Below are positions 1 to 64,000 of a stretch of DNA of 64,000 nt, one piece after another. Below the pieces are notes generated by a model. That model did not search any database and was not told where the DNA came from. It saw only the letters and a program-made list of their open reading frames with translations. How positions within the stretch are numbered: position 1 is the stretch's first letter; the number at the start of each line of letters is the position of its first letter. Both the position numbers and the translations under genes were made by a program. The stretch is taken from NCBI GenBank assembly GCA_024220505.1, contig JAKZZE010000001.1, positions 2,418,001 to 2,482,000 of the forward strand. The letters are read 5' to 3'. The DNA is from Rhizopus arrhizus (Eukaryota; Mucoromycota; Mucoromycetes; Mucorales; Rhizopodaceae).

Positions 1-550
1 AACCTCCTCCATGCTTGATCATATGCTGAACCTGAAAGTCTTTTAACTTGTCACCATTTGTCCAAGTCCATTGTAAACCATCTGAACCAATTCTATTCAC
101 TTTAGTTTCGTCGCTGAAAATGACCTTTTTCCAGTCCTCGATGGTCCATGATAGATGCGCACGTGCAAATTCATATCTTTCCTTCATACGGTGCTTAGTT
201 AAAGGAAGGACTTTAAGCTTATAAATTGCTGCATAACCTGATTCTTTTAAAAAACGTCTTATAGTCTCAGCACTAATATTTTCACCATCTTCTAACAACT
301 TTCTAGCAGCGTCTGAAGCATTTTTGTAATTGCCAGAGTTGAAATTTCGCAAGATTCGACGACCTAGTAATGTCGAGATTACGAATGGCCTGCCTCCATT
401 AGTTTTCAAATCTCCCAAATCATGGTTTTTTCGAATTTTTGAAATAGTTCCAGCACTGACACCAGCCTTCCTCGATATTTCTTCTCCAGAAACTCCCTCT
501 TTAAGAAGTTGAACGATCCTGTTCTGCATGTCATTGCTAATTGGTCGCAT
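1..550 (-). CDS. Tc1/mariner-type transposase, 3' part cut by window edge
   Basis: The minus strand is open from an ATG at 550 to the window edge (183 codons). The protein opens with a helix-turn-helix region of the Tc1 kind (LLKEGVSGEEISRKAGVS, then TISKIRKNH) and a GRP motif. It then shows the first catalytic aspartate in IFSDETK and a downstream GSDG/W pattern and KHGGG, as in Tc1-like DDE transposases. The second D and the E lie outside the window. Such enzymes cut and paste their own element at TA dinucleotides through terminal inverted repeats. No stop or frameshift is seen in the visible part. It is clearly a different family from the second Tc1-type gene at 51190/63470. Confidence 0.85.
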   Translation of the reverse strand, partial: MRPISNDMQNRIVQLLKEGVSGEEISRKAGVSAGTISKIRKNHDLGDLKTNGGRPFVISTLLGRRILRNFNSGNYKNASDAARKLLEDGENISAETIRRFLKESGYAAIYKLKVLPLTKHRMKERYEFARAHLSWTIEDWKKVIFSDETKVNRIGSDGLQWTWTNGDKLKDFQVQHMIKHGGG

Positions 551-699
551 GTCACTTAATTAGATTATGTTATAAAAAAAAGGCAAAAAAAGTATAGAAA
601 GTTGTACATAATAAAAAATTTTACACAAAAAATTAATAAGTCACACTTTTGTGACGTTTAGAATGATTTTTACGACATTAACTTGAGATTTTTTAAATT
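551..699. other. AT-rich spacer between transposase and MITE arm
   Basis: The spacer upstream of the transposase start contains a short hairpin, GTCACA-N4-TGTGAC, near 642-657. It may be part of the Tc1 element end, but no TIR pair can be confirmed because the other end is outside the window. Confidence 0.4.
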
Positions 700-719
700 C
701 CACAAAACCCTTCAAGTGT
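700..719 (+). repeat. Left arm of a TIR pair flanking element H (MITE-like)
   Basis: The 20 bases CCACAAAACCCTTCAAGTGT are the perfect reverse complement of 17750-17769. A second, imperfect pair lies inside (734-750 versus 17633-17649, 14 of 17 matching). Once element H and one TGCA copy are ignored, the two flanks form a roughly 200-bp palindromic sequence. That is what a Tc1/mariner-related MITE interrupted by a retrotransposon would look like. The right end reads GGGGCACTG followed by TA; the left end is less clear. Confidence 0.55.
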
Positions 720-759
720 GTGTCTGTTTTTAAAATGTCATTACTCCGCGCTCTATGCA

Positions 760-848
760 TGTTGAGATAAAATATGATCTGAATCTTAATCTGAATAAAA
801 TTGCCTTTTTCTTTTATAATCAACTGTCACATAGCGTTCCTCAGTACA
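760..848 (+). repeat. 5' LTR of element H
   Basis: This 89-bp TG...CA terminal repeat appears identical to 17535-17623. It is preceded by TGCA, matching the four bases after the 3' LTR. Confidence 0.88.
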
Positions 849-866
849 TGGTGAGGCTACCCTACA
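849..866 (+). other. Candidate primer binding site of element H
   Basis: TGGTGAGGCTACCCTAC starts directly after the 5' LTR with TGG, the complement of the tRNA 3' CCA end. This is the expected form of a tRNA primer binding site. The tRNA concerned cannot be named from the window. Confidence 0.55.
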
Positions 867-1119
867 AACATTTGTAACAATTAAGAGGTCAAATCATTTT
901 ACATCCGTTTCACAAGCAAAACGCTACCGCAGATCATCTGTATCACAAGTACAGCAACCAACTTATCTTTCGAATTTCATTCATCCATACTTCGAAGAAT
1001 TTGAAGGAATTTTATCTTTCGAAGAACTAGCTACTTTATTATCCAAACGAAGAAAGTCTACTAGTTCTTTATCCACAACATCTACTTACTATACAGCACC
1101 TCTCAACTTTGAAGAACCT

Positions 1120-1501
1120 ATGTCTGGCTCGTCAACTGCACCTTACACTCCAAGTTCAGATTTTGCAGAATATCTTTTACACGAACGAGCAAAATCAATT
1201 CCAATTGCTCACTATGAATTGAAGTCAAGCTTACGAATATGGCTTCGCAATTTCGAACAACAGGCCAAAATTCATGGTATTTTTAATATGAATTCGTGTG
1301 GTATTCACCTTACCCGGTACATGCCCACAATCATTCAACAGTGGATACCAACCTTGGCACCAAACATCGCAAGCAACTGGATAATGTTGACAGAAGCTCT
1401 TTTATCTCGCTTTGGTTTACCCGAGGAAGATGATAATAAACGACTTTTAAAAGAATTAAGAAATTGCAAACAACAATCTCGTGAATCTGTCAAGTTGCAT
1501 G
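1120..1501 (+). CDS. Element H gag, N-terminal part (continues at 7499)
   Basis: This segment encodes the start of Gag, the structural protein of the retrotransposon particle. The first in-frame ATG is at 1120, but the same frame is open upstream to 838, through the PBS region, without any ATG. That upstream part reads like protein (Ser/Gln-rich, then an acidic FEEFEGI stretch), so the true start may lie upstream with a non-ATG codon or a lost start. The region shows a retrotransposon-gag-like pattern (LRIWLRNFEQQAKIHGI, then LLSRFGLPEED). The frame is broken at 1502 by the LTR of element A. Joining base 1501 to 7499 restores it (reading KLHAAKWEHLL). The tail after 1502 in this frame is LTR sequence, not gag. 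Confidence 0.75.
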
Positions 1502-2078
1502 TGTTATGTTCTGGTAAAGTAATTAAGGTAGCGATAAAAACCAAAGAATACTTTTTGAGACTGAACTTTATTTAAGACAATCTTAATCTTAAAAAGAAAT
1601 CATTACAAAGTCTACTATTTATATTCTTCTATCAGTTGGCGGGTAAATGAGTTGTTATGAGCGTAGATCCAATAATTGACATGTTTGATTGAAGAATGAT
1701 CACTGAATCGATTATGAAAATTTTTAATTCGTTGTTTTATAGATCTTATTGTTCTTTAACTGATCTGGGAGAATTGTCCCGTCTTCATTGAGAGGAAAGA
1801 TATATTTATATGAAATGCCTCCAGTCAGATCATAGTTGACTAGGTACCTGATCCATTATTATTCATTTACAGAAATGATGAATAATAAAGGTCATGACTT
1901 ATTCATTGTTCATGTTTACTTTATAGGATGAATCTAATAGTGATAGTTTTATATAAAAAAGAAGAAGAATATATTTTATTTGATAAAGATTTAAATTATT
2001 ATCTTTTATCAGTTTTAATATACTTCTTTTAGTTGTGATTATTCAATGTCCGTTATGATCAGACGCTGTTCTACAACA
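1502..2078 (-). repeat. 3' LTR of element A
   Basis: 577 bp, starting TGTTATGTTCTGG and ending TTCTACAACA on the plus strand. It appears identical to 6917-7493. Confidence 0.92.
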
Positions 2079-2093
2079 TAATCCCCTCCCAGG
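2079..2093 (-). other. Polypurine tract of element A
   Basis: The minus strand reads CCTGGGAGGGGATTA directly before the 3' LTR. This is the usual place of the plus-strand primer. Confidence 0.65.
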
Positions 2094-2098
2094 TATAA

Positions 2099-5000
2099 CT
2101 AATACCGTCTAGATCTTTTAGAATTTATATTGCCATTTAATTTATTACTACTTGTTGTAGAAGAGTGGCTATTTTCATTAAGATCTGTTCTGGTCTTTCG
2201 TTTGCCTGTATGAGAAGTATTTATTAACTTCACATTGTTAGATCTTCCTTTATTATTTTGAAGGTCATATTTATATTTAATATCTTCAGGAACTATACCA
2301 ACTCTTTGCCAATATTCTGTAATGAATTTAGGATCGGTAAAGTTAGAGGCAGGCTCCCAGGTATCATCGCTCTTATCATAGCCTTTCCATCTGCACTTAT
2401 AAAGATATTTCCCTTTAAGCTTTTTATGTGCTAAAATGGCTTCTACCTGATAGAATTTATTTGTTGATATAACTTCATCTTGTGAGATGAGTTTTAACGC
2501 AGAAGGTGGGTAGTTTTTAGATAACAATTCACCCATTTCATCTTCTAGTACATACGATCCTCCTTGAGTAATTCTTTTTACTTTATAAGGTCCTTCATAG
2601 TTAGGATCTAACTTGTTGGTTTTAATATTTACTTTTACCATTACATAGCTATTTTCAGGGATCGTAATTAGTTTATGTGACGCATCAAACTTTTCCTTCT
2701 GATTGTTTGTTATTATTTTTGTACGTTCATATATGGCAGGGAACACAATCTCCGTCATTCTTTTTATATTGAGAAGGAGTTGTTTATTTATTTCTTCTTT
2801 AGTTGCCTTATTTTTTTCTTTGCTAAAATCTTCAAAGTCATTCATGTTACGACCGTACATTAAAGTGAAGGGTGGCGTCTTAGTACGTTCATTGTGTTTA
2901 CCATTCAAGTAGAGTTGTGTAGAAGGAACATATAAATCCCAGTCTGCTTTAGCACCCTCGATTTGTTTCTTTATTGCATTTACAGCTGTTTGTACCCAAC
3001 GTTCACTTACTCCATTAGCTCTGGGATGATAACTAGATATGAGTCTATGGTCATAACCAGCATTTTCAGCAAGTAATTGCATAAGCTCATTTACAAATTC
3101 ACCACCATTATCAGATTGGATTACACGTGGAAAACCATAATGCGAGAATACATCGATTAAAGCTTTTACAATCGTCATAGATTGCTTATCAGGCAAGGGT
3201 TTCAATACACAGTAACGTGTAGCAATGTCAACCATAATCAATAAGTAATTGTTGCCATTCAAGGAAGTTTTCATGGGACCAGCTAAGTCGATGCCCCAAC
3301 TATCTCCAGGTAATGTGGCTGTAATGGGTCTTAGAGGATTATAACCCTTTTTGATTATGTTAAATTGTTGACATGGAATACAACTCTTAACAAGTTCTAC
3401 GGCTTCATTTTTCAGATTAGACCAGTAGATACCTTTACGTTTTAAAGCATGGTAAATTGCATCAGAACCAAAGTGTCCTTTAATGTGCTCACGTAGAAGA
3501 AGTAGTTTACGTTCTTCTGGATCCGGAGGTGTCATGTATTCACCTTTGTCTTCACTGGGTAGTTTTACTGCTGCTCTATTCAAAAGATGAAGCTTATCCC
3601 CTCCCAGTTCATTGACAGGATCTTCAATTTCATATAGACGAGAAAGTGTGTCAGGGAGAATATTATCTACACCTGGTAAATGAACGACTTTAAAATCATA
3701 TTGGAGCAGTGTATCGAACCAATTTATGAGCATAGCGTTAGCAATCTTTTGCGTGTGAAGATAAGTGAGTGCCTTATGATCTGTATACAGGGTAAATTTG
3801 TTTCCCCATAAATACTTATGGAACCTCTTCAGTGCATATACAACTGCTAATAATTCTCGCTTAGTAGCTGAATAGTTACGTTCACTTTTAGATAAAGTTT
3901 TAGCTATCATAGAAATGTAGTGTACTTTCCCATTTATCTTTTGATACAGAATTACACCTATACCAACGTTAGAGGCATCGGTAGCGACATAGAAAGTTTG
4001 ATTCAAATCAGGGTATGAAAGAATTACATTTTCTAACAATACTTTCTTTAAGTTGTCAAAACATTGTTGGTGTTTATCATTCCATAATTTAATTAATGAT
4101 TTTTCGTTTCTTAAGGCATCCAGTGGAGCTAACAGTGTAGATGCTTTAGGAATATGAGGACGGAAATAATTTATGAGTCCACAGTATCTCATTATATCCT
4201 TTCCAGTTTTGGGGACAGGAAATTCTTGCACATTAGCAACTTTACGAAGGTCAAGAGAAACACCTTTAGGAGATATTCTGAAGCCAAGTAAATTAATTTT
4301 GCTTTGAAAAAATGTACATTTATCAGGATTTAACTTGAGATTTACTTTAGTAAGTTTATCAATTACTTGTTTTAAGTGTTGCTTATGCTCTTCAATGGAA
4401 GTAGATGCTACAACTATGTCATCAACAAAACATTTAGCAAAGGACATGTTTTCTAATGCGATGCTCATAGTTCTCTGCATTACACTGGATACATGCTTTA
4501 GACCAAAAGGAGTACCAACAGGTATATACTGTACAGAGTTCCAAGAGAAAGCTAATTTATGTGCATGCTCTTCATTCATTTTTAAAGAGTTAAAAGCAGA
4601 TTTAAGATCCAAAGTGGAATATACAGTTGCTCCTTTCAATTCCTCAAATAGCTCAGAAATTTTAGGCAAGGGCATTCTGTCAATTGACTTTAGAAGAGCA
4701 TTAACATGTCTGGGATCATGGCACACACGGTAACCAGTTACTTCACCCTTAGCATTGGTCTTCTTTACTACAGTCAAAGCTGAGTTCCACTCGGTATTAG
4801 CAGGAGCTCTCTTGATTACACCATTCTCCAGCCATTCATCTATCTGATCTTGTACTATCTTATGATATGCTAAAGGCACAGGATAGGGACGTCGATAAGA
4901 TGTGACACCTTCAGGAGTTTCAATCGAGACAACAGATTCCGGTATAGTACAAAAGGAACCTTTAGGTATTGCTTGATTTAATTGAATTAATGGTTTAATA

Positions 5001-6883
5001 TAGTTTAATGCTTGTTGATATTCATTAGATGAACCAGCGGGGCAGTTCTCTAATTCAGTCATCTCATCATCAACTTTATTCAAGAGTTCACTAAAGTCAT
5101 TGAATTTATGTTCAGGTACTTTGGAATTGTCTAAAGATACTTTACTATCATCCCATTTGTAAGGAAGACCAGTAAGACCAATACCAAGTTTACTCATAAA
5201 ATCAGTACCAATACTCATATCATGATTATTTGTTAAATTCATTACTTCAAAGGTATGATTAAAGGATTTTCCATTACACTTAATGTTTACTTCAGTTAAA
5301 CCAATTCTCTTAATAGTAGAGTTACAGTCAGCTAACTTTATGACATTATTATTTTTAGGAGGAATAATTAAAAAATTATTTTGGAAACAAAATTTTTTAT
5401 TTATAGAAGAAAAATTTGCTCCAGTATCCAAGATCGTGATGGCTTTTCTATTGTTTGCAAGTATAGGAAAAGTTATAGAATTATCATTAGTACTTTTAAA
5501 GTCTCGAGTAACTATTAATTCTTTTTCTTTTTTAGACTTACAGTCAAGTGCCATACGGTTGAGAGGGCTGTTTATTTCACAATCATCCTCTTCATCGGAT
5601 ACATTTTGGTTTACAGTTCTTACGGCCATTCGGTTTATCTGTGCATTATCTTTATTGTTGCTATTACTATTTTTAGCAACTAGATACTCATTGCACTTAT
5701 GACCTTGGAACCATTCTTTGCGGCAGTAAGTACATGGCTTGGTTTTAGATTTTCCCTTATTTGCCATGGGTGTCTTATACTTGTTGGTCAATACTTTACT
5801 AGTTCCAAAAGGAGCTTTACTAGTATTGCCAGCATGACGAGGTATACGTTCATCATCGTTCATAGGACGAGCACGTTTATGGGGAGTCTTGGCAGCAAAA
5901 GCAGAATCTTCACCAGAGGCAAGTACCAAGTCGATAATTTGGGTAATCGAACTAGGTAAGCGAGAACCAAAGTGAGAGGATATCGCTAATTGCGCGACAG
6001 ACTTGACAGATGCTTTTAAAGAAGCAAAGTAAGTGACAGCAAGGAGAGTGCTGTCCTCCATACCAGCTTCACGGCGCATCTTCTGGAAACGGTTCGAGTA
6101 TTCCCGGTTGCTTTCGTAAGTGCCTTGACACATGGAACCGACTTCGACCATAAGCAAAAACTTGCGGTAAGGGGTGTCAAAGTGATCCAAGATCATGGGG
6201 CGGACTTGCTTCCAAGAAAAACTTTTTTCCAGCAGCGCTTCCCTACACCAAGAGACTTGTTCGGGGTTCATACAAAGTGGCAGCAATCGTTCCCAATTGG
6301 AGTTCAAGGCTTGATCATGAGCACGTAAGACAGTTTCAAATGTATTACAAAAATCATAAGCACTGTCGTAGCACTCAGCCTTTTTCCTCCAAATAGCATC
6401 ACCTTTTAATTGCAACGTAGGCAGGTCATTTGGTACAACCAAACGAAGAGAATGATTACTTGGACCATCACTTGGGATCTTCACCTCTTCAAACATAGCA
6501 GTGAAGGACTTGAGAGCTTCCTTTGCCCTGTTCACCTTTTGTTCACACTCCTTGAACTTTTCATGGGCAGTAAGAGCAGCAGCAGGATCAGAATCATCTT
6601 CATTTAAGACCATATACTCCATGAAGTGCATCTTGGCTTGATTCTTCCAATTTTCAATGATACGCAGCTTGCGACTTACAATATCACCAGTGGAATCCAT
6701 TACCTTAGGAGTAGGAGCAGCAGTATCAGTGTCCATGGGAGTAGGTTCAGAAGCATACTTGCTAGCCATACTTCCTTGAGGTTCAGACATAGAAGAAGAA
6801 AGATCAGAGATCATAGAACTTTGACTTTCAGGGGTGCTTGTTACAATGGGATCAACCATGGGAGTTTCTTGAGGAGTAGACAT
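2099..6883 (-). CDS. Gag-Pol polyprotein of element A (chromovirus type)
   Basis: Single ORF of 1594 codons counted from the ATG at 6883. An upstream in-frame ATG at 6907 would add eight residues, but the MSTPQ start is conserved in copy A'. Order with approximate residues: Gag capsid-like region (about 150-340); zinc knuckle CTYCRKEWFQGHKC (about 383-397, spacing CX2CX7HXC); aspartic protease DTGA (about 483); RT with FVDD (about 818); RNase H with ATDAS and YTDHKAL; integrase with an HHCC zinc domain (about 1131-1170) and D, D, E in GIDLAGP, QSDNGGEF and SERW (about 1198-1294). A C-terminal chromodomain follows (about 1476-1524, KCRWKGY...TWEP). Chromodomains of this kind guide integration to marked chromatin. 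No frameshift or stop was found, so the copy looks competent. Confidence 0.93.
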   Translation of the reverse strand: MSTPQETPMVDPIVTSTPESQSSMISDLSSSMSEPQGSMASKYASEPTPMDTDTAAPTPKVMDSTGDIVSRKLRIIENWKNQAKMHFMEYMVLNEDDSDPAAALTAHEKFKECEQKVNRAKEALKSFTAMFEEVKIPSDGPSNHSLRLVVPNDLPTLQLKGDAIWRKKAECYDSAYDFCNTFETVLRAHDQALNSNWERLLPLCMNPEQVSWCREALLEKSFSWKQVRPMILDHFDTPYRKFLLMVEVGSMCQGTYESNREYSNRFQKMRREAGMEDSTLLAVTYFASLKASVKSVAQLAISSHFGSRLPSSITQIIDLVLASGEDSAFAAKTPHKRARPMNDDERIPRHAGNTSKAPFGTSKVLTNKYKTPMANKGKSKTKPCTYCRKEWFQGHKCNEYLVAKNSNSNNKDNAQINRMAVRTVNQNVSDEEDDCEINSPLNRMALDCKSKKEKELIVTRDFKSTNDNSITFPILANNRKAITILDTGANFSSINKKFCFQNNFLIIPPKNNNVIKLADCNSTIKRIGLTEVNIKCNGKSFNHTFEVMNLTNNHDMSIGTDFMSKLGIGLTGLPYKWDDSKVSLDNSKVPEHKFNDFSELLNKVDDEMTELENCPAGSSNEYQQALNYIKPLIQLNQAIPKGSFCTIPESVVSIETPEGVTSYRRPYPVPLAYHKIVQDQIDEWLENGVIKRAPANTEWNSALTVVKKTNAKGEVTGYRVCHDPRHVNALLKSIDRMPLPKISELFEELKGATVYSTLDLKSAFNSLKMNEEHAHKLAFSWNSVQYIPVGTPFGLKHVSSVMQRTMSIALENMSFAKCFVDDIVVASTSIEEHKQHLKQVIDKLTKVNLKLNPDKCTFFQSKINLLGFRISPKGVSLDLRKVANVQEFPVPKTGKDIMRYCGLINYFRPHIPKASTLLAPLDALRNEKSLIKLWNDKHQQCFDNLKKVLLENVILSYPDLNQTFYVATDASNVGIGVILYQKINGKVHYISMIAKTLSKSERNYSATKRELLAVVYALKRFHKYLWGNKFTLYTDHKALTYLHTQKIANAMLINWFDTLLQYDFKVVHLPGVDNILPDTLSRLYEIEDPVNELGGDKLHLLNRAAVKLPSEDKGEYMTPPDPEERKLLLLREHIKGHFGSDAIYHALKRKGIYWSNLKNEAVELVKSCIPCQQFNIIKKGYNPLRPITATLPGDSWGIDLAGPMKTSLNGNNYLLIMVDIATRYCVLKPLPDKQSMTIVKALIDVFSHYGFPRVIQSDNGGEFVNELMQLLAENAGYDHRLISSYHPRANGVSERWVQTAVNAIKKQIEGAKADWDLYVPSTQLYLNGKHNERTKTPPFTLMYGRNMNDFEDFSKEKNKATKEEINKQLLLNIKRMTEIVFPAIYERTKIITNNQKEKFDASHKLITIPENSYVMVKVNIKTNKLDPNYEGPYKVKRITQGGSYVLEDEMGELLSKNYPPSALKLISQDEVISTNKFYQVEAILAHKKLKGKYLYKCRWKGYDKSDDTWEPASNFTDPKFITEYWQRVGIVPEDIKYKYDLQNNKGRSNNVKLINTSHTGKRKTRTDLNENSHSSTTSSNKLNGNINSKRSRRY

Positions 6884-6916
6884 ATTGCGATAAAGTTTTG
6901 AATTCAAAAAGTAAAA
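6884..6916 (-). other. 5' leader / primer-site region of element A
   Basis: Reading inward from the LTR, the minus strand gives TTTTACTTTTTGAATTC. There is no TGG start as expected for a tRNA CCA primer. The T-rich run plus GAATTC recurs beside the 5' LTRs of A', B, C and D. Confidence 0.45.
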
Positions 6917-7493
6917 TGTTATGTTCTGGTAAAGTAATTAAGGTAGCGATAAAAACCAAAGAATACTTTTTGAGACTGAACTTTATTTAAGACAATCTTA
7001 ATCTTAAAAAGAAATCATTACAAAGTCTACTATTTATATTCTTCTATCAGTTGGCGGGTAAATGAGTTGTTATGAGCGTAGATCCAATAATTGACATGTT
7101 TGATTGAAGAATGATCACTGAATCGATTATGAAAATTTTTAATTCGTTGTTTTATAGATCTTATTGTTCTTTAACTGATCTGGGAGAATTGTCCCGTCTT
7201 CATTGAGAGGAAAGATATATTTATATGAAATGCCTCCAGTCAGATCATAGTTGACTAGGTACCTGATCCATTATTATTCATTTACAGAAATGATGAATAA
7301 TAAAGGTCATGACTTATTCATTGTTCATGTTTACTTTATAGGATGAATCTAATAGTGATAGTTTTATATAAAAAAGAAGAAGAATATATTTTATTTGATA
7401 AAGATTTAAATTATTATCTTTTATCAGTTTTAATATACTTCTTTTAGTTGTGATTATTCAATGTCCGTTATGATCAGACGCTGTTCTACAACA
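6917..7493 (-). repeat. 5' LTR of element A
   Basis: 577 bp, TGTTATG...ACAACA. It is followed by GCATG, the target duplication matching 1497-1501. Confidence 0.92.
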
Positions 7494-7498
7494 GCATG

Positions 7499-8388
7499 CA
7501 GCGAAGTGGGAACATTTATTAAGCTTGATCACAGAGAAGTATACAGAAAAGACAAAAATTTCATACTTCATCAAATCATTAGAACAGAGAGACACTCGTT
7601 TAACTCTCACAGCTTTGGTTACTGCTCTCAACTTAGACACTGTTGGAAAGGTTATCAACCAAGCCATTAGTTTGGAATATGAAGCAAAGCTTTTGGATGC
7701 ACCCGAAGTGGTCCACGAAGAACAAGCAACTCCAATGGACATCGATAATATGCAACGCAAGCCTTTCAAAAAACCATTCAGAAATAACAACGGAGCAAAT
7801 AGGAACCAACCGCGAACCCAGATGCGTGCATACGATAAATACGGCAATCCTATTTGTGATTTCTGCAACAAAAAACATCGGACAATAGACTGCAGACAAT
7901 CTAATTCTGATGACTCAAGATATAAGAACCAATCAAGCAACAGAGGTTTTACTAAAAAATTTTCTTTTAGTAAAAACCATCCACACAACGTCAATAATCT
8001 GGAAGTAAACTCAACTGACGAGGAAGAAGACTACCAACAAAAACCTAAAGTTACACCTATTTCAGTAAACATTGCTCATTTGGCCAATGTAAAGCGTACT
8101 ACGTTACCTCGTTCTCACTTGTTACTCAACGACAAACGTTTCATTGCATTATGGGATACGGGAGCAGAAATATCTGGCATTAGTAAAGATACAGCCGATA
8201 AAATCGGAGCAACTATCAAACCCGAAGAAGCTGTACAATACAGAGATGTCAATGGCAATATCAAAAATACTTGTGGTGTTGCATATCTCTCGGTCGGTGG
8301 TATTACGCTACAGGCTCACGTTATTGATGGATTAACATATTCGATCATTATTGGTTGGGATGCTATAACGGCTCTAGACGGTCTCATT
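7499..8388 (+). CDS. Element H gag C-terminus, zinc knuckle and protease (middle part)
   Basis: This continues the gag frame of 1120-1501; base 1501 plus 7499-7500 form one codon. It carries a basic region, the zinc knuckle CDFCNKKHRTIDC (near 7855-7893, spacing CX2CX3HX4C) and a retropepsin-type protease with ALWDTGAEISGIS (near 8150) and the second conserved segment IIIGWDAI near 8345-8365. The last intact codon ends at 8388, where the LTR of element B starts. The frame resumes at 14651 with no base gained or lost once one TCATT copy is removed. Confidence 0.82.
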
Positions 8389-8723
8389 TGAGATATTTGC
8401 AGATAATAAAGTGAGAAAAAAGAAAGGAAATAGTACTTGAAAACTAGTGAATGAGTCTCTATGTAACCTCTTTATTAGATTTCAAGACGAGAGTGAGAAC
8501 CCATTTAATCAAACTACGCCTTTATATAGGAAATGAAATTATTCAGGGACCGAAGTGAGTTCAAGGTCAATTTTAGTATTGAGCTTGAACAATATAAACA
8601 TTGTATATGAGCTTTTAAGGAATATGTAATGAGTAATATTATGTATTCAGTACTTGTTATTTCTTATATAAGATCTGAGTAATCTCATACGAATAATAAG
8701 TATTTAATGAGGTAAATACGACA
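8389..8723 (-). repeat. 3' LTR of element B
   Basis: 335 bp, TGAGATATTTGC...AAATACGACA on the plus strand. Same length and, by eye, same sequence as 14311-14645. Confidence 0.92.
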
Positions 8724-8824
8724 TAGCCCCCGACCAGTATGAGATTACTTTGAAGAAAATCTTGTGACTATTTTTAATATATATGTTTTTTTTTTTTTTT
8801 TTTTTTTTTTTTTTGAAAAGTAAT
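8724..8824 (-). other. 3' untranslated end of element B with PPT and 29-bp T run
   Basis: Next to the LTR the minus strand reads GGTCGGGGGCTA, a likely polypurine tract. A homopolymer of 29 T on the plus strand (8786-8814) lies just past the gag-pol stop. It may be a slippage-expanded run. Confidence 0.6.
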
Positions 8825-11617
8825 TTACTTATGAAGAGATTTAAGTCGTTTACTGGATCGAGTAACTGTGGATGAAGTATTACAAACGTTTTTAGTTGGA
8901 GGCTTATTACGACGAGTTCTTTTAACAGATCGTGTTGAAGAGCCAACATTAGAATTAATTGTGGATTTTTTATCAACCAAATTAGAATTGGTTTCATCAT
9001 CAGAAGAGAAATGTTTCATCGCAGCACTTATAGTACCAGATGGTGTAGATTTTAATACTTCAGATGAAGATGGAGAATTGGTAATTGGAGCATTTTTTGG
9101 AGGAATATACTTTTTACCAAGATTTTTCCAATAGTTGCGTAGTGTGTTAGGGTCATTAAACTTATCTGCAGATAGCCATTCATCCCACTCACTGCTATAG
9201 TTTTTCCAACGTACAAGGTACTCACGGTTTTTTGGAGGGCCACGATGGTTTATAACTGCCTCGATTTCGAAATTTATGATTTCATTACCTTCATCATCCA
9301 GTTCGATCACTTCTTCATTAGAGATTAATTTCAGTTCAACAGAAGTGTAGGCACGAGGCATAAGGACACCAGTTTCGTCACGTAAGATATAGGCATTTCC
9401 TTTATTTTTACGTACGACTGTATATGGTCCTTCATAAGCAGGAGCAAGTTGACCAGATTTATTTGGAATACGAACCATGACATGAGAGCCAGGTGTGTAA
9501 TCAACAAGCCTATGAGAATCATTGAACTTTGCTTGTTCAAGTTCTATTTGTGCTTTGGTTTTATTTACGATAGCTGGGAATACAATATCAGTCATATAGT
9601 CAATGCGTTTCATGAGTTCTTCATGAGACATTGGTGGTTTATCTTTAACTTCTTTGAGCTTATCTTTGTCAGATCGAAAACCATAAGGTTCGTTCATTTT
9701 ACGTGCGAACATGAGAGAGAAAGGTGTGGAATTTAACCGTTTGGATATACGATTATTCATAGCAAGTTGAATAGATGGAAGATATAAATCCCAATCATTG
9801 CCAACACCATGAGTGGCTTTAGCCAATAATTTTTTAACTGATTGTACAGTACGTTCACTGATTCCATTAGCAGATGGGTGTAGAGGGGTGATGAATCGAT
9901 GATCATAGCCCATAGCATCAGCTAAATCTTTTGAGAGCGAGTTTTTAAACTCTGTTCCATTATCACTTTGAAGTTTTGTAGGAAAACCCATAATTGAGAA
10001 TACGTCAATAAGAGAGCGTAAAATTGTATCTGATCTTTTGTCAGGTAGAGCACGAAGTATACAAAAACGTGTACAAACATCGATGATAACCATAAAATAA
10101 TTATTATTGTAAACGGAAGTAGTATGCATAGGACCACCAAGATCAATAGCATAATGATCACCAGGGTAGTAGCTATAAATGCTGCGTAGAGGATGGAAGC
10201 CTCTTTTTTCTATATTATGTTTCATACAATCTTTGCATTGCTTAATGAATTTAATGCAATCACCTATCAGGTTAGGCCAATGAATACCGTCATTATGGAG
10301 ACGTTTGACCATTTGTTCAGCACCATAGTGACCAATTTTATTATGGGCATCTATAAGTAACTGTTGGTGTTCAGCCAAAGGCGGTGTAAGATAATCCGAA
10401 TATAATGGCTGTGCAGATTGTACATAAAATAGGTATTGATCATTGATATTATCATCAATATTTCTTAGATCAGTATTTTCTTTAACTTGATTGATGTCCT
10501 TTTGTGCATCAGAAGTTGTAGTTTCTTGAATTACTGAAATAATGTTAATAGCAGCATTGTATTTAGAATAAGCTCGATGTCTTTTCTTTGTATTGATTGT
10601 CTCAGAAATAGCATGATTCTGTCTATACGAGGATAATCTTTTGCCTTTTTTGATATCACTTTCATGCTCGACCGTATCCTTTGGCGGATATAATCTGGAT
10701 AGTTTGTCAGGTAAGACATTTTCCAAACCGGGAACATGAATGACACTAAAGCTATAATCAAGGATGACGTCAAGCCATTTAATAAGCATACTATTTGCAT
10801 TCTTTTGGGAATGAATATAGCATAAAGCTTTATGGTCAGTGTATAAAGTAAATCGTGTGCCCCATATGAATTTATGAAATTGGGTTAAGGCATAAACTAC
10901 ACCAAGCAATTCACGCATTGTAACACTGTAGCGTTTTTCGCTTCTTGACAGGGAACGGGACATGAAACCAATGTATCTTTTGATTTTAGATATTTCGCCA
11001 TTGGGTTTAGTCACTTCGAACTCTTGATATAAGCAACAACCAGTACTGTAATCTGATGAATCAGTAGCAATACAAAATGGGTTTGACAGATCAGGATGGG
11101 ATAACATTAATTCTGAAGACAAAATGTGCTTGATACTATCAAAGTGCATTTGATGCTCTTTTGTCCATTCGAAAGGACCTTGAACTTTTTCATCATGGCA
11201 ACGCAAAGCATCTAAGGGAGCCATGAGAAGTGCAGCATTGGGAGTATGTTGTCTAAAATAGTTGACAAACCCAAGAAAACTCTGCACTTGCTTTTGAGTA
11301 GTAGGACGAGGCCAATCGTATATATTTGTTAATTTTCGGGCATCTATCTGCTTTCCTGAGGCAGAAATAGAATATCCTAATAAGTAAACGGCAGATTTTG
11401 CCAAATAGGTCTTTTCAAAATTGATTTTTAAATTAGCATCAGTTAATATTTGTAGCACTTTTTTAACATGAAGAAAATGTGCATGTATAGATGAACTGAA
11501 TATACAGATATCATCAACAAAACATCTTACATAAGGAAGATCTTTAAATAATGTTAACATTATACGAGAGAATAACTGACTTATTGTAGATATTCCAAAA
11601 GGAGCACCTCTATACAT
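8825..11617 (-). pseudogene. Element B pol, C-terminal part (RT core, RNase H, integrase, chromodomain)
   Basis: This frame carries the second half of Pol: MYRGAPFG, RT catalytic FVDD in CFVDDICIFSS, RNase H (IATDSSDYS, LYTDHKAL), integrase zinc region (HNKIGHYGAEQ ... CIKFIKQCKDC), the DDE residues in AIDLGGP, QSDNGTEF and ISERTVQ, and a chromodomain (YLVRWKNYSSEWDEW). It ends in a basic tail. It has no start of its own. The frame is open upstream to about 11697 and is the frameshifted continuation of the ORF ending at 11671. I treat both as one broken gag-pol gene. ATG 11617 is internal to RT and is not a real start. Confidence 0.85.
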
Positions 11618-11670
11618 ATATTGTAAATTATTGGGTGCAGTAAAAGTAGTTTTAATTTGATCATCCTTAT

Positions 11671-14301
11671 TTACAGGAAACTGATTAAATGCAGATTTAG
11701 ATCTAACGTGCTAAAAATGACTGCACCAGACATAGAATTGAATATGTCGTTAATTAATGGAAGTTGATGATTATCAACCGGTAAGACCTTATTTAACATT
11801 CTAGGATCCAACACTAATCGAATTTTATCTGTCTTAGTGCCATCTAGATTTTTTTTATGAGTTACTGTCATAGGCAGATTCCATCCAGATGGTGTTGCTG
11901 GAATGATAATACCTTCATCTAACCAACCATTTATTATATCCATTACTTTAGGCTGTAAGGTATATGCTATTGGATATTGCTTTATATTGGCAACATAATC
12001 TTTTGGTGTTGGAAGATGTAAAACAGCCTCTTTAATATTACATAAAGAATTCTTATTTAATTTTTTATTTGCTTCGATGTATGGTTTAATAGCCATATCA
12101 AAAACTTTTTGTTCTTTTTCTGTACCGGCTCGTGAAATATTTGGTTCATAAGCTTTATCTAGAATAGAGTCATCTAATTCTTTTTCAGTACTCTTATGTT
12201 TGACTGCTACATTCATTAAATGAATGGAAAGTTTAGGAAGCAAATCTGTTCCAATAAGAATTTTACAGTTGTGAGAGGAAGCATGATCGTCAATAATATC
12301 AAACTTATGTTTAATAATGTGGTCAATGTTGTCGTATTCGACATTCACATAGTCAATAGATCTCATTCTGGGAATTTGGTCGCCATTTGCTAAAACTAGG
12401 TTACCAGGAACTGAATGAAATTTAATATTATTGTCTATTGCAAATTTTTTATTTATGACAGAGACACGTGCACCAGTATCTATGATACCATAAGTGTTCA
12501 CATTATTAAGCGTGATTGGAGTAACGGGGGAATAAGCCACATTATCCGATTCGAATAGACTATCATCTTCTCCAACTTTATTATTACGAATGGCAAAGAC
12601 ATTTTTGTTATACTCTTCATCAAAACTAGTATTTATATTTTTATTTGAACAGATTATGTTTCTGTCATAATGCTTATAAAGAAATTCAAATTCGTCATCA
12701 GATGATTCACATTGTTCATACGATTGCGAGGTAGATTCATTTTTACTAGGAGATAAAGATAAATCAGTAACTCTGTTTTTAGGAGATTTATTTGTCTGAC
12801 TAATGCTAGTGATCGAGTTGGACAACTCTAAATTGCTAACAGTTTTGTCATTTCCTTTAAAAGAATTACTTACAATTTGTTTGCCATATTTTCTTTTGAT
12901 ATGTTCAAGTCTTACAGAACAAGATGAATAATGACCAGGAGAGTACTTGGCAGTTTTGCAAAATGTGCATATACCTTGTTTCTTTAAATCCGCAATTTCT
13001 TGCTGAAATTCAACAGATGTTTTGGAAACTTTTTGGTTCTTATGTTCACTTTGATGTACCATTTTTCTTTTTTTAGTATTGGTGTTATCATCATGTTCAA
13101 CGAGTTTTTTGGTATTATCTTCCTTTTTCTTATCCTTAAGGATGTTCAACAAAGCAGATTCCAGGTTAGCCATTTCTTTAATGAGAATAGCTTCAAGAAC
13201 ATTCCATTCCTTAGGCAGAGGAATAGGTAAGTTGCGTGTTGAATAAATACTTTCTCCAGTGATATTGGAGCTAGTAGAGACAAGCGAGGGAAGATTCTTT
13301 TTGACAGTATTTTGGACAATTTCCTGAAACTTGACAGTGTAAAGCCTCGAAATGAAATGTCCAATCAAGAAAGTGTTATCATGCATGTTAACCTTTGCAC
13401 CAAGAGAGAAAAGACGATATCGATCCATTGCTTGGGTCAAAGTTTCACAACGTTCTTGCTTGAAATTGATAAGATTTTTAAACCACATCTCTGGTGTAGT
13501 TTGTGAAGCAAGATCGAAGCGTTGTTTCAAGACTTCTTTTGCCTGATCCCAATTCAAAGCGGTTTTCTTATCCATACAACGTCTTTTGATGAATCGTTCG
13601 AACCAGTCATGGTCGGCATCACTGTCAGACTTTTCAAATGAAACTTCCAGGTAGTGCAACCAATGATCCTCTACAGATACATCATAATCCAAGAATTTTC
13701 TTTGGAAATCTCTAATAAACATATCCAAAGATGGTTCGTTACTAGGATTGACGTTTTTATCACCTTCGCGAAGAGTGAGCTGATACAGAGCACTAGCGGT
13801 AGGGTTGACATTGAATTTTGGGATTTCAAGACTTGGGATAAGTCTATCCTTGGGTGATGAATTTCTAGATTCATTGCCCTTCAACTCATGATTACGCAGT
13901 TCTAACTGGGAAGCAATGATAGCGTCAACATCTTTTAAAGCTGATACAGCATAGCTCAATTGCTTTTCGTTTTCTTCAAGTAAAGTTAGCTTATTTTCTA
14001 AAATAAAACTCGCTTTATTATTGTTTAATTTTTCAATTAAATCAAAGAACAAGGATTTTTGAGCCATCAACCTATCCATATAATTGGAAGGGTCCGAAGA
14101 AGGAACAGCAGGAGAAGAATCAGTAACTTCATCCATCTCAACATCAGTTTCAATGGATGCATCATCACGAGGATGGATGGATGAGTTTGACGCTCTACTT
14201 TCGAGAGTTTCAAGATCCATTCTATCCAAGGACTTAGCTACTTCATCAGCTGAATCCTTTTCAACGTTTTTGGCAGGGGATTGATTAATAGAAGAATTCA
14301 T
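11671..14301 (-). pseudogene. Element B gag, protease and N-terminal RT (frameshifted gag-pol)
   Basis: From the ATG at 14301 the frame encodes a Gag with an acidic, Asp/Glu-rich N-terminus, a capsid-like central region, a basic linker, the zinc knuckle CTFCKTAKYSPGHYSSC (about residues 441-460, CX2CX8HX3C) and a protease DTGARVS (about 608). The start of RT follows (LDPRMLNKV, then STLDL). At about 11696-11698 the conserved STLDLKSAF motif is lost: STLDL is followed by NLHLISFL and a stop. The other four chromodomain families read DLKSAF or similar here, so a single lost A in the run is the simplest explanation. Confidence 0.85.
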
Positions 14302-14310
14302 TCAAAAAAA

Positions 14311-14645
14311 TGAGATATTTGCAGATAATAAAGTGAGAAAAAAGAAAGGAAATAGTACTTGAAAACTAGTGAATGAGTCTCTATGTAACCTCTTTATTAG
14401 ATTTCAAGACGAGAGTGAGAACCCATTTAATCAAACTACGCCTTTATATAGGAAATGAAATTATTCAGGGACCGAAGTGAGTTCAAGGTCAATTTTAGTA
14501 TTGAGCTTGAACAATATAAACATTGTATATGAGCTTTTAAGGAATATGTAATGAGTAATATTATGTATTCAGTACTTGTTATTTCTTATATAAGATCTGA
14601 GTAATCTCATACGAATAATAAGTATTTAATGAGGTAAATACGACA
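14311..14645 (-). repeat. 5' LTR of element B
   Basis: 335 bp. It is followed by TCATT, matching 8384-8388. The inward minus-strand sequence starts TTTTTTTGAATGAATTC, again without a TGG primer site. Confidence 0.92.
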
Positions 14646-14650
14646 TCATT

Positions 14651-16210
14651 GATGCAAGAAAGAAGTCCATAACTATCAGCGTGAACAAAAAGAAGATGGT
14701 GATTCCAACTTTACAGGATAAACTGGATATTCTAGCTATTGAAACACAAAGCAATACAGAACGTATTACTAATCTCATTTTATCTGAATACAAAGACGTG
14801 GTAGCTACAAACCCAAACAAACCCAACGTCACTCATTTGGTAGAATTTGAGATTGATACAGGCGATCATCCTCCAGTATTCGAAAAACCTCGAACTTTTC
14901 ATCCACAATTAGAAAAAGCTATACAAGATCGAATGGAAGAAATGTGTAAAGATGGAATCATGTCTAAATTAGCATTCTCAAAATGGGGTTCAAGAGTTCG
15001 CCCTGTTAATAAACCTGATGGTTCTATACGTATTTGTGGAAATTATGTATCTCTGAACAAAATAACTACACCAATCAAATATCCGTTTGTCAACATACAT
15101 GAAGCATTACAGAGTTTAGGTACAGCAAAGGTATTCACAAAACTAGATTTAGCCTCAGGATATTATCAAATACCTATCAAGAAAGAAGATCGCGAAAAGA
15201 CTGCTCTAGTTACCAAATCGGGTTTCTATATATTTAACGTTATGAGCATGGGACTCAAGAACGCGCCTATGGTTTTTCAACAACTCATGGACAATGTCTT
15301 AGGTGTATACAAGTTTTCAATAGCTATTGCCTATCTGGATGATGCTGTTATATTCTCGCCTGATTTGAACACACACATCAAGCATATCAAGTTGATAATG
15401 GAGAGATTACGTTATGCAAAATTATCTATCAAGTTATCAAAGTGTCAATGGGTTCTGTCTCAAGTGGAATATCTTGGTTTTCTCATTTCTGCTGAAGGTA
15501 TTCAAGGTCATCCTGACAAGATAAAGCCAATAGTACAATACACTGCACCCTCAGATATAAAAGAATTGGAACGGTTTTTAGGCATGGCTGGTGTTTATCA
15601 ACGATTTATTTCACAATATCAACTGAAAACTGAACCTCTTCGTCAACTTAAAAAGAAAGATCAAGAATATAACTGGGGTCCAAAACAAGAAGCATCCTTT
15701 CAGCAAATCAAACAAGATTTATGTTTGTTACCTACTCTCAAACAACCTGATTTCACAAGGAAATTTGAATTACATTGCGATGCGGCTACAAAGGCAGGTA
15801 TTGCTGTAATATTATGCCAACGTTACGACGATCATCCATATCCATTAGCGTTTGCTTCCCGTTCGTTGTCTCCAGCGGAAAAGAATTACTCGGTGCAAGA
15901 ACTAGAATGTCTAGCTGTTGTATTTGGCATAAAGAAATTTCGGCAATTTCTCGAATGTGGTTTCTTTTTGATATACACTGATCACTCTAGTCTACAATGG
16001 GTATTAAACACTAAAGAAGATAAACAAGCTAGGATATGGCGATGGTGCATGTTCTTACAGGCATACGACTTCCAAGTTATATACGTACCAGGTCATACCA
16101 ATCAAGCTGCTGATGCGCTATCCAGACATCCATTACCTCCAGGTATTCAAGCAGTAAACACATTCGACTGGGTTCAACTTCAAGATAATGATGAAAGATA
16201 CAACAAATGA
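14651..16210 (+). CDS. Element H pol: reverse transcriptase and RNase H
   Basis: This is the third piece of the H polyprotein, in frame with 7499-8388 after excision of B (943 codons in total from 1120). RT motifs: RPVNKPDGSIRICGNY, FTKLDLASGYYQIP, MSMGLKNAP and catalytic YLDD near 15333-15347. The RNase H part shows HCDAATKAG, SPAEKNYSVQELECLA and YTDHSS, and ends with a DALSRHPLPPG linker. RT copies the element RNA into DNA in cytoplasmic particles and RNase H removes the RNA. The frame stops with TGA at 16208-16210, before the integrase, where related Gypsy pols normally read through. The next ORF overlaps it as ATGA. Confidence 0.85.
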   Translation, partial: DARKKSITISVNKKKMVIPTLQDKLDILAIETQSNTERITNLILSEYKDVVATNPNKPNVTHLVEFEIDTGDHPPVFEKPRTFHPQLEKAIQDRMEEMCKDGIMSKLAFSKWGSRVRPVNKPDGSIRICGNYVSLNKITTPIKYPFVNIHEALQSLGTAKVFTKLDLASGYYQIPIKKEDREKTALVTKSGFYIFNVMSMGLKNAPMVFQQLMDNVLGVYKFSIAIAYLDDAVIFSPDLNTHIKHIKLIMERLRYAKLSIKLSKCQWVLSQVEYLGFLISAEGIQGHPDKIKPIVQYTAPSDIKELERFLGMAGVYQRFISQYQLKTEPLRQLKKKDQEYNWGPKQEASFQQIKQDLCLLPTLKQPDFTRKFELHCDAATKAGIAVILCQRYDDHPYPLAFASRSLSPAEKNYSVQELECLAVVFGIKKFRQFLECGFFLIYTDHSSLQWVLNTKEDKQARIWRWCMFLQAYDFQVIYVPGHTNQAADALSRHPLPPGIQAVNTFDWVQLQDNDERYNK

Positions 16211-17400
16211 AATCCGAACTTCACAAACATTCATCACTGGCATTAATCAATCGTATTGTCTATAAGGTGATTCCACAAGCAAAAAATGTAAGCAAGAATA
16301 ATCTACTCGTTGTGGTTCCCAAGGCGGTGGTGCAAGACATACTCAAGCAATACCATGATTCGTCATTTGGTGGTCATTTTGGTTACAAGAAAACAAAAGC
16401 AAAAATTCTACAAAACAAGTTATGGTGGTCAAACATGGAAGAAGACATCAAGAAATATTGCTCAAGCTGTAAAGAATGTCAAGTAAACAAAGGATACAAG
16501 TCCAAGCAATACCATGAAGGATCTACTAACGGCTCGCACCCATTTCAACGGGTTGCGATCGATTTTTGGGGTCCCTTACCGGAAGCAAGTTATCAACAAT
16601 ATAAATACATTCTGGTGATTGTTGATACATTCACTAAATTCGTAGAATTATATCCGGTAAAATCTACTAGTGGGGAAGATGTAGCCCAAGCGTTTTACAA
16701 CAATTATATTCTCAAGCACGGCATTCCTTCTGAAATATTACAAGACAATGGTCCTCCATTCTCCAGCATGTTTCATTCACAACTAACAAATCTCCTCGGC
16801 TCGGAAAATCTTTACACACCTGCGTATCATCCACAATCCAACGGTATAGTAGAAAGATTCATGACAACTCTAAGAAGAATGATTTTATCATATACAGAAC
16901 AAGCAAGCATCAAAAATGAATGGTATAAGAATTTAAGATTAATTCAATTTGTTTATAACAACTCAGTTCATTCAACCACTGGCTTCACTCCTTTCTTTTT
17001 GGTACATGGTCGACATCCAAGAACACCTTTGGTAACAGCGGACGAAGGCACGATGTATGAACACTACAAGTCGCCTCCACAAGAATTTGCAATCAAGCTG
17101 CAAGAAAAACTAAATTGTGCGTTTGACATGGTCGATAAGTATATGATTAGAAAGTCTCAAAATGAACAAGAAAACCCGTATGAACTTGGACAACAAATTT
17201 TATTATTCAATCAAGCGTTATCCAACAAGAAGAAGCCACGCAAGTTGATGTTTGATTGGATTGGCCCTTTCTCGATAGTAAATGTTAAAACAAGATCTAC
17301 TGTTGATGTTCAAGACATAAAAACGAAGAAAACGATATACAATGTGCATATTTCAAGAATCAAGTTAATTAAGCAACGTGATCCCAACAACAACAATTAG
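16207..17400 (+). CDS. Element H integrase
   Basis: 397 codons from an ATG overlapping the RT-RNase H stop by four bases (ATGA). The integrase shows an HHCC zinc-binding region (HDSSFGGHFGYKKTK ... CSSCKEC) and the catalytic core: D in AIDFWGPLP, D in LQDNGPPFSS and E in SNGIVERF. A C-terminal beta-rich domain follows (FDWIGPFSIVNVKTR ... YNVHISRIKL). There is no chromodomain, unlike elements A-E. The -1 relation to the upstream frame may be a one-base mutation, a frameshift site or termination-reinitiation. No classical X-XXY-YYZ slippery heptamer is evident at CAACAAATGA. Confidence 0.85.
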   Translation: MKSELHKHSSLALINRIVYKVIPQAKNVSKNNLLVVVPKAVVQDILKQYHDSSFGGHFGYKKTKAKILQNKLWWSNMEEDIKKYCSSCKECQVNKGYKSKQYHEGSTNGSHPFQRVAIDFWGPLPEASYQQYKYILVIVDTFTKFVELYPVKSTSGEDVAQAFYNNYILKHGIPSEILQDNGPPFSSMFHSQLTNLLGSENLYTPAYHPQSNGIVERFMTTLRRMILSYTEQASIKNEWYKNLRLIQFVYNNSVHSTTGFTPFFLVHGRHPRTPLVTADEGTMYEHYKSPPQEFAIKLQEKLNCAFDMVDKYMIRKSQNEQENPYELGQQILLFNQALSNKKKPRKLMFDWIGPFSIVNVKTRSTVDVQDIKTKKTIYNVHISRIKLIKQRDPNNNN

Positions 17401-17534
17401 AAAAACAATATAGAAATCTATTTCAAGCTTTTTTGTCCTCTCTGGTTTTTTAATGCTGAATTACGATTATCTGATGATTAATTATTATATTATTATTTAT
17501 TATCTTTTATATGGTCTCTATCTCAGTCGTGGGA

Positions 17535-17623
17535 TGTTGAGATAAAATATGATCTGAATCTTAATCTGAATAAAATTGCCTTTTTCTTTTATAATCAACT
17601 GTCACATAGCGTTCCTCAGTACA
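17535..17623 (+). repeat. 3' LTR of element H
   Basis: 89 bp, appearing identical to 760-848 and followed by TGCA. Only a weak purine stretch (GTGGGA) precedes it. Confidence 0.88.
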
Positions 17624-17749
17624 TGCAATGACCGCGGAGTTTAGACATTATCCAAGTACTCTGTCATTGTAGCTTTCAAATGAGGTATAGCATGCGACCA
17701 ATTGTGGTACTCAATGCTTCGTGACAAGCAAAAAACGAAAAAAAGCATA

Positions 17750-17769
17750 ACACTTGAAGGGTTTTGTGG
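17750..17769 (-). repeat. Right arm of the MITE-like TIR pair
   Basis: ACACTTGAAGGGTTTTGTGG is the exact inverse of 700-719. It is followed by GGCACTG and TA, which resembles a Tc1/mariner outer end (CAGTG reading inward). Confidence 0.55.
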
Positions 17770-19046
17770 GGCACTGTACGTATTTGTTTGTATTTTCCTG
17801 GATTTGAATTAGTTGGAGAGAGAAAAGTCAAATGCTGCAAAAGTTTGCTGCATTGTGTTACAGCAACATACCAAAAGTAGAATAAAAATGCGACAATACA
17901 TTACAATACGATATTGTCGTATATTTTATTCTCATTTTGGATAGTGTTACAAATATTCCTTTTTTGATACTTCTACCTACAGTTGTCATCCGCAGTATAG
18001 TCGCAGCATAGTCGCAGCAATGTCGCAGTACTTTCAATATTAACATTATAACAATATATAACAATGTAAGGTTCGTTATGTTTTCGGGTTTAAGTAGGTT
18101 CGATATAAGTTGTTGAGATAAAGTATTAGGTCAATTGAGATCCAATAAGGGTAAGTAATTTGAATTATAGGCTTGCTTGTATATAGTGACCACCAGATCT
18201 TGTTAAGTGGATCAAACTTGATTTGTAAAGTAAAATGTAAAGAAATATAATAAAAATATAAAATAGATACAATGAAGATAATTTGCTTCAAGGGAATTCG
18301 ACTTGTTTGTTATAAAATAAGAAAAATAGATTTTATCTTTTAAGAGACTATTTATTCAAAGTAAAAATAGGTTTTTGAATAGAAGTGAATTTAAGTGAAC
18401 TAAAGTGAATTGAAATAAAAGATATAGAGATATTTATATATAAATGAAAGAGAAAAAAGAAAAGGAAATAAGGTTGATATTTTTACTTGAGTTAATATTT
18501 TTACTTGTGTCGGTATTTTTACTTGTGTCGATGTTGTGTATTTCAGTTAAATTACTGAAGTAAGTCGATTTCAAAGTCAGTTGTACTGTCCAAAATTTTA
18601 TAGATGTCTTCATCATTCTCGTTACAACAACATCACCACCGCAGCAAATGTAAAATAGTATAAATAGACATTATCTTTATTAAATAAAATCAATCAATCT
18701 TTTACTACTTAATAAGTTCTCGGTACCTTTGTTAATTACTATAAAAAGTGTCGTGCTCTTTATAGTATTGTATATAAAAGGAAATATAGTCTTAAAGATT
18801 AGGTAGTGGATAATTGTCCTTTTATTTCTAATAATTATTATCTCTATTTATATTACTTTACAAAACTAAGATATATACAAGTATTGTCATAATTCATGAG
18901 TCATGTTGATATTGAATATAAACAACTCTCTTGTGAGTCATAGCATGTAACTTGTTGAATACAAACTTCATTAAAAGGAAAGCAACACAAATATCCATAT
19001 ATAGAATAAAAAGATATGACAAAAGACTATTCGTGATCAAACAGGA
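17770..19046. other. AT-rich gene-free region with hairpin and short tandem repeats
   Basis: No convincing coding region is present. Visible structure: an imperfect inverted repeat at about 17878-17938 (GAATAAAAATGCGACAATA against GAATAAAATATACGACAATA); a short GTCGCAGCA-type repetition at about 17990-18030; and about three imperfect 19-bp units of the TATTTTTACTTGTGTCG type at about 18475-18535. The rest looks like ordinary intergenic DNA. Confidence 0.5.
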
Positions 19047-19050
19047 CAAT

Positions 19051-19058
19051 AAAAAAAA
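19051..19058 (-). terminator. Possible RNA polymerase III terminator for tRNA-Gly
   Basis: A run of eight A (T on the transcribed minus strand) lies about 50 nt beyond the tRNA 3' end. It is the first long T run downstream, so it is a plausible but rather distant Pol III stop. Confidence 0.3.
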
Positions 19059-19109
19059 TCTCTATTTCCGACACATCACAACACATTATTCTACAAGTAC
19101 CAAATCGAA

Positions 19110-19180
19110 TGCGTCCTCGGGGAATCGAACCCCGGCCTTCACCTTGGAAGGGTGAAATTCTACCATTAAACTAAGAACGC
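19110..19180 (-). tRNA. tRNA-Gly (anticodon TCC)
   Basis: The minus strand folds as a cloverleaf. The acceptor GCGTTCT pairs with AGGACGC (one G-T). The anticodon stem TCACC/GGTGA encloses the loop CTTCCAA, giving anticodon TCC. The T arm is CGGGG-TTCGATT-CCCCG and the discriminator base is A. There is no intron. Its first 14 nt (TAAACTAAGAACGC on the plus strand, 19167-19180) recur after every LINE and SINE copy to the right, so this gene is the integration target of that array. It remains intact, because the insertions begin exactly at its mature 5' end. Internal A and B boxes should keep it transcribable, but its natural 5' flank has been pushed about 15.6 kb away. Confidence 0.95.
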
Positions 19181-19382
19181 GCAAGCCACTTTTCTTTCGC
19201 TTTTGGTTAAAAAGGTAAACTTGACTCTTTTTTGGAAAGCCGATATCTCTGTCAAATCTATCCATCCATCAACAATTTTTACATCAATCGACGCCTTTTG
19301 ATCTATACTTTTATTTGGTTCAACTCTTATTCTGATATCTTCACTACTTGTTGCTTAATCATTCCTGAAAGTTTGCATCCAA

Positions 19383-20369
19383 ATGTCAACAACAAGAAAT
19401 ACTAGAGGATCCAAAATCCTGAATGCCGCCGCCGGACACAATTCGTCCGACCACGAAGTCACTGTTCAGAGTCTAAGTCACGCACTTCAAGCTGTCACTG
19501 CTCGTCTCTCTGCTCTTGAACAGCTCAAGCTAGAGCTTGAAACTTTGCGAGGTGAGAATGCTCGCCTTGCCGAAACAACCCAATCTCAAGCCAATGAGAT
19601 TGCTTCCCTGCGTGCCCAATTGGCCGCACAAACTACCGGGGTCCCTACAAGCACCCCCAATTCAAGTACCGCTGCTTCTTCTGCTGCCGCTCCTAACGGT
19701 GCTAAAGAGTCCGTTCCTTCGCCCTCCTTGGGTACTGCTGCCTCGTCTTGGGCTACTGTTGTCTCTCGTTCTGCAAAGAACAAACTCCGTCGTCGTGCCG
19801 CTGCTGCTCGTGGTTTCCAGCCTGTGTCTGGTGAACAAGGCTTCGAGTATGTTTATATACCTCGCTCTCGTAGGATGACCTACACCGAAGCTCGTCGTCG
19901 TCTCTCTCGTCTTGGTGTGGATAGCTGGCGCATCTTGGATGTGTGCTATCCTGCTCACTCTGTTGTCGGTCTGCTCGTACATCTGCAGTACAAGCCTGCT
20001 CTTCTGTCCTTGCTCGAAAAGGCCAAGATCCCCACCTTGGATACTTTCGATCCACTTGACCCTGCCAACCTGGCCGATCCCAAGTTTGACTCTGTTTCTG
20101 TCGAGGAGCGTAGCCATGCTATCTCACTGATTAATGATGATCGTTCTCGCAAGGCTTTAGAGCGCTTGCGCTATCCTGTTGCTGTCTCTGTCTCTCGTTA
20201 CTTGTTGGCGCAAGCCCTTGTCTCTGATGAGACAGTATCTGAAGTTCTGTCTGCTAAGGAAGATCGACCCAAGACTGCCCGCCATTACGATGATATGGCT
20301 GAAGACATGGCTCTTGATGACTATGAGCATCACCGTCCTGCCTCTCGCTCTAGCTTTGAATCATTATAA
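19383..20369 (+). CDS. LINE copy 1 ORF1 protein
   Basis: 328 residues. A short basic N-terminus leads to a leucine-rich heptad region (about residues 26-85, LSALEQLKLELETLRGENA), predicted to form a coiled coil. Then come a Ser/Thr/Ala-rich linker, a basic patch KNKLRRRAAAARG, and a folded region of about 155-220 (YVYIPRSRRMTYTEARRRL ... VVGLLVHLQYKPALL) that looks like an RRM-type beta-alpha fold. That resemblance is inference. No CCHC knuckle is present, unlike ORF1 of many Tad, Jockey and R1-type elements. The expected role is binding LINE RNA as a multimer. The stop TAA shares its last A with the ORF2 start (TAATG). Confidence 0.88.
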   Translation: MSTTRNTRGSKILNAAAGHNSSDHEVTVQSLSHALQAVTARLSALEQLKLELETLRGENARLAETTQSQANEIASLRAQLAAQTTGVPTSTPNSSTAASSAAAPNGAKESVPSPSLGTAASSWATVVSRSAKNKLRRRAAAARGFQPVSGEQGFEYVYIPRSRRMTYTEARRRLSRLGVDSWRILDVCYPAHSVVGLLVHLQYKPALLSLLEKAKIPTLDTFDPLDPANLADPKFDSVSVEERSHAISLINDDRSRKALERLRYPVAVSVSRYLLAQALVSDETVSEVLSAKEDRPKTARHYDDMAEDMALDDYEHHRPASRSSFESL

Positions 20370-23300
20370 TGATGAGTAGTAATACTTGTCATTATAATGC
20401 ATCCTTGGTCTCTACATCTGGTATGGTCCCAGATCAGTCAACTCCTTCCTCTCCTTTGGTTTCCTCTGGTTCTCATGGCTCCCATGGTCCATCCTCTCCT
20501 TCGTCATCGTCATCAACTTCTTCTATTCCGCTCACAATCGGCTTGTGGAATGCCAATGGGCTTCAAGAATCCACAGCCGAGGATCTCCTCCGTCACTGCC
20601 AGTCGTTCTCTTTGGTCTTCATCACTGAAACCTGGTTGCTTCCGCCTCACAGGATCCGTACCTCTTGGACCCAGTTCAACCTGTATGGCTCTCCTGTGAT
20701 CAACAGCTATCGTGGCTCTCAAGGTGTCTCTGCTCTGGTGTCTCCTCGGTGTCCGATGGCTGTGGTACAGTTCCCGGTTCATACCAAGTATGCTCTGGGT
20801 CTGCGGTTGGGTCGCTCCTTGCGTCTCATCTGCCTGTATTTGCCTCCTTCCTTGTCCAACGACGAGGTCTCTTCTGTGTTGGTTTCGTTGCCCTTGACAG
20901 ACGACACGATCATCTGTGGTGATCTGAACGCGCGTCTTGGTGCACTAACGGGTGATTCCGTTGCCAATGCTCGAGGTTCGGTGCTGCTTCGCTGGTGTGA
21001 AGAACATGGTCTTTCTGTTCTGAACTCGACTCTCGCTCCTGGGGTACCTACTTTCTTGTCCTTTCGTGGTGGTCAAGTCAAGCAAAGTATGATCGACTAC
21101 TTCTTGACCAACACGACCTCTGTCCTTCGGTCCCCTCGGATGCAAGTCTACAGTGATCTCTCTCTTGGCTCTGACCATAAACTGTTGTCCTTGTCCTTTG
21201 ACTATGCAGTCCCTGATGGTTATCCATCGCAGCCCGTTCTCTCTTCTTCTTCTTCTGCCCGTCGGCTATGGAACCTCTCTCGGTTGAAGGAACCCGATGT
21301 CTGTAGTCTGTACGTGGCCTCATTCCAGTCCTTGGTCTCTCCATTGGTTGATCAGCTCAAGTCTCTGAAGTCAAGTCCTCCTTCTGCTGCTCCGCCTATA
21401 GACGCTCTCAACGACACTCTGAACGAGGCGATCTATAGTGCACTCGACAAGTCGGTTGGCTCTCGCTCTTCTCGACCTTCCCAATGGAAGCCATTCTGGA
21501 ATGCGCACTTGCAAGAACTCGCCGATGTTCGTGAACACCACTACCGCAAGTGGCGTCGTGCTATTGGCATCGACAAGGCCTTGTGGTGGGATCGACATCA
21601 GGCTGCTCAAGCCCGGTTCCGCTCTGCTCTCAAGTCTGCTAAGCGTCTCTCTTGGCGTGCTTTCTGTGACTCTCTGGCCCGTGGCGAACTTGCTCGTGCG
21701 ATGTCGAAGGTGAAGGTGATTCGGAACCGACGACGTCAACAGGTTGGGTTTACTCATCCTGACGGCCCTGCTGCAGGTGCGAACGCGATGCGTCAACACC
21801 TTGCCTCGGTCTACTCTGGTGACGGTCTTCCGTCAAGGCGTCCTGACCCTCTGCCCTCTGTCTCTGGTATGGTGCCTTTTGACCTCGATAGTCAAGACCC
21901 TGGTATGCCTTCGTTCTCTGCTGACAGTGTGGGTTCACTGATGCGACGTCTCCCTCTGCGTAAAGCTCCTGGTCCTGACCACTTGCGTACGGAGATGCTC
22001 CTCCCCATCAAGTCTGTTCTGGCCCCACTGCTCTCTTTGCTTCTCAGTATCTGCTACCAGTGGTCATATACCCCTTCTCTCTGGCGTCAAGCACAGGTGG
22101 TCCCCATTCACAAAAAGGGTGATCCTACCTCGCCAGGGAACTATCGTCCAATCTCCTTGACCTCCATCGTCCGCAAGCTCTTTGAGATGTGTCTCTTTCC
22201 CTTTGTTGAAGATGTCTCTCCTCCGCTCGATGTAGTTCAAGGTGGTTTCCGTCACCAGCGTAGTGCATTGGATCAAGCTCTCTGTCTCCATGATCTGATG
22301 CACTCTTACCGACGCCGACACAATCATTATCCTGTGGTCGCTTTCCTGGACATCAAGTCAGCCTATGATACAGTCGATCGTCGTATCATATGGCAATCGA
22401 TGCTCGCCTCTTCTGCTCCTCTGTCCTTGGTGTCCTTGTTGGCCAACATGTTTGATGATGTCTCGGTGTCTGTGTTGTTGCAGAACAATGTCTCTGATCC
22501 GTTTGTGCCGAGTACAGGTGTCCTTCAGGGCTCTGTCTTGAGTCCTCACCTGTACTCGATCTATGTCAACACATTGCCAGCTCTGCTTCGTTCTGCTGCT
22601 TCTGCAACAACCACCTCGGTGTTATCGGTGTCTCCTTCTGGTCCTCCTGGTCCTGGTGCTCTGGTCTCCGATGGTCTTCCCTTTGGTCCTTTGGTTGGTA
22701 CTGCTGCTTTGTCTTCCTCGTCTCTGTCGCCCACACCCATCAACAGTCTGTTGTATGCGGATGATGTGGCACTGGTTGGGTCTGCTAGCGAAGTTCGGCA
22801 TATGCTGGACCTAGCACAGATCCATTCTCTGACTCTTGGTTACAAGTGGAGTCCACCAAAGTGTGCCGTCCTCAATGCACCTTCTCCAGGTTCAAGTCGC
22901 TTTGTTCAGATGTCGTTGTATGATGAAGATCTTCCCTCTGTTGAGGAGTTCACTTATCTTGGTGTCCCTTTCGATGGTAAAGGTATCTCTGTCTCTGCCA
23001 TGATAAAGAATCGCTCTTCAAGTACCTTGGCGGCTATGGCTCAACTTCACTCTATGGGCCTTAACCGTCAAGGCTTTACTCTGCTTCTCTCTTCTCGTCT
23101 CTTTGCTGCCTTCATCCGTCCTAAGCTCGAGTATGGCCTTGCTATTGCTCGACTTACAAGAAAGGACGGTGAAGAGCTTAACCGCGCTCAAGACCGGTGT
23201 CTTCGAATGCTTGTCGGTGGTCACCGAACTGCCTCGACTGTCGTCCTCCGCCATATCACCAATCTGCCGTCAATGACATTTCGAGCAGATACCTTGGTTC

Positions 23301-23938
23301 TGAAGTTCTGCCTTCGATTCAATGGCCTTCCTGATGACTGTCTCTTGTCTCTGCTATCCTCTTCTGTTCCGTCGTCATTGCTGACACAGCTCCGTAAGCG
23401 GCAAATCGTACTCGACTACCCTTCGGATGCTCCTCTTTCGTCTTCTCGTCTTGCTTCTTGGTTGCGAAGGTATCGTCAAGATCAATTTCAAAGCTTCTTA
23501 CAGTCCACCCCTCAGGTTCTGATTCGCGCTTGTCGTCCTGTTCTCCGGGTGGATCCCATCCTGTACTTGCCTGCCTCCCGTGCTGACCGGTCTCGTCTTG
23601 TTAGATGGCGCATGGGTTGGATCCCAGGCAAGCCTGCTCCCTGTTCCTGTGGTCTTGGCGATACTTCTCGTTCTCACCTCATGGTCTGTACCTTGGTTCC
23701 TTTTGCTCTTTGGTGCTGTCTACCTGTACCGCCGACTGGTTATGTGGGTCACCACATAGACTATGTCTTGAACTTGCTTCCTGTCTCTGCTTCTGCTCGT
23801 TGTCCGCCATTTTGGTCCGCTCTTTGTCAGATCCTCTGTCACTTTGACAAGATCTGTCATCCTGACATCGAGTACAACTCGTCTTCTCTGCCAGGTCAAG
23901 TCTGGATTGACAAGTCCTCTGCTGCTACTACTCCCTAA
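20369..23938 (+). CDS. LINE copy 1 ORF2: APE endonuclease and reverse transcriptase
   Basis: 1189 residues. The N-terminal apurinic-type endonuclease has LWNANGL (about 55), ITETWL (about 83), GDLNARLG (about 184), MIDYFLTN and SDHKLL (about 267), i.e. the expected metal-binding Asn, Glu, Asp and His residues. A basic, Trp-rich linker follows. RT motifs: KAPGPDHLR, NYRPISLTS, FLDIKSAYD (about 657), GVLQGSVLSP (about 716) and catalytic YADD (about 795). A Ser/Pro/Gly-rich insert of several tens of residues lies between the last two. The C-terminal CSCGLGDTSRSHLMVC (about 1090) is a CXCX8HX3C finger. No RNase H domain is seen. The enzyme would nick the tRNA gene and copy the LINE RNA there. The frame is intact. 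Confidence 0.93.
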   Translation: MMSSNTCHYNASLVSTSGMVPDQSTPSSPLVSSGSHGSHGPSSPSSSSSTSSIPLTIGLWNANGLQESTAEDLLRHCQSFSLVFITETWLLPPHRIRTSWTQFNLYGSPVINSYRGSQGVSALVSPRCPMAVVQFPVHTKYALGLRLGRSLRLICLYLPPSLSNDEVSSVLVSLPLTDDTIICGDLNARLGALTGDSVANARGSVLLRWCEEHGLSVLNSTLAPGVPTFLSFRGGQVKQSMIDYFLTNTTSVLRSPRMQVYSDLSLGSDHKLLSLSFDYAVPDGYPSQPVLSSSSSARRLWNLSRLKEPDVCSLYVASFQSLVSPLVDQLKSLKSSPPSAAPPIDALNDTLNEAIYSALDKSVGSRSSRPSQWKPFWNAHLQELADVREHHYRKWRRAIGIDKALWWDRHQAAQARFRSALKSAKRLSWRAFCDSLARGELARAMSKVKVIRNRRRQQVGFTHPDGPAAGANAMRQHLASVYSGDGLPSRRPDPLPSVSGMVPFDLDSQDPGMPSFSADSVGSLMRRLPLRKAPGPDHLRTEMLLPIKSVLAPLLSLLLSICYQWSYTPSLWRQAQVVPIHKKGDPTSPGNYRPISLTSIVRKLFEMCLFPFVEDVSPPLDVVQGGFRHQRSALDQALCLHDLMHSYRRRHNHYPVVAFLDIKSAYDTVDRRIIWQSMLASSAPLSLVSLLANMFDDVSVSVLLQNNVSDPFVPSTGVLQGSVLSPHLYSIYVNTLPALLRSAASATTTSVLSVSPSGPPGPGALVSDGLPFGPLVGTAALSSSSLSPTPINSLLYADDVALVGSASEVRHMLDLAQIHSLTLGYKWSPPKCAVLNAPSPGSSRFVQMSLYDEDLPSVEEFTYLGVPFDGKGISVSAMIKNRSSSTLAAMAQLHSMGLNRQGFTLLLSSRLFAAFIRPKLEYGLAIARLTRKDGEELNRAQDRCLRMLVGGHRTASTVVLRHITNLPSMTFRADTLVLKFCLRFNGLPDDCLLSLLSSSVPSSLLTQLRKRQIVLDYPSDAPLSSSRLASWLRRYRQDQFQSFLQSTPQVLIRACRPVLRVDPILYLPASRADRSRLVRWRMGWIPGKPAPCSCGLGDTSRSHLMVCTLVPFALWCCLPVPPTGYVGHHIDYVLNLLPVSASARCPPFWSALCQILCHFDKICHPDIEYNSSSLPGQVWIDKSSAATTP

Positions 23939-24202
23939 TGACAAGCGCTCTGATCCACCCTCTGGCTTCTACCTCCCACTGCCAAACCATTTTAGTGCAC
24001 GATGCGGAGGAGACCATGGTGTTGACGAGTTGCTCAGTAGTTAGCGTCTCCATTGGCCTTTTCTCTTTCCTTTTTTTTCGCTCTTGTGTGCTCTGCGAGT
24101 GTTTTTTGTTTCTTGTCTTTTCTTTTTGTACTTGAGTATGACTATCATGATATTTATCGCTTGTCAATATACTCCTAATATATATTAATAAAAATCTTCG
24201 TC
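23939..24202 (+). other. LINE copy 1 3' UTR
   Basis: 264 nt, nearly the same in all three copies, ending in a short A-rich run followed by the invariant TTCGTC. Read-through frames here are not considered coding. Confidence 0.7.
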
Positions 24203-24216
24203 TAAACTAAGAACGC
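24203..24216 (+). repeat. 14-bp target-site duplication (tRNA-Gly 5' end)
   Basis: TAAACTAAGAACGC, equal to 19167-19180, the first 14 nt of the tRNA-Gly gene. The same 14 bp recur at 24756-24769, 29788-29801 and 34802-34815. Confidence 0.92.
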
Positions 24217-24755
24217 AGGTGTGGGTGTTTGTCGTAGTGGTTAAGGCGCTACCGTATGGGTTGAGTGTCCTTTGGACATGCAGGTTCGAATCCTGCCTTC
24301 CTCACACCGTCTCTTCCACGCACGGTCACATGACTTCCTTAACGTGCGTCGTCTCTGGCTTTCGGTGTGTCCCGCCTGTGTGTTGCGTTGCGTGCCAGCT
24401 GGGTATCTGGTCCACCTTCCCTCCCTTTCGGTGTCCCCGTTGGCATTTCTTTCTGTTCTCTCTTTCCTCCCTGGGTTTTGACGCCGCTGCTGTTCTGGTC
24501 GGTCTGCGTTGTGTGCTGTTTGGTGAGCAGCATTATCAGCGTTGCAAGGATGCCCACCTCGGGCTTAATGAAGCATGTCTCTCTCTCTCTGTTCCAAGTC
24601 TTCGTCTGTCGCTTCAGCCAAATAATTGCCCTGCTTACCCTCCCTTCCCTTCCCCCTTAACAGTTTGTATGCTTTCCCAGTTCGTTCTGTGGTCTAGCAA
24701 TTAATGACACATATGTCGCCTGCATATTTGACCAATAAAAATAAAAAGTTTCGTC
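24217..24755 (+). mobile_element. SINE-like unit with tRNA-like head, inserted at the same tRNA-Gly site
   Basis: A 539-bp unit between two 14-bp tRNA-Gly repeats. Its head (about 24218-24306) resembles a type II (Leu/Ser-like) tRNA: an A-box-like GTAGTGGTTAAGGCG, a variable-arm hairpin TGTCC-TTT-GGACA and a perfect T arm GCAGG-TTCGAAT-CCTGC with B box GGTTCGAATCC. GGTGTG at the start can pair with CACACC at the end of the head. The anticodon stem does not pair, so it is not a working tRNA. The body has no ORF I would defend. The tail AATAAAAATAAAAAGTTTCGTC copies the LINE 3' terminus. The parsimonious reading is a non-autonomous SINE mobilised by the neighbouring LINE. Confidence 0.65.
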
Positions 24756-24769
24756 TAAACTAAGAACGC
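24756..24769 (+). repeat. 14-bp tRNA-Gly target duplication after the SINE
   Basis: TAAACTAAGAACGC again, immediately followed by LINE copy 2. Confidence 0.92.
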
Positions 24770-24963
24770 TTTTTCTTTCGCTTTTGGTTAAAAAGGTAAA
24801 CTTGACTCTTTTTTTGCAAGCCGATATCTCTGTCAAATCTATCCATCCATCAACAATTTTTACATCAATCGACTCCTTTTGATCTATACTTTTATTTGGT
24901 CCAACTCTTATTCTGATATCTTCATTACTTGTTGCTTAATCGTCGTTGAAAGTTTGCATCCAA

Positions 24964-25950
24964 ATGTCTTCAACAAGAAATACTAGAGGATCCAAGATCC
25001 TGAATGCCGCCGCCGGACTCAATTCGCCGGACCTGGAAGTCACTGTCCAGAATCTCAGTCACGCACTTGAAGCGGTCACTGCTCGTCTCTCTGCTCTAGA
25101 ACAGCTTAAGCTAGAGCTTGAAACCTTACGAGGTGAGAATGCTCGCCTTGCCGAAACAACCCGGTCTCAGGCCAATGAGATTGCTTCCTTGCGGGCCCAA
25201 TTGGCCGCACAAACTACCGGGGTCCCTACAAGCACCCCAAATTCAAGTACCGCTGTTTCTTCTGCTTCTGCTCCTACTGGTGCTAAAGAGTCCGTTCCTT
25301 CGCCCTCCTTGGGTACTGCTGCATCTTCCTGGGCTACTGTTGTCTCTCGTTCTGCAAAGAACAAACTCCGTCGTCGTGCTGCCGCTGCTCGTGGTTTCCA
25401 GCCCGTTTCTGGTGAACAAGGCTTCGAGTATGTCTATATACCTCGCTCTCGTAGGATGACCTACACTGAAGCTCGTCGTCGTCTCTCTCGCCTTGGTGTG
25501 GATAGCTGGCGCATCTTAGATGTGTGCTATCCTGCTCACTCTGTTGTCGGTCTGCTCGTACATCTTCAGTACAAGCCTGCTCTTCTGTCCTTGCTCGAAA
25601 AGGCCAAGATCCCAACCTTGGATACTTTTGATCCACTCGACCCATCCAATCTGGCTGATCCCAAGTTTGATTCTGTTTCTGTCGAGGAGCGTAGCCATGC
25701 TATCTCGCTGATTAATGACGACCGCTCTCGCAAGGCTTTAGAGCGCTTGCGCTACCCTGTTGCTGTCTCTGTCTCTCGTTACTTGTTGGCGCAAGCCCTT
25801 GTCTCTGATGAGACAGTATCTGAAGTTCTGTCTGTCAAGGAAGACCGACCCAAGACTACCCGCCATTACGATGATATGGCTGAAGACATGGCTCTTGATG
25901 ACTATGAGCATCACCGTCCTGCCTCTCGCTCTAGCTTTGGATCATTATAA
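24964..25950 (+). CDS. LINE copy 2 ORF1 protein
   Basis: 328 residues from the ATG at 24964, aligned with the copy 1 start. An upstream in-frame TTG is not needed. It is almost the same protein as ORF1 of copy 1, with a few changes in the coiled coil (for example HALEAV for HALQAV, ETTRSQ for ETTQSQ) and in the linker. It ends in the TAATG overlap with ORF2. Confidence 0.88.
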   Translation: MSSTRNTRGSKILNAAAGLNSPDLEVTVQNLSHALEAVTARLSALEQLKLELETLRGENARLAETTRSQANEIASLRAQLAAQTTGVPTSTPNSSTAVSSASAPTGAKESVPSPSLGTAASSWATVVSRSAKNKLRRRAAAARGFQPVSGEQGFEYVYIPRSRRMTYTEARRRLSRLGVDSWRILDVCYPAHSVVGLLVHLQYKPALLSLLEKAKIPTLDTFDPLDPSNLADPKFDSVSVEERSHAISLINDDRSRKALERLRYPVAVSVSRYLLAQALVSDETVSEVLSVKEDRPKTTRHYDDMAEDMALDDYEHHRPASRSSFGSL

Positions 25951-28900
25951 TGATGAGTAGTAATACTTGTCATTATAGTGCATCCTTGGTCTCTTCATCT
26001 GGTATGGTCCCAGATCAGTCAACTCCTTCCTCTCCTTTGGTTTCTCTTGGTTCTCATGGCTCCCATGGTCCATCCTCTCATTTGTCATCGTCATCTTCTT
26101 CTATACCGCTTACAATCGGCTTGTGGAATGCCAATGGGCTTCAAGAATCCACAGCCGAAGATCTTCTTCGTCACTGCCAGTCGTTTTCCTTGGTCTTCAT
26201 CACCGAAACCTGGTTGCTTCCGCCTCACAGGATCCGTACCTCTTGGACCCAGTTCAACCTGTATGGCTCTCCTGTGATCAACAGCTATCGTGGCTCTCAA
26301 GGTGTCTCTGCTCTGGTGTCTCCTCGGTGTCCGATGGCTGTGGTACAGTTCCCGGTTCATACCAAGTATGCTCTGGGTCTGCGGTTGGGTCGCTCCTTGC
26401 GTCTCATCTGCCTGTATTTGCCCCCTTCCTTGTCCAACGACGAGGTCTCTTCTGTGTTGGTTTCGTTGCCCTTGACAGACGACACGATCATCTGTGGTGA
26501 TCTGAACGCGCGTCTTGGTGCACTAACGGGTGATTCCGTTGCCAATGCTCGAGGTTCGGTGCTGCTTCGCTGGTGTGAAGAACATGCTCTCTCTGTTCTG
26601 AACTCGACTCTCGCTCCTGGGGTGCCTACCTTCTTGTCCTTTCGTGGTGGTCAAGTCAAGCAAAGTATGATCGACTACTTCTTGACCAACATGACCTCTG
26701 TCCTTCGGTCCCCTCGGATACAAGTCTACAGTGATCTCTCTCTTGGCTCTGACCACAAACTGTTGTCCTTGTCCTTTGACTATGCAGTCCCTGACGGTTA
26801 TCCATCGCAGCCCGTTCTCTCTTCTGCTTCTTCTTCTGCCCGTCGGCTATGGAACCTCTCTCGGTTGAAGGAACCTGATGTCTGTAGTCTGTACGTGGCC
26901 ACATTCCAGTCCTTGGTCTCTCCATTGGTTGATCAGCTCAAAGCTCTGAAGTCAAGTCCTCCTTCTGCTGCTCCGCCTATAGACGCTCTCAATGACACTC
27001 TGAATGAGGCGATCTATAGTGCACTCGACAAGTCGGTTGGCTCTCGCTCTTCTCGACCTTCCCAATGGAAGCCATTCTGGAATGCGCACTTGCAAGAACT
27101 CGCCGATGTTCGTGAACACCATTACCGCAAGTGGCGTCGAGCCATTGGCATTGACAAGGCCTTGTGGTGGGATCGACATCAGGTTGCTCAAGCCCGTTTC
27201 CGTAGTGCTCTCAAGTCTGCCAAACGTCTCTCTTGGCGTGCTTTCTGTGACTCTCTGGCCCGTGGCGAACTTGCTCGTGCGATGTCGAAGGTGAAGGTGA
27301 TTCGGAACCGACGACGTCAACAGGTTGGATTTACTCATCCTGACGGCCCTGCTGCAGGTGCGAACGCGATGCGTCAACACCTTGCCTCGGTCTACTCTGG
27401 TGACGGTCTTCCGTCAAGGCGTCCTGACCCTCTGCCCTCTGTCTCTGGTATGGTGCCTTTTGACCTCGATAGTCAAGACCCTGGTATGCCCTCGTTCTCT
27501 GCTGACAGTGTGGGTTCACTGATGCGACGTCTCCCTCTGCGTAAGGCTCCTGGTCCTGACCACTTGCGTACGGAGATGCTCCTCCCCATCAAGTCTGTTC
27601 TGGCCCCACTGCTCTCCTTGCTTTTCAGTATCTGCTACCAGTGGTCGTATACCCCTTCTCTCTGGCGTCAAGCACAGGTGGTCCCCATCCACAAAAAGGG
27701 TGATCCTACCTCGCCAGGGAACTATCGTCCAATCTCCTTGACCTCCATCGTCCGCAAGCTCTTTGAGATGTGTCTCTTTCCCTTTGTTGAAGATGTCTCT
27801 CCTCCGCTCGATGTAGTTCAAGGTGGTTTCCGTCACCAGCGTAGTGCATTGGATCAAGCTCTCTGTCTTCATGATCTGATGCACTCTTACCGACGCCGAC
27901 ACAATCATTATCCTGTGGTCGCTTTCCTGGACATCAAGTCAGCCTATGATACAGTCGATCGTCGTATCATATGGCAATCGATGCTCGCCTCTTCTGCTCC
28001 TCTGTCCTTGGTGTCCTTGTTGGCCAACATGTTTGATGATGTCTCGGTGTCTGTGTTGTTGCAGAACAATGTCTCTGATCCGTTTGTGCCGAGTACAGGT
28101 GTCCTTCAGGGCTCTGTCTTGAGTCCTCACCTGTACTCTATCTATGTCAACACATTGCCAGCTCTGCTTCGTTCTGCTGCTTCTGCAACAACCACCTCGG
28201 TGTTATCGGTGTCTCCTTCTGGTCCTCCTGGTCCTGGTGCTCTGGTCTCCGATGGTCTTCCCTTTGGTCCTTTGGTTGGTACTGCTGCTTTGTCTTCCTC
28301 GTCCCTGTCGCCCACACCCATCAACAGCCTGTTGTATGCGGATGATGTGGCGCTGGTTGGGTCTGCTAGCGAAGTTCGGCATATGCTGGACCTAGCGCAG
28401 ATCCATTCTCTGACTCTTGGTTACAAGTGGAGTCCACCAAAGTGTGCCGTCCTAAATGCACCTACTGCTACATCAAGTCGCTTTGTGTCAATGTCGTTGT
28501 ACGGTCAAGATCTTCCTACAACTGAGGAGTTTACTTATCTTGGTGTCCCTTTTGATGGTAAAGGTATCTCGGTGTCTGCCATGATAAAGCATCGCTCTTC
28601 AAGTACCTTGGCGGCTATGGCTCAGCTTCACTCTATGGGTCTTAACCGTCAAGGATTTACTCTGCTTCTTTCTTCTCGTCTCTTTGCTGCCTTCATCCGT
28701 CCTAAGCTCGAGTATGGCCTTGCTATTGCTCGACTTACAAGAAAGGACGGTGAAGAGCTCAACCGTGCTCAAGACCGGTGTTTAAGAATGCTTGTTGGTG
28801 GCCATCGAACTGCCTCAACTGTGGTTCTCCGTCATATTACCAATTTGCCGTCGATGACCTTTAGAGCTGATACCTTGGTCCTCAAGTTTTGTCTGCGTTT

Positions 28901-29519
28901 CGAGGGTCTTCCTGATGACTGTCTCTTGTCTCTGCTGTCTTCCTCTGTCTCTTCTTCACTATTGACACAGCTCCGTAAGCGGCAAATCGTACTCGACTAC
29001 CCTTCGGATGCCCCTCATTCGACTTCTCGTCTTGCTTCTTGGCTGCGAAGGTATCGTCAAGATCAATTTCAAAGCTTCCTACAGTCCACCCCCCAGGTTC
29101 TGATCCGCGCTTGTCGTCCTGTTCTTCGGGTGGATCCCATCCTCTACTTGCCTGCCTCCCGTGCTGACCGGTCTCGTCTCATCAGATGGCGCATGGGTTG
29201 GATCCCAGGCAAGCCTGCTCCCTGTTCTTGTGGTCTTGGCGATACTTCTCGCTCGCACCTTATGGTCTGTACCTTGGTTCCTTCTGCTCTCTGGTGCTGC
29301 TTGCCTGTTCCGCCGCCTGACTATGTGGGTCACCACATAGATTATGTCTTGAACTTGCTTCCTGTCTCTGCTTCTGCTCGGTGTCCGCCTTTCTGGTCCG
29401 CTCTTTGTCAGATCCTCTGTCACTTTGACAAGATCTGTCATCCTGACATCGAGTACAACTCGTCTTCTCTGCCAGGTCAAGTCTGGATTGACAAGTCCGC
29501 TGCTGCTACTACTCCCTAA
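25950..29519 (+). CDS. LINE copy 2 ORF2: APE endonuclease and reverse transcriptase
   Basis: 1189 residues, all catalytic motifs present (ITETWL, GDLNARLG, SDHKLL, FLDIKSAYD, YADD, CSCGLGDTSRSHLMVC). Compared with copy 1, differences cluster after the YADD motif: NAPTATSSRFVSMSLYGQD, FEGLPDD, and PSALWCCLPVPPPDYVGHH near the C-terminus. The endonuclease and most of RT are nearly unchanged. The gene has no stop or frameshift. Confidence 0.93.
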   Translation: MMSSNTCHYSASLVSSSGMVPDQSTPSSPLVSLGSHGSHGPSSHLSSSSSSIPLTIGLWNANGLQESTAEDLLRHCQSFSLVFITETWLLPPHRIRTSWTQFNLYGSPVINSYRGSQGVSALVSPRCPMAVVQFPVHTKYALGLRLGRSLRLICLYLPPSLSNDEVSSVLVSLPLTDDTIICGDLNARLGALTGDSVANARGSVLLRWCEEHALSVLNSTLAPGVPTFLSFRGGQVKQSMIDYFLTNMTSVLRSPRIQVYSDLSLGSDHKLLSLSFDYAVPDGYPSQPVLSSASSSARRLWNLSRLKEPDVCSLYVATFQSLVSPLVDQLKALKSSPPSAAPPIDALNDTLNEAIYSALDKSVGSRSSRPSQWKPFWNAHLQELADVREHHYRKWRRAIGIDKALWWDRHQVAQARFRSALKSAKRLSWRAFCDSLARGELARAMSKVKVIRNRRRQQVGFTHPDGPAAGANAMRQHLASVYSGDGLPSRRPDPLPSVSGMVPFDLDSQDPGMPSFSADSVGSLMRRLPLRKAPGPDHLRTEMLLPIKSVLAPLLSLLFSICYQWSYTPSLWRQAQVVPIHKKGDPTSPGNYRPISLTSIVRKLFEMCLFPFVEDVSPPLDVVQGGFRHQRSALDQALCLHDLMHSYRRRHNHYPVVAFLDIKSAYDTVDRRIIWQSMLASSAPLSLVSLLANMFDDVSVSVLLQNNVSDPFVPSTGVLQGSVLSPHLYSIYVNTLPALLRSAASATTTSVLSVSPSGPPGPGALVSDGLPFGPLVGTAALSSSSLSPTPINSLLYADDVALVGSASEVRHMLDLAQIHSLTLGYKWSPPKCAVLNAPTATSSRFVSMSLYGQDLPTTEEFTYLGVPFDGKGISVSAMIKHRSSSTLAAMAQLHSMGLNRQGFTLLLSSRLFAAFIRPKLEYGLAIARLTRKDGEELNRAQDRCLRMLVGGHRTASTVVLRHITNLPSMTFRADTLVLKFCLRFEGLPDDCLLSLLSSSVSSSLLTQLRKRQIVLDYPSDAPHSTSRLASWLRRYRQDQFQSFLQSTPQVLIRACRPVLRVDPILYLPASRADRSRLIRWRMGWIPGKPAPCSCGLGDTSRSHLMVCTLVPSALWCCLPVPPPDYVGHHIDYVLNLLPVSASARCPPFWSALCQILCHFDKICHPDIEYNSSSLPGQVWIDKSAAATTP

Positions 29520-29787
29520 TGACAAGCGCTCTGATCCACCCTCTGGCTTCTACCTCCCACTGCCAAACCATTTTAGTGCACGATGCGGAGGAGACCATGG
29601 TGTTGACGAGTTGCTCAGTAGTTAGCGCTTCCATTGGCCTTTTCTCTTTCCTTTTTTTCGCTCTTGTGTGCTCTGCGAGTGTTTTTTGTTTCTTGTCTTT
29701 TCTTTTTGTACTTGAGTATGACTATCATGATATTTATCGCTTGTCAATATACTCCTTATATATATTAATAAAAAAAAAATTTTCGTC

Positions 29788-29801
29788 TAAACTAAGAACG
29801 C
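29788..29801 (+). repeat. 14-bp tRNA-Gly target duplication after LINE copy 2
   Basis: TAAACTAAGAACGC, followed directly by LINE copy 3. Confidence 0.92.
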
Positions 29802-29996
29802 ACTTTTCTTTCGCTTTTGGTTAAAAAGGTAAATTCAACTCTTTTTTGGAAAGCCGATATCTCTGTCAAATCTATCCATCCATCAACAATTTTTACATCA
29901 ATCGACTCCTTTTGATCTATACTTTTATTTGGTTCAAATCTTATTCTGCTACCTTCAATACTTGTTGCTTAATCGTTGCTCAAAGTTTGCATCCAA

Positions 29997-30983
29997 ATGT
30001 CAACAACAAGAAATACTAGAGGATCCAAAATCCTGAATGCCGCCGCCGGACCCAATTCGTCCGACCTCGAAGTCACAGTGCAAAATCTCAGTCACGCACT
30101 TCAAGAGGTAACGACTAGACTCTCAGCCTTAGAACAGCTTAAGTTGGAATTGGAGACTTTGAGAGGTGAGAATGCTCGCCTCGTACAAACCAATGAATCT
30201 CAAGCCAATGAGATTGCTTCTCTGCGTGCTCAGTTAGCCGCACAAACCGCCGGGGTCCCTACAAGCACCCCAAGTTCAAATACCGCTCTTTCTTCTGCTG
30301 CTGCTCCTGCTGGTGCTAAACAGTCCGTTTCTTCGCCCTCCTTGGGTACTGCTGCCTCGTCTTGGGCTACTGTTGTTTCTCGTTCTGCAAAGAACAAACT
30401 CCGTCGCCGTGCCGCTGCTGCTCGTGGTTTCCAGCCTGTGTCTGGTGAGCAAGGTTTTGACTATGTCTACATACCTAGATCTCGCAAAATGACATATACC
30501 GAAGCTCGTCGTCGTCTTGGTCGTCTGGGTGTTGACACCTGGCGGGTGCTAGATGTTTCGTTCCCCGCGCACTCCGTTGTTGGCCTACTTGTACACCTCC
30601 AGTACAAGCCTGCTCTCGTCTCATTGCTTGAAAAAGCAAAGATCAAGATCCTCGATCAGTTCGACCCTTTGGATCCTGACAACGTTGCTGACCCTGCTTT
30701 CTCTTCCGCGTCTCTGGAGGTACGTCAAGAAAAGATGGCGCACATTTCTAATGAGCGTTGCCTTCGTACCCTTGAGCGCTTGCGCTATCCTGTTGCTGTT
30801 GCTGTCTCGCGCTTCTTTTTGGCTAATGCCATGGTGTCTGACGAGGCTGTCTCTGATGTCTTGTCTGCCAAGCAAGATCGTCCCTCCTTCCCTCGTCATC
30901 CTGATCAACCCGACGACGACATGGTTCTTGATGACTATGAGCATCACCGTCCGGCCTCTCGTTCCAGCTTTGGATCATTATAA
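29997..30983 (+). CDS. LINE copy 3 ORF1 protein (divergent)
   Basis: 328 residues from the ATG at 29997, of the same overall plan. The second half differs clearly from copies 1 and 2 (VDTWRVLDVSFPAHSV; KIKILDQFDPLDPDNVADP; RFFLANAMVSDEAVSDV), with many silent changes too, while the last residues up to the TAATG junction return to near identity. This patchiness suggests recombination or gene conversion, or a chimeric template. Confidence 0.88.
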   Translation: MSTTRNTRGSKILNAAAGPNSSDLEVTVQNLSHALQEVTTRLSALEQLKLELETLRGENARLVQTNESQANEIASLRAQLAAQTAGVPTSTPSSNTALSSAAAPAGAKQSVSSPSLGTAASSWATVVSRSAKNKLRRRAAAARGFQPVSGEQGFDYVYIPRSRKMTYTEARRRLGRLGVDTWRVLDVSFPAHSVVGLLVHLQYKPALVSLLEKAKIKILDQFDPLDPDNVADPAFSSASLEVRQEKMAHISNERCLRTLERLRYPVAVAVSRFFLANAMVSDEAVSDVLSAKQDRPSFPRHPDQPDDDMVLDDYEHHRPASRSSFGSL

Positions 30984-33900
30984 TGATGAGTAGTAATACT
31001 TGTCATTATAATGTATCCTCGGTCTCTACATCTGGTATGGTCCCAGATCCGTCAACTCCTTCCTCTCCTTTGGTTTCTCATGGCTCCCATGGTCCGTCCT
31101 CTCCTTTACCACCATCAACTTCTTCTATTCCGCTCACTATCGGCTTGTGGAATGCCAATGGGCTTCAAGAATCCACAGCCGAAGATCTTCTTCGTCACTG
31201 CCAGTCGTTCTCTCTGGTGTTTATCACTGAAACCTGGTTGCTTCCGCCTCACAGGATCCGTACCTCTTGGACCCAGTTCAACTTGTATGGCTCTCTTGTG
31301 ATCAACAGCTATCGTGGCTCTCAAGGTGTCTCTGCTCTGGTGTCTCCTCGGTGTCCGATGGCTGTGGTACAGTTCCCGGTTCATACCAAGTATGCTCTGG
31401 GTCTGCGGTTGGGTCGCTCCTTGCGCCTCATCTGCCTGTATTTGCCCCCTTCCTTGTCCAACGACGAGGTCTCTTCTGTGTTGGTTTCGTTGCCCTTGAC
31501 AGACGACACGATCATCTGTGGTGATCTGAACGCGCGTCTTGGTGCACTAACGGGTGATTCCGTTGCTAATGCTCGAGGTTCGGTGCTGCTTCGCTGGTGT
31601 GAAGAACATGGTCTCTCTGTTCTGAACTCGACTCTCGCTCCTGGGGTGCCTACCTTCTTGTCCTTTCGTGGTGGTCAAGTCAAGCAAAGTATGATCGACT
31701 ACTTCTTGACCAACATGACCTCTGTCCTTTGGTCCCCTCGGATGCAAGTCTACAGTGATCTCTCTCTTGGCTCTGACCACAAACTGTTGTCCTTGTCCTT
31801 TGACTATGCAGTCCCTGACGGTTATCCATCGCAGCCCGTTCTCTCTTCTTCTGCCCGTCGGCTATGGAACCTCTCTCGGTTGAAGGAACCCGATGTCTGT
31901 AGTCTGTACGTGGCCACATTCCAGTCCTTGGTCTCTCCATTGGTTGATCAGCTCAAAGCTCTGAAGTCAAGTCCTCCTTCTGCTGCTCCGCCTATAGACG
32001 CTCTCAATGACACTTTGAATGAGGCGATCTATAGTGCACTCGACAAGTCGGTTGGCTCTCGCTCTTCTCGACCTTCCCAATGGAAGCCATTCTGGAATGC
32101 GCACTTGCAAGAACTCGCCGATGTTCGTGAACACCACTACCGCAAGTGGCGTCGTGCTATTGGCATCGACAAGGCCTTGTGGTGGGATCGACATCAGGCT
32201 GCTCAAGCCCGGTTCCGCTCTGCTCTCAAGTCTGCCAAGCGTCTCTCTTGGCGTGCTTTCTGTGACTCTCTGGCCCGTGGCGAACTTGCTCGTGCGATGT
32301 CGAAGGTGAAGGTGATTCGGAACCGACGACGTCAACAGGTTGGGTTTACTCATCCTGACGGCCCTGCTGCAGGTGCGAACGCGATGCGTCAACACCTTGC
32401 CTCGGTCTACTCTGGTGACGGTCTTCCGTCAAGGCGTCCTGACCCTCTGCCCTCTGTCTCTGGTATGGTGCCTTTTGACCTCGATAGTCAAGACCCTGGT
32501 ATGCCCTCGTTCTCTACTGACAGTGTGGGTTCACTGATGCGACGTCTCCCTCTGCGTAAGGCTCCTGGTCCTGACCACTTGCGTACGGAGATGCTCCTCC
32601 CCATCAAGTCTGTTCTGGCCCCACTGCTCTCTTTGCTTTTCAGTATCTGCTACCAGTGGTCGTATACCCCTTCTCTCTGGCGTCAAGCACAGGTGGTCCC
32701 CATCCACAAAAAGGGTGATCCTACCTCGCCAGGGAACTATCGTCCAATCTCCTTGACCTCCATCGTCCGCAAGCTCTTTGAGATGTGTCTCTTTCCCTTT
32801 GTTGAAGATGTCTCTCCTCCGCTCGATGTAGTTCAAGGTGGTTTCCGTCACCAGCGTAGTGCATTGGATCAAGCTCTCTGTCTCCATGATCTGATGCACT
32901 CTTACCGACGCCGACACAATCATTATCCTGTGGTCGCTTTCCTGGACATCAAGTCAGCCTATGATACAGTCGATCGTCGTATCATATGGCAATCGATGCT
33001 CGCCTCTTCTGCTCCTCTGTCCTTGGTGTCCTTGTTGGCCAACATGTTTGATGATGTCTCGGTGTCTGTGTTGTTGCAGAACAATGTCTCTGATCCGTTT
33101 GTGCCGAGTACAGGTGTCCTTCAGGGCTCTGTCTTGAGTCCTCACCTGTACTCTATCTACGTCAACACATTGCCAGCTCTGCTTCGTTCTGCTGCTTCTG
33201 CAACAACCACCTCGGTGTTATCGGTGTCTCCTTCTGGTCCTTCTGGTCCTGGTGCTCTGGTCGCTGATGGTGTTCCCTTTGGTCCTTTGGTTGGTACTGC
33301 TGCTTTGTCTTCCTCGTCTCAGTCGCCCACACCCATCAACAGTCTGTTGTATGCGGATGATGTGGCGCTGGTTGGGTCTGCTAGCGAAGTTCGGCATATG
33401 CTGGACCTAGCGCAGATCCACTCCTTGACTCTTGGTTACAAGTGGAGTCCACCAAAGTGTGCCGTCCTTAATGCACCTACTGCCACCTCAAGTCGGTATG
33501 TTCGAATGTCATTATATGATCAAGACCTTCCCTCTGTTGAGGAGTTTACTTATCTTGGTGTGCCCTTTGATGGTAAGGGTATTTCTGTCTCTGCTCTGAT
33601 AAAGCATCGCGCTTCTGGTACTTTTGCTGCCATGGCTCAGCTCCATTCGATGGGACTCAACCGTCAAGGCTTTACTCTGCTGCTCTCTTCTCGTCTGTTC
33701 GCTGCGTTCATACGTCCTAAGCTTGAGTATGGCCTAGCCATTGCTCAACTTACAAGAAAGGACTATGACGAACTCAATCGCGCGCAAGACCGATGTCTAA
33801 GGATGCTTGTCGGTGGTCATCGAACTGCTTCAACTGTGGTGCTTCGGCACATAACGAACCTACCATCGATGACATTTCGAGCTGATACCTTGGTTCTCAA

Positions 33901-34534
33901 GTTTTGTCTTCGCTTCAATGGCCTTCCTGACGACTGCCTCTTGTCTCTGCTGTCTTCTTCTGTTTCGTCGTCATTGCTGACACAGCTCCGTAAGCGGCAA
34001 ATTGTTCTTGATTACCCTTCGGATGCTCCTCTCTCTTCTTCTCGTCTTGCTTCTTGGTTGCGAAGGTATCGTCAAGACCAGTTTCAAAGCTTCTTACAGT
34101 CCACCCCCCAGGTTCTCATCCGCGCTTGTCGTCCTGTTCTTCGGGTGGATCCCATCCTGTACTTGCCTGCCTCCCGTGCTGACCGGTCTCGTCTTGTTAG
34201 ATGGCGCATGGGTTGGATCCCAGGCAAGCCTGCTCCCTGTTCCTGTGGTCTTGGCGATACTTCTCGTTCTCACCTCATGGTCTGTACCTTGGTTCCTTTT
34301 GCTCTTTGGTGCTGTCTACCTGTACCGCCGACTGGTTATGTGGGTCACCACATAGACTATGTCTTGAACTTGCTTCCTGTCTCTGCTTCTGCTCGGTGTC
34401 CGCCTTTCTGGTCCGCTCTTTGTCAGATCCTCTGTCACTTTGACAAGATCTGTCATCCTGACATCGAGTACAACTCGTCTTCTCTGCCAGGTCAAGTCTG
34501 GATTGACAAGTCCTCTGCTGCTACTACTCCCTAA
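30983..34534 (+). CDS. LINE copy 3 ORF2: APE endonuclease and reverse transcriptase
   Basis: 1183 residues. The six-residue deficit lies in Ser-rich N-terminal and linker runs (LVSHGSHGP; VLSSSARRL). All endonuclease and RT residues are kept. Between about residues 825 and 1010 the sequence differs from copy 1 (ALIKHRASGTFAAMAQ, IAQLTRKDYDELNRAQ), but the C-terminal end (PFALWCCLPVPPTGYVGHH) matches copy 1 rather than copy 2. Confidence 0.93.
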   Translation: MMSSNTCHYNVSSVSTSGMVPDPSTPSSPLVSHGSHGPSSPLPPSTSSIPLTIGLWNANGLQESTAEDLLRHCQSFSLVFITETWLLPPHRIRTSWTQFNLYGSLVINSYRGSQGVSALVSPRCPMAVVQFPVHTKYALGLRLGRSLRLICLYLPPSLSNDEVSSVLVSLPLTDDTIICGDLNARLGALTGDSVANARGSVLLRWCEEHGLSVLNSTLAPGVPTFLSFRGGQVKQSMIDYFLTNMTSVLWSPRMQVYSDLSLGSDHKLLSLSFDYAVPDGYPSQPVLSSSARRLWNLSRLKEPDVCSLYVATFQSLVSPLVDQLKALKSSPPSAAPPIDALNDTLNEAIYSALDKSVGSRSSRPSQWKPFWNAHLQELADVREHHYRKWRRAIGIDKALWWDRHQAAQARFRSALKSAKRLSWRAFCDSLARGELARAMSKVKVIRNRRRQQVGFTHPDGPAAGANAMRQHLASVYSGDGLPSRRPDPLPSVSGMVPFDLDSQDPGMPSFSTDSVGSLMRRLPLRKAPGPDHLRTEMLLPIKSVLAPLLSLLFSICYQWSYTPSLWRQAQVVPIHKKGDPTSPGNYRPISLTSIVRKLFEMCLFPFVEDVSPPLDVVQGGFRHQRSALDQALCLHDLMHSYRRRHNHYPVVAFLDIKSAYDTVDRRIIWQSMLASSAPLSLVSLLANMFDDVSVSVLLQNNVSDPFVPSTGVLQGSVLSPHLYSIYVNTLPALLRSAASATTTSVLSVSPSGPSGPGALVADGVPFGPLVGTAALSSSSQSPTPINSLLYADDVALVGSASEVRHMLDLAQIHSLTLGYKWSPPKCAVLNAPTATSSRYVRMSLYDQDLPSVEEFTYLGVPFDGKGISVSALIKHRASGTFAAMAQLHSMGLNRQGFTLLLSSRLFAAFIRPKLEYGLAIAQLTRKDYDELNRAQDRCLRMLVGGHRTASTVVLRHITNLPSMTFRADTLVLKFCLRFNGLPDDCLLSLLSSSVSSSLLTQLRKRQIVLDYPSDAPLSSSRLASWLRRYRQDQFQSFLQSTPQVLIRACRPVLRVDPILYLPASRADRSRLVRWRMGWIPGKPAPCSCGLGDTSRSHLMVCTLVPFALWCCLPVPPTGYVGHHIDYVLNLLPVSASARCPPFWSALCQILCHFDKICHPDIEYNSSSLPGQVWIDKSSAATTP

Positions 34535-34801
34535 TGACAAGCGCTCTGATCCACCCTCTGGCTTCTACCTCCCACTGCCAAACCATTTTAGTGCACGATG
34601 CGGAGGAGACCATGGTGTTGACGAGTTGCTCAGTAGTTAGCGTCTCCATTGGCCTTTTCTCTTTCCTTTTTTTTCGCTCTTGTGTGCTCTGCGAGTGTTT
34701 TTTTGTTTCTTGTCTTTTCTCTTTTGTTTCTTGAGTATGACTATCATGATATTTATCGCTTGTCAATATACTCCTTATATATTAATAAAAAAATCTTCGT
34801 C

Positions 34802-34815
34802 TAAACTAAGAACGC
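34802..34815 (+). repeat. 14-bp tRNA-Gly target duplication, distal end of the array
   Basis: TAAACTAAGAACGC. What follows (AGGTATGTGG...) should be the original 5' flank of the tRNA-Gly gene before any insertion. Confidence 0.9.
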
Positions 34816-35544
34816 AGGTATGTGGATTGATACTCTCCGAGGTGATTATGATTGTAAACTCGATTTGTGTGGCCAGAAGAAATTTCCTTTTCTGTTTGGT
34901 TCCTCGAGTTAAATCTATCCTTTTTTGATGTAGTAACACTTGTCTTAAAGAGGTGAAGCTTTTGGTCTTTTTCCTTTTTGGTCTAGCTCAACTTGGTCAC
35001 GGCCGAATGGAATGAGTAAGTCAATGTGAAAGAAATTCAAGATTAGAAAAAATGAAAGATGTCTGTTGGTGGCCTGGGTGTCGGTAGCGAGTCGATGACG
35101 TGAGAAGGAAATCTGGGTTTGATTTCGGTGTTGTCTCGGCGGAGCTTCAGCAGCATTGATCATTGTCCAAAGCTTAAATCATCTTTCCTTTGATTTACCA
35201 TTTTTATTCTAGTATTCCTCTGATCGTGTTTGACGCTATTTTAGTTACTTGATTTAACTTTTGATCTAAATTAGTTTACCTTCTTAATTTTTTTTAATTG
35301 CATCATTCCTTCCACTTGTGTAAAGAATTGATATCAGGATAACCCTTAGTTTAACTTCGAAAAGATATAAATATTGTTATAAAGTGAATCAATAAACAAC
35401 ATCGTAATCGAATTCTTTCTTCCGGATAATATTGTCTTGGTTTAAAGACAAGGTTTTATTGTTACTGTTTACCTATTGGATTCGTGTTTTCTTTTCTATT
35501 AAAGAACATTTCAGTCTATTATTCGCAAGTCCTTCAAAACAACT
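34816..35544. other. Gene-free AT-rich region, probable original 5' flank of tRNA-Gly
   Basis: No coding region, repeat pair or RNA gene could be supported. A 72-codon frame at 34945-35163 (minus) has low-complexity composition and no recognisable motif. The final five bases CAACT are the target duplication of element D. Confidence 0.45.
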
Positions 35545-35969
35545 TGTTTTGCCAAGTATTAAAATAAGAGACAAAAACTAAAAAAAGACAATAGTTGTGA
35601 AACTAAAGATTATATGTTGCTTTATTAATAAAAACATTTGAGGCTATTTATACTTTTTGGATGTCTGGATCTTTACCGCTATTTCAATTGATCGGTTAAA
35701 AGAATAATGTGGGAAGGATGGGAAGATAAAGGAAAGATAGTAGATAATCAATAGCCGCTGTCTTCTTGACGAATCAAGGGACAATGAAGTAGATAAATTA
35801 TTGATCTAACGATAATTATCGAATAAGGTTGGATTGAACTGCCGTTGTTATAATCAGGTTCCGATATAGTCGTGGGAACGCCGATAGGGACAACAGGGCA
35901 GAGTTGGCTATTGCGGAGATCTCTCGTTTATCCATGAATGTTCACTTTACTAGTTGTGTGGATACAACA
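35545..35969 (-). repeat. 3' LTR of element D
   Basis: 425 bp, TGTTTTGCCAAG...GGATACAACA on the plus strand. It appears identical to 47406-47830. The last bases resemble the LTR end of element C (GATACATCA). Confidence 0.92.
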
Positions 35970-36196
35970 TTGCCCCCTTCTAGTTTGAAGCAAACGGTAA
36001 AAAGGAAAAGTGAAGATTCAAAAATGAGCAAAGGTCATACACAATAAGTGCGGTAATGATCATAGGGTAGATAAATAGACATAGTATAATTGAGAATAGA
36101 TCGTAGTAGTAAGTTTGTCATAAAAACCTGATAGTAAAAAAACCTTCTTTAGGAAAAATTGTCTTAGGGAAAAAGACGGTCAACTACTTAGACAAT
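35970..36196 (-). other. Element D 3' untranslated region with polypurine tract
   Basis: The minus strand reads AGAAGGGGGCAA next to the LTR, a clear polypurine tract almost the same as in element C. The remaining sequence between stop and PPT shows nothing recognisable. Confidence 0.6.
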
Positions 36197-37814
36197 TTAA
36201 CGTCTTGATCTCTTGCTTCTACTGTAATGATCACGAGTAGGAACGGTACGTTTAGGTAGTCTTGCTTTCTTTGAGACAGCAGTATTGTTACCTGCTTGAC
36301 GACGAGCCCAATATGTTTCAATTGAAGATCGATCATCGAAGCTAGAAGTAGGTTCCCAAGTGTAATCTGTAGGATCATCGTATCCTTTCCAATGAACAAG
36401 ATACTGGTAATTACCTGGAGTTCCTTTGTGTTGTATAATTGCTTGAATCTCATAATGTTGGCCATCGATTGATTCTGCACTTTTATTACTGGGTAATGCA
36501 ATAAGTTTTAAGTGTGAAGTGGGTACATCTCTTGATAAGAGGTTATTTTGTTTATCAACTAATATGTAACTGCCATTAGTTGTCATTCCACTTATGTAAA
36601 AAGGTCCTTCATAATGCGGATCAGTTTTGTTTTCCTTGTTCACATTTTTAATCATGACTTCACTATGGAGTGGAAACGGTGTATGAACGATTTTGTTTGT
36701 TTTCATAAAATATGCATTGTCTACATCCTGAGTTTCCTTAATGCGTTTAGCCAGAGCAGGGATAACAACTTCGGTAGCATATTTAAGTCTGTTTTCTATT
36801 GCTTTAGAATCTACAGCATCACTTCTAAGAGTGGGTTTAATATGAGAATAATCTTTCATATCATTTGGTACTTTATTGAAGATTACTGTGTATGGTCTAC
36901 TCTTATGAAGTCTGGAATATTTCAGATTCATAGCATATTGGGTTGCAGGTACATATAGATCCCAATCTTCTTTTCTTCCTTGTAACTGTTTAACGATAGT
37001 CTTTTTAGCAATTCCTACAAATGCTTCATTGACTGAGTTACCAAGGGGATTAAAAGGGTTAGACACTCTCTTATCGATACCACTGTTATTAATAAGTTCA
37101 GTAACGATGGTAGCAGTAAACTCTTTTCCGTTATCACTAGCGATGACCTTAGGCCAGCCGAATGTACAGAAGATATCAACAAGCTGTTTGGCAATAGTAA
37201 GAGCTTGTTTATCAGGAATGGCTTTCAAGATAGTAAAGCGAGAAAATAAATCAACCATGACAAGAAGGAAATTATTTCCGCTCGTAGATGTTATATTAAA
37301 AGTGCCGAGGTCCATAACCCAATGATCTAGAGGTCCGTCAGGTAGGATACTTCTAGGGGGATGATAACCTGTTTTGGCAATGTTAAACATTTTGCATTCA
37401 TGACACTTGGATATGACATCCTGAATATCTTGACGTAAATTAGTCCAGTGGAGATTATCACCATGAATGGTTTGTTCTATGGCTTTAATTCCGTAATGAC
37501 CTAATAAGTGAGCCTTCAATATTATATCTTTTCTTTCCTCAGGAGGAGGTGTGATATAATCTTCATATTGCAAAGCGCGATGCAATAAGGGTTTTGATGA
37601 TGATGATGATGTTGCAGAAGTGACTGCATATGTTTGTGTTTCATAACTTTTAGATTTTTCTTTAAAAGTTGGTTTTCTTTTTTCTTTTTCTTTACCACGG
37701 ATATTGTAGATGGCAACATTGTTGACATTGTTACCCCCCTCCAGTTTATTGTCATCTGGGAATAAACGACTAAGTGCGTCTGGGATAATATTCTTAATGC
37801 CAGGACAATGAACA
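36197..37814 (-). CDS. Element D pol, C-terminal part (end of RNase H, integrase, chromodomain)
   Basis: This is the second half of the D polyprotein, open from the E insertion point to the stop at 36197. It starts in the end of RNase H (VHCPGIKN, DALSRLFPDD), passes a Ser/Lys-rich linker and enters integrase: HHCC region (AHLLGHYGIKAIEQ ... CHECKMFN), then D in VMDLGTF, D in ASDNGKEF and E in GNSVNEAFVG. The usual G-x-x-E-R motif is replaced by GNSxNE, as in element C. A chromodomain follows (YLVHWKGYDDPTDYTWEP). An apparent start at 37585 is only an internal TTG. Together with 43891-47330 it makes 1685 residues with no break. Confidence 0.88.
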
Positions 37815-37819
37815 ATATC

Positions 37820-38029
37820 TGTCGTGTTTGGTCATTAATGATGTCTTTATTTATTATTTTATGATTGATCTCAGTCAAGCCTACGTCAGACTATATAATT
37901 AATAGTCAGACAATATAATCCAGGGTTCATTCTAAATTATTAGTTCCCCTCCTTTTTCTTACTTAATAAATAGTAGTTGTTAGCTATTGACTTCTTACTG
38001 TTTTCATATTATAAGTACCAAATATCTCA
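37820..38029 (+). repeat. 5' LTR of element E
   Basis: 210 bp, TGTCGTGTTTGG...AAATATCTCA. The sequence just inside is TTTTTTTCAATAAGCC. It has a T run as in the other elements but lacks the GAATTC that they share, and it has no TGG primer site. Confidence 0.92.
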
Positions 38030-38072
38030 TTTTTTTCAATAAGCCACTCCAACTACTACCACCACTACAAAC

Positions 38073-41000
38073 ATGGCCGTCATCACCCGCAACAACCGCC
38101 CCACTCGCACATCTCGTGCTTCCATCTCTTCTGTCTCTTCTTTGTCCTCTGTTGTTTCTGAGGTTACTTCTTCTCGTCCTGTTTCTCCTGTGGCTCCTGG
38201 CCTGGACAACTTTTCTGACCGTCCTGGGTCACCTTCCTACGTGGAAATGGTCACTGGTTCCCGTTCTCGTTCGCCTTCTCCTGCTGACTCAGTCAGTGGT
38301 GCTATAGGGGAGAGACTTAACTCTCTTTCTATAAAGAAGGACGAATCGTCTTTGGTACGTGGTGACGCCATTAGTCTGTCCACTGCTGAAGATGACGTTG
38401 TGATGGAGGATGCACCTCTGAACAACGCTCGCCGCGCCATTAGTGGTGAGAAAAAGAACGCCTCGCGTTATTCTAAGTCTGTCTCGAACAATAAGAGCAG
38501 ATCTTATGAGAAATTAAATCACTTTCATCGTAAGTATGATGAGACGACTGGCTTGCTCGACAAGTTAGTTGAGAAACGTGAATTGGAAGAAGATGAGTCT
38601 AAAAGAAAGGCTCTTAAGATTCAAATACGCGAGTACAGGGAAGATTTGGAATACTATGAGGAGCGTATTACCAAGCTGGATGAGATCATCGCTAATGAAA
38701 TTAGCCGAAAGATGAATGAGGTTGGGAGCAATACCAACAATACTCGTGAATCTGAGCCTACCATCCCCATCAAGGTCATTCCTCCCTTTCGCCTGTTGGT
38801 CAGCGCTGCTTACAGTCTTAAGCATTACAATGCTAGCAAGATCAGCCCTGATGATGTGAAGAATGATAATGCCTTTAAAACGGTAAAGGATTTCATCAGG
38901 AAGTTTGAGACAGTCCTGAAGCACTACAATGTCAACATTGACAAGAACGGGCTGAGATATCTCCAGGTATCCATTGAAAATGGCCAGGATGATAGGAGCA
39001 TCAATTGGCTCCAACATAAGCTGACTGTAGCTGATTTCAAGAACAGTAATTGGGAAGGAATCAAGGCCGCTCTCATAGGCAAGTTTGGTGAGTCCTTCAC
39101 CTACTTGCAGTATCGTCAAAAGCTGATGAGAATAAGGCAGCTCAATGGCGAATACTTGAACACGTACGTTGACAGGTATATAGACCTCATGACCAAAGCC
39201 AAGTTTGCAGACAGTTCTCTGGCAGTAATGAATTTCTTGGGCACGTTGATTGCACCTGTCAAGGATTGTTTGGAAAGAAAACTGGCTGAAATACGCGCGA
39301 AGAAGAATGCTGAGTTCATCTTGGAAGATGACTCGTTGTCGAACATTCAGACAATCATAGAAAACAACAAGATGCATATTATAGAAGAATGCAAGAAGAG
39401 CTTCCCTGATTTGAAAAATCAGGAAAGACCCCAACTCAAGTCTGCCAACAATAAGGCACCAAGACTTACGGAAACGAAAAGAAAGTTTCATGGCGACGAG
39501 CAGAGATACTTTCCTGAAAACAAGAATAGGGAAAGAAATTTTCACAAAAGGCCCGCACACAGCATGCCTAAATGTCGCTATTGTGGGGACAAATATACCC
39601 CTGGTCACCTTGACAAATGTCGAGAAATGGAAAAACGTCGTGACCATTATATAAATAAAGATACGGGTTTTAGAGCACACAAAGATGCACCCAAAAACTA
39701 TACTGGTAATTTTTCCCAAAGGCGTAGATCATTTGAAGAGAAAGTTCATAACAGAAATGATTCACGCATAGCGGTTCATAATGTTGAGAAGGTCGAGAAA
39801 CAGACCATTACTGAACCAGAGATCATGCAAACACATCCTGCGGATGAGGTTATGAATGACCTTTTAAATGATGATGAAGTCATCAGTCCGTTTCAGAAAG
39901 CGTTGAAACAAGTTCAGGAGAAAAAGAAGCATAAGCAAGGTAATGTTCGTTGCTACAGTTTAAAAACAAAAGAGGAGACACATCCTACTATGCTTCAAAG
40001 CCCTTACTCATTACACACTCCTTTTTTATTGAACGATCATAGATTAATAGCTCTCGTCGACACAGGCGCAGATATTTCTTTCATAAGTAAAAATGCTGTT
40101 AATAAATTGAAACTGCGTGTTATTCCAGTTCATGGTTCATTACTGTTAGCAGATAAAGAAAAAACTGTTAAACGAGTGGGAGTGACCGATAAGTTAAATG
40201 TCGGGTACAAAGGACAAATTATAGCTCATGAATTTGAGGTTTTGAACATGCATGATAAGATAGACGCTATTTTCGGAAGGGATATATTACCAATCTTAGG
40301 AATCCACCTTACTGGTGTTGCTACTAATTGGGATGACAACAAAGTCAAATTTGATGACTCTATTGAAGACTCAGAATACATTCCAAATGTTTCCAATGCT
40401 GGCACACCAGATGAACATGAAGCTTTATTGCTGACGCTGCAATCTCACATTGATAAAAATCAACAGATTGATGTTCATTCCGTATGTAATCTACCAGAAG
40501 CCGTAGTAAAGTTAGATACTCCTCATGGAAAACATGCACACGTCCGGCAGTATCCTATTGCAAATAAGATGATGCCAATCTTTGATGAGGCTGTAAAAAC
40601 ATGGCTCGAGAACGGTGTCATTATACGTGCGCCACCCTCACCATGGAATAGTCCTATCACATTTGCTCCAAAAAAGGATGCAAATGGTAATCCCACTGAT
40701 TACAGACCGTGTATTGATCCTCGTAAAATCAATGCTCTACTGGAGCCCGATAACTATCCATTACCATTGATTGATGATATTTTCCATGACCTTGCTGGTT
40801 CTACCATTTTTACTTCACTTGATCTCAAAAGTGCATTTCATCGATTACCAATTCGTAAATCAGATCAAGTCAAAACTACTTTTACTCACAGAAACAAACA
40901 ATACATGTTTCGTTCAGCACCATTCGGATTGAAACATGTCTCCAGTCATTTCATGCGCATCATGAACCTCATTCTCAATGATCTACCCAATGTTCATGTG

Positions 41001-43604
41001 TACGTGGATGATATTGTGATTGGCACTCCAGGTGATTCCATGGAAAAACATTGTCAAGCCGTTAGTGCTGTCATTGATAGACTCACTCAACATAACATGA
41101 TCCTCAATCCTCAGAAATGTCACTTTGGCAAAAGAAGTGTTCATCTGTTGGGTTTCTGCATTTCTGAAAAAGGGAAAAGCTTGGATCCACGCAAATTGAC
41201 AAATATTGCTGACTGGCCCCGCCCTAAAACCGGCAGAGAAATGATGCAATGGTTGGGCACTGTCAACTACTTCCGTGCACATATTCCTTGTGCTGCCACA
41301 CTCACTGCTCCTCTAGATGCGTTACGAAATGTTGCGTTCATCGATGATATTAACTGGACACCTGAACTGCAAGTTCACTTTCAAAGCATCAAGGACATAT
41401 TATGTTCCAACGTTGTTTTGAGTCCTTACGATCCTGCTAAGTCTCTCTACGTTGCCACTGATGCATCCAATACTGGGATCGGTGCAGTTCTGTTCCAAAA
41501 ATTTGACGAAAAACAGTCGGATGGACTCACTGTTACCACCATCAGATACCTAGGCTTCATGGCACGTTCTTTATCCCAATCTGAGCGAAACTATTCTGTC
41601 ACTCGACGTGAACTTCTCGCTATTGTGTTTGCTTTGAAAAAGTTTCACAAATTTTTATATGGTCATCACTTTACCTTATATTCTGATCATCGAGCGCTCA
41701 CATACTTGTTCACATCAGATGAACTCAACCCCATGATGGTGGGTTGGATGGACACATTGTTGTCCTATGATTTTGACATCATCCATATACCCGGTGTACA
41801 AAACGTTTTACCTGCTGCTCTTTCACGTCTTTTTCCACCTGAAAAAGAACTGGCAGGGGGTGATTCTAATAGTAGCACAGTAAAACACCAAAACCTTGCT
41901 TACAAACCAAATCTAAAAAAGGAACATGAATTAAAAATGAAAAAAGAGAACCGAAAAGTGTTCTATGTACAAAGTCCTACCAAATTCAGTGACAAGGACT
42001 ATATCACTCCACCATATGAGGATCGACAAGAGATTCTTGATGGAGTCCATAAATTCGGACACTTTGGAGCTGATCATATTGTAAAATCAATCCAAAACCA
42101 AAACCTACATTGGCCAAACTTATTAGCTGATGCAGTAAATTATGTAAGCAAGTGCAATACCTGTCAAAAGTACAATATTGCTAAAAAGGGTTATAATCCT
42201 CATCGACCTGTCTACGCTTATGTTCCTGGGGATGCCTATGCTTTTGATTTAATTGGGCCCTTTCAATCTAGTAGCAACATGTATACATATGTGTTGATTC
42301 TAGTCGACATTTGCACCAGATTCTGCGTGTTGAAACCCCTAGTAGACAAAAAGGCAAAAACCGTTGCAGGTGCCATGGTTGATACATTTTCTTTACTCGG
42401 CTATCCTAGACACTTTGTATGTAGCGATAACGGCTCTGAATTCAAAAATGAAATTTTAGAGAATCTATTCAATGCAATGGGTATCGACAAAAGATATACC
42501 ACTCCTTACCATCCCTCAGCAAATGGAGCTGCTGAACGTTATGTTCAATCTGCTAAAAAAATATTAGCAAAGTTCCTTGAAGGTGCCACTGAAGATTGGC
42601 ATCATTACATTCCATCTGTACAGCTCATGATCAACAATAAGATCTCCACACGCTTGCAGACCACACCCTTTTCATTGATGTTTGCTCGCAACATAAATGA
42701 CTTCATTGAATACAGGGATGATGCTGGTGAATTAAAAAAGAAGGAGTACATGCCGCACGATGAGTTGTTGAAAAGAATAGACTACATGTCGCAAGTGGTC
42801 TTCCCTGCTATACAGGATAGAACCGACCTTTACACCAAAAGGCAAAAAGAAAAAGCTGACAGCAAAAATCGTCAGTCCACATTCCCGGAAGGAAGTTACG
42901 TAATGGTGCGTGACAGAGAGCAGTACAATAGTCTCTCCCCGGCTTACAAAGGTCCATATCGTGTTGTTCGTCAAGTACAAGGTGGTGCTTATATACTTCG
43001 TGATGTTGACGAAACGCTCATGTCTCGAAATTATTCTCCAGAAGAATTAAAGATCATTTCACAGGATGAAGTCATTCCAAAAGATGAATTGTACGAAATG
43101 GAGGCAATCATCAATCATAGAGGCGAACCTGGAAACAGGGAATATCTCGTACGCTGGAAAAATTACAGCAAAGACGATGATAGCTGGTTAACTGCTGAAG
43201 CATTTACTGATCCCGAGTCCATTAACATTTATTGGCGCAAACTGGGTAAATCCATAAACCAAAAGGGTGAAGTAGTAAAAAAGAAAAATAATGAGGCTGA
43301 AAAGAATAAAAAGCAAAAATTGCCCTCAGACTACACCCCTAGTAAATTATTGACTACGACAAGCATGAATGAACAGTCAAAGTCTGGAATCATGTCGCAC
43401 AATAGACAATCTCACAATACAAAAGAAAAAAAGAAACGCCAATCCAAACGTAATGGCAACACTTTATCCAGATATCCCAAACGAAGACTACACCAAAATC
43501 AAGAAAGCTCTGATCGAAGAACAGATCATCATGAAGGCTTCGTAAAAAATACCGTGACTGCAAATAATAATCTTAGGCACAGTAAGCGCATTAAGAGAAA
43601 TTAG
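38073..43604 (+). CDS. Gag-Pol polyprotein of element E
   Basis: 1843 residues, the longest protein in the window. Order: Ser-rich N-terminus; charged coiled-coil-like stretch (about 150-220); capsid-like Gag region (about 250-430); zinc knuckle CRYCGDKYTPGHLDKC (about 498-513, CX2CX7HX3C); protease VDTGADISF (about 661); RT with YVDD (about 976); RNase H ATDASNTG (about 1128) and YSDHRAL; integrase HHCC (about 1325-1365); catalytic D, D, E in AFDLIGP, CSDNGSEF and AAERYVQ (about 1390-1486); chromodomain YLVRWKNYSKDDDSW (about 1672-1722); very basic Lys/Arg-rich tail. Here the third chromodomain aromatic position reads DSWL rather than TWEP. The ATG at 38073 lies 43 nt inside the LTR edge. 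The C-terminal tail may bind nucleic acid. Confidence 0.94.
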   Translation: MAVITRNNRPTRTSRASISSVSSLSSVVSEVTSSRPVSPVAPGLDNFSDRPGSPSYVEMVTGSRSRSPSPADSVSGAIGERLNSLSIKKDESSLVRGDAISLSTAEDDVVMEDAPLNNARRAISGEKKNASRYSKSVSNNKSRSYEKLNHFHRKYDETTGLLDKLVEKRELEEDESKRKALKIQIREYREDLEYYEERITKLDEIIANEISRKMNEVGSNTNNTRESEPTIPIKVIPPFRLLVSAAYSLKHYNASKISPDDVKNDNAFKTVKDFIRKFETVLKHYNVNIDKNGLRYLQVSIENGQDDRSINWLQHKLTVADFKNSNWEGIKAALIGKFGESFTYLQYRQKLMRIRQLNGEYLNTYVDRYIDLMTKAKFADSSLAVMNFLGTLIAPVKDCLERKLAEIRAKKNAEFILEDDSLSNIQTIIENNKMHIIEECKKSFPDLKNQERPQLKSANNKAPRLTETKRKFHGDEQRYFPENKNRERNFHKRPAHSMPKCRYCGDKYTPGHLDKCREMEKRRDHYINKDTGFRAHKDAPKNYTGNFSQRRRSFEEKVHNRNDSRIAVHNVEKVEKQTITEPEIMQTHPADEVMNDLLNDDEVISPFQKALKQVQEKKKHKQGNVRCYSLKTKEETHPTMLQSPYSLHTPFLLNDHRLIALVDTGADISFISKNAVNKLKLRVIPVHGSLLLADKEKTVKRVGVTDKLNVGYKGQIIAHEFEVLNMHDKIDAIFGRDILPILGIHLTGVATNWDDNKVKFDDSIEDSEYIPNVSNAGTPDEHEALLLTLQSHIDKNQQIDVHSVCNLPEAVVKLDTPHGKHAHVRQYPIANKMMPIFDEAVKTWLENGVIIRAPPSPWNSPITFAPKKDANGNPTDYRPCIDPRKINALLEPDNYPLPLIDDIFHDLAGSTIFTSLDLKSAFHRLPIRKSDQVKTTFTHRNKQYMFRSAPFGLKHVSSHFMRIMNLILNDLPNVHVYVDDIVIGTPGDSMEKHCQAVSAVIDRLTQHNMILNPQKCHFGKRSVHLLGFCISEKGKSLDPRKLTNIADWPRPKTGREMMQWLGTVNYFRAHIPCAATLTAPLDALRNVAFIDDINWTPELQVHFQSIKDILCSNVVLSPYDPAKSLYVATDASNTGIGAVLFQKFDEKQSDGLTVTTIRYLGFMARSLSQSERNYSVTRRELLAIVFALKKFHKFLYGHHFTLYSDHRALTYLFTSDELNPMMVGWMDTLLSYDFDIIHIPGVQNVLPAALSRLFPPEKELAGGDSNSSTVKHQNLAYKPNLKKEHELKMKKENRKVFYVQSPTKFSDKDYITPPYEDRQEILDGVHKFGHFGADHIVKSIQNQNLHWPNLLADAVNYVSKCNTCQKYNIAKKGYNPHRPVYAYVPGDAYAFDLIGPFQSSSNMYTYVLILVDICTRFCVLKPLVDKKAKTVAGAMVDTFSLLGYPRHFVCSDNGSEFKNEILENLFNAMGIDKRYTTPYHPSANGAAERYVQSAKKILAKFLEGATEDWHHYIPSVQLMINNKISTRLQTTPFSLMFARNINDFIEYRDDAGELKKKEYMPHDELLKRIDYMSQVVFPAIQDRTDLYTKRQKEKADSKNRQSTFPEGSYVMVRDREQYNSLSPAYKGPYRVVRQVQGGAYILRDVDETLMSRNYSPEELKIISQDEVIPKDELYEMEAIINHRGEPGNREYLVRWKNYSKDDDSWLTAEAFTDPESINIYWRKLGKSINQKGEVVKKKNNEAEKNKKQKLPSDYTPSKLLTTTSMNEQSKSGIMSHNRQSHNTKEKKKRQSKRNGNTLSRYPKRRLHQNQESSDRRTDHHEGFVKNTVTANNNLRHSKRIKRN

Positions 43605-43668
43605 GTCACACAAAAATTTATAGCTGTTCAAACACTTCCCATTCAACTTCCAAACGTTGATACCAACT

Positions 43669-43680
43669 GGTAGGGGGTGA
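43669..43680 (+). other. Polypurine tract of element E
   Basis: GGTAGGGGGTGA lies immediately before the 3' LTR. Confidence 0.65.
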
Positions 43681-43890
43681 TGTCGTGTTTGGTCATTAAT
43701 GATGTCTTTATTTATTATTTTATGATTGATCTCAGTCAAGCCTACGTCAGACTATATAATTAATAGTCAGACAATATAATCCAGGGTTCATTCTAAATTA
43801 TTAGTTCCCCTCCTTTTTCTTACTTAATAAATAGTAGTTGTTAGCTATTGACTTCTTACTGTTTTCATATTATAAGTACCAAATATCTCA
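43681..43890 (+). repeat. 3' LTR of element E
   Basis: 210 bp, appearing identical to 37820-38029 and followed by ATATC. Confidence 0.92.
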
Positions 43891-46800
43891 ATATCAAATG
43901 AATATTCGAAAATTGTTTCAAACCAAACAAGCATGGCAGCATTTGGAACAACTTGCTTCTTGATATAAATCAAGGCTTTATGATCAGTTGTCAAGGTAAA
44001 ATGACGGTTGTATAACCATTTATTATATCTCTCAAACATGAATACAATCGCTAACAACTCTCGTTTGTTTGTATGATAACGACGTTCGGTAGGGGAAAGA
44101 GATCTTGCAGCAAAGGCGTTATATTTAATGTCTTGGTCGATGACTTGATAAACGACACCGCCGATACCATAAGCACTAGCATCTGTTGCAACGTAGAATG
44201 GGTACTTAAGGTCAGGAATGTGAATAACTGGGGCATTCACTAAGGCATCCTTAATATTACGAAAACTGCATTCATGGGTTTCATTCCAAATTCCTTTTAA
44301 AGAATTAAGAGATCGCAACCGGTCAAGTGGAGCAGTCAAGCGAGAAAACATTGGTAAACTATTACGGAAATAGTTTGCAAACCCAAGAAAACTCATGACT
44401 TGTCTACCAGTTTTAGGTGTGGGCCAAGAATGTATATTTGTCAGTTTACGTTGATCAGGGATTAGAGAACCATTGTTACCAATAGTCCATCCGAGAATAT
44501 TTACACAACTTTGTGCAAAATGCGTCTTTTCAACATTAATAATTAAATTTGCAGCAGTAAGACGTTTCAACACTTCACGGACATACTCAATATGTTGATT
44601 CATGTCACCAGAGCTGAAGACACATAGATCATCAATATAGAGTGCAGTGTAAGGAAGATCTGCGAACAAATTTGTAAGAACACGCTGTACAATATTACCG
44701 GTGCTTGTCAAGCCAAAAGGACAGTGACGAAATTGATACTGCATACCAGTAAATGGATGAGTAAATGCGGTTTTGGGTCTATCAGATTCTTGGATAAGAA
44801 AACGATGAAAGCATGCTCGTATGTCGAAGGTAGTGAATATAGTAGCAGAACCCATACGTTGATGAAGATCGCTGATTAGAGGTAAAGGCATTCTATCAAC
44901 ATTCTTTACAAGTTGGTTAAGCAGACGTGGATCAATAACTGCTCTTTTCTTAGTGTATAATCCGTTGACATCCTTTTTTCCAACAAGAAAAATAGGGTTA
45001 TTGAAGCGAGTATTGGAAGGAGCAGGTTCAATGACACAATCATCCAACCAAGTTTGAATTTGGTCTTCCATGATCTTTCTATTAGCAATAGCAATATCGG
45101 GTTGTCTTCGATAAGCAAAGGCATTGGGTTCAGTATCAAGAGTGATGATAGCACCAGGTAAATTACAATGAGAAGACATGGGGATACTCGTATTAGCATC
45201 TAACAAAGGTTGAGTAGTGCTCATCAAACGTTGTCTTTCCTGCATAGTGCCAACAGGAGTTTCATTTGGCTTATAATCATCAGGGTTAACTGGATCAGGT
45301 ATTTTAGGAATATTAGACTTTAACCAAGAAGTGGCTAATCCTGTTAAACCTATTCTTAGTTTAGGCAAAATGTCAAGTCCTAAACAAATGGGAACATCAC
45401 TGCTAAAATCAAACACTTCAAATTCATATGACAAACGGATTTGGTTATAATAAACAGTAAGATTTATTATGCCTAACCGGCTTACAGTACTTGAACTATT
45501 ATGTCCTAACTTGATCGATCCTGGATTAGGTGTTGGAACTAAACCAAGTGCCGAACAGAACGAAGGAGACACACACGAAAAAGACGAACCGGTATCAATC
45601 ATGGCCCATGTTTTGATGTGCTCTATAATAATAGGAACATAAAGCGTATTAGTGTTTGAAGGCGCTTTAGAAAAGATGTGATGTGTAATGTACTTACAGG
45701 CCTGAGCAGCTTCAGCCACAGTAAGGGCTTCCGCAACATCAATGTCCATATCATCCGACGAATCGGGAACAGGAACAACGGGACCAGCAGCATCAGTCTT
45801 GCGACCGGGAGAAGCATCACTACTACTCGAAGCAGCAGTGGCAGAAGAGCCAACAGAAACAGAAACATCGTTACCAGAAGAGGCAACGGAAGACAAGGAA
45901 GAAGCAGGGGATCGACTCATTGCTCGAAACATGTGAGAAGATCCGGCAGAGTCGTCAGCCAAGGAACCGGTTGAACGGCCCTTTCCTTTGCATCGGTGAC
46001 CAGGACGCCAGTTGTCAGCACCACAAGAGCGGCACGGACGTCCCAAACCGGAAGGTTGGTTTCTTGGATTCCACTGAGAGGCAGCAGAACCAGAGGAGAC
46101 ATCATCTTGGGCTGAACCCGAAGAAGGAGAAGAAGAGGAAGCTTTCTTCATAGCACGACATTCATCGTTGCTATGGTTGTTGGTCTTGTGGAAGCTGCAA
46201 TACTTCCTAGAAACCTTTGGATAAGGTGAAGCACGAACAGCAGAACCAGAGACAAAAGCAGAAGATCTCTTCCGACCAGAAGAAGAAGAGTCATTGACCA
46301 TCGAAGGGCCAGCAGAAGTGTGAGCAGCGTTAGCCACTTTACGAACTTTGTACAGCGAATGGTACAAAGCCTTGGCCAACTTGACAACGTAGTCGACCGA
46401 TTCTTTTTCCGCGTCCGTACAATTGGCTAAGGACACGACCACCTTCTTGTAGATATCGGCCTGAAGACCGATCAGAAAGCAACGAGTCAAGACACAGCGA
46501 TCTTGGATCTGTGCCAAGCGACGGAGGTTGTTGAAACGTTCAACATACTGGTCAACAGTTTCAGCAGCGGTCATGGAGATGCGTAACAACTCCGTTGTAG
46601 ACGTGGCTTTTTCTTCAGCCGATCCAACACCATAATGGCTAGTAAAAGCCTTTTTGAACTGACTCCACGTATGGACATCCTCTTTTTCTTGGTACTCATC
46701 AAGCCAAGTACGTTGACTCGATGACAAGCAAGGAGGGAGAAGACGAAGCCAGTGCTGATCAAGATCAAGACCATGTGCGAACATTACGTCCTGAAATTTT

Positions 46801-47330
46801 TTCAAGCAGTGCTTGACATCCACAGAGACAGGGGCAGATGGGTCAAAGACCGCACCCTTCCACTGCATGAGGGGTAGGTTTGGAGGTACAACATTCAAGG
46901 CTGCAGGAGCAACCTTAGGTGAACCAGTCCAAGCGGTAGGAACAGCATGGTTCATGGCTCGCTGGAGGAGATCCCTAGTATGAACTAGTCTCTCCAGATC
47001 CTTGGAGCAGGCTTCGTACTTAGCGCGCACCATGCTATCTTCCTCTGACTCAGGCGTCGTAGAAAGAAGACGAACAGACAAGTTAAGAATAACTTGGGTG
47101 GCACCGATGATGGTGGAATCCAACTCCTCAATAGAAGAGTGGATGGATGGGGCTGCGATTCTAGGCTCAAGAGAACCAGAAGAAACTGCGGAAGTGGTCA
47201 TTCCAGAGGACTCTGCCTCTGAAGATAAAGTAGAAACATCTGACATACGACGAGCGTTATCAGGATAAGTTTTGGCATTACTACTGGAAGAACCAGCAGC
47301 AGCAGAGTTGAAGTCATTTGTGTTTGACAT
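43891..47330 (-). CDS. Element D gag, protease, RT and most of RNase H (N-terminal part)
   Basis: Start chosen at the ATG 47330 (MSNTND). An upstream in-frame start at 47435 would lie in the LTR. Gag has a Ser/Ala-rich N-terminus, a capsid-like region (about 160-340), a CHHC knuckle CSFHKTNNHSNDEC (about 380-394, CX2HX4HX4C) and a second knuckle CRSCGADNWRPGHRC (about 432-448). Protease has MIDTGSSFS (about 580). RT has YIDD in ALYIDDLCVFSS (about 897). RNase H has ATDASAYGIG and TTDHKAL. The frame is cut at 43891 inside RNase H by the LTR of E and resumes at 37814. The residues after FDI in this frame come from the E LTR. Confidence 0.9.
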
Positions 47331-47405
47331 ATTGGTAAGGTAGGTAGTAATAATAAAAAAGGGTTGTTTTAAAAATAAAGTCAATAAAGAATTCACAAAA
47401 AAAAA

Positions 47406-47830
47406 TGTTTTGCCAAGTATTAAAATAAGAGACAAAAACTAAAAAAAGACAATAGTTGTGAAACTAAAGATTATATGTTGCTTTATTAATAAAAACATTT
47501 GAGGCTATTTATACTTTTTGGATGTCTGGATCTTTACCGCTATTTCAATTGATCGGTTAAAAGAATAATGTGGGAAGGATGGGAAGATAAAGGAAAGATA
47601 GTAGATAATCAATAGCCGCTGTCTTCTTGACGAATCAAGGGACAATGAAGTAGATAAATTATTGATCTAACGATAATTATCGAATAAGGTTGGATTGAAC
47701 TGCCGTTGTTATAATCAGGTTCCGATATAGTCGTGGGAACGCCGATAGGGACAACAGGGCAGAGTTGGCTATTGCGGAGATCTCTCGTTTATCCATGAAT
47801 GTTCACTTTACTAGTTGTGTGGATACAACA
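47406..47830 (-). repeat. 5' LTR of element D
   Basis: 425 bp followed by CAACT. The minus strand inside reads TTTTTTTTTGTGAATTC, the T-run plus GAATTC pattern. Confidence 0.92.
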
Positions 47831-47835
47831 CAACT

Positions 47836-49923
47836 AGTTTAACACTACCGCGTAATCTCAGGATGACAAAGTCGGATTTTGGTCGATAATCGCCTTTGAT
47901 ACCTTTTTGATTTTTAAAGCTTATTTTGTATTCAAAAGATGCTCCTTTTCATGGCGATTCGAATGGTATGCTTTTCGGTGTGGTTGGATAACTCTAACAG
48001 ACGTTATTGAAGAAAATGTAAAAGAAAATAAGGGGAAAGGAAAATAATCAGCTTCACCGCATCGGGAATTGAAAAGACACACGTCACAATTGGCCGACAT
48101 TATTTTTCTTACCTATTATTTTCTATCCCTCATAGGATACATCAAGAAGACGATCTCTGGACGCATTATTCACCCAATGTGCCAGCACACTAAATAGAAA
48201 AGAACACCATAAAAATCAACATGAAAACGAATACTCAATTGATACATCATTCACTTTATTTATCAAAATCACCATAATCCTCTTTATAATTGTATATTTT
48301 CCCTATTACCTTATATTAATATGTTATTCCAAAGCATCTATTGTTGTTAAGTAATAAAAAAAAGGCTTTTCTTCCCGCTAAAATTAATTTTGGGTGCCGA
48401 GTAAATTCTTTTTGCACGTTCAAGCAATTGAAGTCAAGAACTAGTTTATATTGTTAACTTTGTTGTTATTGTACATTAATAGTCTCCTACAGTCTTCTAT
48501 TAATTGGTTTCTGTTATCACTTCACCGTATAGCGAAACTAGACATAACAAACATATTAGCAACTGTCATGGAGATAGTGCAAATGGTTAGAGCGTCTGCC
48601 TATCATTCGGGAGGTTGCACACTGCAAATAATCGTTCCAATTAGGTACCGGATTGCGCAAGATTGCTCTTCTTTTGGGTAACGGATTGTTATTTTTTTCC
48701 TAAAAAAAATTAAATCTTGCTGTATTGATCATTTTCGAATTTTGAAAAAAGATTTAGATACGAAAAAAATAAAGAAATTTAACGATGTTATTATTTTATT
48801 TGTAGGGTAAATATTCATGGAGTTATTCACATTTTTAAAAAAATGTCTTTTTTTACAAATGATCTTTTTTTGGAAAGCGTATTTCTCTCCATTGTTTAAA
48901 GGCCGATATTTTCTTTTTTTATTTTTGAGGACAAAATGCGGAAAACAAAAGCACAATGTGATTATTTTGATCAAAAGAATACATATTTGGAAGGCAGTCT
49001 GTGATCTTTAGCTTAGTTCATTTGAAGCGTGTAACAGAACGTAACAAAATAGTTGCGTTTGGGAAAAGAAAAAAAGAAGCTGGAAAATTAAAAGTAAAAA
49101 AAAGACAAAGTTAAAAAAAAAGACCTAGTGAAAAAAAAAAAAAAAAAAAAAAAAGAGCATAGCAATAAAAGGTTCCTTATTCAAATGAAAACAATAACCT
49201 AACAGTAAACATGTTTTATAAAAATACAAATGCTTTTACATTATAACAAAAAAATACGTGTATATTTTAAAAAGAATAAAAAAAAAAAGAAGCTTTGTTA
49301 ACATCTTGTTACAAGACAATTATAATTAATAGATACAAGCAAAAGTTTTTGTGTTTCAAGTAAATAGATTGCTTTATTATTTTTTATGACAAATAATATA
49401 AAAGAATATATGTTTTTAAGCTTATACTAGTTCATTACTTACTTTATGTTTGCACATGGGTGTAATTTGCAATTAGCCATTAGCCATTAGAGATGTTAAC
49501 ATTGCCAACTTCCTTTATCAAAAAGGGCTTTTCAACAACAAGCAACAATATAAGTTTGATATTCTTATATTTTTATCGTGTTGGAAAGAATAACTTTGCT
49601 CATGAGGCTCATGTTCATCATCCGAATGTGTCCCATTAGGAATTCCTAATTTAAAAAAAAAAGACCGACATTAGACTTGGTTGTTATTACTTTTTTATAA
49701 GCTTACATTTGACCAGTGCTTGAGCTTTCCTTTTTTTTGTTTTGTGCCTTTGGCATCTAGAGTATTCCATGAAACAAAACAAGGGAAAAAAAAAAGAAGT
49801 TGTTTTACTGCCTTATTTCATTGTTTAAGCACCGACTGTTTTTGCAAATTTACTACTCGTTTTTTATCAGGCGCATTTTTTTTTTCCTTCTTTATTTCTT
49901 TACAAAATACTAAATTCTTCAAA
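47836..49923. other. AT-rich region without a supported gene
   Basis: About 2 kb of AT-rich sequence with long homopolymer A runs (for example about 49130-49155). The small frames here are Phe/Lys-rich and look like chance. The only recognisable feature is the tRNA-like relic at about 48570. The 3' part could hold the promoter of the gene starting at 49924. Confidence 0.5.
48570..48645 (+). pseudogene. tRNA-like relic
   Basis: The stretch AATGGTTAGAGCGTCTGCC matches the D-arm and anticodon-arm part of a tRNA. The sequence before it (GGAGATAGTGC) fits an acceptor and D stem, but the anticodon stem and T arm do not pair and no B box is intact. It is best described as a degraded tRNA or an old tRNA-derived repeat. 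Confidence 0.3.
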
Positions 49924-50800
49924 ATGAACAACATCAACAACATTAAAATCGCTTGCACTTGTACCGAATGCAGCATGCATCCCGGTGGATTTAGAAGACT
50001 TGCAAAAAGAACTGTTCTTACTCATAAGCGTCTGGACAGATTCAGAGGAAGAGGTTATAGTTTTTATTTTTTTCGTATAAACGCACTCGTGTTAATGTAA
50101 AAAAAAAAAAAAAAAAAATAGAGTCCAGAAGACAAGTAGCCGAAGTCATGCAACAACCAACAGCCGTCCCTGAAAACGAAAGTGAGCATACCACCTTTGA
50201 AGGTATATTTTCAGTCGACAAAGCATTTTACATTAGAAAGGATTTATTTATTGAACTGTATTTTACAATTTGTTAGACCACATGAATGTTGATGGAGAGG
50301 AGGAATTGAGCCACGAAGAACAGCTCAAGCATCTTTTGGTGCTCTACGTGGTTCTTTTTCAAGCAAAGTACCTCTCTGTACAAGCTGGTGAAGAATTGTT
50401 GGCCTTTCTCTCTTTCTTTGTTCGTGCTCTTGGCCATGACATGGAGATACCAACAAAGATCTCCACGGCTCGTGTCATGGTCAACTACTCGTCTGCCAGC
50501 AGTGGTGCTTCTCGTTTTCTTGTCTGTTCCCTTTGCAGAAGCGTTTACACCACGGGAAGTTTGCATGCCCGACAATGCTCTTATGTCAGGTTTGCAAACA
50601 ACCCTCACCGCCAAGAACAACCATGTGGTAATCCTCTTTTTGTTGGAAGCACCGTCAAGCCTGCTCTTGAGTACCCTTACAACTCAATTTTGGAAACGTT
50701 AAAGAAGTTTTTTGCTCGTCCTGCCTTCGAGTTCCAAATTGAGCAGTGGAGAAGTAGATCGGTGGAAGAGGATGTTCTTTACGACATCTACACTAGGTGA
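49924..50800 (+). CDS. Three-exon gene resembling the N-terminus of fungal Tnp2-type transposases
   Basis: Exons at 49924-50053, 50122-50202 and 50277-50800, with introns of 68 nt (GTTATA...ATAG) and 74 nt (GTATAT...TTAG), splice in phase to 244 residues. Exon 1 carries ACTCTECSMHPGGF with a Cys cluster. Exon 3 begins with an acidic helix-rich stretch (EEELSHEEQLKHLLVLYVVLF), then a Cys-x2-Cys element VCSLCRSVY followed by HARQC and QPCGNPL, then YNSILETLKKFFARP and IEQWRSR. This pattern recalls the N-terminal region of large Tnp2/CACTA-type transposase proteins of mucoromycete fungi, from memory and not checked. The product is far shorter than that family. After IYT the frame meets TGA; one base less would read on as GEKIGTTFSKI, so this may be a frameshifted remnant. 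Confidence 0.45.
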
Positions 50801-51189
50801 AAAAATAGGGACAACCTTTTCGAAAATTTCATTTCATGCAGCATGTAGCATTAAGAGAAGGTCGCCTCATGACGCTAGCAATATGTTAAAAAGAGGTTAA
50901 TGTGTAAAGTATTTCATCAAAATATGATGAGCCAACTATGGAAAATGAGGGAGTAATGCATGTATAATTGGTCAAATTTTAGATACTCCACAGCTCAGTT
51001 TTAGACCATATTTCGTACTCTTCTAATTTGACCTGGAATATCAGCTACAATTAAAATGCAAACCAATTCTAATTTTAGCTATGCACATTCCTATAATTAA
51101 TAATATAAAATGGGTGCTGCTTTCCTCCATTCATACATTCTTTTTTTTTCATTATATTCTTCTTACTTCCTGTGAAGTTTCTCTTACTT
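50801..51189 (+). other. Spacer before the second Tc1-type transposase
   Basis: AT-rich, with no supported gene. It should contain the left end and 5' leader of the Tc1/mariner element whose gene starts at 51190. The matching right TIR is outside the window, so the end cannot be placed. Confidence 0.4.
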
Positions 51190-51509
51190 ATGCTTCGCGC
51201 TTTATCTCAAGACACGCAAGACAGCATCAAGTCTGCACTGATGAGCAATAGAGTCCCAAAGGATATTGCTGGTGAATTTGGTATCCATCCCAAGACAGTT
51301 AGGAGATATAGAAACAAGCTATTTGGGCCAATGGTACCCGCGACACGTGGTAGACATACACTTGTGTCATCTGCTACGAAGGAATATATCATGGTATTAC
51401 TGATTAAAGGAGCCCTAAAGACAGCCAAGGACGTACATCGGATGCTCATACAACTTGGGTATTCTATGACTTACCGTTCAGCAATAAACGTCCTTGTATC
51501 AATGGGTTT
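51190..51509 (+). pseudogene. Second Tc1/mariner transposase, N-terminal part (continues at 63470)
   Basis: From the ATG at 51190 the frame encodes a Tc1-type DNA-binding region with a helix-turn-helix (SALMSNRVPKDIAGEFGIH, KTVRRYRNKL) and the start of the second HTH (LIQLGYSMTYRSAINVL). It is interrupted after GGTTT (51505-51509) by element A'. The same five bases follow A' at 63465-63469, and the frame continues exactly at 63470. A GTG at 51172 is an alternative start but less likely. Confidence 0.8.
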
Positions 51510-52088
51510 TGTTATGTTCTGGTAAAGTAATTAAGGAATAAAAATAAAACCAAAGAATACTTTTTGAGACTGAACTTTATTTAAGACAATCTTAATTGTT
51601 TAAAAAGAAATCATTACAAAGTCTACTATTTATATTCTTCTATCAGTCGGCGGGTAAATGAGTAGTTATGAGCGTAGATCCAATAAATGACATGTTTGAT
51701 TGAAGAATGATCACTGAATCGATTATGAAAATTTTTAATTCGTTGTTTTATAGATCTTATTGTTCTTTAACTGATCTGGGAGAATTGTTCCGTCTTCATT
51801 GAGAGGAAAGATATATTTATATGAAATGCCTCCAGTCAGATCAAAGTTGACTAGGTACCTGATCCATTATTATCCATTTAGAGAAATGATGAATAGTAAA
51901 GGTCATGACTTATTTATTGTTCATGTTTACTTTATAGAATGAATCTAATAGTGTAGTTTTATATAAAAAAGAAGAAGAATATATTTTATTTGATAAAGAT
52001 TTAAATTATTATCTTTTATCAATTTTAATATACTTCTTTTAGTTGTGATTATTCAATGTCCGTTATGATCAGACGCTGTTCTACAACA
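51510..52088 (-). repeat. 3' LTR of element A'
   Basis: 579 bp, TGTTATG...ACAACA. Same as 62886-63464 by eye, and close to the LTR of A. Confidence 0.92.
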
Positions 52089-52103
52089 TAATCCCCTCCC
52101 AGG
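52089..52103 (-). other. Polypurine tract of element A'
   Basis: Minus strand CCTGGGAGGGGATTA, identical to that of element A. Confidence 0.65.
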
Positions 52104-52108
52104 TATAA

Positions 52109-55100
52109 CTAATACCGTCTAGATCTTTTAGAGTTTATATTGCCATTTAATTTATTACTACTTGTTGTAGAAGAGTGGCTATTTTCATTAAGATCTGTTC
52201 TGGTCTTTCGTTTGCCTGTATGAGAAGTATTTATTAACTTCACGTTATTAGATCTTCCTTTATTATTTTGAAGGTCATATTTATATTTAATATCTTCAGG
52301 AACTATACCAACTCTTTGCCAATATTCTGTAATGAATTTAGGATCGGTAAAGTTAGAGGCAGGCTCCCAGGTATCATCGCTCTTATCATAGCCTTTCCAT
52401 CTGCACTTATAAAGATATTTGCCTTTAAGCTTTTTATGTGCTAAGATGGCTTCTACCTGATAGAATTTATTTGTTGATATAACTTCATCTTGTGAGATGA
52501 GTTTTAACGCAGAAGGTGGGTAGTTTTTAGATAACAATTCACCCATTTCATCTTCTAGTACATACGATCCTCCTTGAGTAATTCTTTTTACTTTATAAGG
52601 TCCTTCATAGTTAGGATCTAACTTGTTGGTTTTAATATTTACTTTTACCATTACATAGCTATTTTCAGGGATCGTAATTAGTTTATGTGACGCATCAAAC
52701 TTTTCCTTCTGATTGTTTGTTATTATTTTTGTACGTTCATATATGGCAGGGAACACAATCTCCGTCATTCTTTTTATATTGAGAAGGAGTTGTTTATTTA
52801 TTTCTTCTTTAGTTGCCTTATTTTTTTCTTTGCTAAAATCTTCAAAGTCATTCATGTTACGACCGTACATTAAAGTGAAGGGTGGCGTCTTAGTACGTTC
52901 ATTGTGTTTACCATTCAAGTAGAGTTGTGTAGAAGGAACATATAAATCCCAGTCTGCTTTAGCACCCTCGATTTGTTTCTTTATTGCATTTACAGCTGTT
53001 TGTACCCAACGTTCACTTATTCCATTAGCTCTGGGATGATAACTAGATATGAGTCTATGGTCATAACCAGCATTTTCAGCAAGTAATTGCATAAGCTCAT
53101 TTACAAATTCACCACCATTATCAGATTGGATTACACGTGGAAAACCATAATGCGAGAATACATCGATTAAAGCTTTTACAATCGTCATAGATTGCTTATC
53201 AGGCAAGGGTTTCAATACACAGTAACGTGTAGCAATGTCAACCATAATCAATAAGTAATTGTTGCCATTCAAGGAAGTTTTCATGGGACCAGCTAAATCA
53301 ATGCCCCAACTATCTCCAGGTAATGTGGCTGTAATGGGTCTTAGAGGATTATAACCCTTTTTGATTATGTTAAATTGTTGACATGGAATACAACTCTTAA
53401 CAAGTTCTACGGCTTCATTTTTCAGATTAGACCAGTAGATACCTTTACGTTTTAAAGCATGGTAAATTGCATCAGAACCAAAGTGTCCTTTAATGTGCTC
53501 ACGTAGAAGAAGTAGTTTACGTTCTTCTGGATCCGGAGGTGTCATGTATTCACCTTTGTCTTCACTGGGTAGTTTTACTGCTGCTCTATTCAAAAGATGA
53601 AGCTTATCCCCTCCCAGTTCATTGACAGGATCTTCAATTTCATATAGACGAGAAAGTGTGTCAGGGAGAATACTATCTACACCTGGTAAATGAACGACTT
53701 TAAAATCATATTGGAGCAGTGTATCGAACCAATTTATGAGCATAGCGTTAGCAATCTTTTGCGTGTGAAGATAAGTGAGTGCCTTATGATCTGTATACAG
53801 GGTAAATTTGTTTCCCCATAAATACTTATGGAACCTCTTCAGAGCATATACAACTGCTAATAATTCTCGCTTAGTAGCTGAATAGTTACGTTCACTTTTA
53901 GATAAAGCTTTAGCTATCATAGAAATGTAGTGTACTTTCCCATTTATCTTTTGATACAGAATTACACCTATACCAACGTTAGAGGCATCGGTAGCGACAT
54001 AGAAAGTTTGATTCAAATCAGGGTATGAAAGAATTACATTTTCTAACAATACTTTCTTTAAGTTGTCAAAACATTGTTGGTGCTTATCATTCCATAATTT
54101 AATTAATGATTTTTCATTTCTTAAGGCATCCAATGGAGCTAACAGTGAAGATGCTTTAGGAATATGAGGACGGAAATAATTTATGAGTCCACAGTATCTC
54201 ATTATATCCTTTCCAGTCTTGGGGACAGGAAATTCTTGCACATTAGCAACTTTACGAAGGTCAAGAGAAACACCTTTAGGAGATATTCTGAAACCAAGTA
54301 AATTAATTTTGCTTTGAAAAAATGTACATTTATCAGGATTTAACTTGAGATTTACTTTAGTAAGTTTATCGATTACTTGTTTTAAGTGTTGCTTATGCTC
54401 TTCAATGGAAGTAGATGCTACAACTATGTCATCAACAAAACATTTAGCAAAGGACATGTTTTCTAATGCGATGCTCATAGTTCTCTGCATTACACTGGAT
54501 ACATGCTTTAGACCAAAAGGAGTACCAACAGGTATATACTGTACAGAGTTCCAAGAGAAAGCTAATTTATGTGCATGCTCTTCATTCATTTTTAAAGAGT
54601 TAAAAGCAGATTTAAGATCCAAAGTGGAATATACAGTTGCTCCTTTCAATTCTTCAAATAGCTCAGAAATTTTAGGCAAGGGCATTCTGTCAATTGACTT
54701 TAGAAGAGCATTAACATGTCTGGGATCATGGCACACACGGTAACCAGTTACTTCTCCCTTAGCATTGGTCTTCTTTACTACAGTCAAAGCTGAGTTCCAC
54801 TCGGTATTAGCAGGAGCTCTCTTGATTACACCATTCTCCAGCCATTCATCTATCTGATCTTGTACTATCTTATGATATGCTAAAGGCACAGGATAGGGAC
54901 GTCGATAAGATGTGACACCTTCAGGAGTTTCAATCGAGACAACAGATTCCGGTATAGTACAAAAGGAACCTTTAGGTATTGCTTGATTTGATTGAATTAG
55001 TGGTTTAATATAGTTTAATGCTTGTTGATATTCATTAGATGAACCAGCGGGGCAGTTCTCTAATTCAGTCATCTCATCATCAACTTTATTCAAGAGTTCA

Positions 55101-55525
55101 CTAAAGTCATTGAATTTATGTTCAGGTACTTTGGAATTGTCTAAAGATACTTTACTATCATCCCATTTGTAAGGAAGACCAGTAAGACCAATACCAAGTT
55201 TACTCATAAAATCAGTACCAATACTCATATCATGATTATTTGTTAAATTCATTACTTCAAAGGTATGATTAAAGGATTTTCCATTACACTTAATGTTTAC
55301 TTCAGTTAAACCAATTCTCTTAATAGTAGAGTTACAGTCAGCTAACTTTATGACATTATTATTTTTAGGAGGAATAATTAAAAAATTATTTTGGAAACAA
55401 AATTTTTTATTTATAGAAGAAAAATTTGCTCCAGTATCCAAGATCGTGATGGCTTTTCTATTGTTTGCAAGTATGGGAAAAGTTATAGAATTATCATTAG
55501 TACTTTTAAAGTCTCGAGTAACTAT
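52109..55525 (-). CDS. Element A' pol (protease, RT, RNase H, integrase, chromodomain)
   Basis: This is the C-terminal 1138 residues of the A' polyprotein. It carries DTGANFSSI, FVDD, ATDASNVG, integrase HHCC plus the residues in GIDLAGP, QSDNGGEF and ISERW, and a chromodomain ending TWEPASNF, all as in element A with only scattered substitutions (for example SNQAIP for LNQAIP, AKALSK for AKTLSK). The frame is joined to gag at 61484-62851 through one ACTAT copy, giving 1594 residues, the same length as A. The residues MDKSI at the start of this frame come from the C LTR. Confidence 0.92.
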   Translation of the reverse strand: MVTRDFKSTNDNSITFPILANNRKAITILDTGANFSSINKKFCFQNNFLIIPPKNNNVIKLADCNSTIKRIGLTEVNIKCNGKSFNHTFEVMNLTNNHDMSIGTDFMSKLGIGLTGLPYKWDDSKVSLDNSKVPEHKFNDFSELLNKVDDEMTELENCPAGSSNEYQQALNYIKPLIQSNQAIPKGSFCTIPESVVSIETPEGVTSYRRPYPVPLAYHKIVQDQIDEWLENGVIKRAPANTEWNSALTVVKKTNAKGEVTGYRVCHDPRHVNALLKSIDRMPLPKISELFEELKGATVYSTLDLKSAFNSLKMNEEHAHKLAFSWNSVQYIPVGTPFGLKHVSSVMQRTMSIALENMSFAKCFVDDIVVASTSIEEHKQHLKQVIDKLTKVNLKLNPDKCTFFQSKINLLGFRISPKGVSLDLRKVANVQEFPVPKTGKDIMRYCGLINYFRPHIPKASSLLAPLDALRNEKSLIKLWNDKHQQCFDNLKKVLLENVILSYPDLNQTFYVATDASNVGIGVILYQKINGKVHYISMIAKALSKSERNYSATKRELLAVVYALKRFHKYLWGNKFTLYTDHKALTYLHTQKIANAMLINWFDTLLQYDFKVVHLPGVDSILPDTLSRLYEIEDPVNELGGDKLHLLNRAAVKLPSEDKGEYMTPPDPEERKLLLLREHIKGHFGSDAIYHALKRKGIYWSNLKNEAVELVKSCIPCQQFNIIKKGYNPLRPITATLPGDSWGIDLAGPMKTSLNGNNYLLIMVDIATRYCVLKPLPDKQSMTIVKALIDVFSHYGFPRVIQSDNGGEFVNELMQLLAENAGYDHRLISSYHPRANGISERWVQTAVNAIKKQIEGAKADWDLYVPSTQLYLNGKHNERTKTPPFTLMYGRNMNDFEDFSKEKNKATKEEINKQLLLNIKRMTEIVFPAIYERTKIITNNQKEKFDASHKLITIPENSYVMVKVNIKTNKLDPNYEGPYKVKRITQGGSYVLEDEMGELLSKNYPPSALKLISQDEVISTNKFYQVEAILAHKKLKGKYLYKCRWKGYDKSDDTWEPASNFTDPKFITEYWQRVGIVPEDIKYKYDLQNNKGRSNNVKLINTSHTGKRKTRTDLNENSHSSTTSSNKLNGNINSKRSRRY

Positions 55526-55940
55526 TGATTTATCCAAGAATAGAAAGGAACAAGAGAGGACGAGACTCGATAAAGAGATTGCTTTATTTAATAAGAAAAT
55601 GATACTCTATTTATACTTTTCATACACGGATAATATTTCATGTCATGGATTAATAATTAATGAGTATGATATAACTGATGACAAATAGATAATGGTTACG
55701 TGTTCTTCCATTGTTATCTTTGTCATCATAAGCATTTATCCACAGAATACTCGTATATGATTGACTGCGATTGACTGTGATTTAGTTCCTGGATTTAATA
55801 TAATTTAACCGTGCAATTACGCAGCATCTTATCCTTAATGAAGATTATCCGAATTAACCTGTAGCCTATCTATTGGATATATTTTACATGTAGCTTATTA
55901 ATACTGTTTTCATATCGAGTTATGAATGATGGATACATCA
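55526..55940 (-). repeat. 3' LTR of element C
   Basis: 415 bp, TGATTTATCCAAG...GGATACATCA on the plus strand. It appears identical to 61064-61478. Confidence 0.92.
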
Positions 55941-56146
55941 TTGCCCCCTTCCAGGTTGGAACAACCGATGAGCATCATGAATAACGAAGAGTACAGGGTT
56001 CATATCCAATATGATTGCGTAGGCTGTTTATATTAAAGACGTAAGTGTAGAGAAAAGAGAGAGTATGCTCTTCTGGTATATAATCGATAAAAACCCAAAA
56101 AACCTGTTAAGGAAAAAAGTAATGGGAAAAGACCATATTCCGTTCG
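55941..56146 (-). other. Element C 3' untranslated region with polypurine tract
   Basis: Minus strand CCTGGAAGGGGGCAA adjoins the LTR, close to the PPT of element D. No other feature is seen up to the gag-pol stop. Confidence 0.6.
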
Positions 56147-59100
56147 TTACTTTGTCTTGTTTCGTTTGTTAAAATCATTAGTCTTGGTTGGAACATTGGT
56201 ATGATATGAGCGTTTACGTTTGCCAATGTTATTATTGACGTTACGTCTTGCCCAGTACTGTTCTATCATACTCATGTCATCAAAACTTGAGGCAGGTTCC
56301 CAGGTATCATATTCTGGAGGATAACCTTTCCATCTTACTAGGTATTTATAATTACTAGTGTTATTTCCTTTATGTTGGATAATTGCCTGCACATCGTACT
56401 GTTGTTGGTCAGCGCGATTATTAACAACGTTGTCAGTAGAGATGAGTTTGATGTGCGAGGTAGGTACGTCGCGCGATAATAATGTACCTGTTTTATCCGT
56501 CAAAATGTAGCTACCATTTTTTGTGACTCCATGTACGACAAAGGGGCCCTCGTACCTTGGGTCAGTTTTACTATTTCTATTCACATTTTTTATCATAACT
56601 TCGCTATTGGTAGGAAATTGTTGATGTACAATGCGGTGCTTCTTTGTAAAATACTCGTTGTCAGTTCTTTGAGTAGTCATAATACGGTTACGTATAGCAG
56701 GGATTACTATGTTGTTCATATTGTCTAATTTATTTTCTAGTGCTTTAGCATACTGCTGACTAGAGTTAGGTATTGAGGATTGTGCATTGGAATAATCCTG
56801 AAATTCATTTGGTTGTCTATTATACATAAGCACAAATGGTCTGGAATGATGTAATCTAGAATATTTGCAATTCATAGCATATTGAATACTAGGAAGGAAA
56901 AGATTCCACTCGTCTTTCTTGCCTTGTAATCTTTTAACAAGAGCTCGTTTGGCTATTCCAACAAACGATTCGTTAGTCGAATTACCCAATGGGTTATAAG
57001 GCAGTGAAAGTCTATGGTCAATACCACAGGTTTCCATTAATGAATTAAATATTTCATTAGTGAATTCTGTACCGTTATCTGAACTAAGCTTTTTGGGCCA
57101 ACCAAAAGTGCAAAAGATATCTCTAAGTTCATTAGCTATGGATACTGCAGTTTTATCCATTAATGGTCTTAGAATTGTAAATCTTGTGAAGAGATCAACT
57201 AGGACTAAAATGAAATTGTGTCCTTCTGTTGATGTAATGTTCAGGGTACCAAGATCAATGCAGACGTGATCAAAAGGACCATCTGGTAAAATACTACGGG
57301 GAGGGTGATACCCGTGTTTGCCAATATTAAATTGCTGACATTCAGGACAATTGGATACTAGCTGCAATGCATCTTTTTTAATATTAATCCAGTGCAAATT
57401 GTCATTGTGGATTGTCTTTACAATAGCATCAGCCCCAAAGTGTCCAAGTAGATGTGCCTTTAATAATAAGTTATGACGTTCCTCTTCTGGTGGTGTCATG
57501 TAGTCTACTAATTGTACAGCTCTTTGTTTTATGTTTGTACTGTTGTCTGTAGTACGTTTGCTCTGTGACTTTGTATTTTTATTTTTTATGGAAAGTTGCT
57601 GAGGATTATTATCTCCCCCCAGTCTTTTTTCCGTATCGTCTGAAAAAAGACGAGAAAGTGAATCCGGCAACACATTTTCAATTCCTGGACGATGGATTAC
57701 TTTGAATGTATAGTTGAAAATAGTTTCGAACCAATTCAGCATCATGGGATTAGGAATGTTTTGTGTGCCAAGATAGACCAAACTTTTATGATCAGTATAC
57801 AGCGTAAAATGAGATCCATACAACCACTTGTGAAATCTTTCAAAAAGATAACAGATGGCTAGCAGCTCTCGTTTAGTTGTCGAGTAGTTCATTTCTGACT
57901 TCGACAGTGCTCTTGCTGCGAATCCAATATAGCGAGTTTTATCGTCAATAATTTGATAAAGTACACCGCCAATTCCTGTGTTGCTAGCATCTGTAGCTAG
58001 CTGTAATTCATGACGCATGTCAGGTATAGACAGAACAGGAGCATTAGATAAGGCTGTCTGTATATTTCGAAAAGCCTGTAGGTATTTGTCAGTCCAAATG
58101 TGTTCCAATGAACCTTCGTTACGTAGTTTATCTAACGGTGCGGTCATGGTAGAGAAATTTGGGAGATGACTTCGAAAATAATTAGCGAGGCCTAGAAAGC
58201 GTTGTATATCTTTTCCAGTTTTTGGTATTGGCCATGCTAAAGCATTTGCAACCTTTCTGCTATCCAATGAGAGACTATTGTGACTAATAGTGAAGCCTAG
58301 GATGTTTACAGAAGTTTGCATAAAGTGACATTTATCAACGTTAAGAATAAATTTAGCTGATGTAAGTCGTTCGATGACAGTAGTTACGCATTTGATATGT
58401 TCCTCAATATCGGGTCCAGTACCGATAGTTAAATCATCAATGAAACATGTAACGTATGGCAAGTCATGTAAGAGGGTAGTTAGCACACGTTGGAAGTGAT
58501 TTGGTATAGGGGTCAAACCGAATGGTGCTCTACAGAATTGATATTGTTGACCGTTAAATGTAAAAGCTGTGAGGGCTCTATGCTCTTCAGCTAGAGGTAA
58601 CCGATGAAAAGCTTGTTTGAGGTCAAGTACTGTGAATAGTGTCGCAGCACTCATTTTTTGATGCAACTCAGCTATCAATGGTAATTGAAAGCGGTCGGTA
58701 CGATCTTTAATGAGTATTGCATTGATATGTCTGGGGTCTATACACACCCGTACATCGTCACTATAATTACCATTAGCATCTTTCTTACGTACAGTCAACA
58801 AAGGAGAGTTAAATGCAGTATTAGGAGGAGCTATTTCAATTACACCATCTGCTAACCATTTATCAACCTGTTCTTGTACTTTAGGCTGGATTGACAGCGC
58901 AATAGGATACTGCCGTCTATAAGTGGTTTTACCTGGTTCAGTTTCCAAGCGAACTATCGCTTCAGGTAGGGGACATGCAGATGTACTAGGGATTTTAGCA
59001 TTGGCGCTCAAATATGGCTGTAATGCGTTCATAAGTTGTTCACGCTGTTGGTGAGTACCAGCGGGTGACTTATTAGGTTTGATAGGTGAAGGGTCTATTG

Positions 59101-61012
59101 GATCAGGTATTGTAGAGATATTAGGACTATCCCACGTAACAGCTAAACCTGTCAAGTTAATGTTTAACTTAGGCATAAGATCTGTACCAATACAAATAGG
59201 TATATCCTTATCAAACTTAAAAATTTCAAATTGATGCAAGACATTGATTCCGTTATAAAATACTTTTATTTGATCTGTAATAGCAGTTCTAGGTACCAAG
59301 GTATTCAAACTAGCTAATTGTAATTTTCCTGAAACAGGAAAAGTTCTAACGTTTATAATTTTTGCTAGGTCAGGAGAGATCGTAGAAGTATTACACCCAG
59401 TATCAACCAAAGCCCAAGTACGGACATTTTCTATAGTGATGGGTACAAAAAAGGAATCAGTACGTTTGTTATTAAAACTGTGAAGTTTTGTATTAAACGG
59501 TTGCAACTTACATAATGATGAGTAGTAGTGGATGTCCTTGACGGCTTCATCGTCAAGATCCTGTTCTTCATCGTGGCTTTGTTGGTTGGCAGGGTTATAT
59601 TTAGAAGCCTTTGTACCCATTGGTTCATCTTCACTGCCAGTCAACTGAAGTGAGCGGAATGCCCTGGTTATGGTAGGTGCAGTAGAGGAGGAGGAAGAGG
59701 CAGAACCAGCAGAAAGAGGTTGATTCCTTTTAGGGCAAACATTTAAATGCTCCCTAGTAAAAGGAGCGTTGCATTTAAAGCAACGCTTACTAGATGTCTC
59801 TTTGTTCATACTGCTAGCAATTCCGAGTTCCTGAGCCTTTTTACAACGATCTGTTGTGTGGTTGCACTTTCCATGGATGATACAAGTCTTTCCATCCGTA
59901 CGGTGGTTTCTTTTATGAATACCACTGGGAGGGTTCAACCCGTTGACTTGAGAGGGTTGGTTATGGAATTTTTTGGTTGACATATTGGGCAAGGTCTGTT
60001 GTTTTGTATGGAACTTTCTTGCGATACTAGAAAGGAGGTTTATGTCATTCTTTGCCTCCTGATCAAGACTGATGATGGCCATGTTGACATGATTTTGGAG
60101 ACTACTAGTGAGGGAGTTCACAAACAAAATAGCCAAAAAATCATCAGCTACGGGAGTGGCTTCACGCTTGAGTTTCAAAAAGCGGTCAGTGTATTTTTCC
60201 ACAGATTCATCAGGTTGCATGCTGATGGTTAACAGCTCTCTTGAGGCGTGGGCTTGAGCCTCAGTGGATTCGATGCCATATTTCAAGGTTAATTGCTCCT
60301 TGAAAATGGTCCAAGATAAATTCTTCTTTACCCGCAATTCATCATACCAAGAACGCTGAGTATGGGTAAGGGAGAAAGGGATGAGGCGCTGCCAATGCAC
60401 CTGTACATCCAAGCGGTACGCAAAGAGGATATCCTCAAAACGTCGGATACAGTCAGCAATGTCTTTAAAGACGGGCAATGCTGAGTTCTCTACATTACCA
60501 GTGTACTGAAACAAAGGTAAGTTTTGAGGAACCACTGTAGGTTGACTGTTAGAACCGTTAATGGCAGAGCCATTGGCCTGTATAGTCAAGGTATTAGCCA
60601 GTTTTGCTTGCAAGTCCAACAAGGAGGCCAAGATGGTAGATTTGGTCGTATATTCGCGGGAAAGGTTAGCCAGTTGCTTTCCTGTAAGCTCTTGACCTGT
60701 GATAGCCGCAGCAATTTGTTCTACCTGTTTCGTCAAAGTCTGGACGGTAGCCGTCAAATTACGACTACCCGAAACCTGAGAAGGTGGTGCTGCGCCACTG
60801 TTCTTGACACCAGCAAGCGGAGAGGCCATGGCCCTGGGTTCAACTTCTTCCATCTCTATGTCTTCTATAATAGAGTTTGGGGATCCAGTAAGAGGAAGTT
60901 CGATCCCATTAACCATGGAGGGCTTTTCAAGTCTAGGACCAATGAAAGCAGGGTCACTTTCAGAAAGAAGGGTTTCTTCGTTGTAAGCCAAAAGATTAGA
61001 GTTGATAGACAT
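56147..61012 (-). CDS. Gag-Pol polyprotein of element C
   Basis: 1621 residues from the ATG at 61012 (MSINSN). The upstream in-frame ATG at 61075 is inside the LTR. Gag has a capsid-like region, a CHHC knuckle CIIHGKCNHTTDRC (about 375-390) and a second knuckle CFKCNAPFTREHLNVC (about 410-426). Protease VDTGCNTSTIS (about 536) has Cys after DTG, where the others have Ala or Ser. RT has FIDD in CFIDDLTIGT (about 857). RNase H has ATDASNTG and YTDHKSL. Integrase has an HHCC region (HLLGHFGADAI ... CPECQQFN) and D, D, E in CIDLGTL, SSDNGTEF and GNSTNESF (about 1252-1346). The chromodomain YLVRWKGYPPEYDTWEP lies at about 1536-1590. The pol part resembles D most (PLGNSxNE, RSILPDGP). There is no break in the frame. 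Confidence 0.94.
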   Translation of the reverse strand: MSINSNLLAYNEETLLSESDPAFIGPRLEKPSMVNGIELPLTGSPNSIIEDIEMEEVEPRAMASPLAGVKNSGAAPPSQVSGSRNLTATVQTLTKQVEQIAAAITGQELTGKQLANLSREYTTKSTILASLLDLQAKLANTLTIQANGSAINGSNSQPTVVPQNLPLFQYTGNVENSALPVFKDIADCIRRFEDILFAYRLDVQVHWQRLIPFSLTHTQRSWYDELRVKKNLSWTIFKEQLTLKYGIESTEAQAHASRELLTISMQPDESVEKYTDRFLKLKREATPVADDFLAILFVNSLTSSLQNHVNMAIISLDQEAKNDINLLSSIARKFHTKQQTLPNMSTKKFHNQPSQVNGLNPPSGIHKRNHRTDGKTCIIHGKCNHTTDRCKKAQELGIASSMNKETSSKRCFKCNAPFTREHLNVCPKRNQPLSAGSASSSSSTAPTITRAFRSLQLTGSEDEPMGTKASKYNPANQQSHDEEQDLDDEAVKDIHYYSSLCKLQPFNTKLHSFNNKRTDSFFVPITIENVRTWALVDTGCNTSTISPDLAKIINVRTFPVSGKLQLASLNTLVPRTAITDQIKVFYNGINVLHQFEIFKFDKDIPICIGTDLMPKLNINLTGLAVTWDSPNISTIPDPIDPSPIKPNKSPAGTHQQREQLMNALQPYLSANAKIPSTSACPLPEAIVRLETEPGKTTYRRQYPIALSIQPKVQEQVDKWLADGVIEIAPPNTAFNSPLLTVRKKDANGNYSDDVRVCIDPRHINAILIKDRTDRFQLPLIAELHQKMSAATLFTVLDLKQAFHRLPLAEEHRALTAFTFNGQQYQFCRAPFGLTPIPNHFQRVLTTLLHDLPYVTCFIDDLTIGTGPDIEEHIKCVTTVIERLTSAKFILNVDKCHFMQTSVNILGFTISHNSLSLDSRKVANALAWPIPKTGKDIQRFLGLANYFRSHLPNFSTMTAPLDKLRNEGSLEHIWTDKYLQAFRNIQTALSNAPVLSIPDMRHELQLATDASNTGIGGVLYQIIDDKTRYIGFAARALSKSEMNYSTTKRELLAICYLFERFHKWLYGSHFTLYTDHKSLVYLGTQNIPNPMMLNWFETIFNYTFKVIHRPGIENVLPDSLSRLFSDDTEKRLGGDNNPQQLSIKNKNTKSQSKRTTDNSTNIKQRAVQLVDYMTPPEEERHNLLLKAHLLGHFGADAIVKTIHNDNLHWINIKKDALQLVSNCPECQQFNIGKHGYHPPRSILPDGPFDHVCIDLGTLNITSTEGHNFILVLVDLFTRFTILRPLMDKTAVSIANELRDIFCTFGWPKKLSSDNGTEFTNEIFNSLMETCGIDHRLSLPYNPLGNSTNESFVGIAKRALVKRLQGKKDEWNLFLPSIQYAMNCKYSRLHHSRPFVLMYNRQPNEFQDYSNAQSSIPNSSQQYAKALENKLDNMNNIVIPAIRNRIMTTQRTDNEYFTKKHRIVHQQFPTNSEVMIKNVNRNSKTDPRYEGPFVVHGVTKNGSYILTDKTGTLLSRDVPTSHIKLISTDNVVNNRADQQQYDVQAIIQHKGNNTSNYKYLVRWKGYPPEYDTWEPASSFDDMSMIEQYWARRNVNNNIGKRKRSYHTNVPTKTNDFNKRNKTK

Positions 61013-61063
61013 GTTTGAGAATAGCGTAGTAATAATAGAGTAAAGAGAATTCGTCAAAAAAAA

Positions 61064-61478
61064 TGATTTATCCAAGAATAGAAAGGAACAAGAGAGGACG
61101 AGACTCGATAAAGAGATTGCTTTATTTAATAAGAAAATGATACTCTATTTATACTTTTCATACACGGATAATATTTCATGTCATGGATTAATAATTAATG
61201 AGTATGATATAACTGATGACAAATAGATAATGGTTACGTGTTCTTCCATTGTTATCTTTGTCATCATAAGCATTTATCCACAGAATACTCGTATATGATT
61301 GACTGCGATTGACTGTGATTTAGTTCCTGGATTTAATATAATTTAACCGTGCAATTACGCAGCATCTTATCCTTAATGAAGATTATCCGAATTAACCTGT
61401 AGCCTATCTATTGGATATATTTTACATGTAGCTTATTAATACTGTTTTCATATCGAGTTATGAATGATGGATACATCA
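61064..61478 (-). repeat. 5' LTR of element C
   Basis: 415 bp followed by ACTAT. Inside it the minus strand reads TTTTTTTTGACGAATTC. Confidence 0.92.
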
Positions 61479-61483
61479 ACTAT

Positions 61484-62851
61484 TAATTCTTTTTCTTTTT
61501 TAGACTTACAGTCAAGTGCCATACGGTTTAGAGGGCTGTTTATTTCACATTCATCCTCTTCATCGGATACATTATTGTATGCAGTTCTTACAGCCATTCG
61601 GTTTATTTGTACATTATCCTTATTGTTACTATTACTATTTTTAGCAACTAGATACTCATTGCACTTATGACCTTGGAACCATTCTTTGCGGCAGTAAGTA
61701 CATGGCTTGGTTTTTGATTTTCCCTTATTTGCCATGGGTGTCTTATACTTGTTGGTCAATACTTTACTAGTTCCAAAAGGAGCTTTACTAGTATTGCCAG
61801 CATGACGGGTGGTACGTTCATCTTCGTTTATAGTACGAGCACGTTTATGGGGAGTCTTGGCAGCAAAAGCAGAATCTTCACCAGAGGCAAGTACCAAGTC
61901 GATAATTTGGGTAATCGAACTAGGTAGACGAGAACCAAAGTGAGAGGATATCGCTAATTGCGCGACAGACTTGACGGATGCTTTTAAGGAAGCAAAGTAA
62001 GTGACAGCAAGGAGAGTACTGTCTTCCATACCAGCTTCACGACGCATCTTCTGAAAACGGTTTGAGTATTCCCTATTACTCTCGTAGGTGCCTTGACACA
62101 TGGAACCAACTTCAACCATAAGTAAGAACTTGCGGTAAGGGGTGTCAAAGTGATCCAAGATCATGGGGCGGACTTGCTTCCAAGAGAAACCTTTTTCCAG
62201 CAGTGCTTCCCTACACCAAGAGACTTGTTCGGGATTCATACATAAAGGTAACAACCGTTCCCAATTGGAGTTCAAGGCTTGACCATGAGCACGCAAGACA
62301 GTTTCAAAAGTGTTACAAAAATCGTAAGCACTGTCATAGCACTCAGCCTTTTTCCTCCAAATAGCATCACCTTTTAATTGCAACGTAGGCAGGTCATTTG
62401 GTACAACCAAACGAAGAGAATGATTACTTGGACCATCACTTGGGGTCTTCACCTCTTCAAACATAGCAGTGAAGGACTTGAGAGCCTCCTTTGCTCCGTT
62501 CACCTTTTCTTCGCAATCCTTAAATTTCTGATGGGCAGTAAGAGCAGCAGCAGGATCAGAATCATCTTCATTTAAGACCATATACTCCATAAAGTGGATC
62601 TTGGCTTGATTCTTCCAATTTTCAATGATACGCAGCTTGCGACTTACAATGTCACCAGTGGAGTCCATTACCTTAGGAGTAGGAGTAGCAGTATCAGTGT
62701 CCATGGGGGTAGGTTCAGAAGCATACTTGCTAGCCATACTTCCTTGAGGTTCAGAAAGAGGAGAAGTGATATTAAAGACCACAGAGCTTTGACTTTCTGG
62801 GGTGCTTGTTACAACAGGGTCAACAATAGGAGTTTCTTGAGTAGTAGACAT
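61484..62851 (-). CDS. Element A' gag (N-terminal part of gag-pol)
   Basis: From the ATG at 62851 (MSTTQE) this encodes the same Gag as element A: Ser/Thr/Pro-rich N-terminus, charged helical stretch, capsid-like region with NDLPTLQLKGDAIW and YRKFLLMVEVGSMCQ, and zinc knuckle CTYCRKEWFQGHKC. The N-terminal 50 residues are the most changed part relative to A (VVFNITSPLSEPQGS for MISDLSSSMSEPQGS). The frame runs into the C LTR after KEKELIV and resumes at 55525 with TRDFKS. Confidence 0.92.
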
Positions 62852-62885
62852 ATTTGCAATAAAGTTTGGAATTCAAAAAGTAAAA

Positions 62886-63464
62886 TGTTATGTTCTGGTA
62901 AAGTAATTAAGGAATAAAAATAAAACCAAAGAATACTTTTTGAGACTGAACTTTATTTAAGACAATCTTAATTGTTTAAAAAGAAATCATTACAAAGTCT
63001 ACTATTTATATTCTTCTATCAGTCGGCGGGTAAATGAGTAGTTATGAGCGTAGATCCAATAAATGACATGTTTGATTGAAGAATGATCACTGAATCGATT
63101 ATGAAAATTTTTAATTCGTTGTTTTATAGATCTTATTGTTCTTTAACTGATCTGGGAGAATTGTTCCGTCTTCATTGAGAGGAAAGATATATTTATATGA
63201 AATGCCTCCAGTCAGATCAAAGTTGACTAGGTACCTGATCCATTATTATCCATTTAGAGAAATGATGAATAGTAAAGGTCATGACTTATTTATTGTTCAT
63301 GTTTACTTTATAGAATGAATCTAATAGTGTAGTTTTATATAAAAAAGAAGAAGAATATATTTTATTTGATAAAGATTTAAATTATTATCTTTTATCAATT
63401 TTAATATACTTCTTTTAGTTGTGATTATTCAATGTCCGTTATGATCAGACGCTGTTCTACAACA
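62886..63464 (-). repeat. 5' LTR of element A'
   Basis: 579 bp followed by GGTTT, the duplication matching 51505-51509. Confidence 0.92.
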
Positions 63465-63469
63465 GGTTT

Positions 63470-64000
63470 TAATTCTAGGCGTAAAAAGAAGCAGCCTCTT
63501 TTAACTAATAACCACCGCAAGCAGAGGTTAGCATGGGCAAAGAAGTATCAAAACTGGTCTATACAACAGTGGCATCAAGTAGTGTTCTCCGATGAAACGA
63601 AAATTAACATTTGGGGATCTGATGGCTGCAGATACTATTGGACCCAGTCTGGTGATGTCCTTCGTCCACACCACATAGATCTTTCAGTGAAGCATGGTGG
63701 CGGCAAATTGGTAATGTGGGGATGTATAACCAGTGAGGGATCAGGATATGCGTGCCAGGTATACGATGGTACTATGGACTCCTTGGTGTACCAGCATATT
63801 CTTGGAGCAACTTACATGGAAACGCTGAAGTACTATGGTATGAACAAGCGCACTATTTACTTTTAACAAGATAACGACCCAAAGCACAAGTCGAAACCAA
63901 CAATGTCATGGCTCCAACAAAACAAGGTCCAGTACATTAACGATTGGCCACCTAATAGTCCGGATCTGAATCCTGTAGAGCATGTGTGGCATTTGCTGAA
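63470..64000 (+). pseudogene. Second Tc1/mariner transposase, catalytic part (runs off window)
   Basis: Continuation of 51190-51509. Catalytic residues: D in VFSDETKI, D in QDNDPKH and E in NPVEHVWH. There are 35 residues between the second D and the E, against 34 in classic Tc1. The block GSDGCRYYW and HGGGKLVMWG are typical of the family. A TAA at 63864-63866 stands where the family usually has Gln before QDNDPKH, so a single C-to-T change is likely and the gene is inactive even without the insertion. The frame is open again to the window edge. Confidence 0.85.

Follow-up and report, generated by a model that had tools for sequence, protein, structure and literature searches.

LINEs and SINEs stacked at the first nucleotide of tRNA genes in Rhizopus arrhizus: candidates for site-specific insertion into the tRNA A box

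How can a mobile element return repeatedly to one tRNA gene and leave that gene whole? The question is raised by a locus within a stretch of 64,000 nucleotides of Rhizopus arrhizus DNA, called the window below, in which an intact tRNA-Gly(TCC) gene (19110..19180, minus strand, nt 1 at 19180; ARAGORN, Rfam tRNA 68.7 bits) serves as the landing site and is identical over 71 nt to the fully read tRNA-Gly genes of loci L049 and L012. The original prediction described three LINEs of about 5 kb and one SINE standing head to tail on this gene, with an identical 14-bp word after each of them, and both statements are borne out. On the plus strand, LINE1 copy A, the proximal one (19181..24202, 5022 bp), is followed by SINE1 (24217..24755, 539 bp), with its tRNA-like head containing the B box GGTTCGAATCC and its tail TTTCGTC, and then by LINE1 copy B (24770..29787, 5018 bp) and the distal copy C (29802..34801, 5000 bp). 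The target 14-mer TAAACTAAGAACGC, the reverse complement of tRNA nt 1-14, lies in situ at 19167..19180, and a motif search finds it again on the plus strand as a target duplication 3' of copy A (24203..24216), SINE1 (24756..24769), copy B (29788..29801) and copy C (34802..34815, the distal limit of the recognised array), all five copies in the window being free of mismatches. In copy A the usual LINE head, ACTTTTC, is set off from tRNA nt 1 by seven additional bases, GCAAGCC (19181-19187); the last five of these equal the end of the tRNA-Pro target, and the seven may be read as a 5' transduction. Because of them, the predicted 'distance zero' from the mature tRNA end is to be taken as the second-strand cut point. 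On the distal side, a 12-bp stretch (34816..34827, plus strand) separates the last 14-mer from a solo-LTR-like repeat, which starts 12 bp past 34815 and has a Ty3-like element nested in it; the final four bases of the stretch, GGAT, are found again at 47861-47864.

The three LINE1 copies all retain open reading frames ORF1 and ORF2 on the plus strand, at 19383..20369 and 20369..23938 in copy A (where the ORF1 stop and the ORF2 start overlap as TAATG), at 24964-25950 and 25950-29519 in copy B, and at 29997-30983 and 30983-34534 in copy C. ORF1 of copy A contains a coiled coil and no Pfam family above cut-off, and in structures predicted for three ORF1 sequences the coiled coil alone is passable (mean pLDDT 48). 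ORF2 of copy A combines an AP-type endonuclease (PF14529, PF03372), a reverse transcriptase (RT; PF00078) and a C-terminal CxCx7Hx4C motif. PF14529 and PF00078 exceed the Pfam cut-off in all three copies and PF03372 in two, copy C falling just below it (23.6 vs 24.5 bits), while a Pfam search at E values up to 0.1 found in LINE1 ORF2 neither integrase nor RNase H, nor any other domain beyond the N-terminal AP-type endonuclease and the RT. Residues N57, E83, D181, N183, D265, H266 and A794-D795-D796, which we take to be the catalytic residues of the endonuclease and the RT, are invariant or nearly so across 23 aligned rows. By its sequence features LINE1 is an AP-endonuclease-type non-LTR retrotransposon, since it has an AP-type endonuclease and an RT and no integrase, together with a defined 3' end, a variable 5' junction and a target duplication. 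Among solved structures, the endonuclease part has TRAS1 as its sole and weak match (E 0.16), and in a search of PDB sequences R2 and human L1 come out as neighbours of the RT. A tree of 88 of 109 sequences (the other 21 being without the RT stretch), built from relatives only, puts the distant ones on long branches; no relative was matched in the viral contig set, and none of 11 pattern matches in the genome contig set was one.

Arrays of this type are not confined to the window and recur throughout the 50-Mb genome. We tabulated 123 3' ends using patterns that demanded exact tail words, so that copies with other tails were missed, and that left the flank unconstrained apart from excluding G as its 14th base. 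These comprise 52 of 52 rows for LINE1, 37 of 40 for SINE1 (two lacking an A-rich tail and one being an overlapping duplicate) and 34 of 46 for a second LINE/SINE family, family 2, in which 12 rows were without the A-run plus TCTTTAACC and the reversed pattern gave 12+12. In 120 of the 123 the flank is identical to nt 1-14 of a listed tRNA gene from another place in the genome, so that the prediction's worry over copies at unrelated sites is not realised; the three flank words that fit no listed start occur at C1:2385975, at C17:315511 and, as a one-base variant, at C32:37789. For LINE1 and SINE1, together family 1, exactly nt 1-14 of a tRNA gene come after 87 of 89 3' ends. Eight gene starts are involved, six of which belong to Gly-TCC, Pro-AGG, Asp-GTC, His-GTG, Ala-TGC and Val-AAC, identified, like the Ala-AGC of family 2, with ARAGORN. 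The idea of tRNA-Gly as the fixed home of the element was thus too narrow, and as sole target it is rejected by the 3' flanks of the tabulated LINE1, SINE1 and family 2 ends. A14 is present at all 123 sites, and T8 and G10 are nearly invariant.

The tRNA genes themselves give a matching picture. Elements read away from the tRNA, and at each occupied locus that was read the gene is intact. A divergent gene of the same tRNA class lies within 60 kb on the 5' side of 103 of the 123 elements, and the nearest listed gene of that class has the expected side and orientation for 102 and not for 2, with none within 60 kb for 19. The gene lists behind these figures comprise 40 rows, of which 32 were kept for starting with a 14-mer that also occurs beside an element, and about the first 100 of 181 matches, of which 14 rows were used, so that gene counts per class are lower bounds. 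Among 29 tRNA genes whose junction was read, 21 adjoin at nt 1 a canonical LINE1, SINE1 or SINE2 head, with 0-8 extra bases between, one adjoins a variant SINE-like head and seven adjoin none. Recognised elements occupy at least 42 tRNA loci. At four loci for which no tRNA was yet known the junction position was guessed from LINE length (L065, L074, L075 and L076), and a tRNA was found only at L075; the guess fell within ORF2 at L065 and on DNA without a tRNA at L074 and L076, and these three arrays are therefore longer or broken, or have lost their tRNA.

Family 2, with the tail TCTTTAACC, shares the habit, 33 of its 34 3' ends lying at tRNA starts, mainly those of tRNA-Ala-AGC and of tRNA-Ile-AAT, the latter identified by an Rfam tRNA match with the anticodon AAT read by eye. 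Spacings of 5.4 kb led to the prediction of its LINE2, and the search then turned up an RT frame that shares 50% identity with LINE1. The target sets of the two families differ but overlap, and the families sit mostly on different tRNA genes. They appear to divide the tRNAs by nt 13, because C at this position occurs at 0 of 89 family 1 sites and at 28 of 34 family 2 sites. Family 2 also holds SINEs (SINE2), the SINE bodies being related across families and the tails different. The last 22 nt of SINE1 are 91% identical to the 3' end of LINE1 (E 0.008), and on this likeness SINE1 is taken to share its 3' tail with LINE1 as its partner. The B box of SINE1 is present, no A box was found by the pattern used, and a tRNA-Sec-like fold is weak (20.9 bits where the gathering score is 47; E 0.14). 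The short elements seem to ride on the LINEs.

Taken together, the junctions make it very probable that target-primed reverse transcription carries LINE1, as a site-specific AP-endonuclease LINE, and the SINE with the same 3' tail into the tRNA A box. The endonuclease would nick the tRNA-sense strand just 3' of A14, within the A box, a position suggested by the invariance of A14 (123 of 123). The 3' end of nt 1-14 would then prime cDNA synthesis from the terminal hexamer of the RNA, TTCGTC or TTTAACC, and the second strand would be cut at nt 1. With the cuts so placed, the 14-bp duplication would rebuild nt 1-14, so that the tRNA gene survives with the 5' end of the element at its nt 1 and the site is open to reuse. 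What is left behind the element, 14 bp without tRNA nt 15-18, should cease to be a site, so that each new copy would land beside the tRNA and shift the older ones outward into an array.

Whether arrays do grow in this way, by repeated insertion, or by unequal crossing over that duplicates a single LINE-plus-14-bp unit can be judged from the units themselves. Their head-to-tail order with a short repeat between them is what tandem duplication would give, and between copies the identity reaches 98-100% over some stretches of 500 columns. A tRNA-Asp 14-mer on one SINE1 within a tRNA-Ala array (C34:18591) suggests, in this one instance, that recombination from array to array also occurs. Yet the extra bases and truncations at 5' junctions and the lengths of tails and A-runs vary from unit to unit; LINEs and SINEs of the two families alternate, as at one tRNA-Pro (C40:169221), where they are interleaved; pieces of other targets stand at 5' junctions, such as the Gly piece AAGAACGC at a Pro site (L054) and the Pro piece GAAGCC at an Ala site (L063); and 22 of the 42 occupied tRNA loci hold a single recognised element. 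Differing junctions, interleaved families and the carrying over of foreign target pieces argue for repeated target-primed insertion as the probable builder of the arrays, and plain tandem duplication, rejected on these grounds, is a highly improbable account. That the newest copy lies next to the tRNA is weakly suggested by array order: of 20 arrays that contain at least two elements, 16 have a clean proximal interval (p 0.005 by permutation within arrays), 'clean' being defined by ranges of the analyst's own choice, but across all 42 loci clean intervals are without a rank trend (23/42, 10/20, 8/14 and 17/28 for ranks 1, 2, 3 and ≥4).

The choice of site could also be explained in other ways. 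RNA polymerase III factors (TFIIIC/TFIIIB) might bring the element to tRNA genes, with an endonuclease of little sequence preference, and TRE5-A offers a precedent, since its ORF1 protein has subunits of TFIIIB as interaction partners and its targeting is abolished by B-box mutations that interfere with TFIIIC (PMC5911963); the targets identified in this genome, moreover, are tRNA genes, with A boxes. Such tethering alone would leave the split of the families by nt 13 (0/89 vs 28/34) unexplained, and it fits poorly with a junction that is fixed to the base pair and shows A14 at every one of 123 sites, against a range of 40-54 bp upstream in the description of TRE5. We consider it unlikely as the sole explanation, although tethering and sequence reading may act jointly. 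Still less probable is a form of retrohoming in which the transcript reads into the 14-nt remnant and its RNA pairs with the nicked target, the transcript tail thereby supplying the specificity. RNA copied from the remnant would match the nicked tRNA-sense strand by perfect base pairing, and the 5' side of transcripts seems to include neighbouring target remnants; but LINE1 seems to shift between tRNA classes, with a remnant of the Gly target at a Pro site and remnants of the Pro target at sites of Ala and Gly, and the same tail, TTCGTC or TTTAACC, stands before several different 14-mers. The reading of the 14 bp as belonging to the element itself, which the original prediction named as its own possible undoing, or as a repeat due to chance could draw on their identity behind four of four units in the window, but we give it practically no credence. 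As part of the LINE they are rejected, the word varying with the tRNA (10 different words in family 1 and 7 in family 2), and as a chance repeat likewise, five copies comparing with a chance mean of 0.48 in a search allowing up to 2 mismatches and being reached in 0 of 100 shuffles. The distal flank past one 14-mer (C34:1184485) also has a likeness to the DNA beside an unoccupied tRNA-Gly gene (score 26, reached by 0 of 500 shuffles, the best of them 25), the same flank comparison giving no match for the other unoccupied tRNA-Gly gene or for the distal flank of the window.

Insertion by LINE1 into the A box can be set beside several known systems. Site-specific insertion into multicopy DNA is familiar from R1/R2, and from the telomere-targeted TRAS/SART and MoTeR, with tandem stacking in the telomeric cases; these have other targets, and the rDNA elements R1/R2 interrupt their target gene, whereas the tRNA gene would be rebuilt intact by LINE1. 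Ty3 and other tRNA-directed LTR retrotransposons likewise make their home at tRNA genes but use an LTR integrase mechanism, and the NeSL group has a restriction-like endonuclease, downstream of the RT, unlike the N-terminal AP-type endonuclease of LINE1. The NeSL-type elements NeSL-1_TV in tRNA-Pro, LIN15_SM in tRNA-Arg and LIN25_SM in tRNA-Glu are, like LINE1, sequence-specific non-LTR elements of tRNA genes, but one tRNA species is named for each (PMC4640811), against about eight tRNA-gene starts for the LINE1 family. The dictyostelid NLTR-A, NLTR-B, TRE5 and TRE3 are described as AP-endonuclease non-LTR elements tied to tRNA genes. According to these descriptions (PMC5911963, PMC5006619), NLTR-A of D. 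purpureum inserts 2-6 bp upstream of the mature tRNA and has an RNase H downstream of its RT, TRE5 lies 40-54 bp upstream in opposite orientation to the tRNA, and TRE3 lies 40-150 bp downstream. So described, NLTR-A, TRE5 and TRE3 sit outside the tRNA gene, whereas the first nick of LINE1 would fall within it, at A14 and exact to the base. Insertion at nt 1/14 departs from the spacing of TRE5 and TRE3; the duplicated nt 1-14 and the absence of RNase H (Pfam, E up to 0.1) set LINE1 apart from NLTR-A by description, NLTR-A and NLTR-B both carrying RNase H; and the stacking of full-length units is a further feature that distinguishes LINE1 from the dictyostelid elements as these are described. 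Dewa of zebrafish, invoked by the original prediction, is a looser precedent, being tRNA-linked and non-LTR but reported from a tRNA-Leu spacer rather than an A box (PMC3706591), a comparison made by description only. The Dada DNA transposons, as outlined in the same source, sit inside their target tRNA genes and share this home with LINE1, the mechanism being that of a DDE transposase instead (PMC3706591). LINEs linked to tRNA genes are thus already known, and the apparent novelty would be the A-box-directed, niche-dividing and stacking design, of which searches of openly available papers, screened by title and the opening of the abstract, gave no account, none of the papers listed dealing with LINEs or SINEs at tRNA A boxes in Mucorales; an earlier entry in a database such as Repbase is possible.

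More broadly, and with confidence that only just tips in its favour, we suggest a Mucoromycota LINE clade whose endonuclease reads the tRNA A box, in which sister lineages split their niches by nt 13 and modular SINEs, each a related body with another tRNA-like head and another terminal hexamer, follow whichever LINE fits their tail. With cuts after A14 and at nt 1, every tRNA gene would be a self-renewing landing pad. If this is true, a LINE able to recognise a promoter element common to many genes and to rebuild the gene it enters would solve the dilemma of site-specific mobile DNA, its safe harbour being plentiful and not consumed by insertion. Two LINEs of one genome that share their cut geometry and differ in target choice, accompanied by SINEs whose bodies are related and whose tails differ, would make the LINE1/LINE2 pair a natural experiment on the target specificity of AP-type endonucleases, a long-standing question whose answer would be useful for targeted gene insertion. 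The arrays also raise the question of whether tRNA genes stay expressed when LINE 5' ends replace the DNA upstream of them.

The intact tRNA-Gly(TCC) gene of the window (19110-19180, minus strand) is adjoined rightward by four units pointing away from it, in the order LINE copy A, SINE, LINE copy B, LINE copy C; the three LINEs measure 5022, 5018 and 5000 bp, respectively, and the SINE 539 bp. Behind each of the four stands TAAACTAAGAACGC, the reverse complement of tRNA nt 1-14 (nt 1 being the mature 5' end), so that the head-to-tail arrangement of three LINEs and one SINE described by the original prediction is borne out. ORF1 (328 aa) and ORF2 (~1190 aa) are uninterrupted in all three LINE copies, and according to Pfam ORF2 encodes an AP-type endonuclease and a reverse transcriptase (RT), with no RNase H reported there at E up to 0.1. 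The ORF1 stop overlaps the ORF2 start in the motif TAATG (20367-20371 in copy A, and likewise in copies B and C), a layout shared with SART1, a LINE in which it serves to couple translation. A Rhizopus delemar protein shares 87% identity with ORF2 of copy B, as against 43-49% for Mucor proteins. The three LINE copies are mosaics: copy C shares only 75-77% identity with copies A and B in one 500-column segment of ORF1, but the values rise to 98-99% for the central part of ORF2 and to 96-100% towards the 3' end, which suggests exchange between lineages.

The genome comprises 50.26 Mb and 41 contigs, the window being C1:2418001-2482000. It was searched with 3'-end patterns of the LINE and the SINE that left the flank unconstrained apart from excluding G at its 14th base. 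All 52 rows were kept for LINE1 (reversed pattern 1+1) and 37 of 40 for SINE1 (reversed pattern 0+0), after dropping two rows without an A-rich tail and one overlapping duplicate. The 89 flanking 14-mers of this family 1, in tRNA sense, comprise GGCTTCTTGGTTTA (37), TCTTCGGTAGTATA (17), GCGTTCTTAGTTTA (14), GGGGAAATGGTGTA (11), GCCGTGATAGTATA (3), GGTTTCTTGGTGTA (3), GCGCGGATGGTTAA (1) and GGTCCCGTGGCGTA (1), together with a one-base variant of GGCTTCTTGGTTTA and one unexplained word. They match the gene starts of tRNA Pro-AGG, Asp-GTC, Gly-TCC, Ala-TGC, His-GTG and Val-AAC, while the flanks beginning GCGCGG and GGTCCC match other tRNA-like starts of the genome. The expectation that genomic copies are followed by tRNA sequence was thus confirmed in 87 of 89 cases, the exceptions being the one-base variant and the unexplained word; the tRNA-Gly gene is indeed a target, but not the exclusive home first proposed, as Pro, Asp, Ala, His and Val starts are used too.

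A different SINE, with the tail TCTTTAACC, is found at some tRNA-Pro genes and defines a second family. The search for this tail gave 46 rows, of which 34, having an A-run plus TCTTTAACC, were kept and 12 dropped (reversed pattern 12+12); the 34 flanks are GGTCGCTTAGCTCA (14), GGGGATGTAGCTCA (10), GGCTTCTTGGTTTA (5), TCCTCAATGGTCCA (2) and three single words. Rfam recognises the GGTCGC start as a tRNA (54.6 bits), its anticodon read as AAT (Ile), and the GGGGATG start is that of tRNA-Ala(AGC). A second LINE was predicted from the distances of ~5.4 kb that separate a tRNA-Ile gene from the first family-2 tail, and a 721-bp stretch taken from the expected position contains an open RT frame that shares 50% identity with LINE1; this second LINE of the genome matches a Rhizopus arrhizus protein at 99% identity across 161 residues, and the host is probably a Rhizopus. 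At two genes with a family-2 tail ~5.4-5.5 kb off, the sequence adjoining nt 1 is similar to the LINE1 head in one case, a tRNA-Ala(AGC) gene, and only weakly so in the other, a tRNA-Ile gene; judged by spacing, both would be LINE2 5' ends.

A14 is present in 123/123 sites, and T8 and G10 each in 122/123. At nt 13, T or A occurs in 89/89 family-1 sites, whereas C occurs in 28/34 family-2 sites (Fisher p 3e-22, sites within one array not being independent); counted by word, C is found in 0/10 against 5/7. Targets common to both families are tRNA-Pro and the GCGCGG tRNA. SINE1 and one SINE2 have a common body (72% over 398 columns; ~71% over 211 columns for a second SINE2 variant) and differ in the tRNA-like head and terminal hexamer. 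As the bodies are common and the tails differ, the target set goes with the tail, which would fit mobilisation of SINE1 by LINE1 and of SINE2 by LINE2.

A same-class tRNA gene lies within 60 kb on the 5' side, in divergent orientation, for 103 of 123 elements; with only the nearest same-class gene considered, 102 fit, 2 misfit and 19 are without any. Recognised elements occur at 42 tRNA loci, 20 of which carry at least two, the biggest run being 10 elements across 52 kb at tRNA-Pro C8:1174211 (contig:position). Junctions were readable at 29 of 32 kept tRNA genes, and a canonical LINE1, SINE1 or SINE2 head stands at nt 1 in 21 of them (0 to 8 extra bases); seven have no head, and one, tRNA-His C12:920577, adjoins the unusual SINE-like head GGTGTGGGTGTGAGAAATGGTATAG, perhaps a third SINE variant. 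Four more junctions were placed from LINE length before any tRNA was known there: one proved to hold tRNA-Val (C38:1088203), whose nt 1 is abutted by a LINE1 head, and at the other three (L065, L074, L076) a tRNA was looked for and not found.

Separate insertions, not duplication of units, are indicated for these arrays: A-run lengths and 5' junctions vary between units, and at tRNA-Pro C40:169221 the two families are interleaved (SINE1, family 2, LINE1, LINE1, SINE1, family 2, LINE1, LINE1). Ends of foreign targets also stand at some 5' junctions: a Pro site (L054) carries AAGAACGC from Gly, an Ala site (L063) carries GAAGCC from Pro, and copy A, at the Gly site, carries AAGCC from Pro. These pieces are read as 5' transductions, in which transcription would have started a few bases upstream, inside the donor's target remnant, and copies would move between tRNA classes. 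Past the 14-mer at C34:1184485, the distal flank is similar to that of the tRNA-Gly gene C34:1479074, which is unoccupied (score 26, as against 25 for the best of 500 shuffles); neither the second unoccupied tRNA-Gly gene nor the distal flank of the window gave a match. One SINE1 in a tRNA-Ala array (C34:18591-19150) is bordered by the tRNA-Ala 14-mer and, at its opposite end, by the tRNA-Asp 14-mer, as would result from recombination between two arrays.

Among the ORF2 matches listed (39 of 1228 candidates scored), 36/40 lack an internal stop and identity to copy B is 94-100%; 58 of 104 array intervals are one full unit long. These figures would fit recent activity. If intact tRNAs alone serve as targets, the unit adjoining the gene should be the newest. 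The proximal interval is clean, i.e., within spacing ranges we chose, in 16 of 20 arrays with at least two units (permutation p 0.005), which weakly suggests this order, but across all 42 loci the share of clean intervals has no tendency to change with rank.

Right of the array (34828-47860) lies a solo-LTR-like repeat of ~0.75 kb, starting TG, ending CA and bordered on both sides by the 4-bp GGAT; this repeat is itself split by a Ty3-like element with 99.3% identical LTRs (35535-35969 and 47396-47830). By coordinates, other copies of the repeat lie near tRNA 5' ends (C12:938078, C13:788658, C20:8081, C25:40951). At three tRNA-Asp genes without LINE or SINE (L057, C10:67176; L062, C13:788535; L069, C40:646912), LTR-like starts (TGATAC, TTGACA) stand ~10-17 bp off nt 1, a position that would suit Ty3-like elements using these genes as well, close to where transcription begins. 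To the right of the nested elements, within an AT-rich stretch, lies a tRNA-like sequence (48570-48640) that is similar to the head of locus L011's second SINE variant and is perhaps what remains of an older array. Since Ty3-type ORFs, with a chromodomain in four of five scanned, flank the array on both sides (2099-17400 and 36197-62872), the window resembles an island of mobile elements surrounding a single tRNA gene.

In earlier work, a review and a dictyostelid paper place TRE5 40-54 bp upstream, TRE3 40-150 bp downstream and NLTR-A 2-6 bp upstream of tRNA genes (PMC5911963, PMC5006619), the Utopia paper lists NeSL-1_TV, LIN15_SM and LIN25_SM as tRNA-specific elements (PMC4640811), and the Dada paper locates Dewa in a tRNA-Leu spacer (PMC3706591). 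Among the open-access papers searched, as judged by titles and abstract starts, the present design was not found. An RT tree of 88 rows from 109 sequences (21 without the RT stretch left out) puts LINE1 and LINE2 in separate groups, both with named Mucorales rows (supports 90/97 and 95/91, respectively), the branching order among groups being unresolved. As the two LINEs, the only two observed points, fall into separate groups, A-box targeting is probably older than the split between them.
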